From Betaproteobacteria bacterium (GTDB taxonomy: Bacteria > Pseudomonadota > Gammaproteobacteria > Burkholderiales > Burkholderiaceae_C), in contig RFYV01000023.1 of assembly GCA_009921265.1 (NCBI GenBank), positions 1 to 44,340 on the forward strand: DNA of 44,340 bases. The letters are read 5' to 3'. Of the stretch, positions 1-44,340 are shown piece after piece. A program made the position numbers and the translations under genes. Positions within the stretch are counted from its first letter, which is position 1, and each line of letters starts with the position of its first letter. The notes under the pieces were generated by a model that did not search any database, was not told the DNA's origin, and saw nothing but the letters and a program-made list of their open reading frames with translations.

Positions 1-260
1 GTTGTCTGGTAGCGCATCAACCGGTCCGACTCCTCGCCACTGAGGGTTACAGAGCGCAGCATCAAGTCTTGCATTCGAGAAAAGTTTTGTGAGATCTCCT
101 TCGCGTTCATCACCATTTGGTTGAGATCAACTATCGCTGACAGCGCCTCGTTTGTTTTTTTTGTATCGTAAGGTTTGTGGGAGCGGGGGAACTCGCAAAG
201 AAGCTGGGGGCGCTTGGGGAAAATAGCGTGGCTGGTCAGGCTGGTGTTTGCAGTTAGCAT
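1..260 (-). CDS. Partial unidentified protein, N-terminal part only
   Basis: An open frame starts at the ATG at 260-258 and runs leftward off the window, giving about 86 residues. The start MLTANTSL has no recognised signal peptide or membrane segment. The later part, ending near SGEESDRLMRYQT, looks helical and charged. A tail of this kind (a conserved RY followed by a helical region) occurs in poorly characterised proteins, so I do not name a function. A hand count of bases 1-240 gives about 52% G+C, clearly above the AT-rich DNA that follows, which together with its position could mean acquired DNA. No ribosome site is obvious. The frame is open across the whole edge stretch, but the protein family is unknown. 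Confidence 0.4.
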   Translation of the reverse strand, partial: MLTANTSLTSHAIFPKRPQLLCEFPRSHKPYDTKKTNEALSAIVDLNQMVMNAKEISQNFSRMQDLMLRSVTLSGEESDRLMRYQT

Positions 261-447
261 TTACTAATTTATATTGCAAATTTTAATTGTATGAGGCTGA
301 AGAACACCTTAGACACTAATACCGACCAGGTCAACCCACAAGGTAATGTGTTTGGTCTAGGCAGCGCTTACGCAACGTACAGCAACTGAACGTTTTTCAT
401 CGAAAGGCCAAAAGATTAAGCACCAGAACTAAAAAGCAATCAAAACA

Positions 448-467
448 AGCAAAGATTAATCTTTGCT
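448..467. repeat. Perfect 20-base palindrome
   Basis: AGCAAAGATTAATCTTTGCT reads identically on both strands. It could fold as an 8-bp stem with a 4-base loop or bind a dimeric regulator. No T-tract follows on either side, so it is a poor intrinsic terminator. Function unknown. Confidence 0.6.
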
Positions 468-1000
468 AAAAAGCACGACACATAGCAAACATTCGACTAA
501 AAGACTTTAGAGGCAAATAAGTTATCCTTGGTTAATACATCGTGTCCTGGAGAAATGACCATCTCATACTCAAAAAGAATGTAAATGATCGGTTGTGGAG
601 GAAGTCCAAATTCAGATCAAAAAATAGTCGACCCCACATTAAGATTAATACGTTATAGCTATGCTAAAAACTAACGTAAAAAAATAAGTAAAAAATCAAG
701 AACCAATTCCAATTCTTGGTCGGTTAATATAACTTGATCTAATTTCTTGCAAGACTTGAACAAACTGCTGCAAGAAGTTGTAAACGTATGACATCACATA
801 TTACCTTTTGAAAAATTTTTGAATTTGCCTTTGTAAAACCCGTCCGATAGAAAAGATCAAATCATATAAGGGTTAACACCAGCCATTTTGATCCGCGATT
901 GTGAAACTTTTATTACTGCAATTACAAATGCTCTTCAATAAATTGAAATTACTTGCCATCAATTTGAGTAAATCTATTAAATTTAAATTAATTATTAAAC

Positions 1001-1034
1001 TAGTCATGTCTATGCCATAAAACCGCATCATCAT
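1001..1034 (+). promoter_or_regulatory. Weak candidate Pho-box promoter of ppk2
   Basis: Heptamers TAGTCAT (1001-1007) and ATGCCAT (1012-1018) lie 11 bases apart and resemble the PhoB repeat CTGTCAT. Ten bases later CATCAT (1029-1034) could be the -10. Transcription would start near 1041, leaving a short leader with the AAGGGA ribosome site. Weaker than the other Pho candidates in this window. Confidence 0.35.
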
Positions 1035-1055
1035 TGGTTATTTAAGGGATCAATC

Positions 1056-1967
1056 ATGCAAGAAAAATCATCCATTGATGCAATGCATCTTTTAAAGTTA
1101 CGCGAAGACCTGCTTGACTCCATTGATGAAGAATTGGAACTAGCATTTGACGATGGTTTCAATGAAAATAACTCAACAGCATCCAACGAAGAAAAAAAAG
1201 CGCGTGCTAATTATTTTCGTGAACTCCTTCGCCTACAAGGTGAACTTGTAAAGCTTCAAGATTGGGTTGTTGCGACCAAACAAAAGGTCGTTATTCTGTT
1301 TGAAGGTCGAGATGCAGCTGGCAAAGGTGGCGTTATCAAACGCATCACCCAGCGACTTAATCCCCGAGTCTGTAGAGTAACCGCATTACCCGCGCCAAAC
1401 GATCGTGAACGCACGCAATGGTATTTTCAACGCTATGTAACGCATTTACCCGCAGCAGGTGAAATTGTTCTGTTTGACAGAAGCTGGTACAACCGTGCTG
1501 GCGTGGAGCGCGTCATGGGATTTTGTACCGAGGATGAGTACGAAGAGTTTTTTAGAACTGTTCCAGAATTTGAAAAAATGCTTTTGCGCAGTGGTATTGT
1601 TTTATTAAAATATTGGTTCTCAATCACCGATGACGAGCAGCATGCAAGATTTTTAGGTCGTATTCACGACCCATTAAAGCAATGGAAACTCAGCCCAATG
1701 GACTTGGAAAGTCGTCGGCTCTGGGAAGATTACACCCGAGCCAAAGAAACCATGATTGAGCGAACACATATTCCAGAAGCGCCTTGGTGGGTTGTACAAG
1801 CAGTTGACAAAAAGCGCGCGCGCCTCAACTGCATTGATCATTTACTCAGTCAATTTAATTATCACGAAACTGAACACCCAGAAGTTGCATTACCTGCTCG
1901 CGTTCGAAATCCTGACTATCTGCGACATCCAGTACCCAGCGAAATGATCGTGCCAGAAAAATACTAA
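1056..1967 (+). CDS. ppk2: Polyphosphate kinase 2 family protein
   Basis: 303 residues. PPK2 enzymes move phosphate between polyphosphate and nucleotides, usually making ATP or GTP from the diphosphates. The P-loop GRDAAGKGG lies at residues 84-92, the Walker-B-like segment DRSWYNRAG at 141-149, and the lid-type R/E-rich region follows, all typical of single-domain PPK2. An acidic, variable N-terminal extension of about 50 residues precedes the core. The start ATG has a good AAGGGA site 7 bases upstream. The gene ends 4 bases from the convergent SDR gene. With ppx and ppk1 later in the window it completes a polyphosphate toolkit. The nucleotide preference cannot be read here. Confidence 0.93.
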   Translation: MQEKSSIDAMHLLKLREDLLDSIDEELELAFDDGFNENNSTASNEEKKARANYFRELLRLQGELVKLQDWVVATKQKVVILFEGRDAAGKGGVIKRITQRLNPRVCRVTALPAPNDRERTQWYFQRYVTHLPAAGEIVLFDRSWYNRAGVERVMGFCTEDEYEEFFRTVPEFEKMLLRSGIVLLKYWFSITDDEQHARFLGRIHDPLKQWKLSPMDLESRRLWEDYTRAKETMIERTHIPEAPWWVVQAVDKKRARLNCIDHLLSQFNYHETEHPEVALPARVRNPDYLRHPVPSEMIVPEKY

Positions 1968-1971
1968 AGAT

Positions 1972-2841
1972 TTATTGAAAGGGAGCGGTCCACTGCATGG
2001 AATGCTCCCAAAGTTTAATAGCCTGCGTCTCGTCCAAAGCATGTGATGTTGGGACTTTAATCTGAGATAGATCGTAGTAAAGACCCGTTTCATGAGATGG
2101 TGCATTTAAAGCACAAAACAAAGTAGTTTGGGCGCCCTGCTCTGGGGTCAACATTTTTCGCAATCGCAAAATAGGACGTAAAAATTGCGGCACCTTTCGC
2201 CATACTTCGGTATCAACGACACCTGGGTGCAACGAATAAGTGGTGACACCCGTATTTATTAAATTTTTTGACAATTGCGAGCTAAAGAGAATATTGGCTA
2301 ATTTTGATTGCGCATATTCTTGCGTACCAGTGAATGACTGAGTTGGAAGTTGCAACGTCTGCCAAGAAATTCCATTAGTAGCCAATCGATGCGCACGACT
2401 CGCAACAGTGACAACTCGAGCAGGCTCGCTTGCTTTTAATCTTTCAATCAATAACTTTGTTAACAAAAAATGTCCGATGTGATTAACGCCAAATGCCAAC
2501 TCAAAACCTTGACTAGTGATTCCTTTTGCACCAGCCAAACCTGCATTATTGATGAGCAAGTGCAGCGGCAAGTTATAAGACAGAAATGCATCAGCACACT
2601 TTTTTACAGAGACTAAATCACTCAGTTCGAGATGCAAAAAAGTTACAGAATCAATTTTCCCAGTGATTTCTTTTATCTCATCAATGACTGGTTGTGTTCT
2701 TTCAGGCGATCGACATGCTAAAAAAAGTTTGTAACCTTGCCGAGCCAATTCAATAGCAGTGATACGGCCAATACCAATATTGGCTCCTGTGATCAAAGCA
2801 ATTTTTAAGGAGTTTGATAAAGTATCCAAGCTCAGTTTCAA
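1972..2841 (-). CDS. Short-chain dehydrogenase/reductase, retinol-dehydrogenase-like
   Basis: 289 residues with the full classical SDR signature: TGANIGIG cofactor loop at 18-25, NNAG at 98-101 and the catalytic Y176-x3-K180 (YAQSK). An Arg in LACRS after beta-2 suggests NADP(H) preference. The fold resembles the WWOX/retinol dehydrogenase branch of SDRs, which act on lipophilic alcohols or ketones; the substrate is unknown. Its start overlaps the end of the upstream membrane-protein gene by 4 bases (ATGA), so the two are almost certainly co-transcribed and translationally coupled. Confidence 0.88.
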   Translation of the reverse strand: MKLSLDTLSNSLKIALITGANIGIGRITAIELARQGYKLFLACRSPERTQPVIDEIKEITGKIDSVTFLHLELSDLVSVKKCADAFLSYNLPLHLLINNAGLAGAKGITSQGFELAFGVNHIGHFLLTKLLIERLKASEPARVVTVASRAHRLATNGISWQTLQLPTQSFTGTQEYAQSKLANILFSSQLSKNLINTGVTTYSLHPGVVDTEVWRKVPQFLRPILRLRKMLTPEQGAQTTLFCALNAPSHETGLYYDLSQIKVPTSHALDETQAIKLWEHSMQWTAPFQ

Positions 2842-3689
2842 GTATTTAATTCATGAAGAATGATATCGCCATTTTTTTGACGCATTAATACGGGTACATG
2901 AATACTTGCAATACTGAGCCAAACAGCCACACTAAAGTACATGGTCATCCATAACACTTCGTCTTTCCAGACATGCCACTCTTGAGACACCTTCCAACGG
3001 CTTGATGTATCTAGTATCCCCTGACTCACGGTCAAATAATGGCGCCCAATCGCCTCATCGGCCATCCAACGTGACCAATACATCGGCACATCCACCATGA
3101 ACATAAAAATCACATAAGCAATTCCAGTCAGGCACATAGCAAGCAACAAAGGGCGTAGTTTGGCACTTGCACGTGGCCATAACGTTAATAAGCTGGCAAC
3201 GAGTAGAGCTGAAGCCACTCCCCATAATGTTTCCTCAATCACATGTCCAAAATTAGAGGTGGTGAGAACAGAGTACCAAGAAAAGGTCTCAGCTAAGGCG
3301 ATCATAGGTACGACAGAAAATGCCGCCCATCTTCTTGATCGGCTCTGGGTGACTATTGAAATTTCGTGCATGAGTAATGCCCACTGAGCCACAAAGCAAA
3401 GCTCTGCCACAGTAGCAACTGAGCGACCCACAATTACGCTGGAGAGCCATGAATCAAACAGGCAAATGCGTGGCACATCAAAAACCGGTAGAACGGAGCG
3501 ATAGGCGCAGCCTAGTACGTAGCCTGTTGACAAGACCAGTTGCAAGCGGCGTGATGCAAATATATCGGCTGGCATCACGCCCTGCTTTTTCCACAACATG
3601 CGCGCTGAGTAAGTAAGTGCCATTACATTAAAGGCACTCACCACGCACAGTAGAAACCACCAGACAAAGACTTCGTTTGACATATGCAT
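2838..3689 (-). CDS. Unknown multi-pass membrane protein
   Basis: 283 residues, very hydrophobic, with about seven predicted helices (near residues 7-30, 50-62, 85-110, 122-142, 150-170, 178-200 and 248-270). A central loop contains paired basic and aromatic residues. No enzyme motif was recognised. It starts MHMSNEV; the internal Met two codons later is an equally possible start. It is the first gene of a two-gene operon with the SDR, with a 4-base overlap, so the pair may modify a membrane-soluble compound. That link is inference only. Confidence 0.75.
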   Translation of the reverse strand: MHMSNEVFVWWFLLCVVSAFNVMALTYSARMLWKKQGVMPADIFASRRLQLVLSTGYVLGCAYRSVLPVFDVPRICLFDSWLSSVIVGRSVATVAELCFVAQWALLMHEISIVTQSRSRRWAAFSVVPMIALAETFSWYSVLTTSNFGHVIEETLWGVASALLVASLLTLWPRASAKLRPLLLAMCLTGIAYVIFMFMVDVPMYWSRWMADEAIGRHYLTVSQGILDTSSRWKVSQEWHVWKDEVLWMTMYFSVAVWLSIASIHVPVLMRQKNGDIILHELNT

Positions 3690-3752
3690 ACCCCTAGGTA
3701 ACCCCAGCCTTGATTACATGAACGGGGGTAGTAATATAGACGAAATTTGCAT

Positions 3753-3786
3753 ATGTCACAAATATGAAACGAAGAGTAACGATAAT
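3753..3786 (+). promoter_or_regulatory. Candidate Pho-box promoter of sixA-like gene
   Basis: ATGTCAC (3753-3759) and ATGAAAC (3764-3770) are 11 bases apart. After exactly 10 bases comes GATAAT (3781-3786), five of six matches to TATAAT. Seven bases on is the ATG of the SixA-like gene, so the transcript may be leaderless. Confidence 0.5.
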
Positions 3787-3792
3787 GGATTA

Positions 3793-4254
3793 ATGGATCT
3801 CATACTGTGGCGCCACGCCGAAGCCAATGAAATTGAAGATGACGAGGACGATTTAAGTCGCGTTTTAACTGTGCGCGGAGAAAAACAAGCTCAAAGAATG
3901 TCTGTTTGGTTAGAACGACAGCTTCCCGATACCGTCAAAATATGGTCAAGCCCTGCAGTTCGTGCAGAACAAACCGTTTTAGCTTTAGGAAGAAAATACA
4001 AAGTCAGGGATGAATTATCTCCTTGCGGTAATGTCACCCATTTACTTGAATTGGCCCAATGGCCTTATAACAAAAATTCTGTTTTGATCGTTACTCACCA
4101 ACCTTTGATTAGCCAAGTGATATCCAAAATTTTAGGGATCAAGGAAGAGAAAATTTCTATTAAAAAATGTAGCGTCTGGTGGCTCAGAGCTCGAGCTAAA
4201 GATGACAAAATAGAAACAAGCCTAGTGAATATTCAATCGCCAGACATGCTTTAA
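3793..4254 (+). CDS. sixA: SixA-like phosphohistidine phosphatase
   Basis: 153 residues from the ATG at 3793. The histidine-phosphatase RHAEA motif is at residues 7-11 (His8 as phosphate acceptor) and the second catalytic His is in VTHQP (His102). SixA proteins of about 160 residues remove phosphate from phosphohistidines, for example on phosphotransfer domains. An in-frame ATG at 3718 exists, but family members begin at MDLILWRHA, and the extra 25 residues would cover the promoter. No Shine-Dalgarno site precedes 3793, which agrees with a leaderless start. The target protein in this organism is unknown. Confidence 0.85.
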   Translation: MDLILWRHAEANEIEDDEDDLSRVLTVRGEKQAQRMSVWLERQLPDTVKIWSSPAVRAEQTVLALGRKYKVRDELSPCGNVTHLLELAQWPYNKNSVLIVTHQPLISQVISKILGIKEEKISIKKCSVWWLRARAKDDKIETSLVNIQSPDML

Positions 4255-4278
4255 CACTTAATTGTTTATCTATACCCA

Positions 4279-4334
4279 TATTCATCAAATATTCACCGTT
4301 GTGTAACAACACGTTCACATTGAATCGTTAAGTT
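4279..4334 (+). promoter_or_regulatory. Four-unit Pho box before phytase-like gene
   Basis: TATTCAT (4279), TATTCAC (4290), GTGTAAC (4301) and CGTTCAC (4312) recur with exact 11-base spacing, the pattern bound by PhoB. TAAGTT (4329-4334) lies 10 bases after the last unit as a weak -10. The leader then runs to the ATG at 4384. Confidence 0.6.
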
Positions 4335-4383
4335 AATTCAATCAGCATCGCTGATCAGCAATTCATTCAACAAGGAAGTACAA

Positions 4384-5733
4384 ATGAAGGTCATTAAAAG
4401 TTTATTTCTCATCATGGGTGCAATTGGCGCCGTGCAGTCCTCTAATGCGCAAACAGCCATGCCTGCAACTTTGGCGGGCCATGTCATCATTCCAGCGGCC
4501 ACCTATATACCCGCGCCAAAGGACGCATCGCCAGATTTGCAACTCAGTGGCAAGTACACAACGGGTAAACGCGTTGAAACGCCTCAAACAATCGAAGGCT
4601 TATCTGCAGGACGCCCCACGGGTATTAGCGTTCCATTCAAAGGGCAACCCATTCAAGGTCACTCAGGTATCAAAAAAATGCCCGATGGCACCTATTGGGT
4701 ATTGACAGATAACGGAGCGGGATCGAAAGCAAACTCGCCAGACTTTATGCTGTATTTGAATCAGTACAAGATTGACTTCAAAAGCGGACAAATTAACAGG
4801 CTTCAAACTGTTTTTTTACACGACCCTGATCGCAAAGTGCCATTTCGCATCGTTCACGAAGGTACGACTAAGCGCTATCTAACAGGATCAGATTTCGATA
4901 CCGAGTCATTCCAATTTGCAGGCGGCTATTTATGGATCGGTGATGAATTTGGTCCCTACCTCATCAAAGCAGATCTCAAAGGAAAAGTAATCGCTGTGTT
5001 TGAAACTCTGGTTGATGGTCAACTCATCAAATCGCCAGATCACTACACAGTCACAACTCCTGGTGCGCCCACTGATTTGGTGAAGTTTCAACTGCGCCGC
5101 TCAAAGGGCTATGAAGGCATGGCTTCATCCAAAGATGGCAGCAAGTTGTACGCGTTGCTTGAAGGCGCGTTGTGGGACGAAAACACCAAAAGCTATGAAA
5201 TGGTCGATGGAAAGCAGTACCTGCGCATTGTTGAGTTTGACGTCAAAATGGACAAGTGGACCGGCCGTCATTGGAAATATGTACTCGATGCCAACCACCA
5301 CGCTATTGGTGATTTCAATATGATCGATACAACAAGCGGATTAATCATTGAGCGAGATAACGGCGAAGGAACTGCGGACAAAGCCTGTCCTGAAGGTCAA
5401 AAGAGAGCCGACTGCTTTCATGACATTGCAAAGTACAAACGCGTCTATAAGATTGAACTCAGCGAAAGCAATGTGGGCGGACCCGTCAAAAAAGTAGCTT
5501 ACATCGATCTAATGAACATCGCTGACCCCAAGCGCGTAGCTAAAAAACCTTTGAACAACGGGGTTCTCACATTTCCATTCTTCACCATTGAAAATGTCGA
5601 TGTGTATGACGAAAAGCACATTGTTGTTGGGAACGACAATAATCTTCCATTCTCATCGAGCAGAGAGCCTAACAAAGCCGATGACAATGAATTTATTCTT
5701 TTAGAAGTCACCGAATTTTTAAACGCCAAATAA
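4384..5733 (+). CDS. Exported esterase-like phytase-family protein
   Basis: 449 residues with a Sec signal peptide (MKVIKSLFLIMG..., cleavage probably after SNA near residue 22). The mature part fits the 'esterase-like activity of phytase' family: repeated beta-strand blades with motifs such as GHSGIKK, WVLTDNGAG, FDTESF, LWIGDEFGPYL and GYEGMA. Such proteins are thought to form a propeller and have been linked to phytate or organic phosphate hydrolysis, although activity differs between members. A good AAGGAAG ribosome site precedes the ATG. A strong terminator follows. Its Pho-box promoter fits a role in scavenging phosphate in the periplasm or outside the cell. Confidence 0.85.
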   Translation: MKVIKSLFLIMGAIGAVQSSNAQTAMPATLAGHVIIPAATYIPAPKDASPDLQLSGKYTTGKRVETPQTIEGLSAGRPTGISVPFKGQPIQGHSGIKKMPDGTYWVLTDNGAGSKANSPDFMLYLNQYKIDFKSGQINRLQTVFLHDPDRKVPFRIVHEGTTKRYLTGSDFDTESFQFAGGYLWIGDEFGPYLIKADLKGKVIAVFETLVDGQLIKSPDHYTVTTPGAPTDLVKFQLRRSKGYEGMASSKDGSKLYALLEGALWDENTKSYEMVDGKQYLRIVEFDVKMDKWTGRHWKYVLDANHHAIGDFNMIDTTSGLIIERDNGEGTADKACPEGQKRADCFHDIAKYKRVYKIELSESNVGGPVKKVAYIDLMNIADPKRVAKKPLNNGVLTFPFFTIENVDVYDEKHIVVGNDNNLPFSSSREPNKADDNEFILLEVTEFLNAK

Positions 5734-5742
5734 GTGCTTGCA

Positions 5743-5778
5743 AGGCTCAAGGTTTAAAAGCCTTGGGCTTTTTTTATT
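5743..5778 (+). terminator. Intrinsic terminator after phytase-like gene
   Basis: AGGCTCAAGG (5743-5752) pairs with CCTTGGGCTT (5761-5770), a 10-bp stem with two G-T wobbles and an 8-base loop, followed by a T-rich tract ending at 5778. Confidence 0.8.
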
Positions 5779-5832
5779 GTCACAAAAATATAACAAGAGT
5801 TTCATACCGCTGACATTTTGCAAGGGCACACT
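5777..5832 (+). promoter_or_regulatory. Four-unit Pho box before olsB-plcP
   Basis: TTGTCAC (5777), ATATAAC (5788), GTTTCAT (5799) and CTGACAT (5810) are spaced by exactly 11 bases. CACACT (5827-5832), 10 bases after the last unit, is a weak -10. The first unit touches the T-tract of the upstream terminator. Confidence 0.6.
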
Positions 5833-5861
5833 CTCCATACAACATTAAAAATGGAGTGTAT

Positions 5862-6704
5862 ATGGCAATCGTGGCAGAAGCAGTTGAGCATCAATATATT
5901 GAACTATCTTCTCCGATTAGACACCACCATCCGCTACACATAAGGCCAACAATTGGTGGCATACAAAAGCCAGCTCCTTTATCACTTGACGTCACATGGG
6001 CCAAGCATCTTGATGAAGTCAGACAAGCACAACGCTTGCGTTACGATGTGTTTTCTCAAGAAATGGGCGCACGCATTCAATCCTCAATTGCAAAGCACGA
6101 CATCGATATCTTCGATAATTTTTGTGAACACTTAATCGTTAGGGATTCCAACACGCAAGAAGTTGTTGGTACTTATCGCTTGTTGACGCCCTCTCAGGCT
6201 AATCGCATTGGAAGCACCTACACCGACACAGAATTTGATTTGATTCGACTGAGAAATATTCGATCACGCATGGTTGAATTAGGCCGCAGCTGTGTTCATC
6301 CCAACTATCGCCAAGGCAGCGTCATCATGGCGTTGTGGGGCGCACTTGCTGAATTTATGGTTAGAAACCAATTGGACATCATGATTGGGTGTGCAAGTAT
6401 TCCGATGATTCACCAAGGTATTTTTAATGGTGACTATGCAACAAGTATCTGGAACAAACTCAAACAAAAATATTTAGCACCGATTGATTTACAAGTAACA
6501 CCACGTTATGCGCTGCCATTGGATCGTTTTCAATCCAATCTAAGTATTGACCCGCCTCCTCTGATTAAGGGTTACTTACGTATTGGCGCCAAACTACTCG
6601 GCCCACCCGCATGGGATCCAGATTTCAATACAGCCGATCTTCCCATGATGATGCGATTGGATGACATGCCATCTCGTTACAGAAAACACTTTTTAGGTGA
6701 ATAA
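5862..6704 (+). CDS. olsB: OlsB-like ornithine N-acyltransferase
   Basis: 280 residues from the ATG at 5862, chosen because GGAG lies 5 bases upstream; an in-frame GTG at 5856 is less likely. The acyltransferase core is recognisable: LRYDVFSQEMGAR, a variable loop DIFDNFCEHLIV, VGTYRLLTP, then VELGRSCVHPNYRQGSVIMALWGAL and the IGCASIP segment, as in OlsB/hemolysin-type GNAT proteins. OlsB attaches a 3-hydroxyacyl chain to ornithine, the first step to phosphorus-free ornithine lipids. The next gene starts in its stop codon (TAATG). The Pho box upstream fits replacement of phospholipids under phosphate limitation. Confidence 0.85.
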   Translation: MAIVAEAVEHQYIELSSPIRHHHPLHIRPTIGGIQKPAPLSLDVTWAKHLDEVRQAQRLRYDVFSQEMGARIQSSIAKHDIDIFDNFCEHLIVRDSNTQEVVGTYRLLTPSQANRIGSTYTDTEFDLIRLRNIRSRMVELGRSCVHPNYRQGSVIMALWGALAEFMVRNQLDIMIGCASIPMIHQGIFNGDYATSIWNKLKQKYLAPIDLQVTPRYALPLDRFQSNLSIDPPPLIKGYLRIGAKLLGPPAWDPDFNTADLPMMMRLDDMPSRYRKHFLGE

Positions 6705-7579
6705 TGCATTACAGAGCCATATTTATATCTGATCTGCATTTAGGAACGCCTGGATGCCAAGCCGACGCCTTGCTCGATTTTTTAAAAGAAAACTCAAGCG
6801 ACAACCTTTACTTAATTGGCGACATCATTGACGGATGGCAGTTAAGACGAAAATGGTATTGGCCGCAGGCGCACAACGATGTGGTTCAAAAATTACTTAA
6901 GCGCGCACGCAAAGGAACAAAGGTCATATTTGTTCCAGGTAATCATGACGAGTTTGCGCGTGAATTTGTCGATCATCATTTTGGCGGCATAGAAGTACTT
7001 GATCACGCTTCACACACATTGCTCGACGGTAGAAAGCTTTGGTTGGTTCATGGCGACTATTTTGATGCGGTAGTTCAATATGCCAAATGGCTGGCGATTG
7101 TCGGCGACTACCTGTATGAATTCACCCTGCGGATGAATCGTCACTTCAATCGCGTTCGTGCGCGGTTGGGGATGCGCTATTGGTCCTTATCGGCCTATTT
7201 AAAGAATAAAGTCAAAAAAGCGCTTAACTTTATTACTGACTTTGAAAATGCAGTCGCGCATGAGGCTAAAAAACGTGGCTTTGACGGCGTGGTCTGCGGT
7301 CATATTCATAAAGCCGAAATGCGTGAGATTGAAGGTATTTTGTATTGTAACGATGGCGATTGGGTTGAAAGCCGATCTGCACTGGTGGAACACGTCGACG
7401 GCAAACTGGAATTGATCTATTGGGATCAGGATCTAGAAGACATCCCGCTGCCCTTGCCTATGCCAGCCTTTGATGTTGCCATGACTCAGGCTAAAGTTGA
7501 AAGCCTAGCGCTGCTAGCTCCCATTATGGCGAAGCAGGCAAAGATCGATCAAGATCGAGTTGTATCCGCAGTTGAATAA
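6704..7579 (+). CDS. plcP: PlcP-like phospholipase C (calcineurin-like phosphoesterase)
   Basis: 291 residues with the metallophosphoesterase series DLHLG (10-14), GDIIDG (39-44), GNHDE (79-83), HGD (116-118) and GHIH (199-202). The surrounding blocks, GWQLRRKWYWPQ and SLSAYLKNKVKKA and DGVVCGHIHKAE, match the PlcP branch, which is often mis-called UDP-2,3-diacylglucosamine diphosphatase (LpxH). PlcP degrades phosphatidylethanolamine and phosphatidylglycerol to diacylglycerol during phosphate starvation, which glycosyltransferases then decorate. It is coupled to olsB by a one-base overlap and shares its Pho promoter. Its 3' end overlaps the convergent acyltransferase gene by 56 bases. LpxH cannot be fully excluded by motif alone. 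Confidence 0.82.
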   Translation: MHYRAIFISDLHLGTPGCQADALLDFLKENSSDNLYLIGDIIDGWQLRRKWYWPQAHNDVVQKLLKRARKGTKVIFVPGNHDEFAREFVDHHFGGIEVLDHASHTLLDGRKLWLVHGDYFDAVVQYAKWLAIVGDYLYEFTLRMNRHFNRVRARLGMRYWSLSAYLKNKVKKALNFITDFENAVAHEAKKRGFDGVVCGHIHKAEMREIEGILYCNDGDWVESRSALVEHVDGKLELIYWDQDLEDIPLPLPMPAFDVAMTQAKVESLALLAPIMAKQAKIDQDRVVSAVE

Positions 7580-8294
7580 CTTGGGCTAAGGTTTTTCTAT
7601 TTAGGCCGACAGAATGCATGTGTTCTAGCTTATGCAATTTGGCAATTACAGCGTTTAATTTTAAAATATCGATTAACGAGTTAATAAAAGTCTGATCTGC
7701 AAAATAAAGAATATCTTTGCTGCGTTCTTTTGAATGTTGATCTATATATTGAAGTGCTAACGGAAATACTTTTGAATCACTTGCAATGGCTGACGTAAAA
7801 AAATTAGATTTAAATTGGATGGGTTGCGTTCCATCGGTACTCGTGCCTTCAGGAAACACCGCCACACTCATTCCCTGACGAAGATATTGTGAGGCCCTTT
7901 CAATCGAATTGAGCATCGATTTTTTTGACTCTCGGTTCACAAAAATAACACCACAGGTGTGTGCAATTTTACCAAATACGGGCCACTCCAATACTTCACT
8001 CTTGGATATAAAAATACTTGGCCTGTATGCATGAATCACCAATATATCAACCCAAGATAGATGGTTTGCAACGTACAAACCAGGACCTATTGAATCTATC
8101 GATTGATCGTTGGGTTGAATGTTTAAATGGATCGATAAATGATGAAGCAAGGTTTTTGCCCATCGACTCGATTGCTCCAATCGATACTCTATGGGTTTGC
8201 GATGCAAATAAAATCTGCATCGCCCATAAAACCACACCACCGAACAACCGACACGTATTGCTTTATAAACAACACGAATGTCGGAGAGTTTCAT
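7524..8294 (-). CDS. 1-acyl-glycerol-3-phosphate acyltransferase family, OlsA/PlsC-like
   Basis: 256 residues with the acyltransferase signature HLSWVD (H78-x4-D83) and FPEGTS at 148-153. A hydrophobic helix near residues 10-30 anchors it to the membrane. The family covers PlsC (phosphatidic acid synthesis) and OlsA, which adds the second acyl chain to lyso-ornithine lipid. Placement across from olsB and downstream of phoA favours OlsA, but this is context. Its ATG overlaps the phoA stop by 4 bases, so it is the third gene of the exported protein-phoA operon and probably Pho-controlled. Confidence 0.82.
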   Translation of the reverse strand: MKLSDIRVVYKAIRVGCSVVWFYGRCRFYLHRKPIEYRLEQSSRWAKTLLHHLSIHLNIQPNDQSIDSIGPGLYVANHLSWVDILVIHAYRPSIFISKSEVLEWPVFGKIAHTCGVIFVNRESKKSMLNSIERASQYLRQGMSVAVFPEGTSTDGTQPIQFKSNFFTSAIASDSKVFPLALQYIDQHSKERSKDILYFADQTFINSLIDILKLNAVIAKLHKLEHMHSVGLNRKTLAQVIQLRIQLDLDRSLPASP

Positions 8295-10342
8295 TTATTC
8301 TTAGAAAAGGTCTTGGGCGGCAATACGCCCTTGATCACCGCTTGTCCAATAGCAAAGAAGATATCGGTGTTATCTTGAACACCCGTAAATGCCCAAGCTC
8401 CTGGTCCCATCGCTGATAGAGGAATGTCAGATGCAGTATGCACCCCGCTGTTACCAGGGACCTGTCCTGTCACAGTAAATCCACCTTGCGCATCACGCGC
8501 CATTGGATCGACTGGATAAGCCGATAAGGGTTGAGATTTAATAAGAGGTTGCTGGCTGTCTTGCAATGGCAAGGGGTTGGTTCTCCAATCTTCGGTGCGG
8601 TCTGAATTTCCACCGTACCCCACTAACAAACGGTAGTCGATATCTGTACTCTGTGGATATCCATCCGCACCGATTTTGTATTTAGGAAAACCTGCCTTTT
8701 CATAAACACCAACGACTTGATCGCGCACGTTGGAAACGCCACCTGCTTTAATAAGATCTTGAAGTTTGGCATCGCTCACAGTGGATGCCCCGATCAAAGC
8801 GACGCCCGAACACTCGTGGTCGGCGGTCACGATGACCAAAGTTTCGCCATTCTTTTTTGCAAACTCTTGGACCACAGCAATGGCCCTATCAAATTCGATG
8901 GTATCTAAAATCCATCTTTCGGTATCCATGTTGTGCGCTTGTTTATCAATCGATGCGCCTTCAACCATCAACACAAATCCTTTTTTATTTTTTTCTAAAA
9001 CAGCCAGTGCCTTTTGTGTCATCTCATCGAGCATGGGTTGATCGGGAAAACCAAAATCATCAACAACGCGACCCTTGATACCTTTTGCAATGTTTCTTCT
9101 GCCGTCAATCTTGTCTAATGCCACGTTCATGTTTGAGTATGAAAAAAGACCCAGCAGCTGATTGGTCTTGCTGATATCAATGGCGTCTAAAGAGGTTTTG
9201 TCGGATACATATTTAAAGCCTGACGCTTGAAAGTCACCGATTAAATCACGTTCCTTATCAAGCTTTCCTGCAGATGCGCCCCACTTTTTTACAATTTCAG
9301 AGGTATGTAATTCGGAATCGGAAAAAGCATAGTCATTGCTGTCGCTTCGTGCAGACCCAGGCGTTGAGGCTGGCAAAAACCATTTGCGACCACCGCCCAT
9401 TAAAACGGAGAGACCGGTGAGTTTTCTGTCATCAAAAAATTGATCCACAATGCCAGTACCTGCACCGCGATTGCTTGTATGAATCGCGTTGGCCGCAGGT
9501 GTCGCGTCAAAAACATCGGATGTTGTCACCAAGCCTAAAGCTTTACCTTGTGTGCGATGCAAGTATTCGCTTAAATACTCAATTCGTGGATTGTCAAATG
9601 CGTTCGTTGTGTCGTCAGGGAAAACACCCTCTTCGTTGTTATTTCCTTTGTTACCCGACACATATGCCGCCATACCTGGCGCTGAGTCAGTAATCAAGGA
9701 ATTAAGGGATGAGGTTTTGACTTGACCAGATATGGGGAATTGATCCATAGCCAAGGGCTTAATGGCATGCCCTTGTGCGTAGCCACCCGACACAATACGA
9801 GCAGCTGTGCGCTGTGCCGCGCCCATACCATCACCTAGCATGATGATGATGTTCTTTACCTTTTGGCCGCCTGCATGTAAGACCACCACTTCAAATTGAC
9901 CTTTAGCCGTCACTTGTTGACCATCCGTTTGCTGAGCTCTCACTTCAAAAGTGTGCACGCCCGCTCTGGACATTGAAAAAGAGCGAATCGTTGCAATGCT
10001 CGCGTTTTTAGGAGTTAATGCGGTACATCCTGTTTGACAACTTTTTAATGCAACTGTATGTTCAATCCGTATGCCGTTGACATAAAACGAGGCTTGTGTA
10101 ATGGATTGCGCTGCATCATCGGGCCTAATCGTCGCTTGCAAATCAAATCGTTGGTCAGGCAAGAACCTCGCAACGATGGGGGCTGACTGGCCCGTAGAAA
10201 ATAATTCACTCGGTGGTGTTAAACGTGAAACAGTGGGTGCTGCCGATGCAACGCCCAAAATACCAAGTCCACATGTAAGAAATAAAGATTTAAGGAGCGA
10301 TTGTTGGTAAGAGATAGGTTTTTTCATGGTCGTTTTAAACAT
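8291..10342 (-). CDS. phoA: Alkaline phosphatase with N-terminal extension
   Basis: 683 residues. A Sec signal peptide (about residues 1-35, ending ASA) is followed by some 125 residues of beta-rich sequence, then the alkaline phosphatase domain: IMLGDGMG (metal Asp171), ITDSAPG with the nucleophile Ser220, EGASIDKQAH and TADHECSG for zinc binding. It is longer than the typical E. coli-type PhoA of about 470 residues because of the N-terminal domain, which contains two Cys (102, 106). It hydrolyses phosphomonoesters outside the cytoplasm. An internal ATG five codons later gives a cleaner signal peptide and could be the true start. It lies directly after the exported-protein gene and is coupled to the acyltransferase gene. 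Confidence 0.92.
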   Translation of the reverse strand: MFKTTMKKPISYQQSLLKSLFLTCGLGILGVASAAPTVSRLTPPSELFSTGQSAPIVARFLPDQRFDLQATIRPDDAAQSITQASFYVNGIRIEHTVALKSCQTGCTALTPKNASIATIRSFSMSRAGVHTFEVRAQQTDGQQVTAKGQFEVVVLHAGGQKVKNIIIMLGDGMGAAQRTAARIVSGGYAQGHAIKPLAMDQFPISGQVKTSSLNSLITDSAPGMAAYVSGNKGNNNEEGVFPDDTTNAFDNPRIEYLSEYLHRTQGKALGLVTTSDVFDATPAANAIHTSNRGAGTGIVDQFFDDRKLTGLSVLMGGGRKWFLPASTPGSARSDSNDYAFSDSELHTSEIVKKWGASAGKLDKERDLIGDFQASGFKYVSDKTSLDAIDISKTNQLLGLFSYSNMNVALDKIDGRRNIAKGIKGRVVDDFGFPDQPMLDEMTQKALAVLEKNKKGFVLMVEGASIDKQAHNMDTERWILDTIEFDRAIAVVQEFAKKNGETLVIVTADHECSGVALIGASTVSDAKLQDLIKAGGVSNVRDQVVGVYEKAGFPKYKIGADGYPQSTDIDYRLLVGYGGNSDRTEDWRTNPLPLQDSQQPLIKSQPLSAYPVDPMARDAQGGFTVTGQVPGNSGVHTASDIPLSAMGPGAWAFTGVQDNTDIFFAIGQAVIKGVLPPKTFSKNK

Positions 10343-10840
10343 TCAATGTTGATGACGGTGGTTTTGAGATGTAGAAGAAATTTCTTGAATGGATTGAGGA
10401 TCCACATGAATGCGTATCCATGCAACCGATCCATCTTGTAATTCGTAACGTTCAGCAAAAATCTTGCCCTGCACCGTAATGGCCCCACTCACGTGCGGAA
10501 TCACCCAATTTTTTTGGCTTTGATCCAATACAACCAATGTGGTTGAAGCGGGCATATCATTGGCTGTACCATCTGCGTGTTCACTCATTTGAATGGGTCT
10601 AGGTGACAACCAAAATTGACCAACATTAGGGCCCTCACTTTGAACCATGTAACCCGTGAGTTGCACTTTTTGGTTATGAACTGATAAAACATCTTTATTG
10701 AATTTGAGACCCTTAGCCCCCACTGGCATTTCAAAAAACTGGTTAAATGAAATAGGCTGATAGCCCAAATCACTGGCGCGAGCACTGAAAAAAATTGCAT
10801 AGAGAACTAAAAACCTAATAAGAGAAGTACGTTTAATCAT
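10343..10840 (-). CDS. Small exported protein of phoA operon, DUF3299-like
   Basis: 165 residues with a signal peptide (MIKRTSLIRFLVLYAIFFSARA, cleavage near residue 22). The mature part has alternating hydrophobic strands (VQLTGYMVQSEGP, QFWLSPRPI, TTLVVLD, GAITVQGKI), resembling small secreted OB-like folds such as DUF3299, but family membership is unproven. The C-terminus is His-rich (NHRHQH), possibly metal binding. It is first in the operon with phoA and the acyltransferase; phoA begins right after its stop. A Pho box and a -10 place the transcription start at the ATG, and no ribosome site is seen. Confidence 0.75.
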   Translation of the reverse strand: MIKRTSLIRFLVLYAIFFSARASDLGYQPISFNQFFEMPVGAKGLKFNKDVLSVHNQKVQLTGYMVQSEGPNVGQFWLSPRPIQMSEHADGTANDMPASTTLVVLDQSQKNWVIPHVSGAITVQGKIFAERYELQDGSVAWIRIHVDPQSIQEISSTSQNHRHQH

Positions 10841-10846
10841 CTTGAT

Positions 10847-10918
10847 AGATTAACCACTTAATGTGACACTAATTTGACATCGGAATTTCACGAAAGTGTC
10901 ATTGATATTTGTTCTAGT
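10847..10918. promoter_or_regulatory. Divergent double Pho-box region
   Basis: On the plus strand GTGACAC (10863), TTGACAT (10874), ATTTCAC (10885) and GTGTCAT (10896) repeat every 11 bases, with TCTAGT (10913-10918) 10 bases later as -10 for the lplT-like gene. On the minus strand the first two units read GTGTCAC and ATGTCAA, with TAATCT (10852-10847) 10 bases on as -10 for the exported protein-phoA operon. One array may therefore serve both directions. Confidence 0.6.
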
Positions 10919-10941
10919 CAGATAAATGAATCCTTTTTAAT

Positions 10942-12189
10942 ATGTCTAAAGGCTTTTACACGCTCATAGCGGCTCAATTTATATCTGCATTGGCAGATAA
11001 CGCATTGTTATTGATTGCCATTGCGATCCTCGTTGAATGGGGTGAGGCCAGTTGGTGGATCCCCTTACTCAAAGCCATGTTTACCCTATCGTATGTATTC
11101 TTAGCGCCTTGGATGGGTTTAATGTCTGATCGATGGCCCAAGCACCGCGTGATGCTGATCGCCAACCTCATCAAGCTTGGAGGGTGCATTGGCATGATCC
11201 TTGGGCTCAACGTGATCGTGTGCTTTTCTGTTGTTGGATTGGGTGCGGCCTTGTACTCGCCCGCCAAATACGGATGGATCACAGAAGTAGAACCGCCCGA
11301 TCGACTGGTGCGCGCCAATGGGTGGATTGAAGTTAGCACTGTGAGTGCTGCCATCTTTGGCATTACGCTGGGCGGTTTACTCATTAGTGATTCATTCACG
11401 CATTTGCAATGGGTTGTCCTCTTCAAAGAGACACTTCAATCAAGCCATAGTTTTTTGATACAACTCGCAATGATTGCGACGCTTTACATCACCACCCTGG
11501 CACTTAATTTTTATATACCTCCAAGCCTTAAAAAATATGCTCACCTTTCATTGGAATTAAAAAAAGCACTTCAACAATTTTTTATGGATCAATTACGTCT
11601 TTGGAACGATTTTGAAGCCAGCATTTCTCTATCGGTAACCACTTTATTTTGGGGTATTGGCGCTGTAATGCAACTATTGATTTTATCCTGGGCCCAACAA
11701 ATATTAGGGCTTGGAATGGACCAAGGCGCCTATCTACAAGGATGCACGGCCTTAGGGGTAGTAGTTGGCGCTTGGATGGCGGCCCAATGTATTTCATTAG
11801 AACGCGCAAGCAGTTTATTATGGCTAGGCGTTTTGTTAGGAGCGGTTCTTCCGTTGCTCAACTATATTTCGAGCATCAAAATAGCAGTTGCCACAACAAT
11901 TTTTGTCGGAGCTATCTGTGGGTACTTTATTGTTCCCATGAACGCCTTACTTCAACACAGAGGCGTTACTTTGCTCAGCGCTGGTAAATCTATTGCCATT
12001 CAAAATTTTAATGAAAATGCCAGCGTGTTAACGATGATGGGAATCTACAGTTTACTTTTATACCTGCAACTGTCGATCGATCAAATGATCGTGATTTTGG
12101 GTGTATCGATTGGCCTGTGCATGTTGTTGATTTTGCTTAGGCATCGATTGGCGACCAATTCCAAAATATTCAAAACCAAGGTTCTGTAG
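10942..12189 (+). CDS. lplT: LplT-like lysophospholipid transporter (MFS)
   Basis: 415 residues, about 12 membrane helices. The start [22 protein letters not shown], the loop [10 protein letters not shown] and the motif PAKYGWITE match LplT, which flips lyso-phospholipids into the cytoplasm for re-acylation. LplT usually sits beside the acyltransferase Aas; here it is alone, facing the phoA operon and with a Pho box. Its last helix and tail overlap the convergent ugd gene by 132 bases. No clear ribosome site precedes the ATG. A role in recycling lipids during phosphate limitation is inferred from context. Confidence 0.82.
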
Positions 12190-13533
12190 AGCAACAGGAT
12201 CGTACAGATTTCTGCCGTCAAAAATAATCGATTGCGAGAGTTGCTTGGCAAGGACGTCAAAGTTGGGGCTGCGAAATGATTTCCATTCCGTCATGATGAC
12301 CAACGCATCAGCATCTTCGGTCGCATGGTATGCGTCGCTACAGAATTCAATATGAGCCCATAACTCTGGAGCTTGGGACAAATCATCTTGGATGGCTTCC
12401 TGTGCGTTTTCAGTGGACACTGGATCAAATGCCTTCACTTTTGCGCCTCGCTCGAGTAATCCCTTAATCAATACCCGACTAGGAGCCTCGCGCATATCGT
12501 CAGTTTCCGGTTTAAACGCAAGTCCCCAAACCGCAAAGGTAAGCCCACGCATATCCTCACCATACTGCAATATCATCTTTTGTAAAATTCTATTTTTTTG
12601 TTGAAAATTGATATGTTCAACGCTTTGCAACAATGAGAGCACCTGTCCATTGTCATGGGCGACTTGCTGCAGTGCCTGCACATCTTTAGGGAAGCAAGAG
12701 CCGCCATAACCCGCACCTGCATATAAAAAACTGTATCCAATTCGTGGATCCGATCCTATTCCCATTCGAACGGACTCGATATCGACGTCAAGCACTTCAG
12801 CCAAATTAGCCAGTTCATTCATAAATGATATACGCGTAGCCAGCATCGCATTGGCTGCATATTTTGTCATTTCTGCCGCACGATTAGACATCACCAATGT
12901 TCTGTCGTGATGTCGATTGAATGGCGCGTAGAGTTGACGCATTTTTGACAACGCTACGGCACCCATCTCGTCTTGAGAATAACCTAGAACAACTCGGTCC
13001 GGCCTCATAAAATCTTCAATCGCAGCACCTTCTTTTAAAAACTCTGGGTTTGAAATGATTGAAAATTTATAAGCAGCGTCATTATTTTTTTCTGATGCTT
13101 GAAGCATGCCACGCTCATTCAATTCTTGATTAATCACATTTGTAACTTTTTCGGCAGTTCCAACAGGAACGGTTGACTTATTAACAACCACCTTATCATT
13201 TTTCATCCAATGGCCGATATCTTTTGCAACACTTAAAACATAAGTTAAGTCGGCACTTCCATCGCTCGCTGGTGGCGTACCAACCGCTATAAAAATAATC
13301 TCGCCATGTTCGATGGCTTTAGAAGTATCACTGGTAAATTCAATCCTTCCATCCAACCGATTGCGGTGGATCATCTCATCTAAGCCAGGTTCATAAATAG
13401 GCACAATACCACTATTCAAGCTGCGTATTTTTTCTGTTGCGATATCTAAACAAATCACATGATTACCCAATTCTGCCAAACAAGTACCCGTTACTAATCC
13501 GACATACCCTGTTCCAATCACTGTAACTTTCAT
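12058..13533 (-). CDS. ugd: UDP-glucose 6-dehydrogenase
   Basis: 491 residues. The NAD loop GTGYVG lies at 7-12, the catalytic Cys in GGSCFPKD, and [17 protein letters not shown] in the C-terminal domain. It oxidises UDP-glucose to UDP-glucuronate. Homologues usually end near the GFEYFGIGR motif; here about 30 Gln/His-rich residues follow and are encoded opposite the end of lplT. GAGG before the ATG is a good ribosome site. In this setting the product could feed glucuronosyl-lipid synthesis by the nearby glycosyltransferase, or surface polysaccharide. Confidence 0.95.
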
Positions 13534-13579
13534 TTGAATTCCTCTGTAAAAATAACAAACACAGCGTTTGTTAGTTGAG

Positions 13580-13635
13580 AGTATTCATTGACTGTGTGAA
13601 AGTGATGTGAACAATTTGTGTCATTTTTTTGTCAG
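13580..13635 (-). promoter_or_regulatory. Four-unit Pho box of ugd
   Basis: Reading the minus strand, CTGACAA, ATGACAC, TGTTCAC and CTTTCAC start every 11 bases (13635 to 13596). Exactly 10 bases after the last unit is AATACT (13585-13580), a good -10. The leader to the ATG at 13533 is about 40 bases. Confidence 0.65.
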
Positions 13636-13656
13636 TCATGCGCGAATTATTTATCT

Positions 13657-14541
13657 CTATTGAGGCATCTCAAACAAAGCCTGACCCATCTTGAGCCTTA
13701 ATCCCTCCTCAATACCTGATGCAAACTTGAACCCTTGTGGTACGAACATGAGGATTGTGGATCCATGTTCAAACCATCCCAGCTCTTCGCCTTTGCCAAA
13801 ATTAATATCACAAGCAATTTCAGTTTTACCTTGGTAACGGGTATGAAATACAGTATCAATACCGTGTATGCGAATGCTCGCAACGAGCACGGCGGCCACA
13901 GGAACCAACCCAATGAGATGCTTTCCTCTAGCAGTCGTCATCTTTAAATAGGCTCTTTCGTTTTTGCAAAAAAGTTTTTTAATGCGATTTAATGCAATTG
14001 GATTGACATTCCAAGTGTCCCCACTGAAATATCGAATGTGCTGAATCGATCCATCAGCGGGTGCGTGAAAACGGTGATACATCGCTGAAGTGATCCTAAT
14101 CGTCATAAACATGCCGTTGCGCCATTGCTCAATAGGCTCCTCGATGCCCAACAAATCTTCTAATGTGTAAGGAAACCCTTTGGCTTGATAGACCAATCCG
14201 TCCACCACCGTGCCCAAAGCACCCACAATACCGTCACACGGACTCACCATTATTTTTTCATCGACATCAATAGGGCGTGCATGGGGCTTCAATTCTCGGA
14301 CAAACAAGTCATGCAAACTAACAAAGTTTGTCTTTTTAGCCTCATCCAGATCAATATCGGTAAACAACTTCCACACGGCAATTGAGACATTTTTAATCCA
14401 AGGGGTACGAATCTTGCTGAACCAACCCATGAAATGGGTGAGCGTGATCCGAGGTATTCGGTTGGTTAATAAGAAGTTGAGATCTTCTTGACTAAATATT
14501 TTTCGCACAAATTTTTGAACTGTCATCATTTCTTCATCCAA
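13657..14541 (-). CDS. psd: Phosphatidylserine decarboxylase
   Basis: 294 residues (proenzyme). The self-cleavage and pyruvoyl site is the GST of WFEHGSTILMF near the C-terminus; other family blocks are FVRELKPHARPID, SPCDGIVGALG, FMTIRITSAMYHRFHAPADG, and VPVAAVLVASI. Psd makes phosphatidylethanolamine from phosphatidylserine. It begins 36 bases from the divergent aminotransferase gene; internal ATGs (MDEEMM) leave the exact start open. TATGAC six bases before the ATG might be a -10 for a leaderless transcript. Possible alternatives are a paralogue acting on another amino-acid lipid; the neighbourhood makes this worth asking. Confidence 0.9.
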   Translation of the reverse strand: MDEEMMTVQKFVRKIFSQEDLNFLLTNRIPRITLTHFMGWFSKIRTPWIKNVSIAVWKLFTDIDLDEAKKTNFVSLHDLFVRELKPHARPIDVDEKIMVSPCDGIVGALGTVVDGLVYQAKGFPYTLEDLLGIEEPIEQWRNGMFMTIRITSAMYHRFHAPADGSIQHIRYFSGDTWNVNPIALNRIKKLFCKNERAYLKMTTARGKHLIGLVPVAAVLVASIRIHGIDTVFHTRYQGKTEIACDINFGKGEELGWFEHGSTILMFVPQGFKFASGIEEGLRLKMGQALFEMPQ

Positions 14542-14553
14542 TAGTCATACAAA
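14520..14553 (+). promoter_or_regulatory. Candidate Pho box of the aminotransferase gene
   Basis: CTGTCAT (14520, a perfect heptamer), TCTTCAT (14531) and TAGTCAT (14542) are 11 bases apart. TACAAA (14548-14553) lies 10 bases after the second unit and leaves the AAGGAG site inside the transcript. The repeats overlap Met/Asp codons at the psd start, so coincidence is possible. Confidence 0.45.
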
Positions 14554-14577
14554 TGGGGCTTAAGGAGAACTTGTTAT

Positions 14578-16242
14578 ATGTTTGAAACCATTTCTGCATC
14601 GTCTTTTGCGATTTTGAGTCTTTTGATGGCTACGTTGCTGATCCTTCGGATCAAGCAAAGGATTGAGTTGTCGCTCGCCAAACAACCAGGCTTGAGCGGA
14701 CACTTGCGATGGGCTAAAAGAATAGCGGGTTGGTTGCCTGGATATTCGTATCCGCACAATACGTGGTTCAGTGTTGATGATGCGCCTGCTGACGTTTCTA
14801 CAAAACGACAAAGAGCGCTTCATGATTTGGGTGAACGACTTCGCAACAAAAGTCCATTGACATTGGCACAAACACAAGCTGTAAAGCCGATGATTTCTGA
14901 TTTGCAATTTATCAGCCAATACAGAATCCCTTTTCAATTTCGCGAAGTGCTCACTCAACAAGTTCAAATGGGAAGCTTCTGGGCAAGCAGCGAAGGCGTT
15001 CATCTGATTGACCTGGATGGCAACAAGTACATCGACGTGACGGGTTCTTATGGCGTTAATTTGATGGGTCAAGATTTTTACAAAGCCTGTATGCAAGAAG
15101 GCATCGATTTGGTTAAAAATTTGGGGCCTGTGCTGGGCTCTTACCACCCTTGCGTTTTGGAAAATGTTCAAGCGCTTTGTAAAATTTCTAACAAGGACGA
15201 AGTTTCGTTTCACATGTCCGGCACTGAAGCGGTGATGCAAGCAGTGAGGCTCGCTCGCTACCATACGGGTAAGAAAAAATTGGTCAGGTTTGCAGGCGCT
15301 TATCACGGTTGGTGGGATGATGTGCAACCAGGGCCTGGGAATCCCATGCCCCCATCCGACCATACACTGACTCTGCGCGAAATGCACGAGTCCACTTTGC
15401 GTGTATTGAATCATCGAAGTGATATTGCTTGTGTATTGATCAACCCCTTGCAAGGCATGCATCCCAATCAAGCAGCACCCACTGACTCCACATTGGTCGA
15501 TGCAAAACGTCACGCACACTTTGACAGAATAGCTTACACCCAATGGCTTGAACAACTCAGAGAAGTATGCACAAGAAAAAACATTGCATTGATTTTTGAT
15601 GAAGTCTTCATGGGCTTTCGATTGGCCAGGGGCGGTGCTCAAGCCTATTTCAATATCGATGCCGATTTGGTTACCTACGGAAAAACATTGGGCGGCGGCT
15701 TGGCCGTTGGCGTAATTTGCGGAAAATCTAAATGGATGAAACGCTTTGATGACAGCAAGCCTGGACAAATCTGTTTTGCAAGAGGTACCTTCAATGCCAA
15801 CCCTTATGTGATGGGCAGCATGAATGTGTTTTTGAAGCAAATCTATAAACCTCAGATCAGCGCTCTTTACGAAACTCTGGATGCGACTTGGGAGCGTCGA
15901 CTCAAACAAATGAACCAACGATTGAGAGATGAAAAATTGCCGCTCCAAGTAACGGGTATGTCGACTGTATGGACTATATTGTATGAAGTGCCCAGTCGTT
16001 ACAACTGGATGTTTCAATATTATTTGCGCGACCAAGGTATTGCACTGAGTTGGGTGGGTACGGGTCGCATGATCTTTAGTTTGAATTTCTCGGATCAAGA
16101 TTTTGAACAATTCATGAATCAATTTGTTCTTGCGGGCCACCAAATGGCTAACGATCAATGGTGGTGGACACCGCAAGGTCAAACTAATCAAAAAATCAGA
16201 AAACTCATATTTCGTGAAGTTTTGAAAGAAAAATTCAGTTGA
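14578..16242 (+). CDS. Membrane-anchored class-III PLP aminotransferase
   Basis: 554 residues. An N-terminal membrane helix (about 8-25) and roughly 100 further residues precede a class-III aminotransferase core related to glutamate-1-semialdehyde aminomutase: SGTEAVM (214-220), AYHGWWDD (241-248), the cofactor-binding Asp in IFDEVFMG (341) and the PLP lysine K369 in TYGKTLGGG. The family's usual length is about 430, so the anchor is unusual. A clear AAGGAG ribosome site is present. It is divergent from psd and convergent, 2 bases away, with the Mpo1-like gene. I infer an amino-lipid role; the substrate is unknown. HemL itself is unlikely because of the extension. Confidence 0.85.
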   Translation: MFETISASSFAILSLLMATLLILRIKQRIELSLAKQPGLSGHLRWAKRIAGWLPGYSYPHNTWFSVDDAPADVSTKRQRALHDLGERLRNKSPLTLAQTQAVKPMISDLQFISQYRIPFQFREVLTQQVQMGSFWASSEGVHLIDLDGNKYIDVTGSYGVNLMGQDFYKACMQEGIDLVKNLGPVLGSYHPCVLENVQALCKISNKDEVSFHMSGTEAVMQAVRLARYHTGKKKLVRFAGAYHGWWDDVQPGPGNPMPPSDHTLTLREMHESTLRVLNHRSDIACVLINPLQGMHPNQAAPTDSTLVDAKRHAHFDRIAYTQWLEQLREVCTRKNIALIFDEVFMGFRLARGGAQAYFNIDADLVTYGKTLGGGLAVGVICGKSKWMKRFDDSKPGQICFARGTFNANPYVMGSMNVFLKQIYKPQISALYETLDATWERRLKQMNQRLRDEKLPLQVTGMSTVWTILYEVPSRYNWMFQYYLRDQGIALSWVGTGRMIFSLNFSDQDFEQFMNQFVLAGHQMANDQWWWTPQGQTNQKIRKLIFREVLKEKFS

Positions 16243-16244
16243 AT

Positions 16245-16853
16245 TCAATGTGATTTGATATGACCCATGGGGTCAATCAACTCACCACGTAACAAATAGA
16301 CGGGCGACTTGTAATACAACTTGATGTCATGGAATGGATCGGTCATGATCTTGAATCCCCAGGCCAAGCCCGCTTGTAAATTTTCTTTGACCCACAATTG
16401 CAAAACACGAAAGACGAGTCCCGCAAGACCTAAAAATAACCATGCCATCCCCGTCATGCGAATGGGTGTGTCCTCATAAGCTTCGGGAACCGCCCAAGTT
16501 AAATACTGTGGCATAAAGTAAGCAACGACAGGAATCAAACCGCAAATGGTTAACAACACAATTTTGCGTTGTAAGTTGTAGCCTACTTTGATTTCTTCTT
16601 TGTATTCATGTGTAGCTTGATTGACTTCATCAAAACCTTTGGGCTCAAAAAAGAAATGACCAATTTGGCGAGTTGTCATCGATACCAACCAAGCGACAAG
16701 ACCTGCAATCACGGGGTCAATAAAAAGATAAGCGTAGGAGACTAAAAACGAAATTGCACTGATTAAATGCAAGGATTGGTTGATGCGACTGTGATGGTAA
16801 TAGCGGTGATCGTCCCAGCGTTGTGTTCTGAGCGTTTCAAAAAAATCTTGCAT
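16245..16853 (-). CDS. Mpo1/DUF962-like integral membrane protein
   Basis: 202 residues from the ATG at 16853, chosen because AGGAG lies 5 bases upstream; an upstream in-frame ATG is less likely. Four helices are expected (near residues 30-48, 50-70, 103-120 and 137-160). The HHSRINQSLHLI segment and RQIGHFFFE resemble the conserved histidine blocks of the DUF962/Mpo1 family; yeast Mpo1 is an iron-dependent dioxygenase in 2-hydroxy fatty acid alpha-oxidation. Homology is by motif only. It has its own Pho-box promoter and ends 2 bases from the aminotransferase gene. Confidence 0.6.
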   Translation of the reverse strand: MQDFFETLRTQRWDDHRYYHHSRINQSLHLISAISFLVSYAYLFIDPVIAGLVAWLVSMTTRQIGHFFFEPKGFDEVNQATHEYKEEIKVGYNLQRKIVLLTICGLIPVVAYFMPQYLTWAVPEAYEDTPIRMTGMAWLFLGLAGLVFRVLQLWVKENLQAGLAWGFKIMTDPFHDIKLYYKSPVYLLRGELIDPMGHIKSH

Positions 16854-16887
16854 ATAATCTCCTAATGATTGAGTGAATAACCTAATC

Positions 16888-16921
16888 ACTATGCCCCAAT
16901 TACATGAAATTTTGATGACAC
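16888..16921 (-). promoter_or_regulatory. Pho-box promoter of Mpo1-like gene
   Basis: On the minus strand GTGTCAT (16921-16915) and ATTTCAT (16910-16904) are 11 bases apart, and exactly 10 bases later CATAGT (16893-16888) forms a -10 like that of E. coli phoA (TATAGT). The AGGAG site lies in the leader. Confidence 0.65.
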
Positions 16922-16922
16922 A

Positions 16923-16978
16923 CCATCATCAAATATTCACAAAACAGTCATCAAACTGTTGCAATTGAGTGGCAAATT
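16923..16978 (+). promoter_or_regulatory. Pho-box promoter of glycosyltransferase gene
   Basis: CCATCAT (16923), TATTCAC (16934), CAGTCAT (16945) and CTGTTGC (16956) recur every 11 bases with A-rich spacers. CAAATT (16973-16978) lies 10 bases after the last. Transcription would begin at or next to the ATG at 16986. Confidence 0.6.
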
Positions 16979-16985
16979 AGAGGGT

Positions 16986-18167
16986 ATGAACTTCCACTCT
17001 TCTATACATGTTCAAAAAATAGCTGGCGAGCATGCCACTTTGCGAATCGCAGTGGTTACAGAGACTTACCCCCCCGATATCAATGGTGTTGCACACACCC
17101 TATCCAAAATTGTTGCAGGTCTCAAATCAAACGACCATGTGGTGTGGCTTGTGAGACCCCGTCAAGGTACAGGCGATTTACAAATATCTGAAGACAAATT
17201 TCAAGAAGTTTTTGTCAAAGGTCTGCCCATCCCCTTTTATAAACAATTGAGAATGGGTTTGCCCGCCAAAAAAGAATTGACACGCTTATGGACGCAACAT
17301 CGTCCCGATTTGGTGCATATTGCCACCGAAGGACCCTTGGGATGGTCGGCACTCAAAGTGGCGCAAAAACTCAAATTACCCATCAGTACAGATTTCAGAA
17401 CCAATTTTCATGCATACAGCCAACACTACGGTATTGGATGGCTCAGAGGCGCCATCATGGCTTACATGAAAAAATTTCACAACGCAGCGCATAGCACCAT
17501 GGTTCCAACACTTGCTCTCGAGCAAGAGCTGTCCTCCCTCGGGTTTGAACGCTTGCACGTTGTTCCACGTGGTGTTGATACCGATCTCTTCTCGCCCGAT
17601 AGACGGTCCGATGCATTGAGAGCATCATGGGGTGCCACACAGTCCACTCAAGTGCTGATTTGTGTTTCGCGCTTAGCGCCCGAAAAAAATATGCATTTAG
17701 TCGTTAAGGCCTATCAAGCGTTAAACGCAAAAAACACAGATACAAAACTTGTCATCGTTGGCGATGGACCTATGCTCAATACTCTCAAAAATTTAGCACC
17801 TGACGCTATTTTTGCTGGATTTAAAACGGGCGAAGAACTCGCCATGCATTACGCGAGCGGAGATTTATTTGTTTTTGCAAGTCTTTCCGAAACTTTTGGT
17901 AACGTCACACTCGAAGCCATGGCCAGCGGCTTACCCATTGTTGCCTTTCGACACGCGGCAGCAGGAGAAGTCATCACCAGCGGAATTCACGGCATTTTGG
18001 TTGAACCAGGCGACGAGTCGCAATTTATTTCATCGGTTGCAAGCTTAGGTGGCGTCGAGCAACAACGCATATTTATCGCCAAAGAAGCCAGATCCAAAGC
18101 GCTGTCGATGAGTTGGGCTTCCATTCTCAAAAAAACCGAAGATGTTTTTTATGAAGTGGTTAACTAA
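16986..18167 (+). CDS. GT4 glycosyltransferase, probable glycolipid synthase
   Basis: 393 residues from the ATG at 16986. An upstream in-frame TTG at 16959 would lie inside the Pho box and is rejected. The N-terminal acceptor domain starts LRIAVVTETYPPDINGVAHT; the donor domain holds VSRLAPEKNMHLVVKAY, VGDGPM and the family-4 motif SETFGNVTLEAMASGLP. The pattern resembles MgtA/Agt/SqdX-type enzymes that transfer sugars from nucleotide sugars to diacylglycerol. With PlcP making diacylglycerol and Ugd making UDP-glucuronate, it would complete a phosphorus-free glycolipid route. Sugar and acceptor are not proved. Confidence 0.82.
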   Translation: MNFHSSIHVQKIAGEHATLRIAVVTETYPPDINGVAHTLSKIVAGLKSNDHVVWLVRPRQGTGDLQISEDKFQEVFVKGLPIPFYKQLRMGLPAKKELTRLWTQHRPDLVHIATEGPLGWSALKVAQKLKLPISTDFRTNFHAYSQHYGIGWLRGAIMAYMKKFHNAAHSTMVPTLALEQELSSLGFERLHVVPRGVDTDLFSPDRRSDALRASWGATQSTQVLICVSRLAPEKNMHLVVKAYQALNAKNTDTKLVIVGDGPMLNTLKNLAPDAIFAGFKTGEELAMHYASGDLFVFASLSETFGNVTLEAMASGLPIVAFRHAAAGEVITSGIHGILVEPGDESQFISSVASLGGVEQQRIFIAKEARSKALSMSWASILKKTEDVFYEVVN

Positions 18168-18284
18168 GATGCGAGTATTTCTACTGATGGTTGTTCGAAA
18201 AATTAAATCAATCAAGCTTAATTTTTCAGACGAAACAAAAACCTATAAAGATTTTTAAAAGTAACTCAATATCTCAACAGTTAT

Positions 18285-18314
18285 TGCTTGGGAGGCTTGG
18301 GCATACTTTATAAT
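18285..18314 (+). promoter_or_regulatory. Probable sigma-70 promoter of ppx
   Basis: A perfect TATAAT (18309-18314) with TTGCTT (18285-18290) 18 bases upstream. The predicted start coincides with the ATG at 18321 (six bases between), suggesting a leaderless transcript. No Pho repeat is seen here. Confidence 0.55.
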
Positions 18315-18320
18315 CTTCAG

Positions 18321-19814
18321 ATGCCCATAGACAAACCCCTAGCCGCTATCGATTTAGGTTCCAATAGTTTTCGAATGGAAATCGGCCGATATCAGCACGG
18401 CATTATTCAGCGTATAGAATACATCAAAGAAACAGTTCGCCAAGGTAATGGCTTGGATGAAAACAGAAATCTAACCGAAGAAGCCATGCAACGCGGTTGG
18501 GATTGTTTATCTCGCTTTGGTGAGCGTATCGCAGATTTCAAAACCAAACAGGTACGCGCAGTAGCCACACAGACCCTGCGCGAGGCACGCAACCGTGATG
18601 TCTTTTTAAAACGTGCCACCCAAACTCTCGGATTCCCCATTGAAGTGATCTCTGGTAAAGAAGAGGCTCGTCTTATTTACTTGGGTGTCTCTCAGCTCCT
18701 TCCACAATCCGACGAAAAGAGAATGGTCGTAGATATCGGTGGAAGATCAACTGAAATTATCGTTGGTAGAAATAAAGAATCCAAGCAAATGGAGTCCTAC
18801 CGCGTGGGAAGCGTCGCATGGAGCATTAAATATTTTCCCAATGGTATTTTTAGTGCCGAATCATTCAAAAAATCAGAGGTTGCCGCAAAAGCTATTTTGG
18901 ATGAAGCGGTTGCCAAGTACCCGCCTCACAAGTGGGATGTCGTTTACGGATCGTCTGGAACCATTGGCGCGGTTGCTGACGCACTGGCAATGTCTGGCTA
19001 CTCTGGCACCACCATTACCAAAGAGGGGGTCCTATGGCTCATCAACACCTTGATACGCGCGCAATCGGTTGATCGATTGCGCATCGACGGACTCAAAGAA
19101 GATAGGAAAGCCGTCATTGGTGGCGGCCTATCGGTATTGAGTGCCTTAATGGATTTATTACAAATTGATAGCATGCAAGTTGCAGAAGGTTCACTGCGTC
19201 ATGGCGTTTTGTACGACATGATTGATCGCGATATGGACGACACCGATATTCGTTCATCGACAGTCAAGCGCTTGGCTGTTTCCATGAATACAGACTTGGA
19301 TCAAGGCGCTCGCGTATCTGCCATTGCACAATATTTTTTAGAACAAATTGATCCAGAGAGCGATCAAAAGGATCGGCTTCTTAGAAAAATCAAATGGGCC
19401 GCACAGTTGCACGAAATTGGAACGGCCATTTCACACTCTGACTATCACAAGCACGGCGCCTATATTTTGGACAACACCGACACCACTGGATTTGCCCAAA
19501 CAGAATTGCACCGATTAAGCCTATTGGTTTTGGGTCATCGGGGAAAACTCAAAAAACTAGAACACAATCTTGACGATATCGACTTGGTCAAACAATTGTT
19601 AGCCTTGCGTCTTGCTGTTATTTTGTGCCATGCGCGTAGAGACCCCGACGTCGGCGATTTAAAAATCAACTGGAACAAAAATCAACCCAATAAATTCACA
19701 TTAAAAGCATCTGCCAAGTGGCGAGAAAATTTTCCGCAATCGGCTCATTTGCTTTATATGGAAATGGACGCTTGGCAGCGCACGTCCTATAAGTTTGAAT
19801 TTAAAAACGACTAA
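18321..19814 (+). CDS. ppx: Exopolyphosphatase / GppA family phosphatase
   Basis: 497 residues. The ATG at 18321 begins MPIDKPLAAIDLGSNSF; an upstream TTG would sit in the promoter. The family motifs are DLGSNSF (11-17), TQTLREARN, the phosphate loop DIGGRSTE and YGSSGTIGAV, with an HD-like C-terminal domain (HEIGTAIS, SDYHKHGAYIL). It releases phosphate from polyphosphate ends or converts pppGpp. Its stop directly abuts that of the convergent ppk1, so synthesis and breakdown genes face each other. Confidence 0.93.
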   Translation: MPIDKPLAAIDLGSNSFRMEIGRYQHGIIQRIEYIKETVRQGNGLDENRNLTEEAMQRGWDCLSRFGERIADFKTKQVRAVATQTLREARNRDVFLKRATQTLGFPIEVISGKEEARLIYLGVSQLLPQSDEKRMVVDIGGRSTEIIVGRNKESKQMESYRVGSVAWSIKYFPNGIFSAESFKKSEVAAKAILDEAVAKYPPHKWDVVYGSSGTIGAVADALAMSGYSGTTITKEGVLWLINTLIRAQSVDRLRIDGLKEDRKAVIGGGLSVLSALMDLLQIDSMQVAEGSLRHGVLYDMIDRDMDDTDIRSSTVKRLAVSMNTDLDQGARVSAIAQYFLEQIDPESDQKDRLLRKIKWAAQLHEIGTAISHSDYHKHGAYILDNTDTTGFAQTELHRLSLLVLGHRGKLKKLEHNLDDIDLVKQLLALRLAVILCHARRDPDVGDLKINWNKNQPNKFTLKASAKWRENFPQSAHLLYMEMDAWQRTSYKFEFKND

Positions 19815-21917
19815 TTAACGTCTCGTCGCACTGTATCGCTTCATCAAGGCTTTCTGCGCACTCAATGGTTTTCGATGTGCATCAGCATCAACGGGGTGAT
19901 AAACCAAATCGTCATGCAATTGCCACGCGTCGGCGGTATCGGAAAGATAGGCAACCAAACATTCATCGATTATTTTTTGTTGCAGCTCTGGATTTGTAAT
20001 GGGCCATGCCAATTCAATTCGACGCAACATGTTTCGATTCATCCAATCGGCACTTGACAGATAAAGCTTAACATCTTCATCGATCCTAAAATAAAACACA
20101 CGCGAATGCTCTAAAAACCGACCAATCACAGAGCGAACTTTGATGTTATCGGTGTAGCCAGAAATTCCCGCAGGCAAAATACACGCACCTCTGATGATCA
20201 AATCGATTTGCACGCCTTTTTTGGATGCATCAATCAAGCATTGAGCCAAACGATCATCGGTGAGTGCGTTCATTTTTAAAACGATTCTGCCTTTTTTGCC
20301 TGCTTGCACTGCTTGGGCCACATCTTCAATAAACTCCATCATTTTGCTGTGCAGATGAAAAGGCGCAACAATCAATTGGTTTAATTGATTGAGTTTATTT
20401 TGGCTTGCGAGATGTAAAAAAACATCTTCCATATCGGATGTAATGGCAGCATCACAAGTTAAAAAACTCAAGTCTGTATACAGGCGCGCTGTTCGTGCGT
20501 TGTAATTTCCAGTTGATAAATGCCCATAGCGTCGTAAAATTTTTCCCTCACGACGCGTAATCAAAAGCATCTTGGCGTGGGTTTTAAGTCCAACCACACC
20601 ATAAACAACTTGCGCACCAATGGACTCCAGTTGTTCGGCCCAGTTGATGTTGGCCTCTTCATCAAAGCGCGCTTTGAGCTCCACCACCGCTGTTACTTCT
20701 TTGCCCAGTCGAACCGCTTCGCGCAACAAATCCATTAACTCAGAGTCTGTTCCTGTTCGGTAGACCGTTTGTTTGATGGCTAACACTTTGGGATCGTTAA
20801 CGGCTTCTCTTAACAAATCCAAGACGGCGCCAAAACTCTCAAACGGTTGATGAAAGAGAATATCTTTTTCTTTGATTTGTGAAAAAAGTGAAATGCCAGC
20901 AGTCAGTTGACGCGGATAAGTGGCTTGATAGGGCTTGAATAAAAGCTCAGGTCTTGCAGCCAAATCAATGACTTGATTGAGTCGTACCAAGTTAACGGGA
21001 CCGTGCACTCTAAAGAGCGCCTGCTCAGGCAGTTCAAATTGATTGTTTAAAAAATCAGCCAAAAAATCTGAACAACCCGACGATACTTCTAAACGAACCG
21101 CATTTCCAAATTGACGGTTCTCTAAACCCCTGCGCAAAGCTGTTCTTAAATTTTTAACGTCTTCTTCGTCAACAGATAAGTCCGAATTGCGCGTGACCCT
21201 GAATTGAGAAAACTGCAATACATCACGATCAGGAAATAAATCCTTGAGATGCGAACGAATAATGCTTGAAAGTGAAACAACCATGGTTTGATTTTGAGAA
21301 ATTTTTTGCGGCAGTTTGATAAAGCGCGGCAATACACGCGGTACTTTCACAATCGCAATTTCATTACTTCTTCCAAACGCATCTTTTCCACCTACGCGAA
21401 CAATAAAATTAAGCGACTTGTTGGCCACTTGTGGAAATGGATGCGCGGGATCTAAACTCACCGGAATCAAAAGTGGTTTAACTTCTTGCTTGAAATAATT
21501 TTCTACCCAATTTTTTTGTGCTTGATTTCTCTCGCCGTGCGAAACAATTCGAATGTTGTTTTTTTCTAATTCAGGAATAAGGTCTTCGTTGTAAACGCGG
21601 TATTGCTCGTTCACCAGTTGATGCGCATGGTGCATTACTCTCTCGTAACTGGCTTGCGAAAAGGCACCTTTGCGATCTGTATTTTTAAAAGCCGTTAAAT
21701 GCAATGACGCTCGCACTTCAAAATACTCATCCATATTGGACGACACAATACACAAATAACGCAAACGCTCTAAAAGCGGTACATCCACTCGCCTTGCCCA
21801 ATCGAGCACACGCACATTGAAAGACAATATACTTTCATCCCTGTCAATCAAGGATCCACTGGATTTGGGCTTGATGAACGCAAGTGGTTCATCAACCATT
21901 GGTTTATGTGTACTCAT
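19815..21917 (-). CDS. ppk1: Polyphosphate kinase 1
   Basis: 700 residues from the ATG at 21917. An upstream ATG at 21959 overlaps the Pho box and is rejected. Family blocks are FNVRVLDWARR, NMDEYFEVRAS, FPQVANKSLNF, and the phospholipase-D-like catalytic region with GLKTHAKMLLI (autophosphorylated His) and HLSTGNYN, then FLEHSRVFYF for the second His. It builds polyphosphate from ATP at the membrane. The near-perfect triple Pho box makes it one of the clearest Pho-regulated genes here. No ribosome site is visible, consistent with a leaderless or very short leader. Confidence 0.95.
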   Translation of the reverse strand: MSTHKPMVDEPLAFIKPKSSGSLIDRDESILSFNVRVLDWARRVDVPLLERLRYLCIVSSNMDEYFEVRASLHLTAFKNTDRKGAFSQASYERVMHHAHQLVNEQYRVYNEDLIPELEKNNIRIVSHGERNQAQKNWVENYFKQEVKPLLIPVSLDPAHPFPQVANKSLNFIVRVGGKDAFGRSNEIAIVKVPRVLPRFIKLPQKISQNQTMVVSLSSIIRSHLKDLFPDRDVLQFSQFRVTRNSDLSVDEEDVKNLRTALRRGLENRQFGNAVRLEVSSGCSDFLADFLNNQFELPEQALFRVHGPVNLVRLNQVIDLAARPELLFKPYQATYPRQLTAGISLFSQIKEKDILFHQPFESFGAVLDLLREAVNDPKVLAIKQTVYRTGTDSELMDLLREAVRLGKEVTAVVELKARFDEEANINWAEQLESIGAQVVYGVVGLKTHAKMLLITRREGKILRRYGHLSTGNYNARTARLYTDLSFLTCDAAITSDMEDVFLHLASQNKLNQLNQLIVAPFHLHSKMMEFIEDVAQAVQAGKKGRIVLKMNALTDDRLAQCLIDASKKGVQIDLIIRGACILPAGISGYTDNIKVRSVIGRFLEHSRVFYFRIDEDVKLYLSSADWMNRNMLRRIELAWPITNPELQQKIIDECLVAYLSDTADAWQLHDDLVYHPVDADAHRKPLSAQKALMKRYSATRR

Positions 21918-21925
21918 ACGGGTAA

Positions 21926-21970
21926 AGTTTGAATGTGATTCATGACAATCCAGTGACAAAATGATGACAA
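21926..21970 (-). promoter_or_regulatory. Near-perfect triple Pho box of ppk1
   Basis: On the minus strand TTGTCAT (21970-21964), TTGTCAC (21959-21953) and TTGTCAT (21948-21942) repeat at exact 11-base spacing. Ten bases later is CAAACT (21931-21926), a weak -10. The predicted start is 2-3 bases before the ATG at 21917. Confidence 0.75.
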
Positions 21971-22011
21971 AACAAAATCAAATAACATTCAACACAAAAA
22001 AACGAATACAA

Positions 22012-23070
22012 ATGAACTCAATTCAAAACCCATCAATTCTTTTCCAGCCCTATAAACAAGTGCCCCTAAGTTTATCCAATCGAATGGTCATGGCACCCAT
22101 GACTCGCAATCGCGCAGTGGATCACAACACGCCCAACGCATTGATGGCCACTTATTATGGACAGCGCTCCAGTGCAGGTCTCATCATCACCGAGGGTGCA
22201 TCGCCCTCGCCCAATGGTTTGGGTTATCCACGCATACCAGGGCTTTTTAACTCAAACCATGTCAATGCTTGGAAATTAATTACAAAAGCCGTTCATGACA
22301 AAGGTGGAAAAATAGTTGTTCAACTCATGCATGGTGGTCGTGTGGCCCATATTGCCAACCTACCCATGGGTGCCAAAGTGTTAGGCCCTACAAACGAGAC
22401 GCTACCGGGTGAGATGTATACCGATGCTTTGGGCATGCAACAACACACGCCACCTCAAGCCATGACCTTAACAGATATCAAACATGCAATTGAAGAATAC
22501 GCATTGTCTTGTCAATTGGCAATGGAAGCGGGTTTTGATGGCGTTGAACTTCATGCAGCCAATGGTTACTTGATAGAGCAATTTCTCAACGCCAATGTCA
22601 ATCAAAGAACCGATGAATACGGAGGCAATGCAAACCATCGCAATCGTTTTGCCTTAGACATCATCAAAGCGTCAATTGCTGCCATTGGCAACAATCACGT
22701 GGGTATTCGAGTTTCTCCCTACGGTGTATTCAATAGCACGGGCGCATTTGAAGGCGTTGATCAGCAATACACTGACCTTGTCAAAGAATGCTCCAACTTA
22801 AAGTTGATGTATCTTCATCTGTTGGATCATTCGGCAATGGGTGGGCCTGAAGTGCCCGCATCACTCAAACAAACATTGCATGAACATTTCAAAGGAAGTT
22901 TGATATTGACTGGCGGCTTTGACCGTCAAACAGCTGAATCAGCGCTGGCACAAAACAAGGCTGATTTGATCGGCTTTGGTAAACCCTTTATTAGCAATCC
23001 CGATTTGGTTGAGAGGTATAAAGCCAATGCCGCACTCAATCCAACCGATAAAAACACTTTTTACTCATAG
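22012..23070 (+). CDS. Old Yellow Enzyme family NADH:flavin oxidoreductase
   Basis: 352 residues from the ATG at 22012; the earlier ATG at 21961 lies inside the ppk1 Pho box. FMN-binding features are MAPMTRNRA, TEGASPSPNGLGY, QLMHGGRVAH, the active-site ELHAANGYL (His-x-x-Asn, typical of NemA/OYE), RTDEYGG and GFGKPFISNPDL. These enzymes reduce activated double bonds or nitro groups such as N-ethylmaleimide with NAD(P)H. The physiological substrate is unknown. No link to the phosphate genes is implied beyond adjacency. Confidence 0.9.
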   Translation: MNSIQNPSILFQPYKQVPLSLSNRMVMAPMTRNRAVDHNTPNALMATYYGQRSSAGLIITEGASPSPNGLGYPRIPGLFNSNHVNAWKLITKAVHDKGGKIVVQLMHGGRVAHIANLPMGAKVLGPTNETLPGEMYTDALGMQQHTPPQAMTLTDIKHAIEEYALSCQLAMEAGFDGVELHAANGYLIEQFLNANVNQRTDEYGGNANHRNRFALDIIKASIAAIGNNHVGIRVSPYGVFNSTGAFEGVDQQYTDLVKECSNLKLMYLHLLDHSAMGGPEVPASLKQTLHEHFKGSLILTGGFDRQTAESALAQNKADLIGFGKPFISNPDLVERYKANAALNPTDKNTFYS

Positions 23071-23099
23071 ATCAACTAATGGGGTATTAAACATCGCCA

Positions 23100-23141
23100 T
23101 TGATCACTATCGCTTGTAGTATTGAATCGAGTCAATAAGAT
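23100..23141 (+). promoter_or_regulatory. Candidate FNR/NnrR-type promoter of nirK
   Basis: TTGATCACTATCGC (23100-23113) matches 8 of 10 fixed bases of TTGAT-N4-ATCAA. TAAGAT (23136-23141) sits where the -10 of a class-II FNR promoter would be. A second site TTGAATCGAGTCAA (23122-23135) also matches 8 of 10 and may bind the same or a nitric-oxide regulator. Confidence 0.45.
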
Positions 23142-23170
23142 AAGTCCATACTTTATAAATTGGAACTTAT

Positions 23171-24598
23171 ATGATTCAAGCGCAATGGTTAAACAGACTC
23201 TTCTTGATTGCAGGCATCACACTTTTAACAAGTTGTGGGCCTAATACTAAAATCTCATCAGACCCCTATGACGCCTCAAAAATTGAATTGAAGTCTCCCC
23301 CATCGGTCACCACGGACGGACGTCATACAGGCGCATTTGCAACAGGTGCATCACTCAATTTCAATTCAGAACTCAAACCCGTTGATCCTGCAACGACAAA
23401 ATATGTGCAACTCGACACGACCCACAAAGTCATCGAAATTGCACCGGGCGTGCAATTCAGCGCATGGACTTTTGGCAATCAAGTGCCTGGTCCCGCAATT
23501 CGCGCGCGCGTCGGAGACAAAATTCATTTCAGCATGACCAATCGAAGCGATGAAACCATGCCCAATATGTCCATGGTTGTTGCACCCATGATGCACTCGA
23601 TGGATTTTCATGCGGCAATGGTCTCACCACAAGACAAATACAAATCGATTGCACCAGGGCAAACGATTGAGTTTGAATTCACACTCAATTACCCAGGCAT
23701 CTTTATGTATCACTGCGGTACACCCATGATTCTTGAACATATTGCCTCCGGCATGTATGGCGCAGTAATTGTGGAGCCCAAAGCGGGCTACCCGACACGC
23801 GTTGATCACGAGTACTTGGTGATTCAAAGTGAGTTTTATGTCAAACCCGATCCAACAGGTCACAAAGTGAACGGCGCGCCATTGTATGTGCTCGACGCAG
23901 ATCGTTTGAAATCTTCTCAGCCCACTCACACCGTGTTCAACGGTGTTCACAATGGCATGGTTAAAAATCCATTGGCTGCAAAACCCGGTGAGCGAGTTCG
24001 ATTGTTTGTTTTAAACGTTGGACCCAGTAAAACTTCGAGCTTTCACGTGGTGGGCACCATATTTGATCGCGTTTGGTTTGAAGGCAATCCCGACAATCAA
24101 ATGAGAGGCATGCAAACAGTTTTGCTTGGGTCGAGCAACAGCGCTATTGTGGAAATGATGATTCCAGAAGCGGGCTCATACATCATGGTTGATCACCATT
24201 TTGCCAACGCATCCCAAGGTGCAATTGGTTTGATCTCCACATTAACGCAAGCCAAACCAGTGGACCTTGAACATCACAACATGGAAGCCAGTGCCATGCC
24301 GCAAGACCCCAACACCGTCCAAGGGAAAATGGCTTTTGAAAGCAAATGCTTGGCGTGTCACTCGATCGGTCAAGGTAAAAAATTAGGCCCTGATTTGGCT
24401 GGGGTTACTCAAAGAAGAAGTGATGCTTGGTTATCGCAATGGTTAGCAGCACCAGAAAAAATGTTGCAAACAGATGCCGCTGCCAAAATAATGCTCAAAG
24501 AATACAACAACATTGCAATGCCCAATCAAGGCTTGAGCAAAAATGAAATTGCACAATACCTTGCCTATTTCCATTGGATCGATCGCGACAAAAAATGA
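23171..24598 (+). CDS. nirK: Copper nitrite reductase with fused cytochrome c (lipoprotein)
   Basis: 475 residues. A lipoprotein signal ends LLTSC (Cys22). Two cupredoxin domains follow: His142, Asp145 and His147 (MHSMDFH), His181-Cys182, His190 and Met195 form the type-1/type-2 copper pattern, with His292 in FHVVG and a C-terminal His in VDHHF completing the trimer site. Residues about 385-475 are a cytochrome c domain with CLACH (393-397) and a Met ligand in AMPNQG. It reduces nitrite to nitric oxide in the periplasm, with the heme likely feeding electrons. The next gene overlaps it by 4 bases. Other multicopper enzymes are less likely given Asp and His placement. Confidence 0.88.
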   Translation: MIQAQWLNRLFLIAGITLLTSCGPNTKISSDPYDASKIELKSPPSVTTDGRHTGAFATGASLNFNSELKPVDPATTKYVQLDTTHKVIEIAPGVQFSAWTFGNQVPGPAIRARVGDKIHFSMTNRSDETMPNMSMVVAPMMHSMDFHAAMVSPQDKYKSIAPGQTIEFEFTLNYPGIFMYHCGTPMILEHIASGMYGAVIVEPKAGYPTRVDHEYLVIQSEFYVKPDPTGHKVNGAPLYVLDADRLKSSQPTHTVFNGVHNGMVKNPLAAKPGERVRLFVLNVGPSKTSSFHVVGTIFDRVWFEGNPDNQMRGMQTVLLGSSNSAIVEMMIPEAGSYIMVDHHFANASQGAIGLISTLTQAKPVDLEHHNMEASAMPQDPNTVQGKMAFESKCLACHSIGQGKKLGPDLAGVTQRRSDAWLSQWLAAPEKMLQTDAAAKIMLKEYNNIAMPNQGLSKNEIAQYLAYFHWIDRDKK

Positions 24599-24981
24599 AA
24601 TTCAATCGATTCACTACTGCGATCATCATCGCTTGGCTTCCAAGCATGGCACTGGCCTGTGGTCATTGCCTTGAGGATCGCATTGCAGCGGTTTATGATC
24701 ACGCGCTGATGGCAAAAACAATCGCATTGAAACAAAAGATGCTTTACTTTGCTTGGGACGGACCCGTCAGTCGAGATGAGACCACACGACAACGCATACT
24801 GCGTCAATCTGCACTGGCCAGTGGTATCGCTGTGCAAAGTGTGCGTGTATCGATTGAACCTGCGACCATGGCAATGGCCTATGACCCACTCAAAACCAGT
24901 CCTAAAAAAATTGAATCGACGCTTGAGTTGATATTGTCTAAAGAAAAAATATTTTTAATGCCACTGCCCGCGCAGAATTAA
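24595..24981 (+). CDS. Small exported protein with CGHC motif
   Basis: 128 residues. The ATG overlaps the nirK stop (ATGA), so they form an operon. A signal peptide (MKFNRFTTAIIIAWLPSMALA) is followed directly by CGHC, a thioredoxin- or metal-like Cys pair, then a compact beta-alpha fold (VSIEPATMAMAYDP) somewhat like HMA metal domains. No known family was recognised. A role in copper delivery to, or maturation of, NirK is a reasonable guess only. It overlaps the convergent DUF4395 gene by 4 bases. Confidence 0.75.
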   Translation: MKFNRFTTAIIIAWLPSMALACGHCLEDRIAAVYDHALMAKTIALKQKMLYFAWDGPVSRDETTRQRILRQSALASGIAVQSVRVSIEPATMAMAYDPLKTSPKKIESTLELILSKEKIFLMPLPAQN

Positions 24982-25727
24982 CAACCGTTGTGTAATTTCC
25001 ATTGTTCTTCATGCTTCATGATTTTGGCAAACTCTGGCACCTTGCATCGCTCGATCTCCTGCTGACTCAGTGGTGTGACTTTGAGGCCATCGGACATCAT
25101 GCTGGGATAAACACTTGTTGAAGCAGGGATCATCGAAACTAAAAAACCAAATACAACGATAAAAATAACAAGCGCTACATATTGTATCGATGATATCATT
25201 TGAATCGCTTGCCGATCCTTTAGTTCACAAACACCACCTGGGCATAACTGGGCCCTTTCTTTATTGACTAAATTGTAGAGCTTGCATCCAATACAAATAC
25301 CAAAGGCTGATTCAAAAAACAAAAGCATTAAGCACAACAAACAAGTCAAAATATTAATGGGCCCACGAACGTTGTTAAACACAACGAGATATAACATCAA
25401 GGACGCTAATGCCAGACCGATGGTCCACGCAAATCTTTTTTGCGGCGCGCCAACGTACTCAGGTATTTGATTTTTCACAGCAAGCCGTCCCAAAATCAAG
25501 CTCGGTGAATATCTTGGGTTAATCAGTACTCGAATAAAAAAATCAATAAAAAAACCAACAATGACCCACTGCGTGGGACCAAAATCACCTTTGAGCCATG
25601 CGTGCATGAATGCAATCAAAGCCAAGAAAAATAAAATTCCTGCTCCCGCACGAGCCTCTCGCTCATTGAATACGGGTACAGGATAATCGGAGTGATCCTC
25701 TCCGAACTGAAAGACAGGATTATTCAT
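24978..25727 (-). CDS. DUF4395 membrane protein
   Basis: 249 residues with about four helices. The block NPRYSPSLILGRLAV with the following QIPEYVGAPQKRFAW is the DUF4395 signature; CIGCKLYN follows a helix, and a CPGGVCE pair lies in a loop, giving several possible metal or thiol ligands. Function is unknown, although these proteins often sit near sulfur and rhodanese-like genes. It is downstream of the HMA gene, 10 bases away, and probably shares its FNR-type promoter. Confidence 0.85.
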   Translation of the reverse strand: MNNPVFQFGEDHSDYPVPVFNEREARAGAGILFFLALIAFMHAWLKGDFGPTQWVIVGFFIDFFIRVLINPRYSPSLILGRLAVKNQIPEYVGAPQKRFAWTIGLALASLMLYLVVFNNVRGPINILTCLLCLMLLFFESAFGICIGCKLYNLVNKERAQLCPGGVCELKDRQAIQMISSIQYVALVIFIVVFGFLVSMIPASTSVYPSMMSDGLKVTPLSQQEIERCKVPEFAKIMKHEEQWKLHNGC

Positions 25728-25737
25728 CTATTGATGT

Positions 25738-26016
25738 TCAAGTCATGCGACCAATGGCACAACTGACATACGATTTGGCGTTAGCCAATCCTGCATCCAA
25801 GCCTTTTAATGACCCCTTTTCTGGGTAGCCCATGGATTTGAGTTTTATCGCAACCGCTTCTCGAATCGTCGGCTCACCCAAAAAGCGAACGCTTTGCTTT
25901 TCTTGATCGACGACCACTTGCTCAACGTCGGGTATCGCAGTTAACCCTTTGAGGATTGAGTTTTCACATCCGCCACACTTGAGGTTATCGATTTCAATTT
26001 CAATGGTTGTTTTCAT
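25738..26016 (-). CDS. Heavy-metal-associated (HMA) domain protein
   Basis: 92 residues. The ferredoxin-like HMA fold is clear: EIEIDNLKCGGCENSIL with the metal CxxC pair (Cys14, Cys17), then VVVDQEKQSVRF and the second helix IREAVAIKLKSMGY. The position that is often Met in copper chaperones is Leu here (LKCGGC). A short tail containing another Cys follows. It probably carries copper or another soft metal. It heads the pair with the DUF4395 gene. Confidence 0.85.
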   Translation of the reverse strand: MKTTIEIEIDNLKCGGCENSILKGLTAIPDVEQVVVDQEKQSVRFLGEPTIREAVAIKLKSMGYPEKGSLKGLDAGLANAKSYVSCAIGRMT

Positions 26017-26067
26017 GGTGATTTCCTTTTTGACGATTGACGCTTAATCATTTGAACGCCAAACAAA

Positions 26068-26109
26068 ATTATCCACCTGTGTCGATTGCAATTCTTTGAT
26101 CTATATCAT
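26068..26109 (-). promoter_or_regulatory. FNR-type promoter of HMA-DUF4395 operon
   Basis: TTGATCTATATCAT (26096-26109; the near-palindrome can be read from either strand) matches 9 of 10 FNR bases. On the minus strand GATAAT (26073-26068) is a five-of-six -10 at the exact class-II distance. The site overlaps the stop of the upstream YeeE-type gene. Confidence 0.6.
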
Positions 26110-26546
26110 CAAATATTGATGATTGGAGGTTTGGTGCGTCGATAGTACAACTCGTAAGCAAACATTCCACCCACCATAAAAACCACAAAGAATGCTGCTT
26201 TGAATTGACCAGCCGCTAATGAAACCAAGGCGGGCCCTGGACAAAATCCAGCTAAGCCCCAACCTGCTCCAAATAAAATCGCGCCGATCACCAAGGGCTT
26301 GTCAATGGAGCTCGATGCAGGCAAATGAAGCATGCCTCCTAAAAAATTAACTGTGCGTTTATTTGCCATTGCAAATGCAATGAGCCCAACAGCAATCGCT
26401 CCTCCCATCACGAGTGCCAACGAGGGATCCCATAGACCCGTGAGATCTAAAAATCCAATGACCTTTGCCGGATCGGTCATGCCTGACAAGATGAGTCCGA
26501 TACCAAATACCAAGCCCACTAAAAATTCACTGATACGGTGTAGCAT
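26109..26546 (-). CDS. YeeE/YedE family protein, DUF6691 type
   Basis: 145 residues from the ATG at 26546, supported by AAAGGA upstream; a longer in-frame start lacks support. Four helices. The motifs GLILSGMTDPAKVIGFLD and GAGWGLAGFCPGPALVSLA (with one invariant Cys) identify the half-size YeeE/YedE partner. The family transports sulfur compounds such as thiosulfate or related thiols. It follows its paralogue by 10 bases in the ArsR-led operon. Confidence 0.88.
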   Translation of the reverse strand: MLHRISEFLVGLVFGIGLILSGMTDPAKVIGFLDLTGLWDPSLALVMGGAIAVGLIAFAMANKRTVNFLGGMLHLPASSSIDKPLVIGAILFGAGWGLAGFCPGPALVSLAAGQFKAAFFVVFMVGGMFAYELYYRRTKPPIINI

Positions 26547-26556
26547 TTGTATTCCT

Positions 26557-26994
26557 TTAGATGAGGTGTTGAACCACATAAACTATTAAAAAACCAAAAC
26601 CCATAAAGGTGAGCGTTGCGACCAATGAGCGAGGCGATAAACGAGACAAGCCACAAACGCCATGACCGCTGGTGCAACCCGAGCCAAAACGTGTACCAAA
26701 GCCGACCAATAAACCCGCAATTGCAATTGCGATGTATCCCGCTTCTATACGGGGCACTTGCACCCAATCGGATGGGAATAAGAAACCCATCGCAAAGGGT
26801 GCTGCAAACATGCCGAGTAAAAAAGAAATTCGCCATTCGATGTCGCCTTTTTTGGGCATCATCAATCCGCCAATGATTCCGCTAATACCTAAGATGCGAC
26901 CATTAACCAAAATAAATGCAGCCGACGCGAGGCCCAATAGCACCCCACCCGCAAGCGAGGCCCATGGTGTAAAGTGATTCCAATCGATATTCAT
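26557..26994 (-). CDS. YeeE/YedE family protein
   Basis: 145 residues with four to five helices. The GFGTRFGSGCTSGHGVCGLSRLS segment near the C-terminal half holds the Cys ligands characteristic of the family. The two half-proteins together would resemble one full YeeE transporter. Its start overlaps the ArsR stop by 4 bases, so repressor and transporter are coupled. Role in sulfur-compound uptake is from family knowledge and the adjacent persulfide dioxygenase. Confidence 0.9.
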   Translation of the reverse strand: MNIDWNHFTPWASLAGGVLLGLASAAFILVNGRILGISGIIGGLMMPKKGDIEWRISFLLGMFAAPFAMGFLFPSDWVQVPRIEAGYIAIAIAGLLVGFGTRFGSGCTSGHGVCGLSRLSPRSLVATLTFMGFGFLIVYVVQHLI

Positions 26995-27317
26995 TTTTTC
27001 TTCTTTCCTGGTTTACAAAATTGTTCGTACATAACCTGAATGACAGCCATGGCTTGCGGACTGTTGATTTGGTAAAAAATGTTTTTGCCCTCTCGGCGCG
27101 TACTTACCAATTCTTCGTCCCTGAGCACGGTGAGTTGCTGAGACAAAGTGGGTTGGCCGATTTCTAAGATTTCTTCGATTTCGCCCACGCACAACTCACC
27201 CTTTGTCAATTGACAAATAATCATCAACCGATCGGGATTGGACAACACCTTCATCAGCTGACAAGCCTGACCTGCCGCGCTTTGCATTTGCTCCAACTCT
27301 AAAGATGCCGTCTTCAT
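26991..27317 (-). CDS. bigR: ArsR-family repressor, BigR/SqrR-like
   Basis: 108 residues, winged helix. The recognition helix is in IGQPTLSQQLTVLRDEEL and the wing in STRREGKNIFYQIN. Cys35 (IICQL) and Cys101 (EQFCKPG) sit where BigR/SqrR carry the two sulfide-sensing cysteines; extra Cys19 and Cys43 exist. Reactive sulfur forms a tetrasulfide bridge in such proteins and releases DNA. It heads the operon with the two YeeE proteins and faces the persulfide dioxygenase across a palindromic operator. Confidence 0.85.
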   Translation of the reverse strand: MKTASLELEQMQSAAGQACQLMKVLSNPDRLMIICQLTKGELCVGEIEEILEIGQPTLSQQLTVLRDEELVSTRREGKNIFYQINSPQAMAVIQVMYEQFCKPGKKKK

Positions 27318-27350
27318 ATATAAGCCTTTGATTATTAATTTTTAAATATT

Positions 27351-27379
27351 ATATTGACATTTAATATATCTGTCAATAT
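27351..27379. promoter_or_regulatory. Palindromic operator of the sulfur locus
   Basis: ATATTGACA (27351-27359) and TGTCAATAT (27371-27379) form a perfect 9-base inverted repeat around an 11-base AT-rich centre, in the divergent promoter region. It fits an ArsR/BigR binding site. Confidence 0.7.
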
Positions 27380-27407
27380 ACTGTTAATTGCAGAACAAGG
27401 AATTACC

Positions 27408-28283
27408 ATGCAAGCCAAAGAATTAAAGCCCACCATTCAGTCGTTTTTTGACAAAGCCACGTGGACATTTACATACATCGTGCACCAAGGCCCTGAATCG
27501 CCTTGCGCCATCATCGACTCTGTCCTCAACTACGACCCCAAGTCGGGACGTACACAAACCACGTCTGCCGATTTAGTCATTCAATATGTCAAAGAACACC
27601 AATTAAAGGTCGAATGGATCTTAGAAACCCATGCCCACGCCGATCACGTCAGTGCCGCCCCCTATTTCAAAAAACAAATGGGAGGAAAAATCGGTATTGG
27701 ACACAACATCATACAAGTTCAAAAAGTATTCAAGCGAGTGTTTCACTTAGAACCCGAATTTAAATTAGACGGATCACAATTTGACACATTGATGCATCCC
27801 AACGAAGATTTCAAAATTGGCAACCTAACCGCCAAAGTGCTTTATGTTCCAGGACATACACCCGCATGCGTGGCCTATCAAATTGCAGATGCGGTATTTG
27901 TTGGCGACACCTTGTTTATGCCAGACGTCGGTACAGCGCGCTGTGATTTTCCAGGAGGTGACGCAAGCACTCTGTATAAGTCCATACAACAATTGTTGAG
28001 TTTACCAGTGCAAACACGTTTATTCATGTGTCACGATTACCCACCGACCGATCGGCCAATCGCTTATGAAACAACGGTTGCCGACCAAAAGTCAAAGAAC
28101 ATTCATGTCCACGACGGCATCACCGAAAATCAATTTGTAGATATGCGCAGCAAAAGAGACGCCACACTTGAAATGCCTGTTTTGATTTTGCCGTCCGTTC
28201 AAATCAATATACGCGCAGGCGAAATGCCGCCCAAAGAAACCAATGGCACGGCTTATTTAAAAATCCCTATCAACGCACTATAA
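27408..28283 (+). CDS. Persulfide dioxygenase-like metallo-beta-lactamase protein (Blh/ETHE1)
   Basis: 291 residues from the ATG at 27408 with AAGGA upstream. The mononuclear-iron motif THAHADHVSAA is at about residues 78-88, PGHTPAC follows, then GDTLFMPDVGTARCDFPGG and MCHDY. These features, particularly the GTARCDFPGG block, identify the Blh/ETHE1 branch that oxidises glutathione persulfide to sulfite. No rhodanese domain is present. It is divergent from the BigR-like repressor and followed by a DUF2892 gene. Confidence 0.87.
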   Translation: MQAKELKPTIQSFFDKATWTFTYIVHQGPESPCAIIDSVLNYDPKSGRTQTTSADLVIQYVKEHQLKVEWILETHAHADHVSAAPYFKKQMGGKIGIGHNIIQVQKVFKRVFHLEPEFKLDGSQFDTLMHPNEDFKIGNLTAKVLYVPGHTPACVAYQIADAVFVGDTLFMPDVGTARCDFPGGDASTLYKSIQQLLSLPVQTRLFMCHDYPPTDRPIAYETTVADQKSKNIHVHDGITENQFVDMRSKRDATLEMPVLILPSVQINIRAGEMPPKETNGTAYLKIPINAL

Positions 28284-28332
28284 GTCGTATCATGTTTTTA
28301 GCAGGCCCATCTTCCATCACTAGGAGTTCATT

Positions 28333-28539
28333 ATGAAAAAAAATGTCGGCGGCATTGACCGCGCAATGCGTATCGTTGCAGGTATTGTTCTCATCGCTTT
28401 AGCCGCAACAGGTCAAATTGGCTCATGGGGTTGGTTTGGCGTCATCGTGCTTGCAACAGGTGCATTTAGTTTTTGCGGCGCTTACACCTTATTTGGAGCG
28501 AGTACTTGCCCCATCAAGCAAGAAGACAATACTGTCTGA
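28333..28539 (+). CDS. DUF2892 (YgaP-like) membrane protein
   Basis: 68 residues. KNVGGIDRAMRIVAGIVLIALA is the DUF2892 start, and the two helices flank GSWGWFGVIVLATGAF; CGAYTLFGASTCPI gives a Cys pair at the end. In YgaP such segments follow a rhodanese and act in sulfur handling. AGGAG before the ATG is a good site. It sits 49 bases after the persulfide dioxygenase gene and probably belongs to its transcript. Confidence 0.85.
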   Translation: MKKNVGGIDRAMRIVAGIVLIALAATGQIGSWGWFGVIVLATGAFSFCGAYTLFGASTCPIKQEDNTV

Positions 28540-28541
28540 TA

Positions 28542-28562
28542 ACAAAGCGCTTAACGCTTTGT
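28542..28562. repeat. Inverted repeat after DUF2892 gene
   Basis: ACAAAGCG and CGCTTTGT form a perfect 8-bp stem with a 5-base loop, just after the stop at 28539. No T-tract follows, so it may stabilise the transcript end rather than terminate it. Confidence 0.5.
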
Positions 28563-28638
28563 CAGAGCAAGAAGTTGACCCCATCGGCATGACACCATCA
28601 GAATTGGTTCATAAAATTCGAAGCCTCATCAATAAGTA

Positions 28639-28679
28639 TTGATTTAAATCAAATATTTTTTTTGCATTCATCGAATAAT
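28639..28679 (+). promoter_or_regulatory. Perfect FNR-box promoter of hemerythrin gene
   Basis: TTGATTTAAATCAA (28639-28652) matches all ten fixed FNR bases. AATAAT (28674-28679), five of six to TATAAT, is within one base of the class-II spacing. A leader of about 20 bases precedes the ATG. Confidence 0.7.
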
Positions 28680-28706
28680 GAGTTCATCTAATAGTGAGGA
28701 TGAATC

Positions 28707-29294
28707 ATGAAGCACAGCAGCATACAAAACATTCAAGACGAACATGCATCTCTATCTGCGATGCTCCTATCGCTGCGCATGATGGTTAAACGGGGACCCA
28801 AGGATGAATCCACGCTCTTTTTTGATGTTTTAAGAGCCATGCTTTTTTACATCGATGAGGTCCCTGAGAAGCAGCATCACACCAAAGAATCACAATTTTT
28901 ATTTCCAGCAATCGCTCGTCGATCCCTCACTTGTAAAGCGCTAATTGAATCATTAGAAGTGGAGCATCAAAAAGGTGAAAGCGCAGTGCGTGAGTTACAA
29001 CACATGCTATTGGCATGGGAAATTTTGGGAGACTCCAGGCGTAAAGAATTTGAAGAAGCGGTTACACGCTATTTGGATTTTTATTTTCTACACATGAAGC
29101 AAGAAGAAACCATCATCATCCCCGAGGCACTCAAAGTATTAACCACCGATGATTGGCTGTTGATTGATCAAGCATTTGCCTACAACAAAGATCCCCTATC
29201 TAAAAACAACCAACGAGATCCTATTTACGATCGCTTATTTACAAAGATCGTGATGCAAGCGCCTGAACCGATCGGATTGGGTGCTCGTCATTGA
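28707..29294 (+). CDS. Hemerythrin-like (HHE) protein
   Basis: 195 residues, mainly helical. The metal-binding pattern is visible as IQDEHASL (His), HHTKESQFLFPAI (His and Glu), VEHQKGE and FYFLHMKQEETIIIPEAL, as in hemerythrin HHE domains that hold a di-iron site and bind oxygen or nitric oxide. The sequence after residue 150 is a variable tail. It ends overlapping the convergent TauE-like gene by 7 bases. Control by FNR suggests a role under low oxygen, possibly nitric oxide protection beside nirK. Confidence 0.85.
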   Translation: MKHSSIQNIQDEHASLSAMLLSLRMMVKRGPKDESTLFFDVLRAMLFYIDEVPEKQHHTKESQFLFPAIARRSLTCKALIESLEVEHQKGESAVRELQHMLLAWEILGDSRRKEFEEAVTRYLDFYFLHMKQEETIIIPEALKVLTTDDWLLIDQAFAYNKDPLSKNNQRDPIYDRLFTKIVMQAPEPIGLGARH

Positions 29295-29983
29295 ACGCAC
29301 CAAGGTGCTTGGTTATTGATAAGTGCGTGCCACAGGGCTAACGCAGAAAATACAAACAATAACAATCCTGCCAACCGTACGCCCCAAGTATCTGCTGGTT
29401 GACCCCAAACAGCATAAGATTGAAGCTTGGACCAAGCAACAGGACCAATCAGTAGAAATACAGAACTACTGAACGCAAAAACACCCATCACCACTGCGCC
29501 CTGCCAGGCTTGTCCTGTGAGTGCTGCCACCATCAATACGGAATAAAGCAAACCGCAAGGTAAAAAAGTCCACAACGCACCTGTCAAAAAAATAAGATGC
29601 AATTGAGTTTGTGTTGGACGATGGTTGGGCATGATCTTTTGCCAAACCCAACGCGAACCCCGAATAAAAAAAAGCGGCTGCTGCGCTTTCCACATCAAGA
29701 CCACACCGAGCATCATGGCCAACACATGAAACAAACTCCACAAATGCCTGAGCGCCACTTGATGAACACTCAGGTCGCCTATCCATTGAATCGACAAGGC
29801 CGCTACTGCGCCTAAAGCTGCATAACCAACGACACGCCCCATCTGAAATATCATCCATGCGCGTGTGGATTGTTTGCCTGCTGTTTTTGCAATCATAGCG
29901 CAGGGAGCCGCGCACATGACCAAGCAATGGGGTCCACCCATGAGTCCCATCCATAAAGCGGTCAATAACAAAGCCAACAACAT
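29288..29983 (-). CDS. DsbD_2/TauE-like membrane protein linked to cbb3 assembly
   Basis: 231 residues with six helices. The start GLMGGPHCLVMCAAPCAMI carries the HCxxMC motif typical of the 'sulfite exporter TauE/SafE' annotation (UreH/DsbD transmembrane type), with FLPCGLLYSVLMVA in the second half. Such genes commonly lie beside ccoGHIS and are thought to move copper or reductant for oxidase maturation. Its ATG overlaps the hemN stop by one base, so it follows hemN in the operon. Confidence 0.8.
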   Translation of the reverse strand: MLLALLLTALWMGLMGGPHCLVMCAAPCAMIAKTAGKQSTRAWMIFQMGRVVGYAALGAVAALSIQWIGDLSVHQVALRHLWSLFHVLAMMLGVVLMWKAQQPLFFIRGSRWVWQKIMPNHRPTQTQLHLIFLTGALWTFLPCGLLYSVLMVAALTGQAWQGAVVMGVFAFSSSVFLLIGPVAWSKLQSYAVWGQPADTWGVRLAGLLLFVFSALALWHALINNQAPWCVQ

Positions 29984-31365
29984 TAAATGATTTTAGAGAA
30001 CTTAACTCGGTTGATATCGTTTTGAAGATAGCGATCAAAAACCATGGCGATAGCGCGCACAAAAAACCAACCCTTGTCGGTCACTTCAATGCTTTGGTCG
30101 GTCAAATCAATCATGTCATCTTCTTGAAAAATTTGTAGTAATTTTAATTCTTCGGCAAAGTACTTTGAAAAATTCAGTAAATGCGATTGCTCGATATCTT
30201 CAAAATGAACCATCCCTTGGCACATCAAACCCATGATAATCGCACGCCTGACTAAATCATCGCGCGTTAACGCTAAGCCTTTTACGATGGGCAATTTACC
30301 GTGACTCAACAAGTCTTGGTATTCCTCAATGGTTTTTGCATTTTGACTATACGTAGCACCAACTTTTCCAATGGCCGAAACACCCAAGGCCAATAAATCT
30401 GCATCGGGTTGCGTGGTGTAGCCTTGAAAATTTCGATGCAGCCGCCCTTGCCGTTTTGCTTTAGACAAATCATCGGTGGGTAATCCAAAGTGATCCATTC
30501 CTATATAGACATAACCCTCTTCTTGTAATCGCTTCAATCCAATATTCAACATGGTCACTTTGAGTTGAGCATTGGGCAAGTCCATAGAATCAATCCGACG
30601 CTGTGATTTAAATCGTTGAGGCAAGTGTGCGTACGCATACAAAGCAATGCGATCGGGTCGCAAACGAATCACTTCGTTGATCGTTCGATTGAATGTTTCT
30701 ATAGTCTGCATTGGCAGGCCATAGATCAAATCAAAATTGGTCGATTCAAAGCCTAATTTGCGCCCTTCCATCAACAAAGACTCCACCGAATCGGTGGATT
30801 GAATTCGATGCACCGCTTTTTGAACAGCGGGCTCAAAGTCTTGAACGCCTAGGCTCAATCGGTTAAAACCCAACTCGCGCAGCGTGCTCAAGCGTGCGGT
30901 ATTGATGGTCCTGGGATCGATCTCAATTGAAAATTCGGCTTGCTCGTTCCAATTAAAACCCGCTTTGAGCATGCCCATGAGTTCGCGCAATTCCTCGTCG
31001 CGATAAAACGTTGGCGTGCCCCCGCCCAAATGTAATTGTGATACCTTTTGTCCACGACCTAAATGCGTCAAAGTCATATCAAGTTCAAGTCGCAGCAATT
31101 GAAGATACGTCAGCGCCCTGTCGTATTGCTTGGTAATAATTTTGTTACACGCACAGTAGTAGCAAAGTGAAGCACAAAATGGAAGATGGATATACAAAGA
31201 AAGTGGTAGTCTATGCACCCCAATACCAAGCTTGCGTTGCTCAAGGGCCTGAAGGTATTGTTCCAAGCCAAAAGCATCTACAAAACGATCAGCCGTTGGG
31301 TAGGATGTATAGCGCGGGCCAGGAACGTCGTAGCGCTTTAAAAGATCAGGGTTTAGAATGAGCAC
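29983..31365 (-). CDS. hemN: Oxygen-independent coproporphyrinogen III dehydrogenase
   Basis: 460 residues. The radical-SAM cluster motif CASLCYYCAC gives Cys64, Cys68 and Cys71, plus the nearby Cys73 typical of true HemN. GGGTPTFY, SIEIDPRT and GVQDFEPAVQKAVHR follow, and the C-terminal HemN domain is full length. It converts coproporphyrinogen III to protoporphyrinogen IX without oxygen. It is divergent from fnr; an FNR-like site lies between. Confidence 0.95.
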   Translation of the reverse strand: MLILNPDLLKRYDVPGPRYTSYPTADRFVDAFGLEQYLQALEQRKLGIGVHRLPLSLYIHLPFCASLCYYCACNKIITKQYDRALTYLQLLRLELDMTLTHLGRGQKVSQLHLGGGTPTFYRDEELRELMGMLKAGFNWNEQAEFSIEIDPRTINTARLSTLRELGFNRLSLGVQDFEPAVQKAVHRIQSTDSVESLLMEGRKLGFESTNFDLIYGLPMQTIETFNRTINEVIRLRPDRIALYAYAHLPQRFKSQRRIDSMDLPNAQLKVTMLNIGLKRLQEEGYVYIGMDHFGLPTDDLSKAKRQGRLHRNFQGYTTQPDADLLALGVSAIGKVGATYSQNAKTIEEYQDLLSHGKLPIVKGLALTRDDLVRRAIIMGLMCQGMVHFEDIEQSHLLNFSKYFAEELKLLQIFQEDDMIDLTDQSIEVTDKGWFFVRAIAMVFDRYLQNDINRVKFSKII

Positions 31366-31416
31366 AAGTCGTCCATTTCTTAGCCTCTACTGTGCATCTT
31401 GTGTTAGTCTTAGTCT

Positions 31417-31430
31417 TTGCTCTATATCAA
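31417..31430. promoter_or_regulatory. FNR site between hemN and fnr
   Basis: TTGCTCTATATCAA matches 9 of 10 fixed FNR bases. For hemN, CACAGT (31394-31389, minus) is a weak -10 at class-II distance; relative to fnr the site is too close to the start codon to activate and may repress. Confidence 0.6.
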
Positions 31431-31460
31431 AGGTTCTTTGTTTAAAACAATTTTTTACCT

Positions 31461-32180
31461 ATGAATCCTTCTGAAATCAAAATCGCTTGCTCCAATTGCA
31501 ATCTTCGTGAATTGTGTATGCCTGTGGGCTTAAGCACTCAAGATCTTGAAAAAATTGATCAAATCGTCTCCATTCGTAAAAAAATAAAAAGAGGCAGCCC
31601 CTTATTTTCAAATGGGGATCCATTCACATCGTTATTTGCGATACGTACAGGATTTTTCAAAACATCCATTGCCACCGAAGACGGTCGCGATCAAGTCACT
31701 GGTTTTCAAATGGCTGGTGAAGTGATGGGCCTTGACGGTATCGTCAGCGATAAACACACGTGCGACGCGATTGCCCTTGAAGATGCAGAAGTCTGCGTCA
31801 TGCCCTTTGAGCGCATCGAAGACTTGTCGCGTCAGGTGGTTTCACTTCAACACCATGTACACAAAATCATGAGCCGTGAAATTGTGCGCGAACATGGCGT
31901 GATGCTTTTATTGGGAAGCATGCGAGCCGAAGAGCGATTGGCGGCTTTTTTACTCAACCTGGTTCAAAGACTTCACTCCAGAGGTTTTTCAAGATCCGAG
32001 ATGGTATTGCGAATGACGCGTGAAGAAATTGGCAGTTATTTGGGTTTAAAACTCGAAACCGTTAGTCGCACGTTTTCAAAATTTGCAGAAGACGGAATCA
32101 TTGACGTAAAGCAAAGGCATTTGATCATTCTCAAACCCGATGACTTGCAATTGATTGCCAACTCCACTCAGTGCAACTAA
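31461..32180 (+). CDS. fnr: FNR-type oxygen-sensing transcription regulator
   Basis: 239 residues. The iron-sulfur ligands are Cys10, Cys13 and Cys19 in IACSNCNLRELC and Cys112 in EVCVMPF, aligned with E. coli FNR Cys20/23/29/122. The cyclic-nucleotide-binding-like domain and dimer helix follow, and the C-terminal helix-turn-helix TREEIGSYLGLKLETVSRTF carries the E..SR recognition residues for TTGAT half sites. It would act on the FNR-like sites reported in this window. A paralogue elsewhere cannot be excluded. Confidence 0.95.
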   Translation: MNPSEIKIACSNCNLRELCMPVGLSTQDLEKIDQIVSIRKKIKRGSPLFSNGDPFTSLFAIRTGFFKTSIATEDGRDQVTGFQMAGEVMGLDGIVSDKHTCDAIALEDAEVCVMPFERIEDLSRQVVSLQHHVHKIMSREIVREHGVMLLLGSMRAEERLAAFLLNLVQRLHSRGFSRSEMVLRMTREEIGSYLGLKLETVSRTFSKFAEDGIIDVKQRHLIILKPDDLQLIANSTQCN

Positions 32181-32194
32181 GTTGATAAAGTCTG

Positions 32195-32437
32195 TCACCG
32201 CGTTTGCTTTACTTCGTGGGCACTGCGTGAGAGCAAAGACGTTAACGCGCTTGAGCAGGCACAAATAGCCCAAAAAACAAAAAAAGAAATCGCGTAGACT
32301 GTTTTCCTTATCTCGGGTTGATTCAATCCCAAAAAATGAATGTCTTGCGGATCTAAAAAACCAAAGACCAGCATCTCTAAAAAACTGGCCATTAAAAAAG
32401 AAGGCCACAAAATCCACATGCTGTAGCGCAAAATCAT
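32195..32437 (-). CDS. Small membrane protein of the cco locus
   Basis: 80 residues from the ATG at 32437 behind a strong AAGGAGG. Two helices (RYSMWILWPSFLMASFLEML and VYAISFFVFWAICACSSALTSLL). Similar small proteins occur after fixH in beta-proteobacterial cco clusters as far as I recall, function unknown. It ends 14 bases from the convergent fnr stop. Confidence 0.75.
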   Translation of the reverse strand: MILRYSMWILWPSFLMASFLEMLVFGFLDPQDIHFLGLNQPEIRKTVYAISFFVFWAICACSSALTSLLSRSAHEVKQTR

Positions 32438-32466
32438 TTTTGCCTCCTTATTGTTTTTAAAAAAAC

Positions 32467-32712
32467 TTAACGCGCAATGGTCACATGAGTTGGAGTGGCC
32501 GCATGATTTCGCGCTTGCTGTGCTGGCACCCAATTTCTTTCTAACGATGGAACAACGGGCTCTGCCGTATTCATCACCGCGTCACTACCTGAAAATGCAA
32601 TGTATGCCGTTGCTATTGCAGCAATGACAACCACCAGAGGGCCAGAAATAACCATCCAGACCATTCCATAACGCCACCAAGGGCGAGAATTATTTTGAAT
32701 CAATACTTGCAT
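32467..32712 (-). CDS. FixH-like protein, short form
   Basis: 81 residues. PWWRYGMVWMVISGPLVVVIAAIATAYIAF gives the single helix and conserved start of FixH/CcoH-type proteins. The usual longer periplasmic domain is missing, replaced by a short Pro/Ala tail; this short form sits beside ccoG. GGAG before the ATG supports the start. FixH helps cbb3 oxidase assembly and stability. It begins 15 bases after ccoG. Confidence 0.75.
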   Translation of the reverse strand: MQVLIQNNSRPWWRYGMVWMVISGPLVVVIAAIATAYIAFSGSDAVMNTAEPVVPSLERNWVPAQQARNHAATPTHVTIAR

Positions 32713-32727
32713 AAGGTCTCCAATGAC

Positions 32728-34152
32728 TCAATGTGGAACGAGAAAAACAGAAGCTTCGGTCACTTGTGCAGCAATGTCAACGGCTTGAATATGGAACCAA
32801 ATTTTATGCGAACCAGCTGTGGCACTGCCCCATGGAATATCAACCCTCACCACCGCCCACCGTGATTGGGTCGCATCAACGCTAAATGTGTTTTCAGATG
32901 ACAAACGAATTGCGTCCATTCCTGTCACTGCGACCCGATAGGTTTGACCTTGCTCTGTTGCGTTCATCAATTGCAAGCGATACACATTTTGAATTTGTCC
33001 ATCTTCTGAGATTCGAGCTAAACTGTTGCGATCGTGCAAGACGTCAACACGCAGTGGTGTTCTCAAAGCAAGACTTATTAAAAATACACAGACAATGAAT
33101 AAAAGCAGTAACGTATAAATCAAAACACGGGGTCTTCGAACGCGTTGCCAGATTTGTGAAGATGACCATGCATTGGCCAAGGCGTTTTGTGTTGAGAATC
33201 GAATGAGTCCCAGTGGGTATCCCATTTTTTTCATCACACCATCGCACACGTCTACACAAGCGGCACATCCAATGCATTCGTATTGCAAGCCCTGACGAAT
33301 ATCAATACCCGTTGGGCAAACCTGAACACACAAGGTGCAATCGACACAATCGCCCAAATTTGCAACGTGCTCATCGTGTCGTGATCGTGCACCACGCGGT
33401 TCGCCGCACATTTGGTCATAGGTGACGATTAATGTATCGAGGTCAAACATAGCACTTTGAAATCGTGCGTAGGGGCACATGTATTTACAGACCTGCTCAC
33501 GCAAAAAACCTGCATTGAAATAAGTGGCTAATGCATAAAAGAAAACCCAAAAGACTTCCCACGAAGACATTTGCGTTTTAAAAAACTCCATAGCTAACGA
33601 CCTTATGGGCGTGAAATAGCCGACAAACGTAAAACCCGTCCACATGGCAACCGTTATCCATAAGAAATGCTTGTACCATTTCTTGACGAGTTTTTCTAAT
33701 GAGAAATCGGATTCATCCAACTGCATGCGCGCAGTGCGATTTCCCTCTACTTTTCTCTCGATCCACATAAATATTTCAGAATATACAGTTTGCGGACACG
33801 CAAAACCGCACCACAAGCGACCCGCAACGGCCGTGAATAAAAACAACGACAAGGCACAAATGACCAACAAAGCCGTTAGATAAATAAAATCTTGCGGATA
33901 TAAAACCCATCCAAACATATAAAACCTTCTGGCATTTAAATCAAATAAAACCATTTGCCGTTGACCCCACTCCAGCCACGGCATTCCATAAAAAACCAAT
34001 TGTGTAAGAGCAACAAAAAACCAACGCCATTGAGCAAAAATACCTTGAACAGTTCGAGGGTATATTTTTTTTTCAGATTCGTATAAAAAATTAGATCCCC
34101 ATACGGCTTGCGCTGTAATCGGGATGACTTTTCGATAGCGAGACTCAGCCAT
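32728..34152 (-). CDS. ccoG: Cytochrome oxidase accessory protein CcoG (FixG)
   Basis: 474 residues. Five or so helices with the FixG block WCGFACPQTVYSEIFMW, then two 4Fe-4S motifs (CVDCTLCVQVCPTGID and CIGCAACVDVCD) and a C-terminal Ig-like domain. CcoG reduces copper(II) to copper(I) for insertion into cbb3 oxidase. It follows ccoP by only 3 bases and precedes the FixH-like gene. Confidence 0.95.
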   Translation of the reverse strand: MAESRYRKVIPITAQAVWGSNFLYESEKKIYPRTVQGIFAQWRWFFVALTQLVFYGMPWLEWGQRQMVLFDLNARRFYMFGWVLYPQDFIYLTALLVICALSLFLFTAVAGRLWCGFACPQTVYSEIFMWIERKVEGNRTARMQLDESDFSLEKLVKKWYKHFLWITVAMWTGFTFVGYFTPIRSLAMEFFKTQMSSWEVFWVFFYALATYFNAGFLREQVCKYMCPYARFQSAMFDLDTLIVTYDQMCGEPRGARSRHDEHVANLGDCVDCTLCVQVCPTGIDIRQGLQYECIGCAACVDVCDGVMKKMGYPLGLIRFSTQNALANAWSSSQIWQRVRRPRVLIYTLLLLFIVCVFLISLALRTPLRVDVLHDRNSLARISEDGQIQNVYRLQLMNATEQGQTYRVAVTGMDAIRLSSENTFSVDATQSRWAVVRVDIPWGSATAGSHKIWFHIQAVDIAAQVTEASVFLVPH

Positions 34153-34155
34153 GCT

Positions 34156-35076
34156 TTATTGAGAAGGTACTTTAACGGACTTATTGGATAGACCCCAAAC
34201 ATAAGCAGTCAATATATGGATTTGTGAAGTCGTTAAGCGCTCTTCTTGTGCTGGCATTTGATTAAGTTTTCCGCCATTGATCATGGCAGCGATTGCAGGT
34301 TCACCCCATCCGTGCAACCAAATTTTGTCGGTGAGATTCGGCGCACCTAGCGCTGTATTGCCTTTGCCGTCCATGCCATGACATGCAGTACACGCCGCAA
34401 ACTTAGACCTTCCCAGATTTGCTTTTAATGTGTCGTGTGGACTTTGCGACAGACTCAATACATAGTTCGCAACGTTGCTCACCTCATCGGGCGCCCCTAC
34501 AGCAGTAGCCATAGGAGGCATCAAACCGTTGCGGCCTTTGGTGATGCTTTCTTTTATTTTCTCAGGTGAACCACCGTGCAACCAATCACTATCGCTCAAA
34601 TTAGGAAATCCTTTGGAACCACGCGCATCTGAACCATGACATTGTGCGCATTGATTCATAAATAAATGTTCACCAATGGCCAAGGCTTTCGGGTCACCTG
34701 CAACTTGTTGCACGGGCATTTGATCAAACTTGTCGTAGATACTCTTAAGTGCTTGATTGGCCTGCGCAACATCAGCGTCATATTCGGACTTGGAGCTCCA
34801 CTTCAGTGATCCCTGATAACTTCCCAAGCCTGGATAAATAACCACATAAGCCAAGCCAAAAATAATCGTGATGACGAAGAGTCCCACCCACCACAAGGGC
34901 AAGGGGTTGTTCATCTCTTTCAAATTCTCGTCCCAAATATGGCCCGTGGTGTTGTCAGAATTACCAATTAACTTTTTCTTGGCTGTTTTCCAAAGCAAAA
35001 TCACACAAGCCAATATACCCACTAATGTGATGATGGAGATATACAGCGACCAAAAACTATTTGTAAAGTCATTCAT
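34156..35076 (-). CDS. ccoP: cbb3 oxidase subunit III, diheme cytochrome c
   Basis: 306 residues from the ATG at 35076 with GAGGG upstream; a TTG two codons earlier is unlikely. Two N-terminal helices (about 12-30, 60-82) then two cytochrome c domains with CAQCH (143-147) and CTACH (229-233) and Met ligands in MPPMA and MPAQE. The subunit passes electrons from soluble cytochromes to CcoO and CcoN. Order N-O-Q-P is standard. Confidence 0.95.
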   Translation of the reverse strand: MNDFTNSFWSLYISIITLVGILACVILLWKTAKKKLIGNSDNTTGHIWDENLKEMNNPLPLWWVGLFVITIIFGLAYVVIYPGLGSYQGSLKWSSKSEYDADVAQANQALKSIYDKFDQMPVQQVAGDPKALAIGEHLFMNQCAQCHGSDARGSKGFPNLSDSDWLHGGSPEKIKESITKGRNGLMPPMATAVGAPDEVSNVANYVLSLSQSPHDTLKANLGRSKFAACTACHGMDGKGNTALGAPNLTDKIWLHGWGEPAIAAMINGGKLNQMPAQEERLTTSQIHILTAYVWGLSNKSVKVPSQ

Positions 35077-35085
35077 GATCAACCC

Positions 35086-35223
35086 TCATTCATCTTGAAA
35101 AGGTAAAAGAGCCGCCTGCTCAAATCGGTCAGTTTTTTTTCTGTCCATCGTCCAAACCACAATAGCGATGAAAGTGATGAAACTCACGATGGTGGCAATG
35201 ATGCGCAATAAAGTGATGTCCAT
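35086..35223 (-). CDS. ccoQ: cbb3 oxidase small subunit CcoQ
   Basis: 45 residues: MDITLLRIIATIVSF begins one helix (about 5-25), followed by VVWTMDRKKTDRFEQAA, the typical CcoQ end. It lies between ccoO and ccoP, 10 bases from each, exactly where CcoQ is expected. It stabilises the oxidase. Confidence 0.9.
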   Translation of the reverse strand: MDITLLRIIATIVSFITFIAIVVWTMDRKKTDRFEQAALLPFQDE

Positions 35224-35233
35224 AATTAATCCT

Positions 35234-35857
35234 TTATTTGAGTGCACGACCTAAGGCTTGCAAATAGGCCACCAATGCGTCCATATCTGTTTTATCCTTG
35301 ACCTCTTGCGCAGAGTTGTTGATTGCTGCATCGGTATAGGGCACGCCTACTTTTCGAAGCGCTCGCATATGTGTGGCTATTTCATCGGGGCTCACCAAGC
35401 CTTTATCAAGCCAACTGTAGGCAGGCATATTCGATTCTGGAACGACATCGCGCGGATTATTCAAGTGGATGCGATGCCATTCATCGCTGTAGCGTCCACC
35501 AACGCGATGCAAGTCGGGCCCTGTTCTTTTACTGCCCCACTGAAACGGATGGTCGTATACAAATTCACCTGCAACCGAATAATGCCCATAGCGCAATGTT
35601 TCTGCGCGCAAGGGACGAATCATTTGTGAATGGCAGTTGTAGCAACCTTCGCGAATATAAACATCACGCCCTGCCAGTTGCAAAGCCGTGTAAGGCTCGA
35701 CACCTTTGATCGGTTGCGTGGTTGATGCTTGAAAAAATAGCGGCACAATTTCTACCAATCCACCAAATGCAATCGCAACCAAAATTAATACGATCATTAA
35801 AAAATTACTGGTTTCAATTTTTTCATGTGTAAACCCGTTTTTTGTTGGATCGGCCAT
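35234..35857 (-). CDS. ccoO: cbb3 oxidase subunit II, monoheme cytochrome c
   Basis: 207 residues from the ATG at 35857, which has GGAGC upstream and avoids an earlier TTG. One N-terminal helix (18-42), heme motif [12 protein letters not shown] (Cys72, Cys75, His76) and the Met ligand in [16 protein letters not shown] start is canonical for FixO/CcoO. The ATG lies 3 bases after the ccoN stop. Confidence 0.96.
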
Positions 35858-35859
35858 GA

Positions 35860-37302
35860 TCAAGCTCCTTTTGCTTGCGCAGGTAAATGGGGTATTGCAA
35901 TATCAAAAGGTTTGCCTCTGTTTGCCGTCATGCATACATTCCATAACATGATCAACATACCCGCCAAATACAATGCACCGCCAATGACACGAACCACGTA
36001 ATAGGGGTACGTTGCTTTCACGCTTTCAACAAATGTGTAGGTCAAGGTGCCGTCGTCGTTAATAGCACGCCACATCAAACCCTGCATGACACCCGCAATC
36101 CACATTGCTGCGATGTACAAAACAATTCCAACAGTGGCCAACCAAAAATGCAATTCGATCGCTGGCACGCTGTGCATTTTTTCCCGACCAAATAATCGGG
36201 GAACTAAAAAATAAATAGCGCCCATGGAAACCAATCCCACCCAACCCAACGCACCAGAATGCACGTGACCAACGGTCCAGTCTGTGTAGTGCGACAGTGC
36301 ATTCACCGTTTTGATCGACATCATGGGTCCTTCAAACGTACTCATGCCATAAAAAGACAACGACACGATTAAAAAACGCAAAACAGGATCATCACGCAAC
36401 TTATGCCATGCACCCGACAAAGTCATGATGCCGTTGATCATGCCACCCCAACTGGGCGCGAGCAAAATTAATGAAAAAACCATTCCGAGTGACTGCGTCC
36501 AATCGGGCAATGCGGTGTAGTGCAAATGATGCGGACCCGCCCACATGTAAGTGAATATCAATGCCCAAAAATGCACAATCGACAAGCGATAAGAATAAAC
36601 AGGACGCTCGGCTTGTTTTGGAATGAAGTAATACATCATTCCCAAAAATCCTGCAGTTAGAAAAAAACCAACGGCATTGTGTCCATACCACCATTGAATC
36701 ATCGCGTCTTGCACGCCTGCATAAGCAGAATAAGATTTCATCCATCCAGCTGGAATTTCTGCACTGTTCACCAAATGCAAAACAGCAACCGCCAAAATGA
36801 ATGCACCATAAAACCAATTGGCAACATAAATATGTTTGACTTTTCGTGTTCCGACAGTTCCAAAAAACACAATCGCATAACTCACCCAAACCAATGTAAT
36901 CAAAATATCAATGGGCCACTCTAATTCTGCGTATTCTTTTCCTGTTGTATAGCCCAATGGCAAACTGATGGCTGCGGCCAAAATGACCAACTGCCAACCC
37001 CAAAACGTAAAAGCGGCTAATTGCGGTGCAAATAATCGTGTTTGTCCTGTTCGTTGCACCACGTAATAACTGGTTGCAAACAAGGCGCATCCACCAAACG
37101 CAAAAATAACAGCGTTGGTGTGCAATGGCCTTAAGCGTCCATAACTGAGCCATGGAATACCAAAATTTAATTCAGGCCATGCCAATTGCGATGCAATTAA
37201 TAGCCCCACCAGCATTCCGACAACACCCCAAACCACCGCCATGATGGTGAATTGGCGAATAGCCGTATCGCTATAAAGGGTTGACGTGTCTTTTTGATCC
37301 AT
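35860..37302 (-). CDS. ccoN: cbb3 oxidase catalytic subunit I
   Basis: 480 residues with about 12 helices. Heme and copper ligands are visible: [14 protein letters not shown] (low-spin heme His), the copper-site [16 protein letters not shown] with [32 protein letters not shown] (His pair, catalytic Tyr region is in this stretch) and [15 protein letters not shown]. It reduces oxygen to water with high affinity while pumping protons. Regulation by the FNR-type site upstream. Confidence 0.97.
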
Positions 37303-37327
37303 GATTGACCTTTCTTAATGCCTCAGA

Positions 37328-37369
37328 AGTATTACAAAAGGTACCTCGCTGAAATTTGATCTATATCAA
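37328..37369 (-). promoter_or_regulatory. Perfect FNR-box promoter of ccoNOQP
   Basis: TTGATCTATATCAA (37356-37369) matches all ten fixed FNR bases. On the minus strand AATACT (37333-37328) is a good -10 at the exact class-II distance, giving a leader of about 19 bases. The site overlaps the ccoS stop codon. Confidence 0.8.
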
Positions 37370-37503
37370 TCCTCATGCAAAATCCGCTCGCCCTCTGCAT
37401 CTAATGAGTCAAATTGCCCACTGTGAATAGCCCACCAAAGCCCGCCCAAAATAAAAAGCACGAGTACAACAGACAAAGGAATGAGTAAAAATAAAATTTC
37501 CAT
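37366..37503 (-). CDS. ccoS: cbb3 oxidase maturation protein CcoS
   Basis: 45 residues. MEILFLLIPLSVVLVLFILGG makes one helix, followed by WWAIHSGQFDSLDAEGERIL, the conserved CcoS end. CcoS is needed for heme/copper loading of cbb3 oxidase. It starts 6 bases after ccoI and ends inside the FNR box of ccoN. Confidence 0.92.
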   Translation of the reverse strand: MEILFLLIPLSVVLVLFILGGLWWAIHSGQFDSLDAEGERILHED

Positions 37504-37509
37504 GATGGA

Positions 37510-39861
37510 TTACAAAGCTTGAAATTTAAAACGTGACAGTTGCAGTGCATGCAAAACAACCCACAACGAACTGATAGCCATTCCAAGTCCAGCCAACCAT
37601 GCCGGCAACCAACCCATCACGGCCAAAGGAACACAAATAGCGTTGTAAAGCGCGGCCCATAGCAAGTTGTGCTTGACGACTCTCATCGTTTGCTTGGCCA
37701 ATTGAATGCTATGAACAACAGCCTGCAATGAATGCCCCATGACAACCATGTCACTGCGTGATTGAGCGATGGCGGCTGATCGACCCATCACAATCGAGAC
37801 ATTCGCGCCAGCTAGCACGGGCAAATCATTGAGGCCATCCCCCACCATCAAAATCCGACGACCCCTTAATTGCAACCACTTCATGTATTCAAGCTTTTGA
37901 GCAGGTGTAACGCCACCTCTTGTGCACGTGGGTGATATATCTAATTGACGTGCGACGGTATTGACCGCTTTCTGTCGATCACCCGATAAAATTTCAACTT
38001 GCACATCGAGTTTTTTTAATTCACTAATGGTGGTAATCGCATCACTTCTCAATGCGTCGCTTCCATCAAAACTCAATAACCATTGTGTTTCACTGCACAA
38101 ATGAACTTGATAGTCGTGCACAGAAGATGGGATAACACCCATACCCAACCATTCTTCACAATACACCAATGAGCCCAAGCGATAATTTTTGATTTCACCT
38201 TGAAGCATCACTTGACCTTGCAATCCTTTACCCGGAGTTTCGTTAACACCATAGCTCAACAACAGTGCATTTGATTGATCGGCGATTGCGCGAGATAACG
38301 GATGAAGCGAGTTCTGAGCGAGTGCAGCTGCATGATCGACCCAGTTTTGAGTTTTAGTTGGCAACTCTTCCTCTATCTTATAAACACCCTCAGCGCTGAC
38401 AATCGTCTCCATGCGTTGAACGTCACGCGTGAGCGTTCCGGTTTTGTCAAATATCACTGTATCGATGCGAGATAAATTTTCAAGCGCTTGTAAATTGCGC
38501 ACCAAGATTCCACTGCGCGCCATTCGCCCAGCGGACGCTATCATGGCTGCGGGTGTTGCCAACGACATAGCGCATGGGCAGGTCACGATGAGAACAGCAA
38601 CAGCGACCATCCATGCTTGACCGATGCCTTGAGGCCAAGCATAAACAGCGGCCAATGCAGCTGCAATCAATACACCGATTAAAAAAGGTCTCGCAATGCG
38701 ATCCGCAATCACAGCGAGTCGCGGTTTATTCAATGCAGCTTCATGCATCAATGAAATAATTTGAGCGTACTGCGTCGATTCACCCAGTTGCGTAATTTGC
38801 ATCCATATGGTTTGTGACAAGTTGTGACTGCCCGCCCACACTTTTTCACCTGTTGTTCTAAAAACGGGCTTAGATTCACCTGTTAGCATGGCCTCTTGAA
38901 CCCATGTATCACCCTCTAAAACCATGCCATCCACAGGAAATTTTTCACCGGGTTTGACACCGATTACATCGTTGAGTGCCAATCGATCCACTGCGATGCG
39001 TTCGATCAGTCCATTACTGCTGCGACGATCCACACTCGCAGGCATGGCATTCATCAACGCATCCAATGCACCTGCTGTTTGATCGCGCAATCGCGATTCA
39101 AACCACCGACCCGTCAATAAGAAAAACACAAACATAGTGAATGAATCAAAATAAACTTCACTTCCCCAAACACCTTGCGGATCAAAAGTGGCAATTGAAC
39201 TCACCACAAAGGTGATCGCCATTCCTAAGGCCACTGGCAAATCCATACTCACTTGTCGCTTTTGCAAATCTCGCCACGCATTTTTCCAATACGATTGACA
39301 TGAAAAAATCACAACGGGCAAACACAAGACCCACGAGGCCCAATGCAATAAATTCAAAACTGATGCATGTATTTCTTCAGGTTCAGACAAATAAGGCGGC
39401 ACCGAATACATCATCACTTGCATCATGCAAAAACCAGCAACAGCAACTCGCCACAAATGGCGACGTGTTTCGATATGTCTTGCATCGCGCAAAGCCTGAT
39501 CATTGGCAGGTAAAGCCTTATATCCCAATTGCTTTAATCGATCCATCCAAACAGAGGGTTTGCTCGTGTTTTCTATCCAAGTCACATTAGCGCGGTGTGA
39601 ACTCGCATCAACTTGTACATCTAAAACGCCAGGCGTTTTTTTTAATACATCTTCAATCTGAAAAGCACACGCGGCGCAATGCATGCCCTCAATCACAATG
39701 TGGGACTTCCAAACTGGATTGATATCCGTATCTGAAATTGATTTTGAAAATTTTTCCCACTCGATCCGTTCGTCGAGCACGTCAAATTCATTCGCGCGCG
39801 CTATCGCCAAGTCCTGAATGGGCTCAAAGTCAAAAGTGGAAGTAGAGGCGTTTGGAGACAT
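37510..39861 (-). CDS. ccoI: Copper-type P1B ATPase for cbb3 assembly
   Basis: 783 residues. One HMA domain with GMHCAACA (Cys62, Cys65), a membrane CPC motif in VTCPCAMSLATPAAM, the phosphorylation site DKTGTLT and the hinge GDGLNDLP, all in order. CcoI/FixI exports copper for cbb3 oxidase. The ATG lacks a ribosome site; TAGTAT six bases upstream suggests a leaderless start under an FNR-like site. Confidence 0.94.
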   Translation of the reverse strand: MSPNASTSTFDFEPIQDLAIARANEFDVLDERIEWEKFSKSISDTDINPVWKSHIVIEGMHCAACAFQIEDVLKKTPGVLDVQVDASSHRANVTWIENTSKPSVWMDRLKQLGYKALPANDQALRDARHIETRRHLWRVAVAGFCMMQVMMYSVPPYLSEPEEIHASVLNLLHWASWVLCLPVVIFSCQSYWKNAWRDLQKRQVSMDLPVALGMAITFVVSSIATFDPQGVWGSEVYFDSFTMFVFFLLTGRWFESRLRDQTAGALDALMNAMPASVDRRSSNGLIERIAVDRLALNDVIGVKPGEKFPVDGMVLEGDTWVQEAMLTGESKPVFRTTGEKVWAGSHNLSQTIWMQITQLGESTQYAQIISLMHEAALNKPRLAVIADRIARPFLIGVLIAAALAAVYAWPQGIGQAWMVAVAVLIVTCPCAMSLATPAAMIASAGRMARSGILVRNLQALENLSRIDTVIFDKTGTLTRDVQRMETIVSAEGVYKIEEELPTKTQNWVDHAAALAQNSLHPLSRAIADQSNALLLSYGVNETPGKGLQGQVMLQGEIKNYRLGSLVYCEEWLGMGVIPSSVHDYQVHLCSETQWLLSFDGSDALRSDAITTISELKKLDVQVEILSGDRQKAVNTVARQLDISPTCTRGGVTPAQKLEYMKWLQLRGRRILMVGDGLNDLPVLAGANVSIVMGRSAAIAQSRSDMVVMGHSLQAVVHSIQLAKQTMRVVKHNLLWAALYNAICVPLAVMGWLPAWLAGLGMAISSLWVVLHALQLSRFKFQAL

Positions 39862-39867
39862 AAGCGA

Positions 39868-39909
39868 ATACTAATGAACACCTTTTGCCCAATGTTTGAC
39901 ATATGTCAA
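39868..39909. promoter_or_regulatory. FNR-like palindrome between ccoI and uspA
   Basis: TTGACATATGTCAA (39896-39909) is a perfect 14-base palindrome with 8 of 10 FNR bases. For ccoI, TAGTAT (39873-39868, minus) lies at the exact class-II -10 distance, starting at the ATG. Confidence 0.55.
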
Positions 39910-39993
39910 GTTCTTGTGATCTATGCAGTCTTAAGCTCAAGTCAGCCTCAAGAATGATCTTGAAGTACTCAAACAACCTCGAAAGGATGAATC

Positions 39994-40437
39994 ATGTATC
40001 ACCGAATTCTTGTTGCCACCGACGGATCCACTTTGTCTAAAAAAGCGGTAAACAGCGCCATCGCCATGGCTGCATTGTGTGGGGCTGAGCTCACAGCGCT
40101 TAAAGTCATTCCACGCTATGCACAATCCTATTACGAAGGATCCATTCCTCTGAATGCCACCGACGTTGCGCGCATTGAAGGCACATGGAAAGCCGACGCC
40201 GAAAAAATGTTGGCAGGCGTAGTCAAAGCAGGCAAAGACAAAGGCGTAGTTGTCACGCCTCAAGTGGTCAAGAGCGATTTGATTTCCGAAGCCATCATCA
40301 AAACTGCCGTGAAGCAAAAAATTGAATTGATTGTGATGGCGTCGCACGGTCGCAGCGGCATCAAGCGTTTGTTGCTGGGTAGCGAAACCAACCATGTTTT
40401 GACGCACGCAACTATTCCAGTTTTGGTTTTGCGTTAA
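39994..40437 (+). CDS. Universal stress protein, UspA family
   Basis: 147 residues. YHRILVATDGSTLSKKAV is the first strand and loop, and ASHGRSGIKRLLLGSETNHVLTHATIPVLVLR gives the ATP-binding G-x2-G-x9-G(S/T) type motif. Such proteins help survival under oxygen or energy limitation. AAAGGA precedes the ATG. The gene abuts the convergent LysR gene with no gap and may respond to the FNR-like site upstream. Confidence 0.93.
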   Translation: MYHRILVATDGSTLSKKAVNSAIAMAALCGAELTALKVIPRYAQSYYEGSIPLNATDVARIEGTWKADAEKMLAGVVKAGKDKGVVVTPQVVKSDLISEAIIKTAVKQKIELIVMASHGRSGIKRLLLGSETNHVLTHATIPVLVLR

Positions 40438-41409
40438 TTAGCGCTTAAGTTTTATTTTTTGAAATGCGCGTGTGCTGGCTCTAGAAATCGTTTCTCTGAG
40501 CCATGCATGCGCTTGGGGTTGTCGTAATCTTTTTCTCCATAGCATATCGATATGCACCTTGGGCAACTCAAAGGGTAGCTCCACAATTTTGAGTTGATCA
40601 AAGGTTCCCGTCACACTTAAAAAATGCTTGGGTAAGACAGTGAGTAAATTGGAGTGCGCGACCACCTGCCCTGCGGTAAAAAACTGATTCACAATTAAAA
40701 CAACTCGACGCTTGCGACCCAATGTGGTGAGGGCATGATCGACCGCACCAAAGGATCGTCCTGAAAAACTCACCATCAGATGACGCGCTTGACAAAACAC
40801 ATCTAAATCCAATTCTTGGTGGGCCAAGGGATGATCTTTGCGCATGACACACACATAGTGCCCATCAAATAATCGTTCAAATTCAAATTCAATATCGGGT
40901 TCAAATTTCAACATCGAATTGAGTTCAGCCAATGCGCTTGGAAAATAACCCACCGCGATGTCGGCAGTTTCATTCATCAACAGTTGTCGCGGATCTCGGG
41001 TACTGAGTGGTACGCAACGAATGGTGACGTTGGGCGCTTCTTCTTCTAATATCGCAACCATTGCAGGCATTAATTCAGCAGCAGTTGCATCGGCCATTGC
41101 CATCACAAAGGACGCTTCTGTTTGCGAAGCGTCAAATTTTCCTGGACTAAGTGCTTGTTCAAACTCTTTGAGCATTTTTCGAACCTGTGGCCATAAATCC
41201 AAAGCCATTGGTGTTGCAACCAACGATTGACCTCTGCGTTGTATCAACTCATCGCCTAGTAAGTCTTTAAGTCGCCTCATGGCATTGCTCACCGCTGGTT
41301 GGGTGAGCGCCAAATTGGCAGCGGCTCGGGTGAGGCTCTTTTGAGTCATGACTTCGTCAAATACACGAAGCAAATTGAGATCAAAAGTTCTAAAATTTAA
41401 TTTGTTCAT
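40438..41409 (-). CDS. LysR-family transcription regulator
   Basis: 323 residues. An N-terminal winged helix-turn-helix (SLTRAAANLALTQPAVSNAMRRLKDLLGDEL, about 25-55) is followed by a full periplasmic-type effector domain. The DLNLLRVFDEV start resembles the NodD/PcpR-like branch that senses aromatic or small organic compounds. It is divergent from the small membrane-protein gene at 41504, the usual arrangement for a LysR target. The ligand is unknown. Confidence 0.92.
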   Translation of the reverse strand: MNKLNFRTFDLNLLRVFDEVMTQKSLTRAAANLALTQPAVSNAMRRLKDLLGDELIQRRGQSLVATPMALDLWPQVRKMLKEFEQALSPGKFDASQTEASFVMAMADATAAELMPAMVAILEEEAPNVTIRCVPLSTRDPRQLLMNETADIAVGYFPSALAELNSMLKFEPDIEFEFERLFDGHYVCVMRKDHPLAHQELDLDVFCQARHLMVSFSGRSFGAVDHALTTLGRKRRVVLIVNQFFTAGQVVAHSNLLTVLPKHFLSVTGTFDQLKIVELPFELPKVHIDMLWRKRLRQPQAHAWLRETISRASTRAFQKIKLKR

Positions 41410-41503
41410 TGATTTTACGAATGACCATCATATAAAAATATAATTTGACCATTACTAGTGTAAACCCTAATATTCATATATCGACACATTTAAAAAGAGC
41501 ATC
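41410..41503. promoter_or_regulatory. Divergent AT-rich promoter region
   Basis: 94 AT-rich bases between the LysR gene and the small membrane-protein gene, with ATATAAAAATATA and TATTCATATATCGA as partial dyads. LysR binding is likely here, but no clean T-N11-A palindrome stands out. Confidence 0.35.
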
Positions 41504-41917
41504 ATGACTTCATTCGTACATATTGAATTTTCAAAAGAACACCCAGGCGTTGTTCGAGCCGAACGTTTCATTCAAACCATCAAGGCTTATGCAACCTATT
41601 TGGGACAAGAGCGCGGCATCAGTTTTCTCCTTCAAAGCGCTTTCGCTGCAGCCTTGCTCGTTGAAATCAATGAAGCCATCGACACTTTGTCTGAAGGGCA
41701 TGAACTGTTGGCTTGGACGGTGATGTGGCTCGTGGCATTTGTTGCTATTTATTATTTTGCACAAGCGCATCTAGTTTCTAACCTTAAAACCAAATGGAAA
41801 AATTGGAAACAAGCCAGACGTATTTCAGCTGCAGAAAACGAATTGTGGTCTGTTGCACTGTCTGACCACCGTGTGATGGCAGACCTGCAATCAGCCATCA
41901 GCCGCTCATCTGATTAG
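41504..41917 (+). CDS. Small membrane protein next to LysR gene
   Basis: 137 residues. A hydrophobic stretch LLAWTVMWLVAFVAIYYFAQA (about 68-88) is one membrane helix, with a shorter hydrophobic helix SFLLQSAFAAALLVEI before it; the flanks are charged and helical. No named family was recognised. AAAGAG precedes the ATG, and a strong terminator follows. Divergent placement suggests control by the LysR protein, which is only inference. Confidence 0.7.
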   Translation: MTSFVHIEFSKEHPGVVRAERFIQTIKAYATYLGQERGISFLLQSAFAAALLVEINEAIDTLSEGHELLAWTVMWLVAFVAIYYFAQAHLVSNLKTKWKNWKQARRISAAENELWSVALSDHRVMADLQSAISRSSD

Positions 41918-41947
41918 TAAATACAGGCTCACTTCGAGCTCTCCATC

Positions 41948-41974
41948 AACGCGCAGCGACCTTGCGCGTTTTTT
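41948..41974 (+). terminator. Intrinsic terminator
   Basis: AACGCGCA (41948-41955) and TGCGCGTT (41963-41970) make a perfect 8-bp stem with a 7-base loop, followed by a run of Ts. It closes the transcript of the small membrane-protein gene before the cox operon. Confidence 0.88.
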
Positions 41975-42062
41975 AATTCTTTATAGTTAAAACCCTTAAG
42001 ACACGCCTTTGTCACTTATTAGGGCAAAATATTAGATCTTTCTGACATTTAAGGAACCCTTC

Positions 42063-42854
42063 ATGTACGCCTTCACCTATGAGCGCCCCACATCACTCGA
42101 CGATGCTTTAAAAGTATTGCAATCAGGTGGACAAGCCTTGGCAGGTGGTCAAACCATGTTGGCGGCGATGAAGCAACGTTTGATGCAACCCGAAAAACTC
42201 ATCGACTTAGCGAGCATCACCGATTTACGCGGCATCAAAAAAGAAGGACAACACATCGTAATTGGTTCAATGACTTCTCATCAAGACGTTTCTTTTAACA
42301 AAGATGTGATTCAATCCATTCCATCACTTGCACATCTCGCGAGCGGCATTGGCGACAGACAAGTTCGCGCACGAGGCACGTTAGGCGGCTCTGTTGCCAA
42401 TAACGATCCTGCTGCTTGTTATCCAAGTGCAGTGCTTGCACTCAATGCAACGATTCAAACCAATCAACGCACCATTGCAGCCGATGCTTTTTTTAAAGGC
42501 ATGTATGCCACCGCATTGAATGAAGGTGAACTCATCACATCCATTCGCTTTCCCATTCCAAAACGCGCGGCTTATGCCAAGTTTCGTCAACCCGCTTCGC
42601 GCTTTGCGTTAGTTGGTGTTTTTGTTGCCGATACAGGAACAGGCGTGCGTGTTGCAATCACGGGTGCGGGCAATGGCGTATTTCGTCATGCAGGCCTTGA
42701 GGCTGCATTAACAAAAAATTTCAGCCCAAAAGCAACTGAAGGCATCACGATTAGTAGCGCTGATTTAAACAGTGACATTCATGCCTCTGCTGTGTATCGC
42801 GCGCATCTGATTCAAATTCAAACGCAAAGAGCTGTTACACAAGCTCTTGGATGA
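42063..42854 (+). CDS. coxM: CoxM-like FAD-binding subunit (xanthine dehydrogenase family)
   Basis: 263 residues. The FAD motifs AGGQTMLAAMKQRLMQP (about 32-48) and TLGGSVANNDPA (about 101-112) are typical of the medium subunit of CO dehydrogenase/xanthine dehydrogenase. It passes electrons from an iron-sulfur subunit to acceptors. AAGGAAC lies before the ATG. Its iron-sulfur (CoxS) and molybdenum (CoxL) partners are not in the window: the gene upstream is unrelated and closed by a terminator, and the next gene is the CoxD-like ATPase. The substrate is unknown; CO, nicotinate or another hydroxylation are all possible. Confidence 0.85.
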   Translation: MYAFTYERPTSLDDALKVLQSGGQALAGGQTMLAAMKQRLMQPEKLIDLASITDLRGIKKEGQHIVIGSMTSHQDVSFNKDVIQSIPSLAHLASGIGDRQVRARGTLGGSVANNDPAACYPSAVLALNATIQTNQRTIAADAFFKGMYATALNEGELITSIRFPIPKRAAYAKFRQPASRFALVGVFVADTGTGVRVAITGAGNGVFRHAGLEAALTKNFSPKATEGITISSADLNSDIHASAVYRAHLIQIQTQRAVTQALG

Positions 42855-43759
42855 ATCAAACCACCATGTTGCAGGCCTCATCGATTGATGAGCTCATTGC
42901 GCAGCTCGCAGATGTAGGTTATCAAGCAGAACGCCGTTTGGCCACTGCTTTATTTTTAAGTTTGAAATTGCAACGCCCTTTGTTGCTAGAAGGCGAGCCT
43001 GGTGTTGGCAAGACAGAATTAGCAAAAGCGTTGGCGCAAGTTTTAAACAAACAATTGATTAGACTTCAATGCTATGACGGCATGGAACAAAGAGAAGCGC
43101 TGTATGAATGGAACTATGCGGCTCAATTGCTTCACATGCGTGCCGCGCACGACCAAAGTACAAGCGACGCCATTGAGCGCGAGGTCTATCAAGAAAAATA
43201 TTTGATTCGCAGGCCCCTTTTGCAAGCACTTCAAGCGCCCGCGCCAGGCGCTGTGTTACTCATCGATGAAGTCGATCGCGCTGACGAGCCCTTTGAAGCT
43301 TTTTTACTAGAATATTTAGGCGAGTATCAAATCAGCATTCCAGAGCTGGGGACGATCAAAGCGCAAACAACACCCGTGACGATTCTCACCAGCAATCGCA
43401 CGCGAGATTTAAATGATGCGATCAAACGTCGCTGCCTGTATCACTGGATGGAATATCCAGAGCACGAAAGAGAACTGGCTATTGTTCGCGCAAAGGTACC
43501 GCAGGCCAGCATCGATTTGGCACAGCAAGTGGCTACTTTTGTTGGGCGAGTCAGAAGTCAAAATAATTTGCACACATTTGAACGCAGTCCTGCGATTGCA
43601 GAAACTGTGGAATGGGCAAGAGCCTTGGTTGCACTCGACACACATTCACTCAATCGACAGGTGATTGAAGATACCGCCGGCATCTTGTTTAAACAACGCG
43701 AAGATGTAGATGCTTTTATTCCATTAATCGAAGAATTATTAGCACCCGAGGCCACGTAA
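42851..43759 (+). CDS. coxD: MoxR-type AAA+ ATPase, CoxD-like
   Basis: 302 residues. Walker A GEPGVGKTEL (about 47-56), Walker B LLIDEVDRAD and sensor-1 ILTSNRTRDL are in place, with an AAA lid C-terminal. CoxD-like proteins help insert the copper-sulfur-molybdenum cofactor of CO dehydrogenase; MoxR proteins in general work with a von Willebrand partner. It overlaps coxM by 4 bases and the next gene by 1. Confidence 0.9.
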   Translation: MNQTTMLQASSIDELIAQLADVGYQAERRLATALFLSLKLQRPLLLEGEPGVGKTELAKALAQVLNKQLIRLQCYDGMEQREALYEWNYAAQLLHMRAAHDQSTSDAIEREVYQEKYLIRRPLLQALQAPAPGAVLLIDEVDRADEPFEAFLLEYLGEYQISIPELGTIKAQTTPVTILTSNRTRDLNDAIKRRCLYHWMEYPEHERELAIVRAKVPQASIDLAQQVATFVGRVRSQNNLHTFERSPAIAETVEWARALVALDTHSLNRQVIEDTAGILFKQREDVDAFIPLIEELLAPEAT

Positions 43760-44340
43760 TGAATGGCTCGCTCTCCGATCAGTTGGTTGATTTCGGTCGT
43801 TTATTGCGTCGTGCTGGCGTGATGATCGACAGTGAACGCATCGGGTTGGCGATTCAATCAGCGTCTTGGGTGGGTGTATCGAATATGCGTGATTTTCAAT
43901 CGGCTTTGTCCAGCGTATTTGTGAGCCAACAACAAGATCTTGATGTGTTTAATCAACTCTTTGATCTTTTTTTTCTACAATCGCGTGACGAAAATCATTT
44001 ACTTTCACCACTCAACGCATCTTCAACAGAAAAAAATAAAAAATCTCAAGATCGATTGCGCCTGCAACAGTTGTTAAATAGTTCCCCGTCGATTTCTTCA
44101 AAAATAAATCAAGAAACTGTGTTTCAACACAACGCACCATTAACAGCCAGCGAATTGACACGCTTACAACAAGCAGATTTTAAAAATTTAAGCCACGCTG
44201 AATTTTTGCAAGTGATGCGTTTGGCCCAACAGATTGAACTACCTTTGCCGCAAGTTTTAGGAAGAAGAACCGCTTCAGGTTCACGAGGCCATCATTTGGA
44301 TTGGCCTAAAGCATTGCGACAAACAGCCCGACATGGTGGA
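43759..44340 (+). CDS. coxE: CoxE-like VWA protein, N-terminal part
   Basis: At least 194 residues, cut by the right edge. MNGSLSDQLVDFGRLLRRAGVMIDSERIGLAI fits the start of CoxE proteins (von Willebrand factor A domain further downstream, not visible here), as do the FFLQSRD and LPLPQVLGRRT stretches. Its ATG overlaps the coxD stop (TAATG). CoxE works with CoxD in cofactor maturation. Confidence 0.8.
   Translation, partial: MNGSLSDQLVDFGRLLRRAGVMIDSERIGLAIQSASWVGVSNMRDFQSALSSVFVSQQQDLDVFNQLFDLFFLQSRDENHLLSPLNASSTEKNKKSQDRLRLQQLLNSSPSISSKINQETVFQHNAPLTASELTRLQQADFKNLSHAEFLQVMRLAQQIELPLPQVLGRRTASGSRGHHLDWPKALRQTARHGG

Follow-up and report, generated by a model that had tools for sequence, protein, structure and literature searches.

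The window analyzed here, a 44,340-nucleotide stretch of betaproteobacterial DNA, contains an island for phosphorus scavenging, polyphosphate metabolism, and lipid replacement that is dotted with Pho boxes and is predicted to be induced by PhoB when phosphate runs out. Positions 13657 to 18167 constitute a conserved module of four genes, for a second phosphatidylserine decarboxylase (PSD), a class III aminotransferase with a putative N-terminal anchor (AT3), an Mpo1-like protein, and a GT4 glycosyltransferase. This core module is predicted to lead to a phosphorus-free, amine-bearing membrane lipid, a reading of the sequence in which we have moderate confidence.

Bacteria that are short of phosphorus exchange phospholipids for substitutes such as betaine, ornithine, and other amino acid lipids or glycolipids. 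To our knowledge, the established routes to substitute lipids do not account for the PSD-AT3-Mpo1-GT4 gene set. Its near-strict co-occurrence, its own PSD, its own PmtA in one lineage, and Pho boxes in three gene arrangements point to an unrecognized surrogate lipid. No description of the module was found among the paper listings returned by a search of open-access literature.

Gene content of the block

Pfam and NCBIfam profile matches bore out the initial annotation's proposal that genes for polyphosphate, scavenging, and lipid replacement lie in one block. Positions 1056 to 21959 include, outside the module, the following genes:

1056..1967, + strand, PPK2 polyphosphate kinase (TIGR03707, 376 bits; cutoff, 302)
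3718..4254, + strand, SixA-like histidine phosphatase (PF00300; TIGR00249, 71.0 bits, under the cutoff of 74.5)
4384..5733, + strand, phytase-like protein (PF13449, 195.7 bits)
5856..6704, + strand, OlsB-like N-acyltransferase (GNAT PF13444; NF052554, 165.7 bits, under the cutoff of 350)
6704..7579, + strand, PlcP-like phosphoesterase (metallophosphoesterase PF00149)
7524..8294, - strand, OlsA/PlsC-like acyltransferase (PF01553; NF052552, 97.1 bits, under the cutoff of 300)
8291..10342, - strand, PhoA-like alkaline phosphatase (PF00245, 261.7 bits)
10343..10840, - strand, U165, PhoA-adjacent protein (no Pfam or NCBIfam family)
10942..12189, + strand, LplT lysophospholipid transporter (NF008397, 453 bits; cutoff, 297)
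12058..13533, - strand, Ugd, UDP-glucose dehydrogenase-like (TIGR03026, 424.6 bits, above the cutoff)
18288..19814, + strand, PPX/GppA exopolyphosphatase (Ppx-GppA; TIGR03706, 319.6 bits; cutoff, 307)
19815..21959, - strand, PPK1 polyphosphate kinase (TIGR03705, 873 bits; cutoff, 466)

The island had previously been ended at 21917, where PPK1 probably starts with an ATG, but the PPK1 open frame extends to 21959. The OlsB- and OlsA-like proteins have GNAT and PlsC-type family matches, but both fall under the curated ornithine-lipid cutoffs; judged by sequence, "ornithine lipid" is no more than a likely label for this pair. The PF00149 protein was presumed to be PlcP, and the only other PlcP-like match in the source genome at an E value of 0.001 is distant (24%). 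PlcP-like matches were found in 80 of 121 relatives and, across the phylum, in 149 of 398 genomes. U165 was accompanied by PhoA in all four loci that contain it.

The clustering had also been called unusual. It is indeed rare at PlcP loci in other families of the same order (PPK1 or PPK2 within 20 kb in 2 and OlsB in 4 of 20 loci from 19 genomes) but common at PlcP loci of the genus (PPK1 or PPK2 within 20 kb in 18 and OlsB in 15 of 20 loci, also from 19 genomes), both sets having been picked by hand from longer lists.

The PSD, AT3, Mpo1-like, and SixA-like (3718 to 4254) genes, an SDR, and two genes for unknown proteins had been overlooked. The PSD-AT3-Mpo1 part is the least explained component of the block. 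Neither Rfam nor tRNA scanning gave a match in the window, and PADLOC gave no defense match for the four proteins submitted.

Pho boxes in the block

Pho boxes were scored with a matrix that was seeded with CTGTCAT heptamer pairs, i.e., with the PhoB consensus itself, and refined on the pstS upstream regions of 28 relatives, the source genome excluded. The source genome encodes PhoB (TIGR02154, 327.8 bits; cutoff, 296.2), and its own pstS promoter has a matrix score of 17.8. Positions 1 to 22000 contain 15 sites scoring at least 9, versus 41 in a 344-kb background from the same genome (2.6 expected; Poisson P, 1e-7), and 8 sites scoring at least 12, versus 5 in the background (0.3 expected); this background, with the pst region in it, is about 344 kb of a genome of 3.56 Mb. 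With neighboring sites merged there were 10 clusters versus 2.6 expected (P, 4e-4). The sites are as follows:

901..918, - strand, site upstream of PPK2 (12.8 bits)
1001..1018, + strand, further site upstream of PPK2 (9.1)
3753..3770, - strand, site at SixA/U283 (10.7 bits)
4301..4318, + strand, site upstream of the phytase-like gene (10.4 bits)
10863..10902, no strand assigned, sites at two places between U165-PhoA and LplT (13.2 and 14.5 bits)
13607..13635, no strand assigned, two sites upstream of Ugd (10.3 and 12.1 bits)
14520..14537, + strand, site between PSD and AT3, the first half of which covers the probable PSD start codons (14.6 bits)
16904..16951, no strand assigned, two sites between the Mpo1-like gene and GT4 (10.7 and 14.4 bits)
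21942..21970, - strand, tandem sites upstream of PPK1, the strongest in the window (18.2 and 20.0 bits)

The PhoB-matrix scan that the initial annotation had called for thus gave scores exceeding the genome background, as expected of upstream boxes in a Pho regulon, and upheld its claim of a CTGTCAT-type PhoB pattern ahead of most transcription units. OlsB-PlcP has only a weak match (8.1), the same scan found no site ahead of PPX, and a site at 19909 inside PPK1 is probably due to chance. At the sequence level there is good support for a putatively Pho-controlled block that brings together polyphosphate metabolism, scavenging, and lipid replacement.

Recurrence of the PSD-AT3-Mpo1-GT4 module

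The module comprises four genes:

13657..14541, - strand, module PSD (PF02666, 187 bits; TIGR00163, above the cutoff; start probably ATG 14529 or 14526)
14578..16242, + strand, AT3, class III aminotransferase (PF00202; closest solved structures, 6kfm/6kfu)
16245..16889, - strand, Mpo1-like protein (PF06127, 23.2 bits, just under the cutoff of 24; co-occurs with AT3)
16959..18167, + strand, module GT4 glycosyltransferase (PF13692, PF00534)

Among 100 AT3 loci, PSD was present in 97 and the Mpo1-like gene in 95. AT3 and the Mpo1-like gene were each found in 25 of 398 genomes, with 24 genomes in common. AT3-bearing genomes among the matches listed, which are the best 80 of at least 580 confirmed loci, include Curvibacter, Limnohabitans, and Roseateles. 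Gene-like clusters c6 and c29 were discarded as antisense frames. In the Mpo1-like protein, His, Glu, and Asn positions are at least 95% conserved (67 sequences). The predicted model of AT3 begins with a helix (residues 2 to 34) that may serve as a membrane anchor.

The presence of AT3 goes together with a second PSD. Two PSDs were found in 46 of 52 relatives with AT3 versus 3 of 69 without it, and in more distant genomes at least two PSDs were found in 22 of 24 with AT3 versus 1 of 30 without it, the 30 controls having been hand-picked from a longer list. PlcP was found in 50 of the 52 AT3-bearing relatives, and across the phylum in 18 of 25 genomes with AT3 versus 131 of 373 others. Lipid renovation does not need AT3, because 12 genomes of the genus have PlcP without it. 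Among the seven AT3-bearing genomes that lack PlcP, all six that were examined have, beside AT3, a GT4 fused to an extra domain. The extra N-terminal part was read by eye as a candidate PHP-type phosphoesterase (motifs DxHCHD, HPxxFY, and GGSDDH), but Pfam at an E value of 10 returned nothing for it, sequence and fold searches with the whole fused protein matched only the GT4 half, and we assign it no phosphoesterase role. In another lineage a PmtA-like methyltransferase gene adjoins the module in all 11 loci, and 11 of 14 such genomes have a second PmtA-like copy.

Pho boxes recur at the module loci of other genomes. A divergent PSD/AT3 pair within 420 bp is present in 91 of the 100 loci (the other 9 have none), and the matrix score of the gap reached 9 in 62 of the 91. 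The corresponding rate was 3.4% for shuffles and 1.6% for genic stretches; among ORF starts it was 10 of 254 in the source genome and 11% of 729 unlabeled ones at the same loci. The box over the PSD start codons may inflate the gap score, which the ORF-start control offsets only in part. The matrix, with 60-base margins, was adopted after a plain heptamer count in the gap trimmed to its homology ends had given a weak signal (at least 11 of 14 matches in 9 of 91 loci versus 0.8% of shuffles). The gap between the Mpo1-like gene and GT4 was positive in 56 of the 61 loci that have this pair within 420 bp (39 of the 100 do not), versus 5.8% of shuffles. In a lineage with a single operon, all six AT3 upstream regions scored 9.3 to 12.8. 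For the three separate gene arrangements, the loci with boxes numbered 57 of 80, 5 of 11, and 6 of 6. The 29 of 91 PSD/AT3 gaps that scored under 9 include 6 of the 11 outside the beta group, and no box was found in the PSD/AT3 gap of sphingomonad-like loci L173, L178, and L179 (scores of -4.5, 3.5, and 5.7). No phosphorus genes were seen beside the module at Bradyrhizobium-like loci; both of these names, like the phylum and class labels of the genomes, are ones that we infer.

Candidate products of the module and comparison with known pathways

In the mechanism that we propose, PhoB would switch the island on at phosphate exhaustion, and the PlcP-like enzyme would cleave phospholipids, leaving diacylglycerol. 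With Ugd as the source of UDP-glucuronate, GT4 could make glyco- or glucuronosyl-diacylglycerol, and an N-acyl amino acid lipid could come from the OlsB/OlsA-like pair. AT3 would aminate a membrane-bound carbonyl, which the Mpo1-like protein may generate, and the altered PSD would decarboxylate the amino-acid head produced via AT3. In one lineage the PmtA paralog would then N-methylate the amine. The freed phosphate could be stored as polyphosphate via PPK1 and PPK2 and returned via PPX.

The enzyme families of the housekeeping PS-PE-PC pathway (Psd, PmtA) occur here in a row, but the module copies are paralogs, have Pho boxes in many loci, and are accompanied by a PLP enzyme and the Mpo1-like protein. 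One alternative is a spare, Pho-controlled phospholipid line in which PSD makes PE, and the PmtA-like enzyme PC, so that a zwitterionic lipid is kept while PlcP consumes the pool, with AT3 and the Mpo1-like protein on a side task. The PmtA-like neighbors are consistent with this possibility, as is the module PSD, which exceeds the PS_decarb model cutoff and retains the catalytic residues. The product of a true PS decarboxylase is PE, a phosphorus-containing lipid, which counts against the phosphorus-free product favored here. A spare phospholipid line, for its part, would spend phosphorus during phosphorus shortage. It also gives no role to AT3 and the Mpo1-like protein, which are together in 24 of 26 genomes, and it does not fit the long separate branch, with class-specific changes, of the module PSDs. 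In a tree of 24 module PSDs (8 of the 32 wanted were not recovered) and 18 long-type others, including that of Escherichia coli, the module PSDs formed their own clade (support, 1.0; stem, 1.73) and did not group with housekeeping PSDs; six short-type copies, among them the source genome's own second PSD, could not be recovered for the tree. Module PSDs keep E. coli residues D90, H144, and H147, the catalytic Asp/His/His, and S254, of the GST self-cleavage site, with changes at neighboring positions (Y137R, D142M, M148A, and L252H). By themselves such residue changes do not prove a new substrate. A search of open-access papers for a PSD structure gave no hit. On balance, a spare phospholipid line is possible but doubtful.

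The proposed amine-bearing lipid could, in a more specific form, mirror the PS-PE-PC pathway without phosphorus: AT3 and the Mpo1-like protein would make an amino-acid-headed diacylglycerol, a neofunctionalized PSD would convert it to a PE analog, and the PmtA paralog would make a PC analog, all under PhoB control and fed by PlcP. We regard this version as unlikely; if it is true, several proteobacterial lineages would share a surrogate lipid of a new class.

Two further alternatives concern what AT3 is. By both sequence and structure it best matches the AMT domain in mycosubtilin synthase (6kfm, 6kfu; 212 bits; Foldseek E value, 5e-31), with the PLP lysine region aligned, although AT3 is free-standing with an N-terminal helix. 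GSA aminomutases rank close behind among the fold matches, and AT3 is under the curated cutoffs for that family (TIGR00713, 167 bits, cutoff 527; NF000818, 179 bits, cutoff 398). AT3 might act in the membrane as a PLP lyase or transaminase to remove the ethanolamine head of PE, helping to yield diacylglycerol and recover phosphate, with PSD feeding it from PS. The class III fold includes phosphoethanolamine phospho-lyases, and PSD and AT3 are divergent neighbors with a Pho box in between. However, the nearest solved relatives are the AMT domain and GSA aminomutase, with no phospho-lyase in those match lists, and PlcP already does this job in most hosts, making removal of the PE head improbable. 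It is similarly improbable that AT3 aminates a 3-oxo-acyl chain, which we take to be the substrate of the AMT domain that is its top match, and so alters the acyl part of the lipid (a beta-amino-acyl lipid) and not its head group, since PSD and the PmtA-like protein indicate a head group and no carrier protein, ketosynthase, or PKS/NRPS context was found among the conserved, partly annotated neighbor clusters examined.

PlcP-Agt lipid renovation in Agrobacterium, Pelagibacter, and Pseudomonas aeruginosa (PlcP/Agt1/Agt2) shares with the block a PlcP-like enzyme, a GT4-type glycosyltransferase, and Pho boxes, and the UDP-sugar dehydrogenase of the block could supply UDP-glucuronate. In contrast, no Agt-type gene directly follows plcP here; an OlsA-like gene follows on the opposite strand. 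In the source genome (95.8% complete), a relative's Agt-type enzyme matches only the module GT4 (35%), whose neighbors are PSD, AT3, and the Mpo1-like gene. The plcP neighborhoods reported to carry btaBA or further genes for non-phosphorus lipids (PMC4796936) resemble the block in having plcP beside phosphorus-free-lipid genes and Pho boxes, whereas the gene set here is different and includes polyphosphate genes. No match to BtaA or BtaB was found among the window proteins scanned. The GNAT and PlsC-type genes resemble those of OlsBA/OlsF ornithine lipid synthesis, although the window proteins are far under the curated cutoffs. OlsF itself (841 bits; cutoff, 620) adjoins the module at locus L174, one of the fused-GT4 loci from genomes that lack PlcP, and an 86% copy is present in L176.

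Gene content and Pho boxes of the island

The host genome (3.56 Mb in 267 contigs, 95.8% complete) carries the window as contig C136, with a GC content of 44%. Pfam and NCBIfam matches in positions 1056 to 21959 comprised PPK2, SixA-like, phytase-like, OlsB-like, PlcP-like, OlsA-like, PhoA-like, LplT, Ugd, a phosphatidylserine-decarboxylase-like protein (PSD), a class III aminotransferase (AT3), an Mpo1-like protein, a glycosyltransferase (GT4), PPX, and PPK1. The island described in the initial annotation is real, and the genes named there were correct, but PSD, AT3, and the Mpo1-like gene (13657 to 16889) had been left out. A 562-amino-acid minus-strand frame overlapping AT3 had no family match, whereas the plus-strand AT3 matched PF00202.

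A PhoB pattern had also been proposed, and a matrix scan agreed with it. The 18-base matrix (scores in bits) was derived from regions upstream of pstS in relatives (29 of 30 fetched loci were usable, and 28 yielded a site). Its refinement started from the best CTGTCAT-type heptamer pairs; the training set excluded regions of the host genome. Positions 1 to 22000 held 15 predicted PhoB sites (Pho boxes) of at least 9 bits versus 2.6 expected (P 1e-7; background, 41 across 344 kb of host-genome sequence), counts in which one palindromic place may appear on both strands; merging left 10 clusters versus 2.6 expected (P 4e-4). Eight sites reached 12 versus 0.3 expected (5 in the 344-kb background). 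The remaining 22 kb was near background, with three sites of at least 9, two of which reached 12. The pstS promoter of the host genome scored 17.8, and one PhoB in that genome exceeded the curated cutoff.

PlcP was present in 80 of 121 relatives. Hand-picked PlcP loci, in stretches of at most 20 kb, were compared between the host's genus (20 loci, 19 genomes) and other families of the order (20 loci, 19 genomes). The respective counts were 18 versus 2 for PPK1 or PPK2, 15 versus 4 for OlsB, 13 versus 2 for AT3, 12 versus 0 for LplT, and 10 versus 0 for Ugd; PhoA and the phytase-like gene were each in only 1 of the 20 genus loci. These differences make the large block chiefly a feature of the host's genus. 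Calling the clustering unusual is only partly correct.

Conservation and layouts of the module

PSD, AT3, Mpo1-like, and GT4 form a module that occurs in three layouts:

Layout 1, betaproteobacterial type: PSD-AT3-Mpo1-GT4, often with PlcP
Layout 2, other class, 11 loci: PSD-AT3-Mpo1 plus a PmtA-like methyltransferase, the latter in all 11
Layout 3, one operon: AT3-fused GT4-PSD-Mpo1 (loci L174, L176, L177, L180, and L181; L175 is cut)

The 100 AT3 loci compared were the best 80 of 580 from a genome scan with the AT3 alignment, mostly titled Burkholderiales, Comamonadaceae, or betaproteobacteria, plus 20 from other genomes of the phylum. Despite many cut contigs, PSD was found in 97 and the Mpo1-like gene in 95. 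Among 398 genomes of the phylum, AT3 was in 25 and Mpo1-like in 25, with both in 24. The usual order is PSD (minus), AT3 (plus), Mpo1-like (minus), GT4 (plus), with GT4 on the opposite side of PSD in some loci (e.g., L101, L105, and L115). Spacing was at most 420 bp for the divergent PSD/AT3 pair in 91 of 100 loci and for the Mpo1/GT4 pair in 61. A small cysteine-rich protein (L086:3726-4229), YkgJ-like by eye and with no NCBIfam match, was seen in 16 of the 100.

The PSD/AT3 gap, where PSD start codons can overlap half of a Pho box, scored at least 9 in 62 of 91 loci (57/80 betaproteobacterial type, 5/11 other class), compared with 3.4% of shuffles, 1.6% of genic stretches, and 10 of 254 host-genome open reading frame starts. 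Of 729 unlabeled starts taken from these loci, a set that includes some phosphorus genes, 11% did so. The Mpo1/GT4 gap reached 9 in 56 of 61 loci versus 5.8% of shuffles, and in layout 3 a site of 9.3 to 12.8 lay upstream of AT3 in all six regions. At least one of eleven phosphorus genes (PlcP, PhoA, PPK1, PPK2, PPX, phytase-like, UshA, PhoU, PstA, PhnD, and PhnI) lay in the available stretch around the module in 62 of 83 betaproteobacterial-type loci, and in 33 of the 41 whose stretch was at least 20 kb. In L081, L112, L118, L127, L130, and L131, PhoU, PstA, or phosphonate-type (PhnD, PhnI) genes lay within 12 kb of it.

Layout 2 hosts appear to be Bradyrhizobium-like and sphingomonad-like. 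The best model for the PmtA-like protein was NF045882 (134 to 136 bits versus a cutoff of 390; two proteins scored), and 11 of 14 genomes of this type also encoded another PmtA of lower similarity. A named example of this layout is a Sphingomonas parapaucimobilis plasmid (L239:14039-31351), where ca. 1 to 11 kb separates the PSD-AT3-Mpo1-PmtA module from genes resembling, by eye, ceramide synthesis, annotated as N-acetyltransferase, desaturase, lptFG, class I/II aminotransferase, acyl carrier protein, and NAD(P)H-binding protein.

The layout 3 GT4 is fused to an extra N-terminal part of ca. 500 residues; named relatives of the fused protein occur in Colwellia, Marinobacter, and Paraglaciecola. 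No PlcP was found in these genomes at E 1e-30. OlsF (841 bits) adjoins the operon in L174.

PSD, AT3, and a possible lipid branch

The PSD of the module is a paralogue dedicated to it. Two PSDs occurred in 46 of 52 relatives with AT3 versus 3 of 69 without it, and at least two in 22 of 24 versus 1 of 30 among more distant genomes. In a phylogeny of 42 sequences, the 24 module PSDs separated from 18 long-type others, including that of Escherichia coli (support 1.0, stem 1.73); the tree omitted six short-type housekeeping copies, the host genome's own among them, and 8 of 32 wanted module copies. Catalytic residues are common to both groups, and class-specific changes beside them (Y137R, D142M, M148A, and L252H, E. 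coli numbering) may reflect an altered substrate.

Thirteen AT3 proteins aligned with a mean column identity of 69%. By sequence and fold, the nearest solved structures were the mycosubtilin synthase AMT domain, then GSA aminomutases and beta-transaminases. In the structure model (mean pLDDT 77.6) a helix at residues 2 to 34 precedes the enzyme fold and is read as a putative membrane anchor. Source names among the 120 homologue matches listed were 'glutamate-1-semialdehyde 2,1-aminomutase' or a class III-fold enzyme; the curated-family score failed to support the aminomutase name.

PlcP, GT4, and Ugd of the island fit the route to glucosyl- and glucuronosyl-diacylglycerol described in two publications (PMC8528852, PMC4796936). 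The module is best read as a branch added to this lipid-renovation route, in which the Mpo1-like protein may first oxidize the lipid, AT3 would add an amine, PSD would remove a carboxylate, and the PmtA-like protein, where present, would methylate. Rival readings are that the module is a spare PE/PC line, that it strips PE head groups, or that its product is a beta-amino acyl chain. No description of the module was found in the portions of the open-access literature searched. Pho-controlled lipid renovation is already known; the PSD-AT3-Mpo1-GT4 module appears to be new within it.

Elsewhere in the window, positions 25738 to 28283 encode a sulfur-transport-like pair (PF04143, DUF6691), a heavy-metal-associated domain, and a metallo-beta-lactamase-fold protein. 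Positions 31461 to 41409 encode a Crp/FNR-type regulator, cbb3 oxidase subunits, a FixG-like ferredoxin protein, a metal P-type ATPase, and a LysR regulator, probably for microaerobic respiration. Beyond the island, the gene for this P-type ATPase contains a pair of Pho-box-like sites that overlap each other (37728 to 37756; 13.5 and 12.5 bits).
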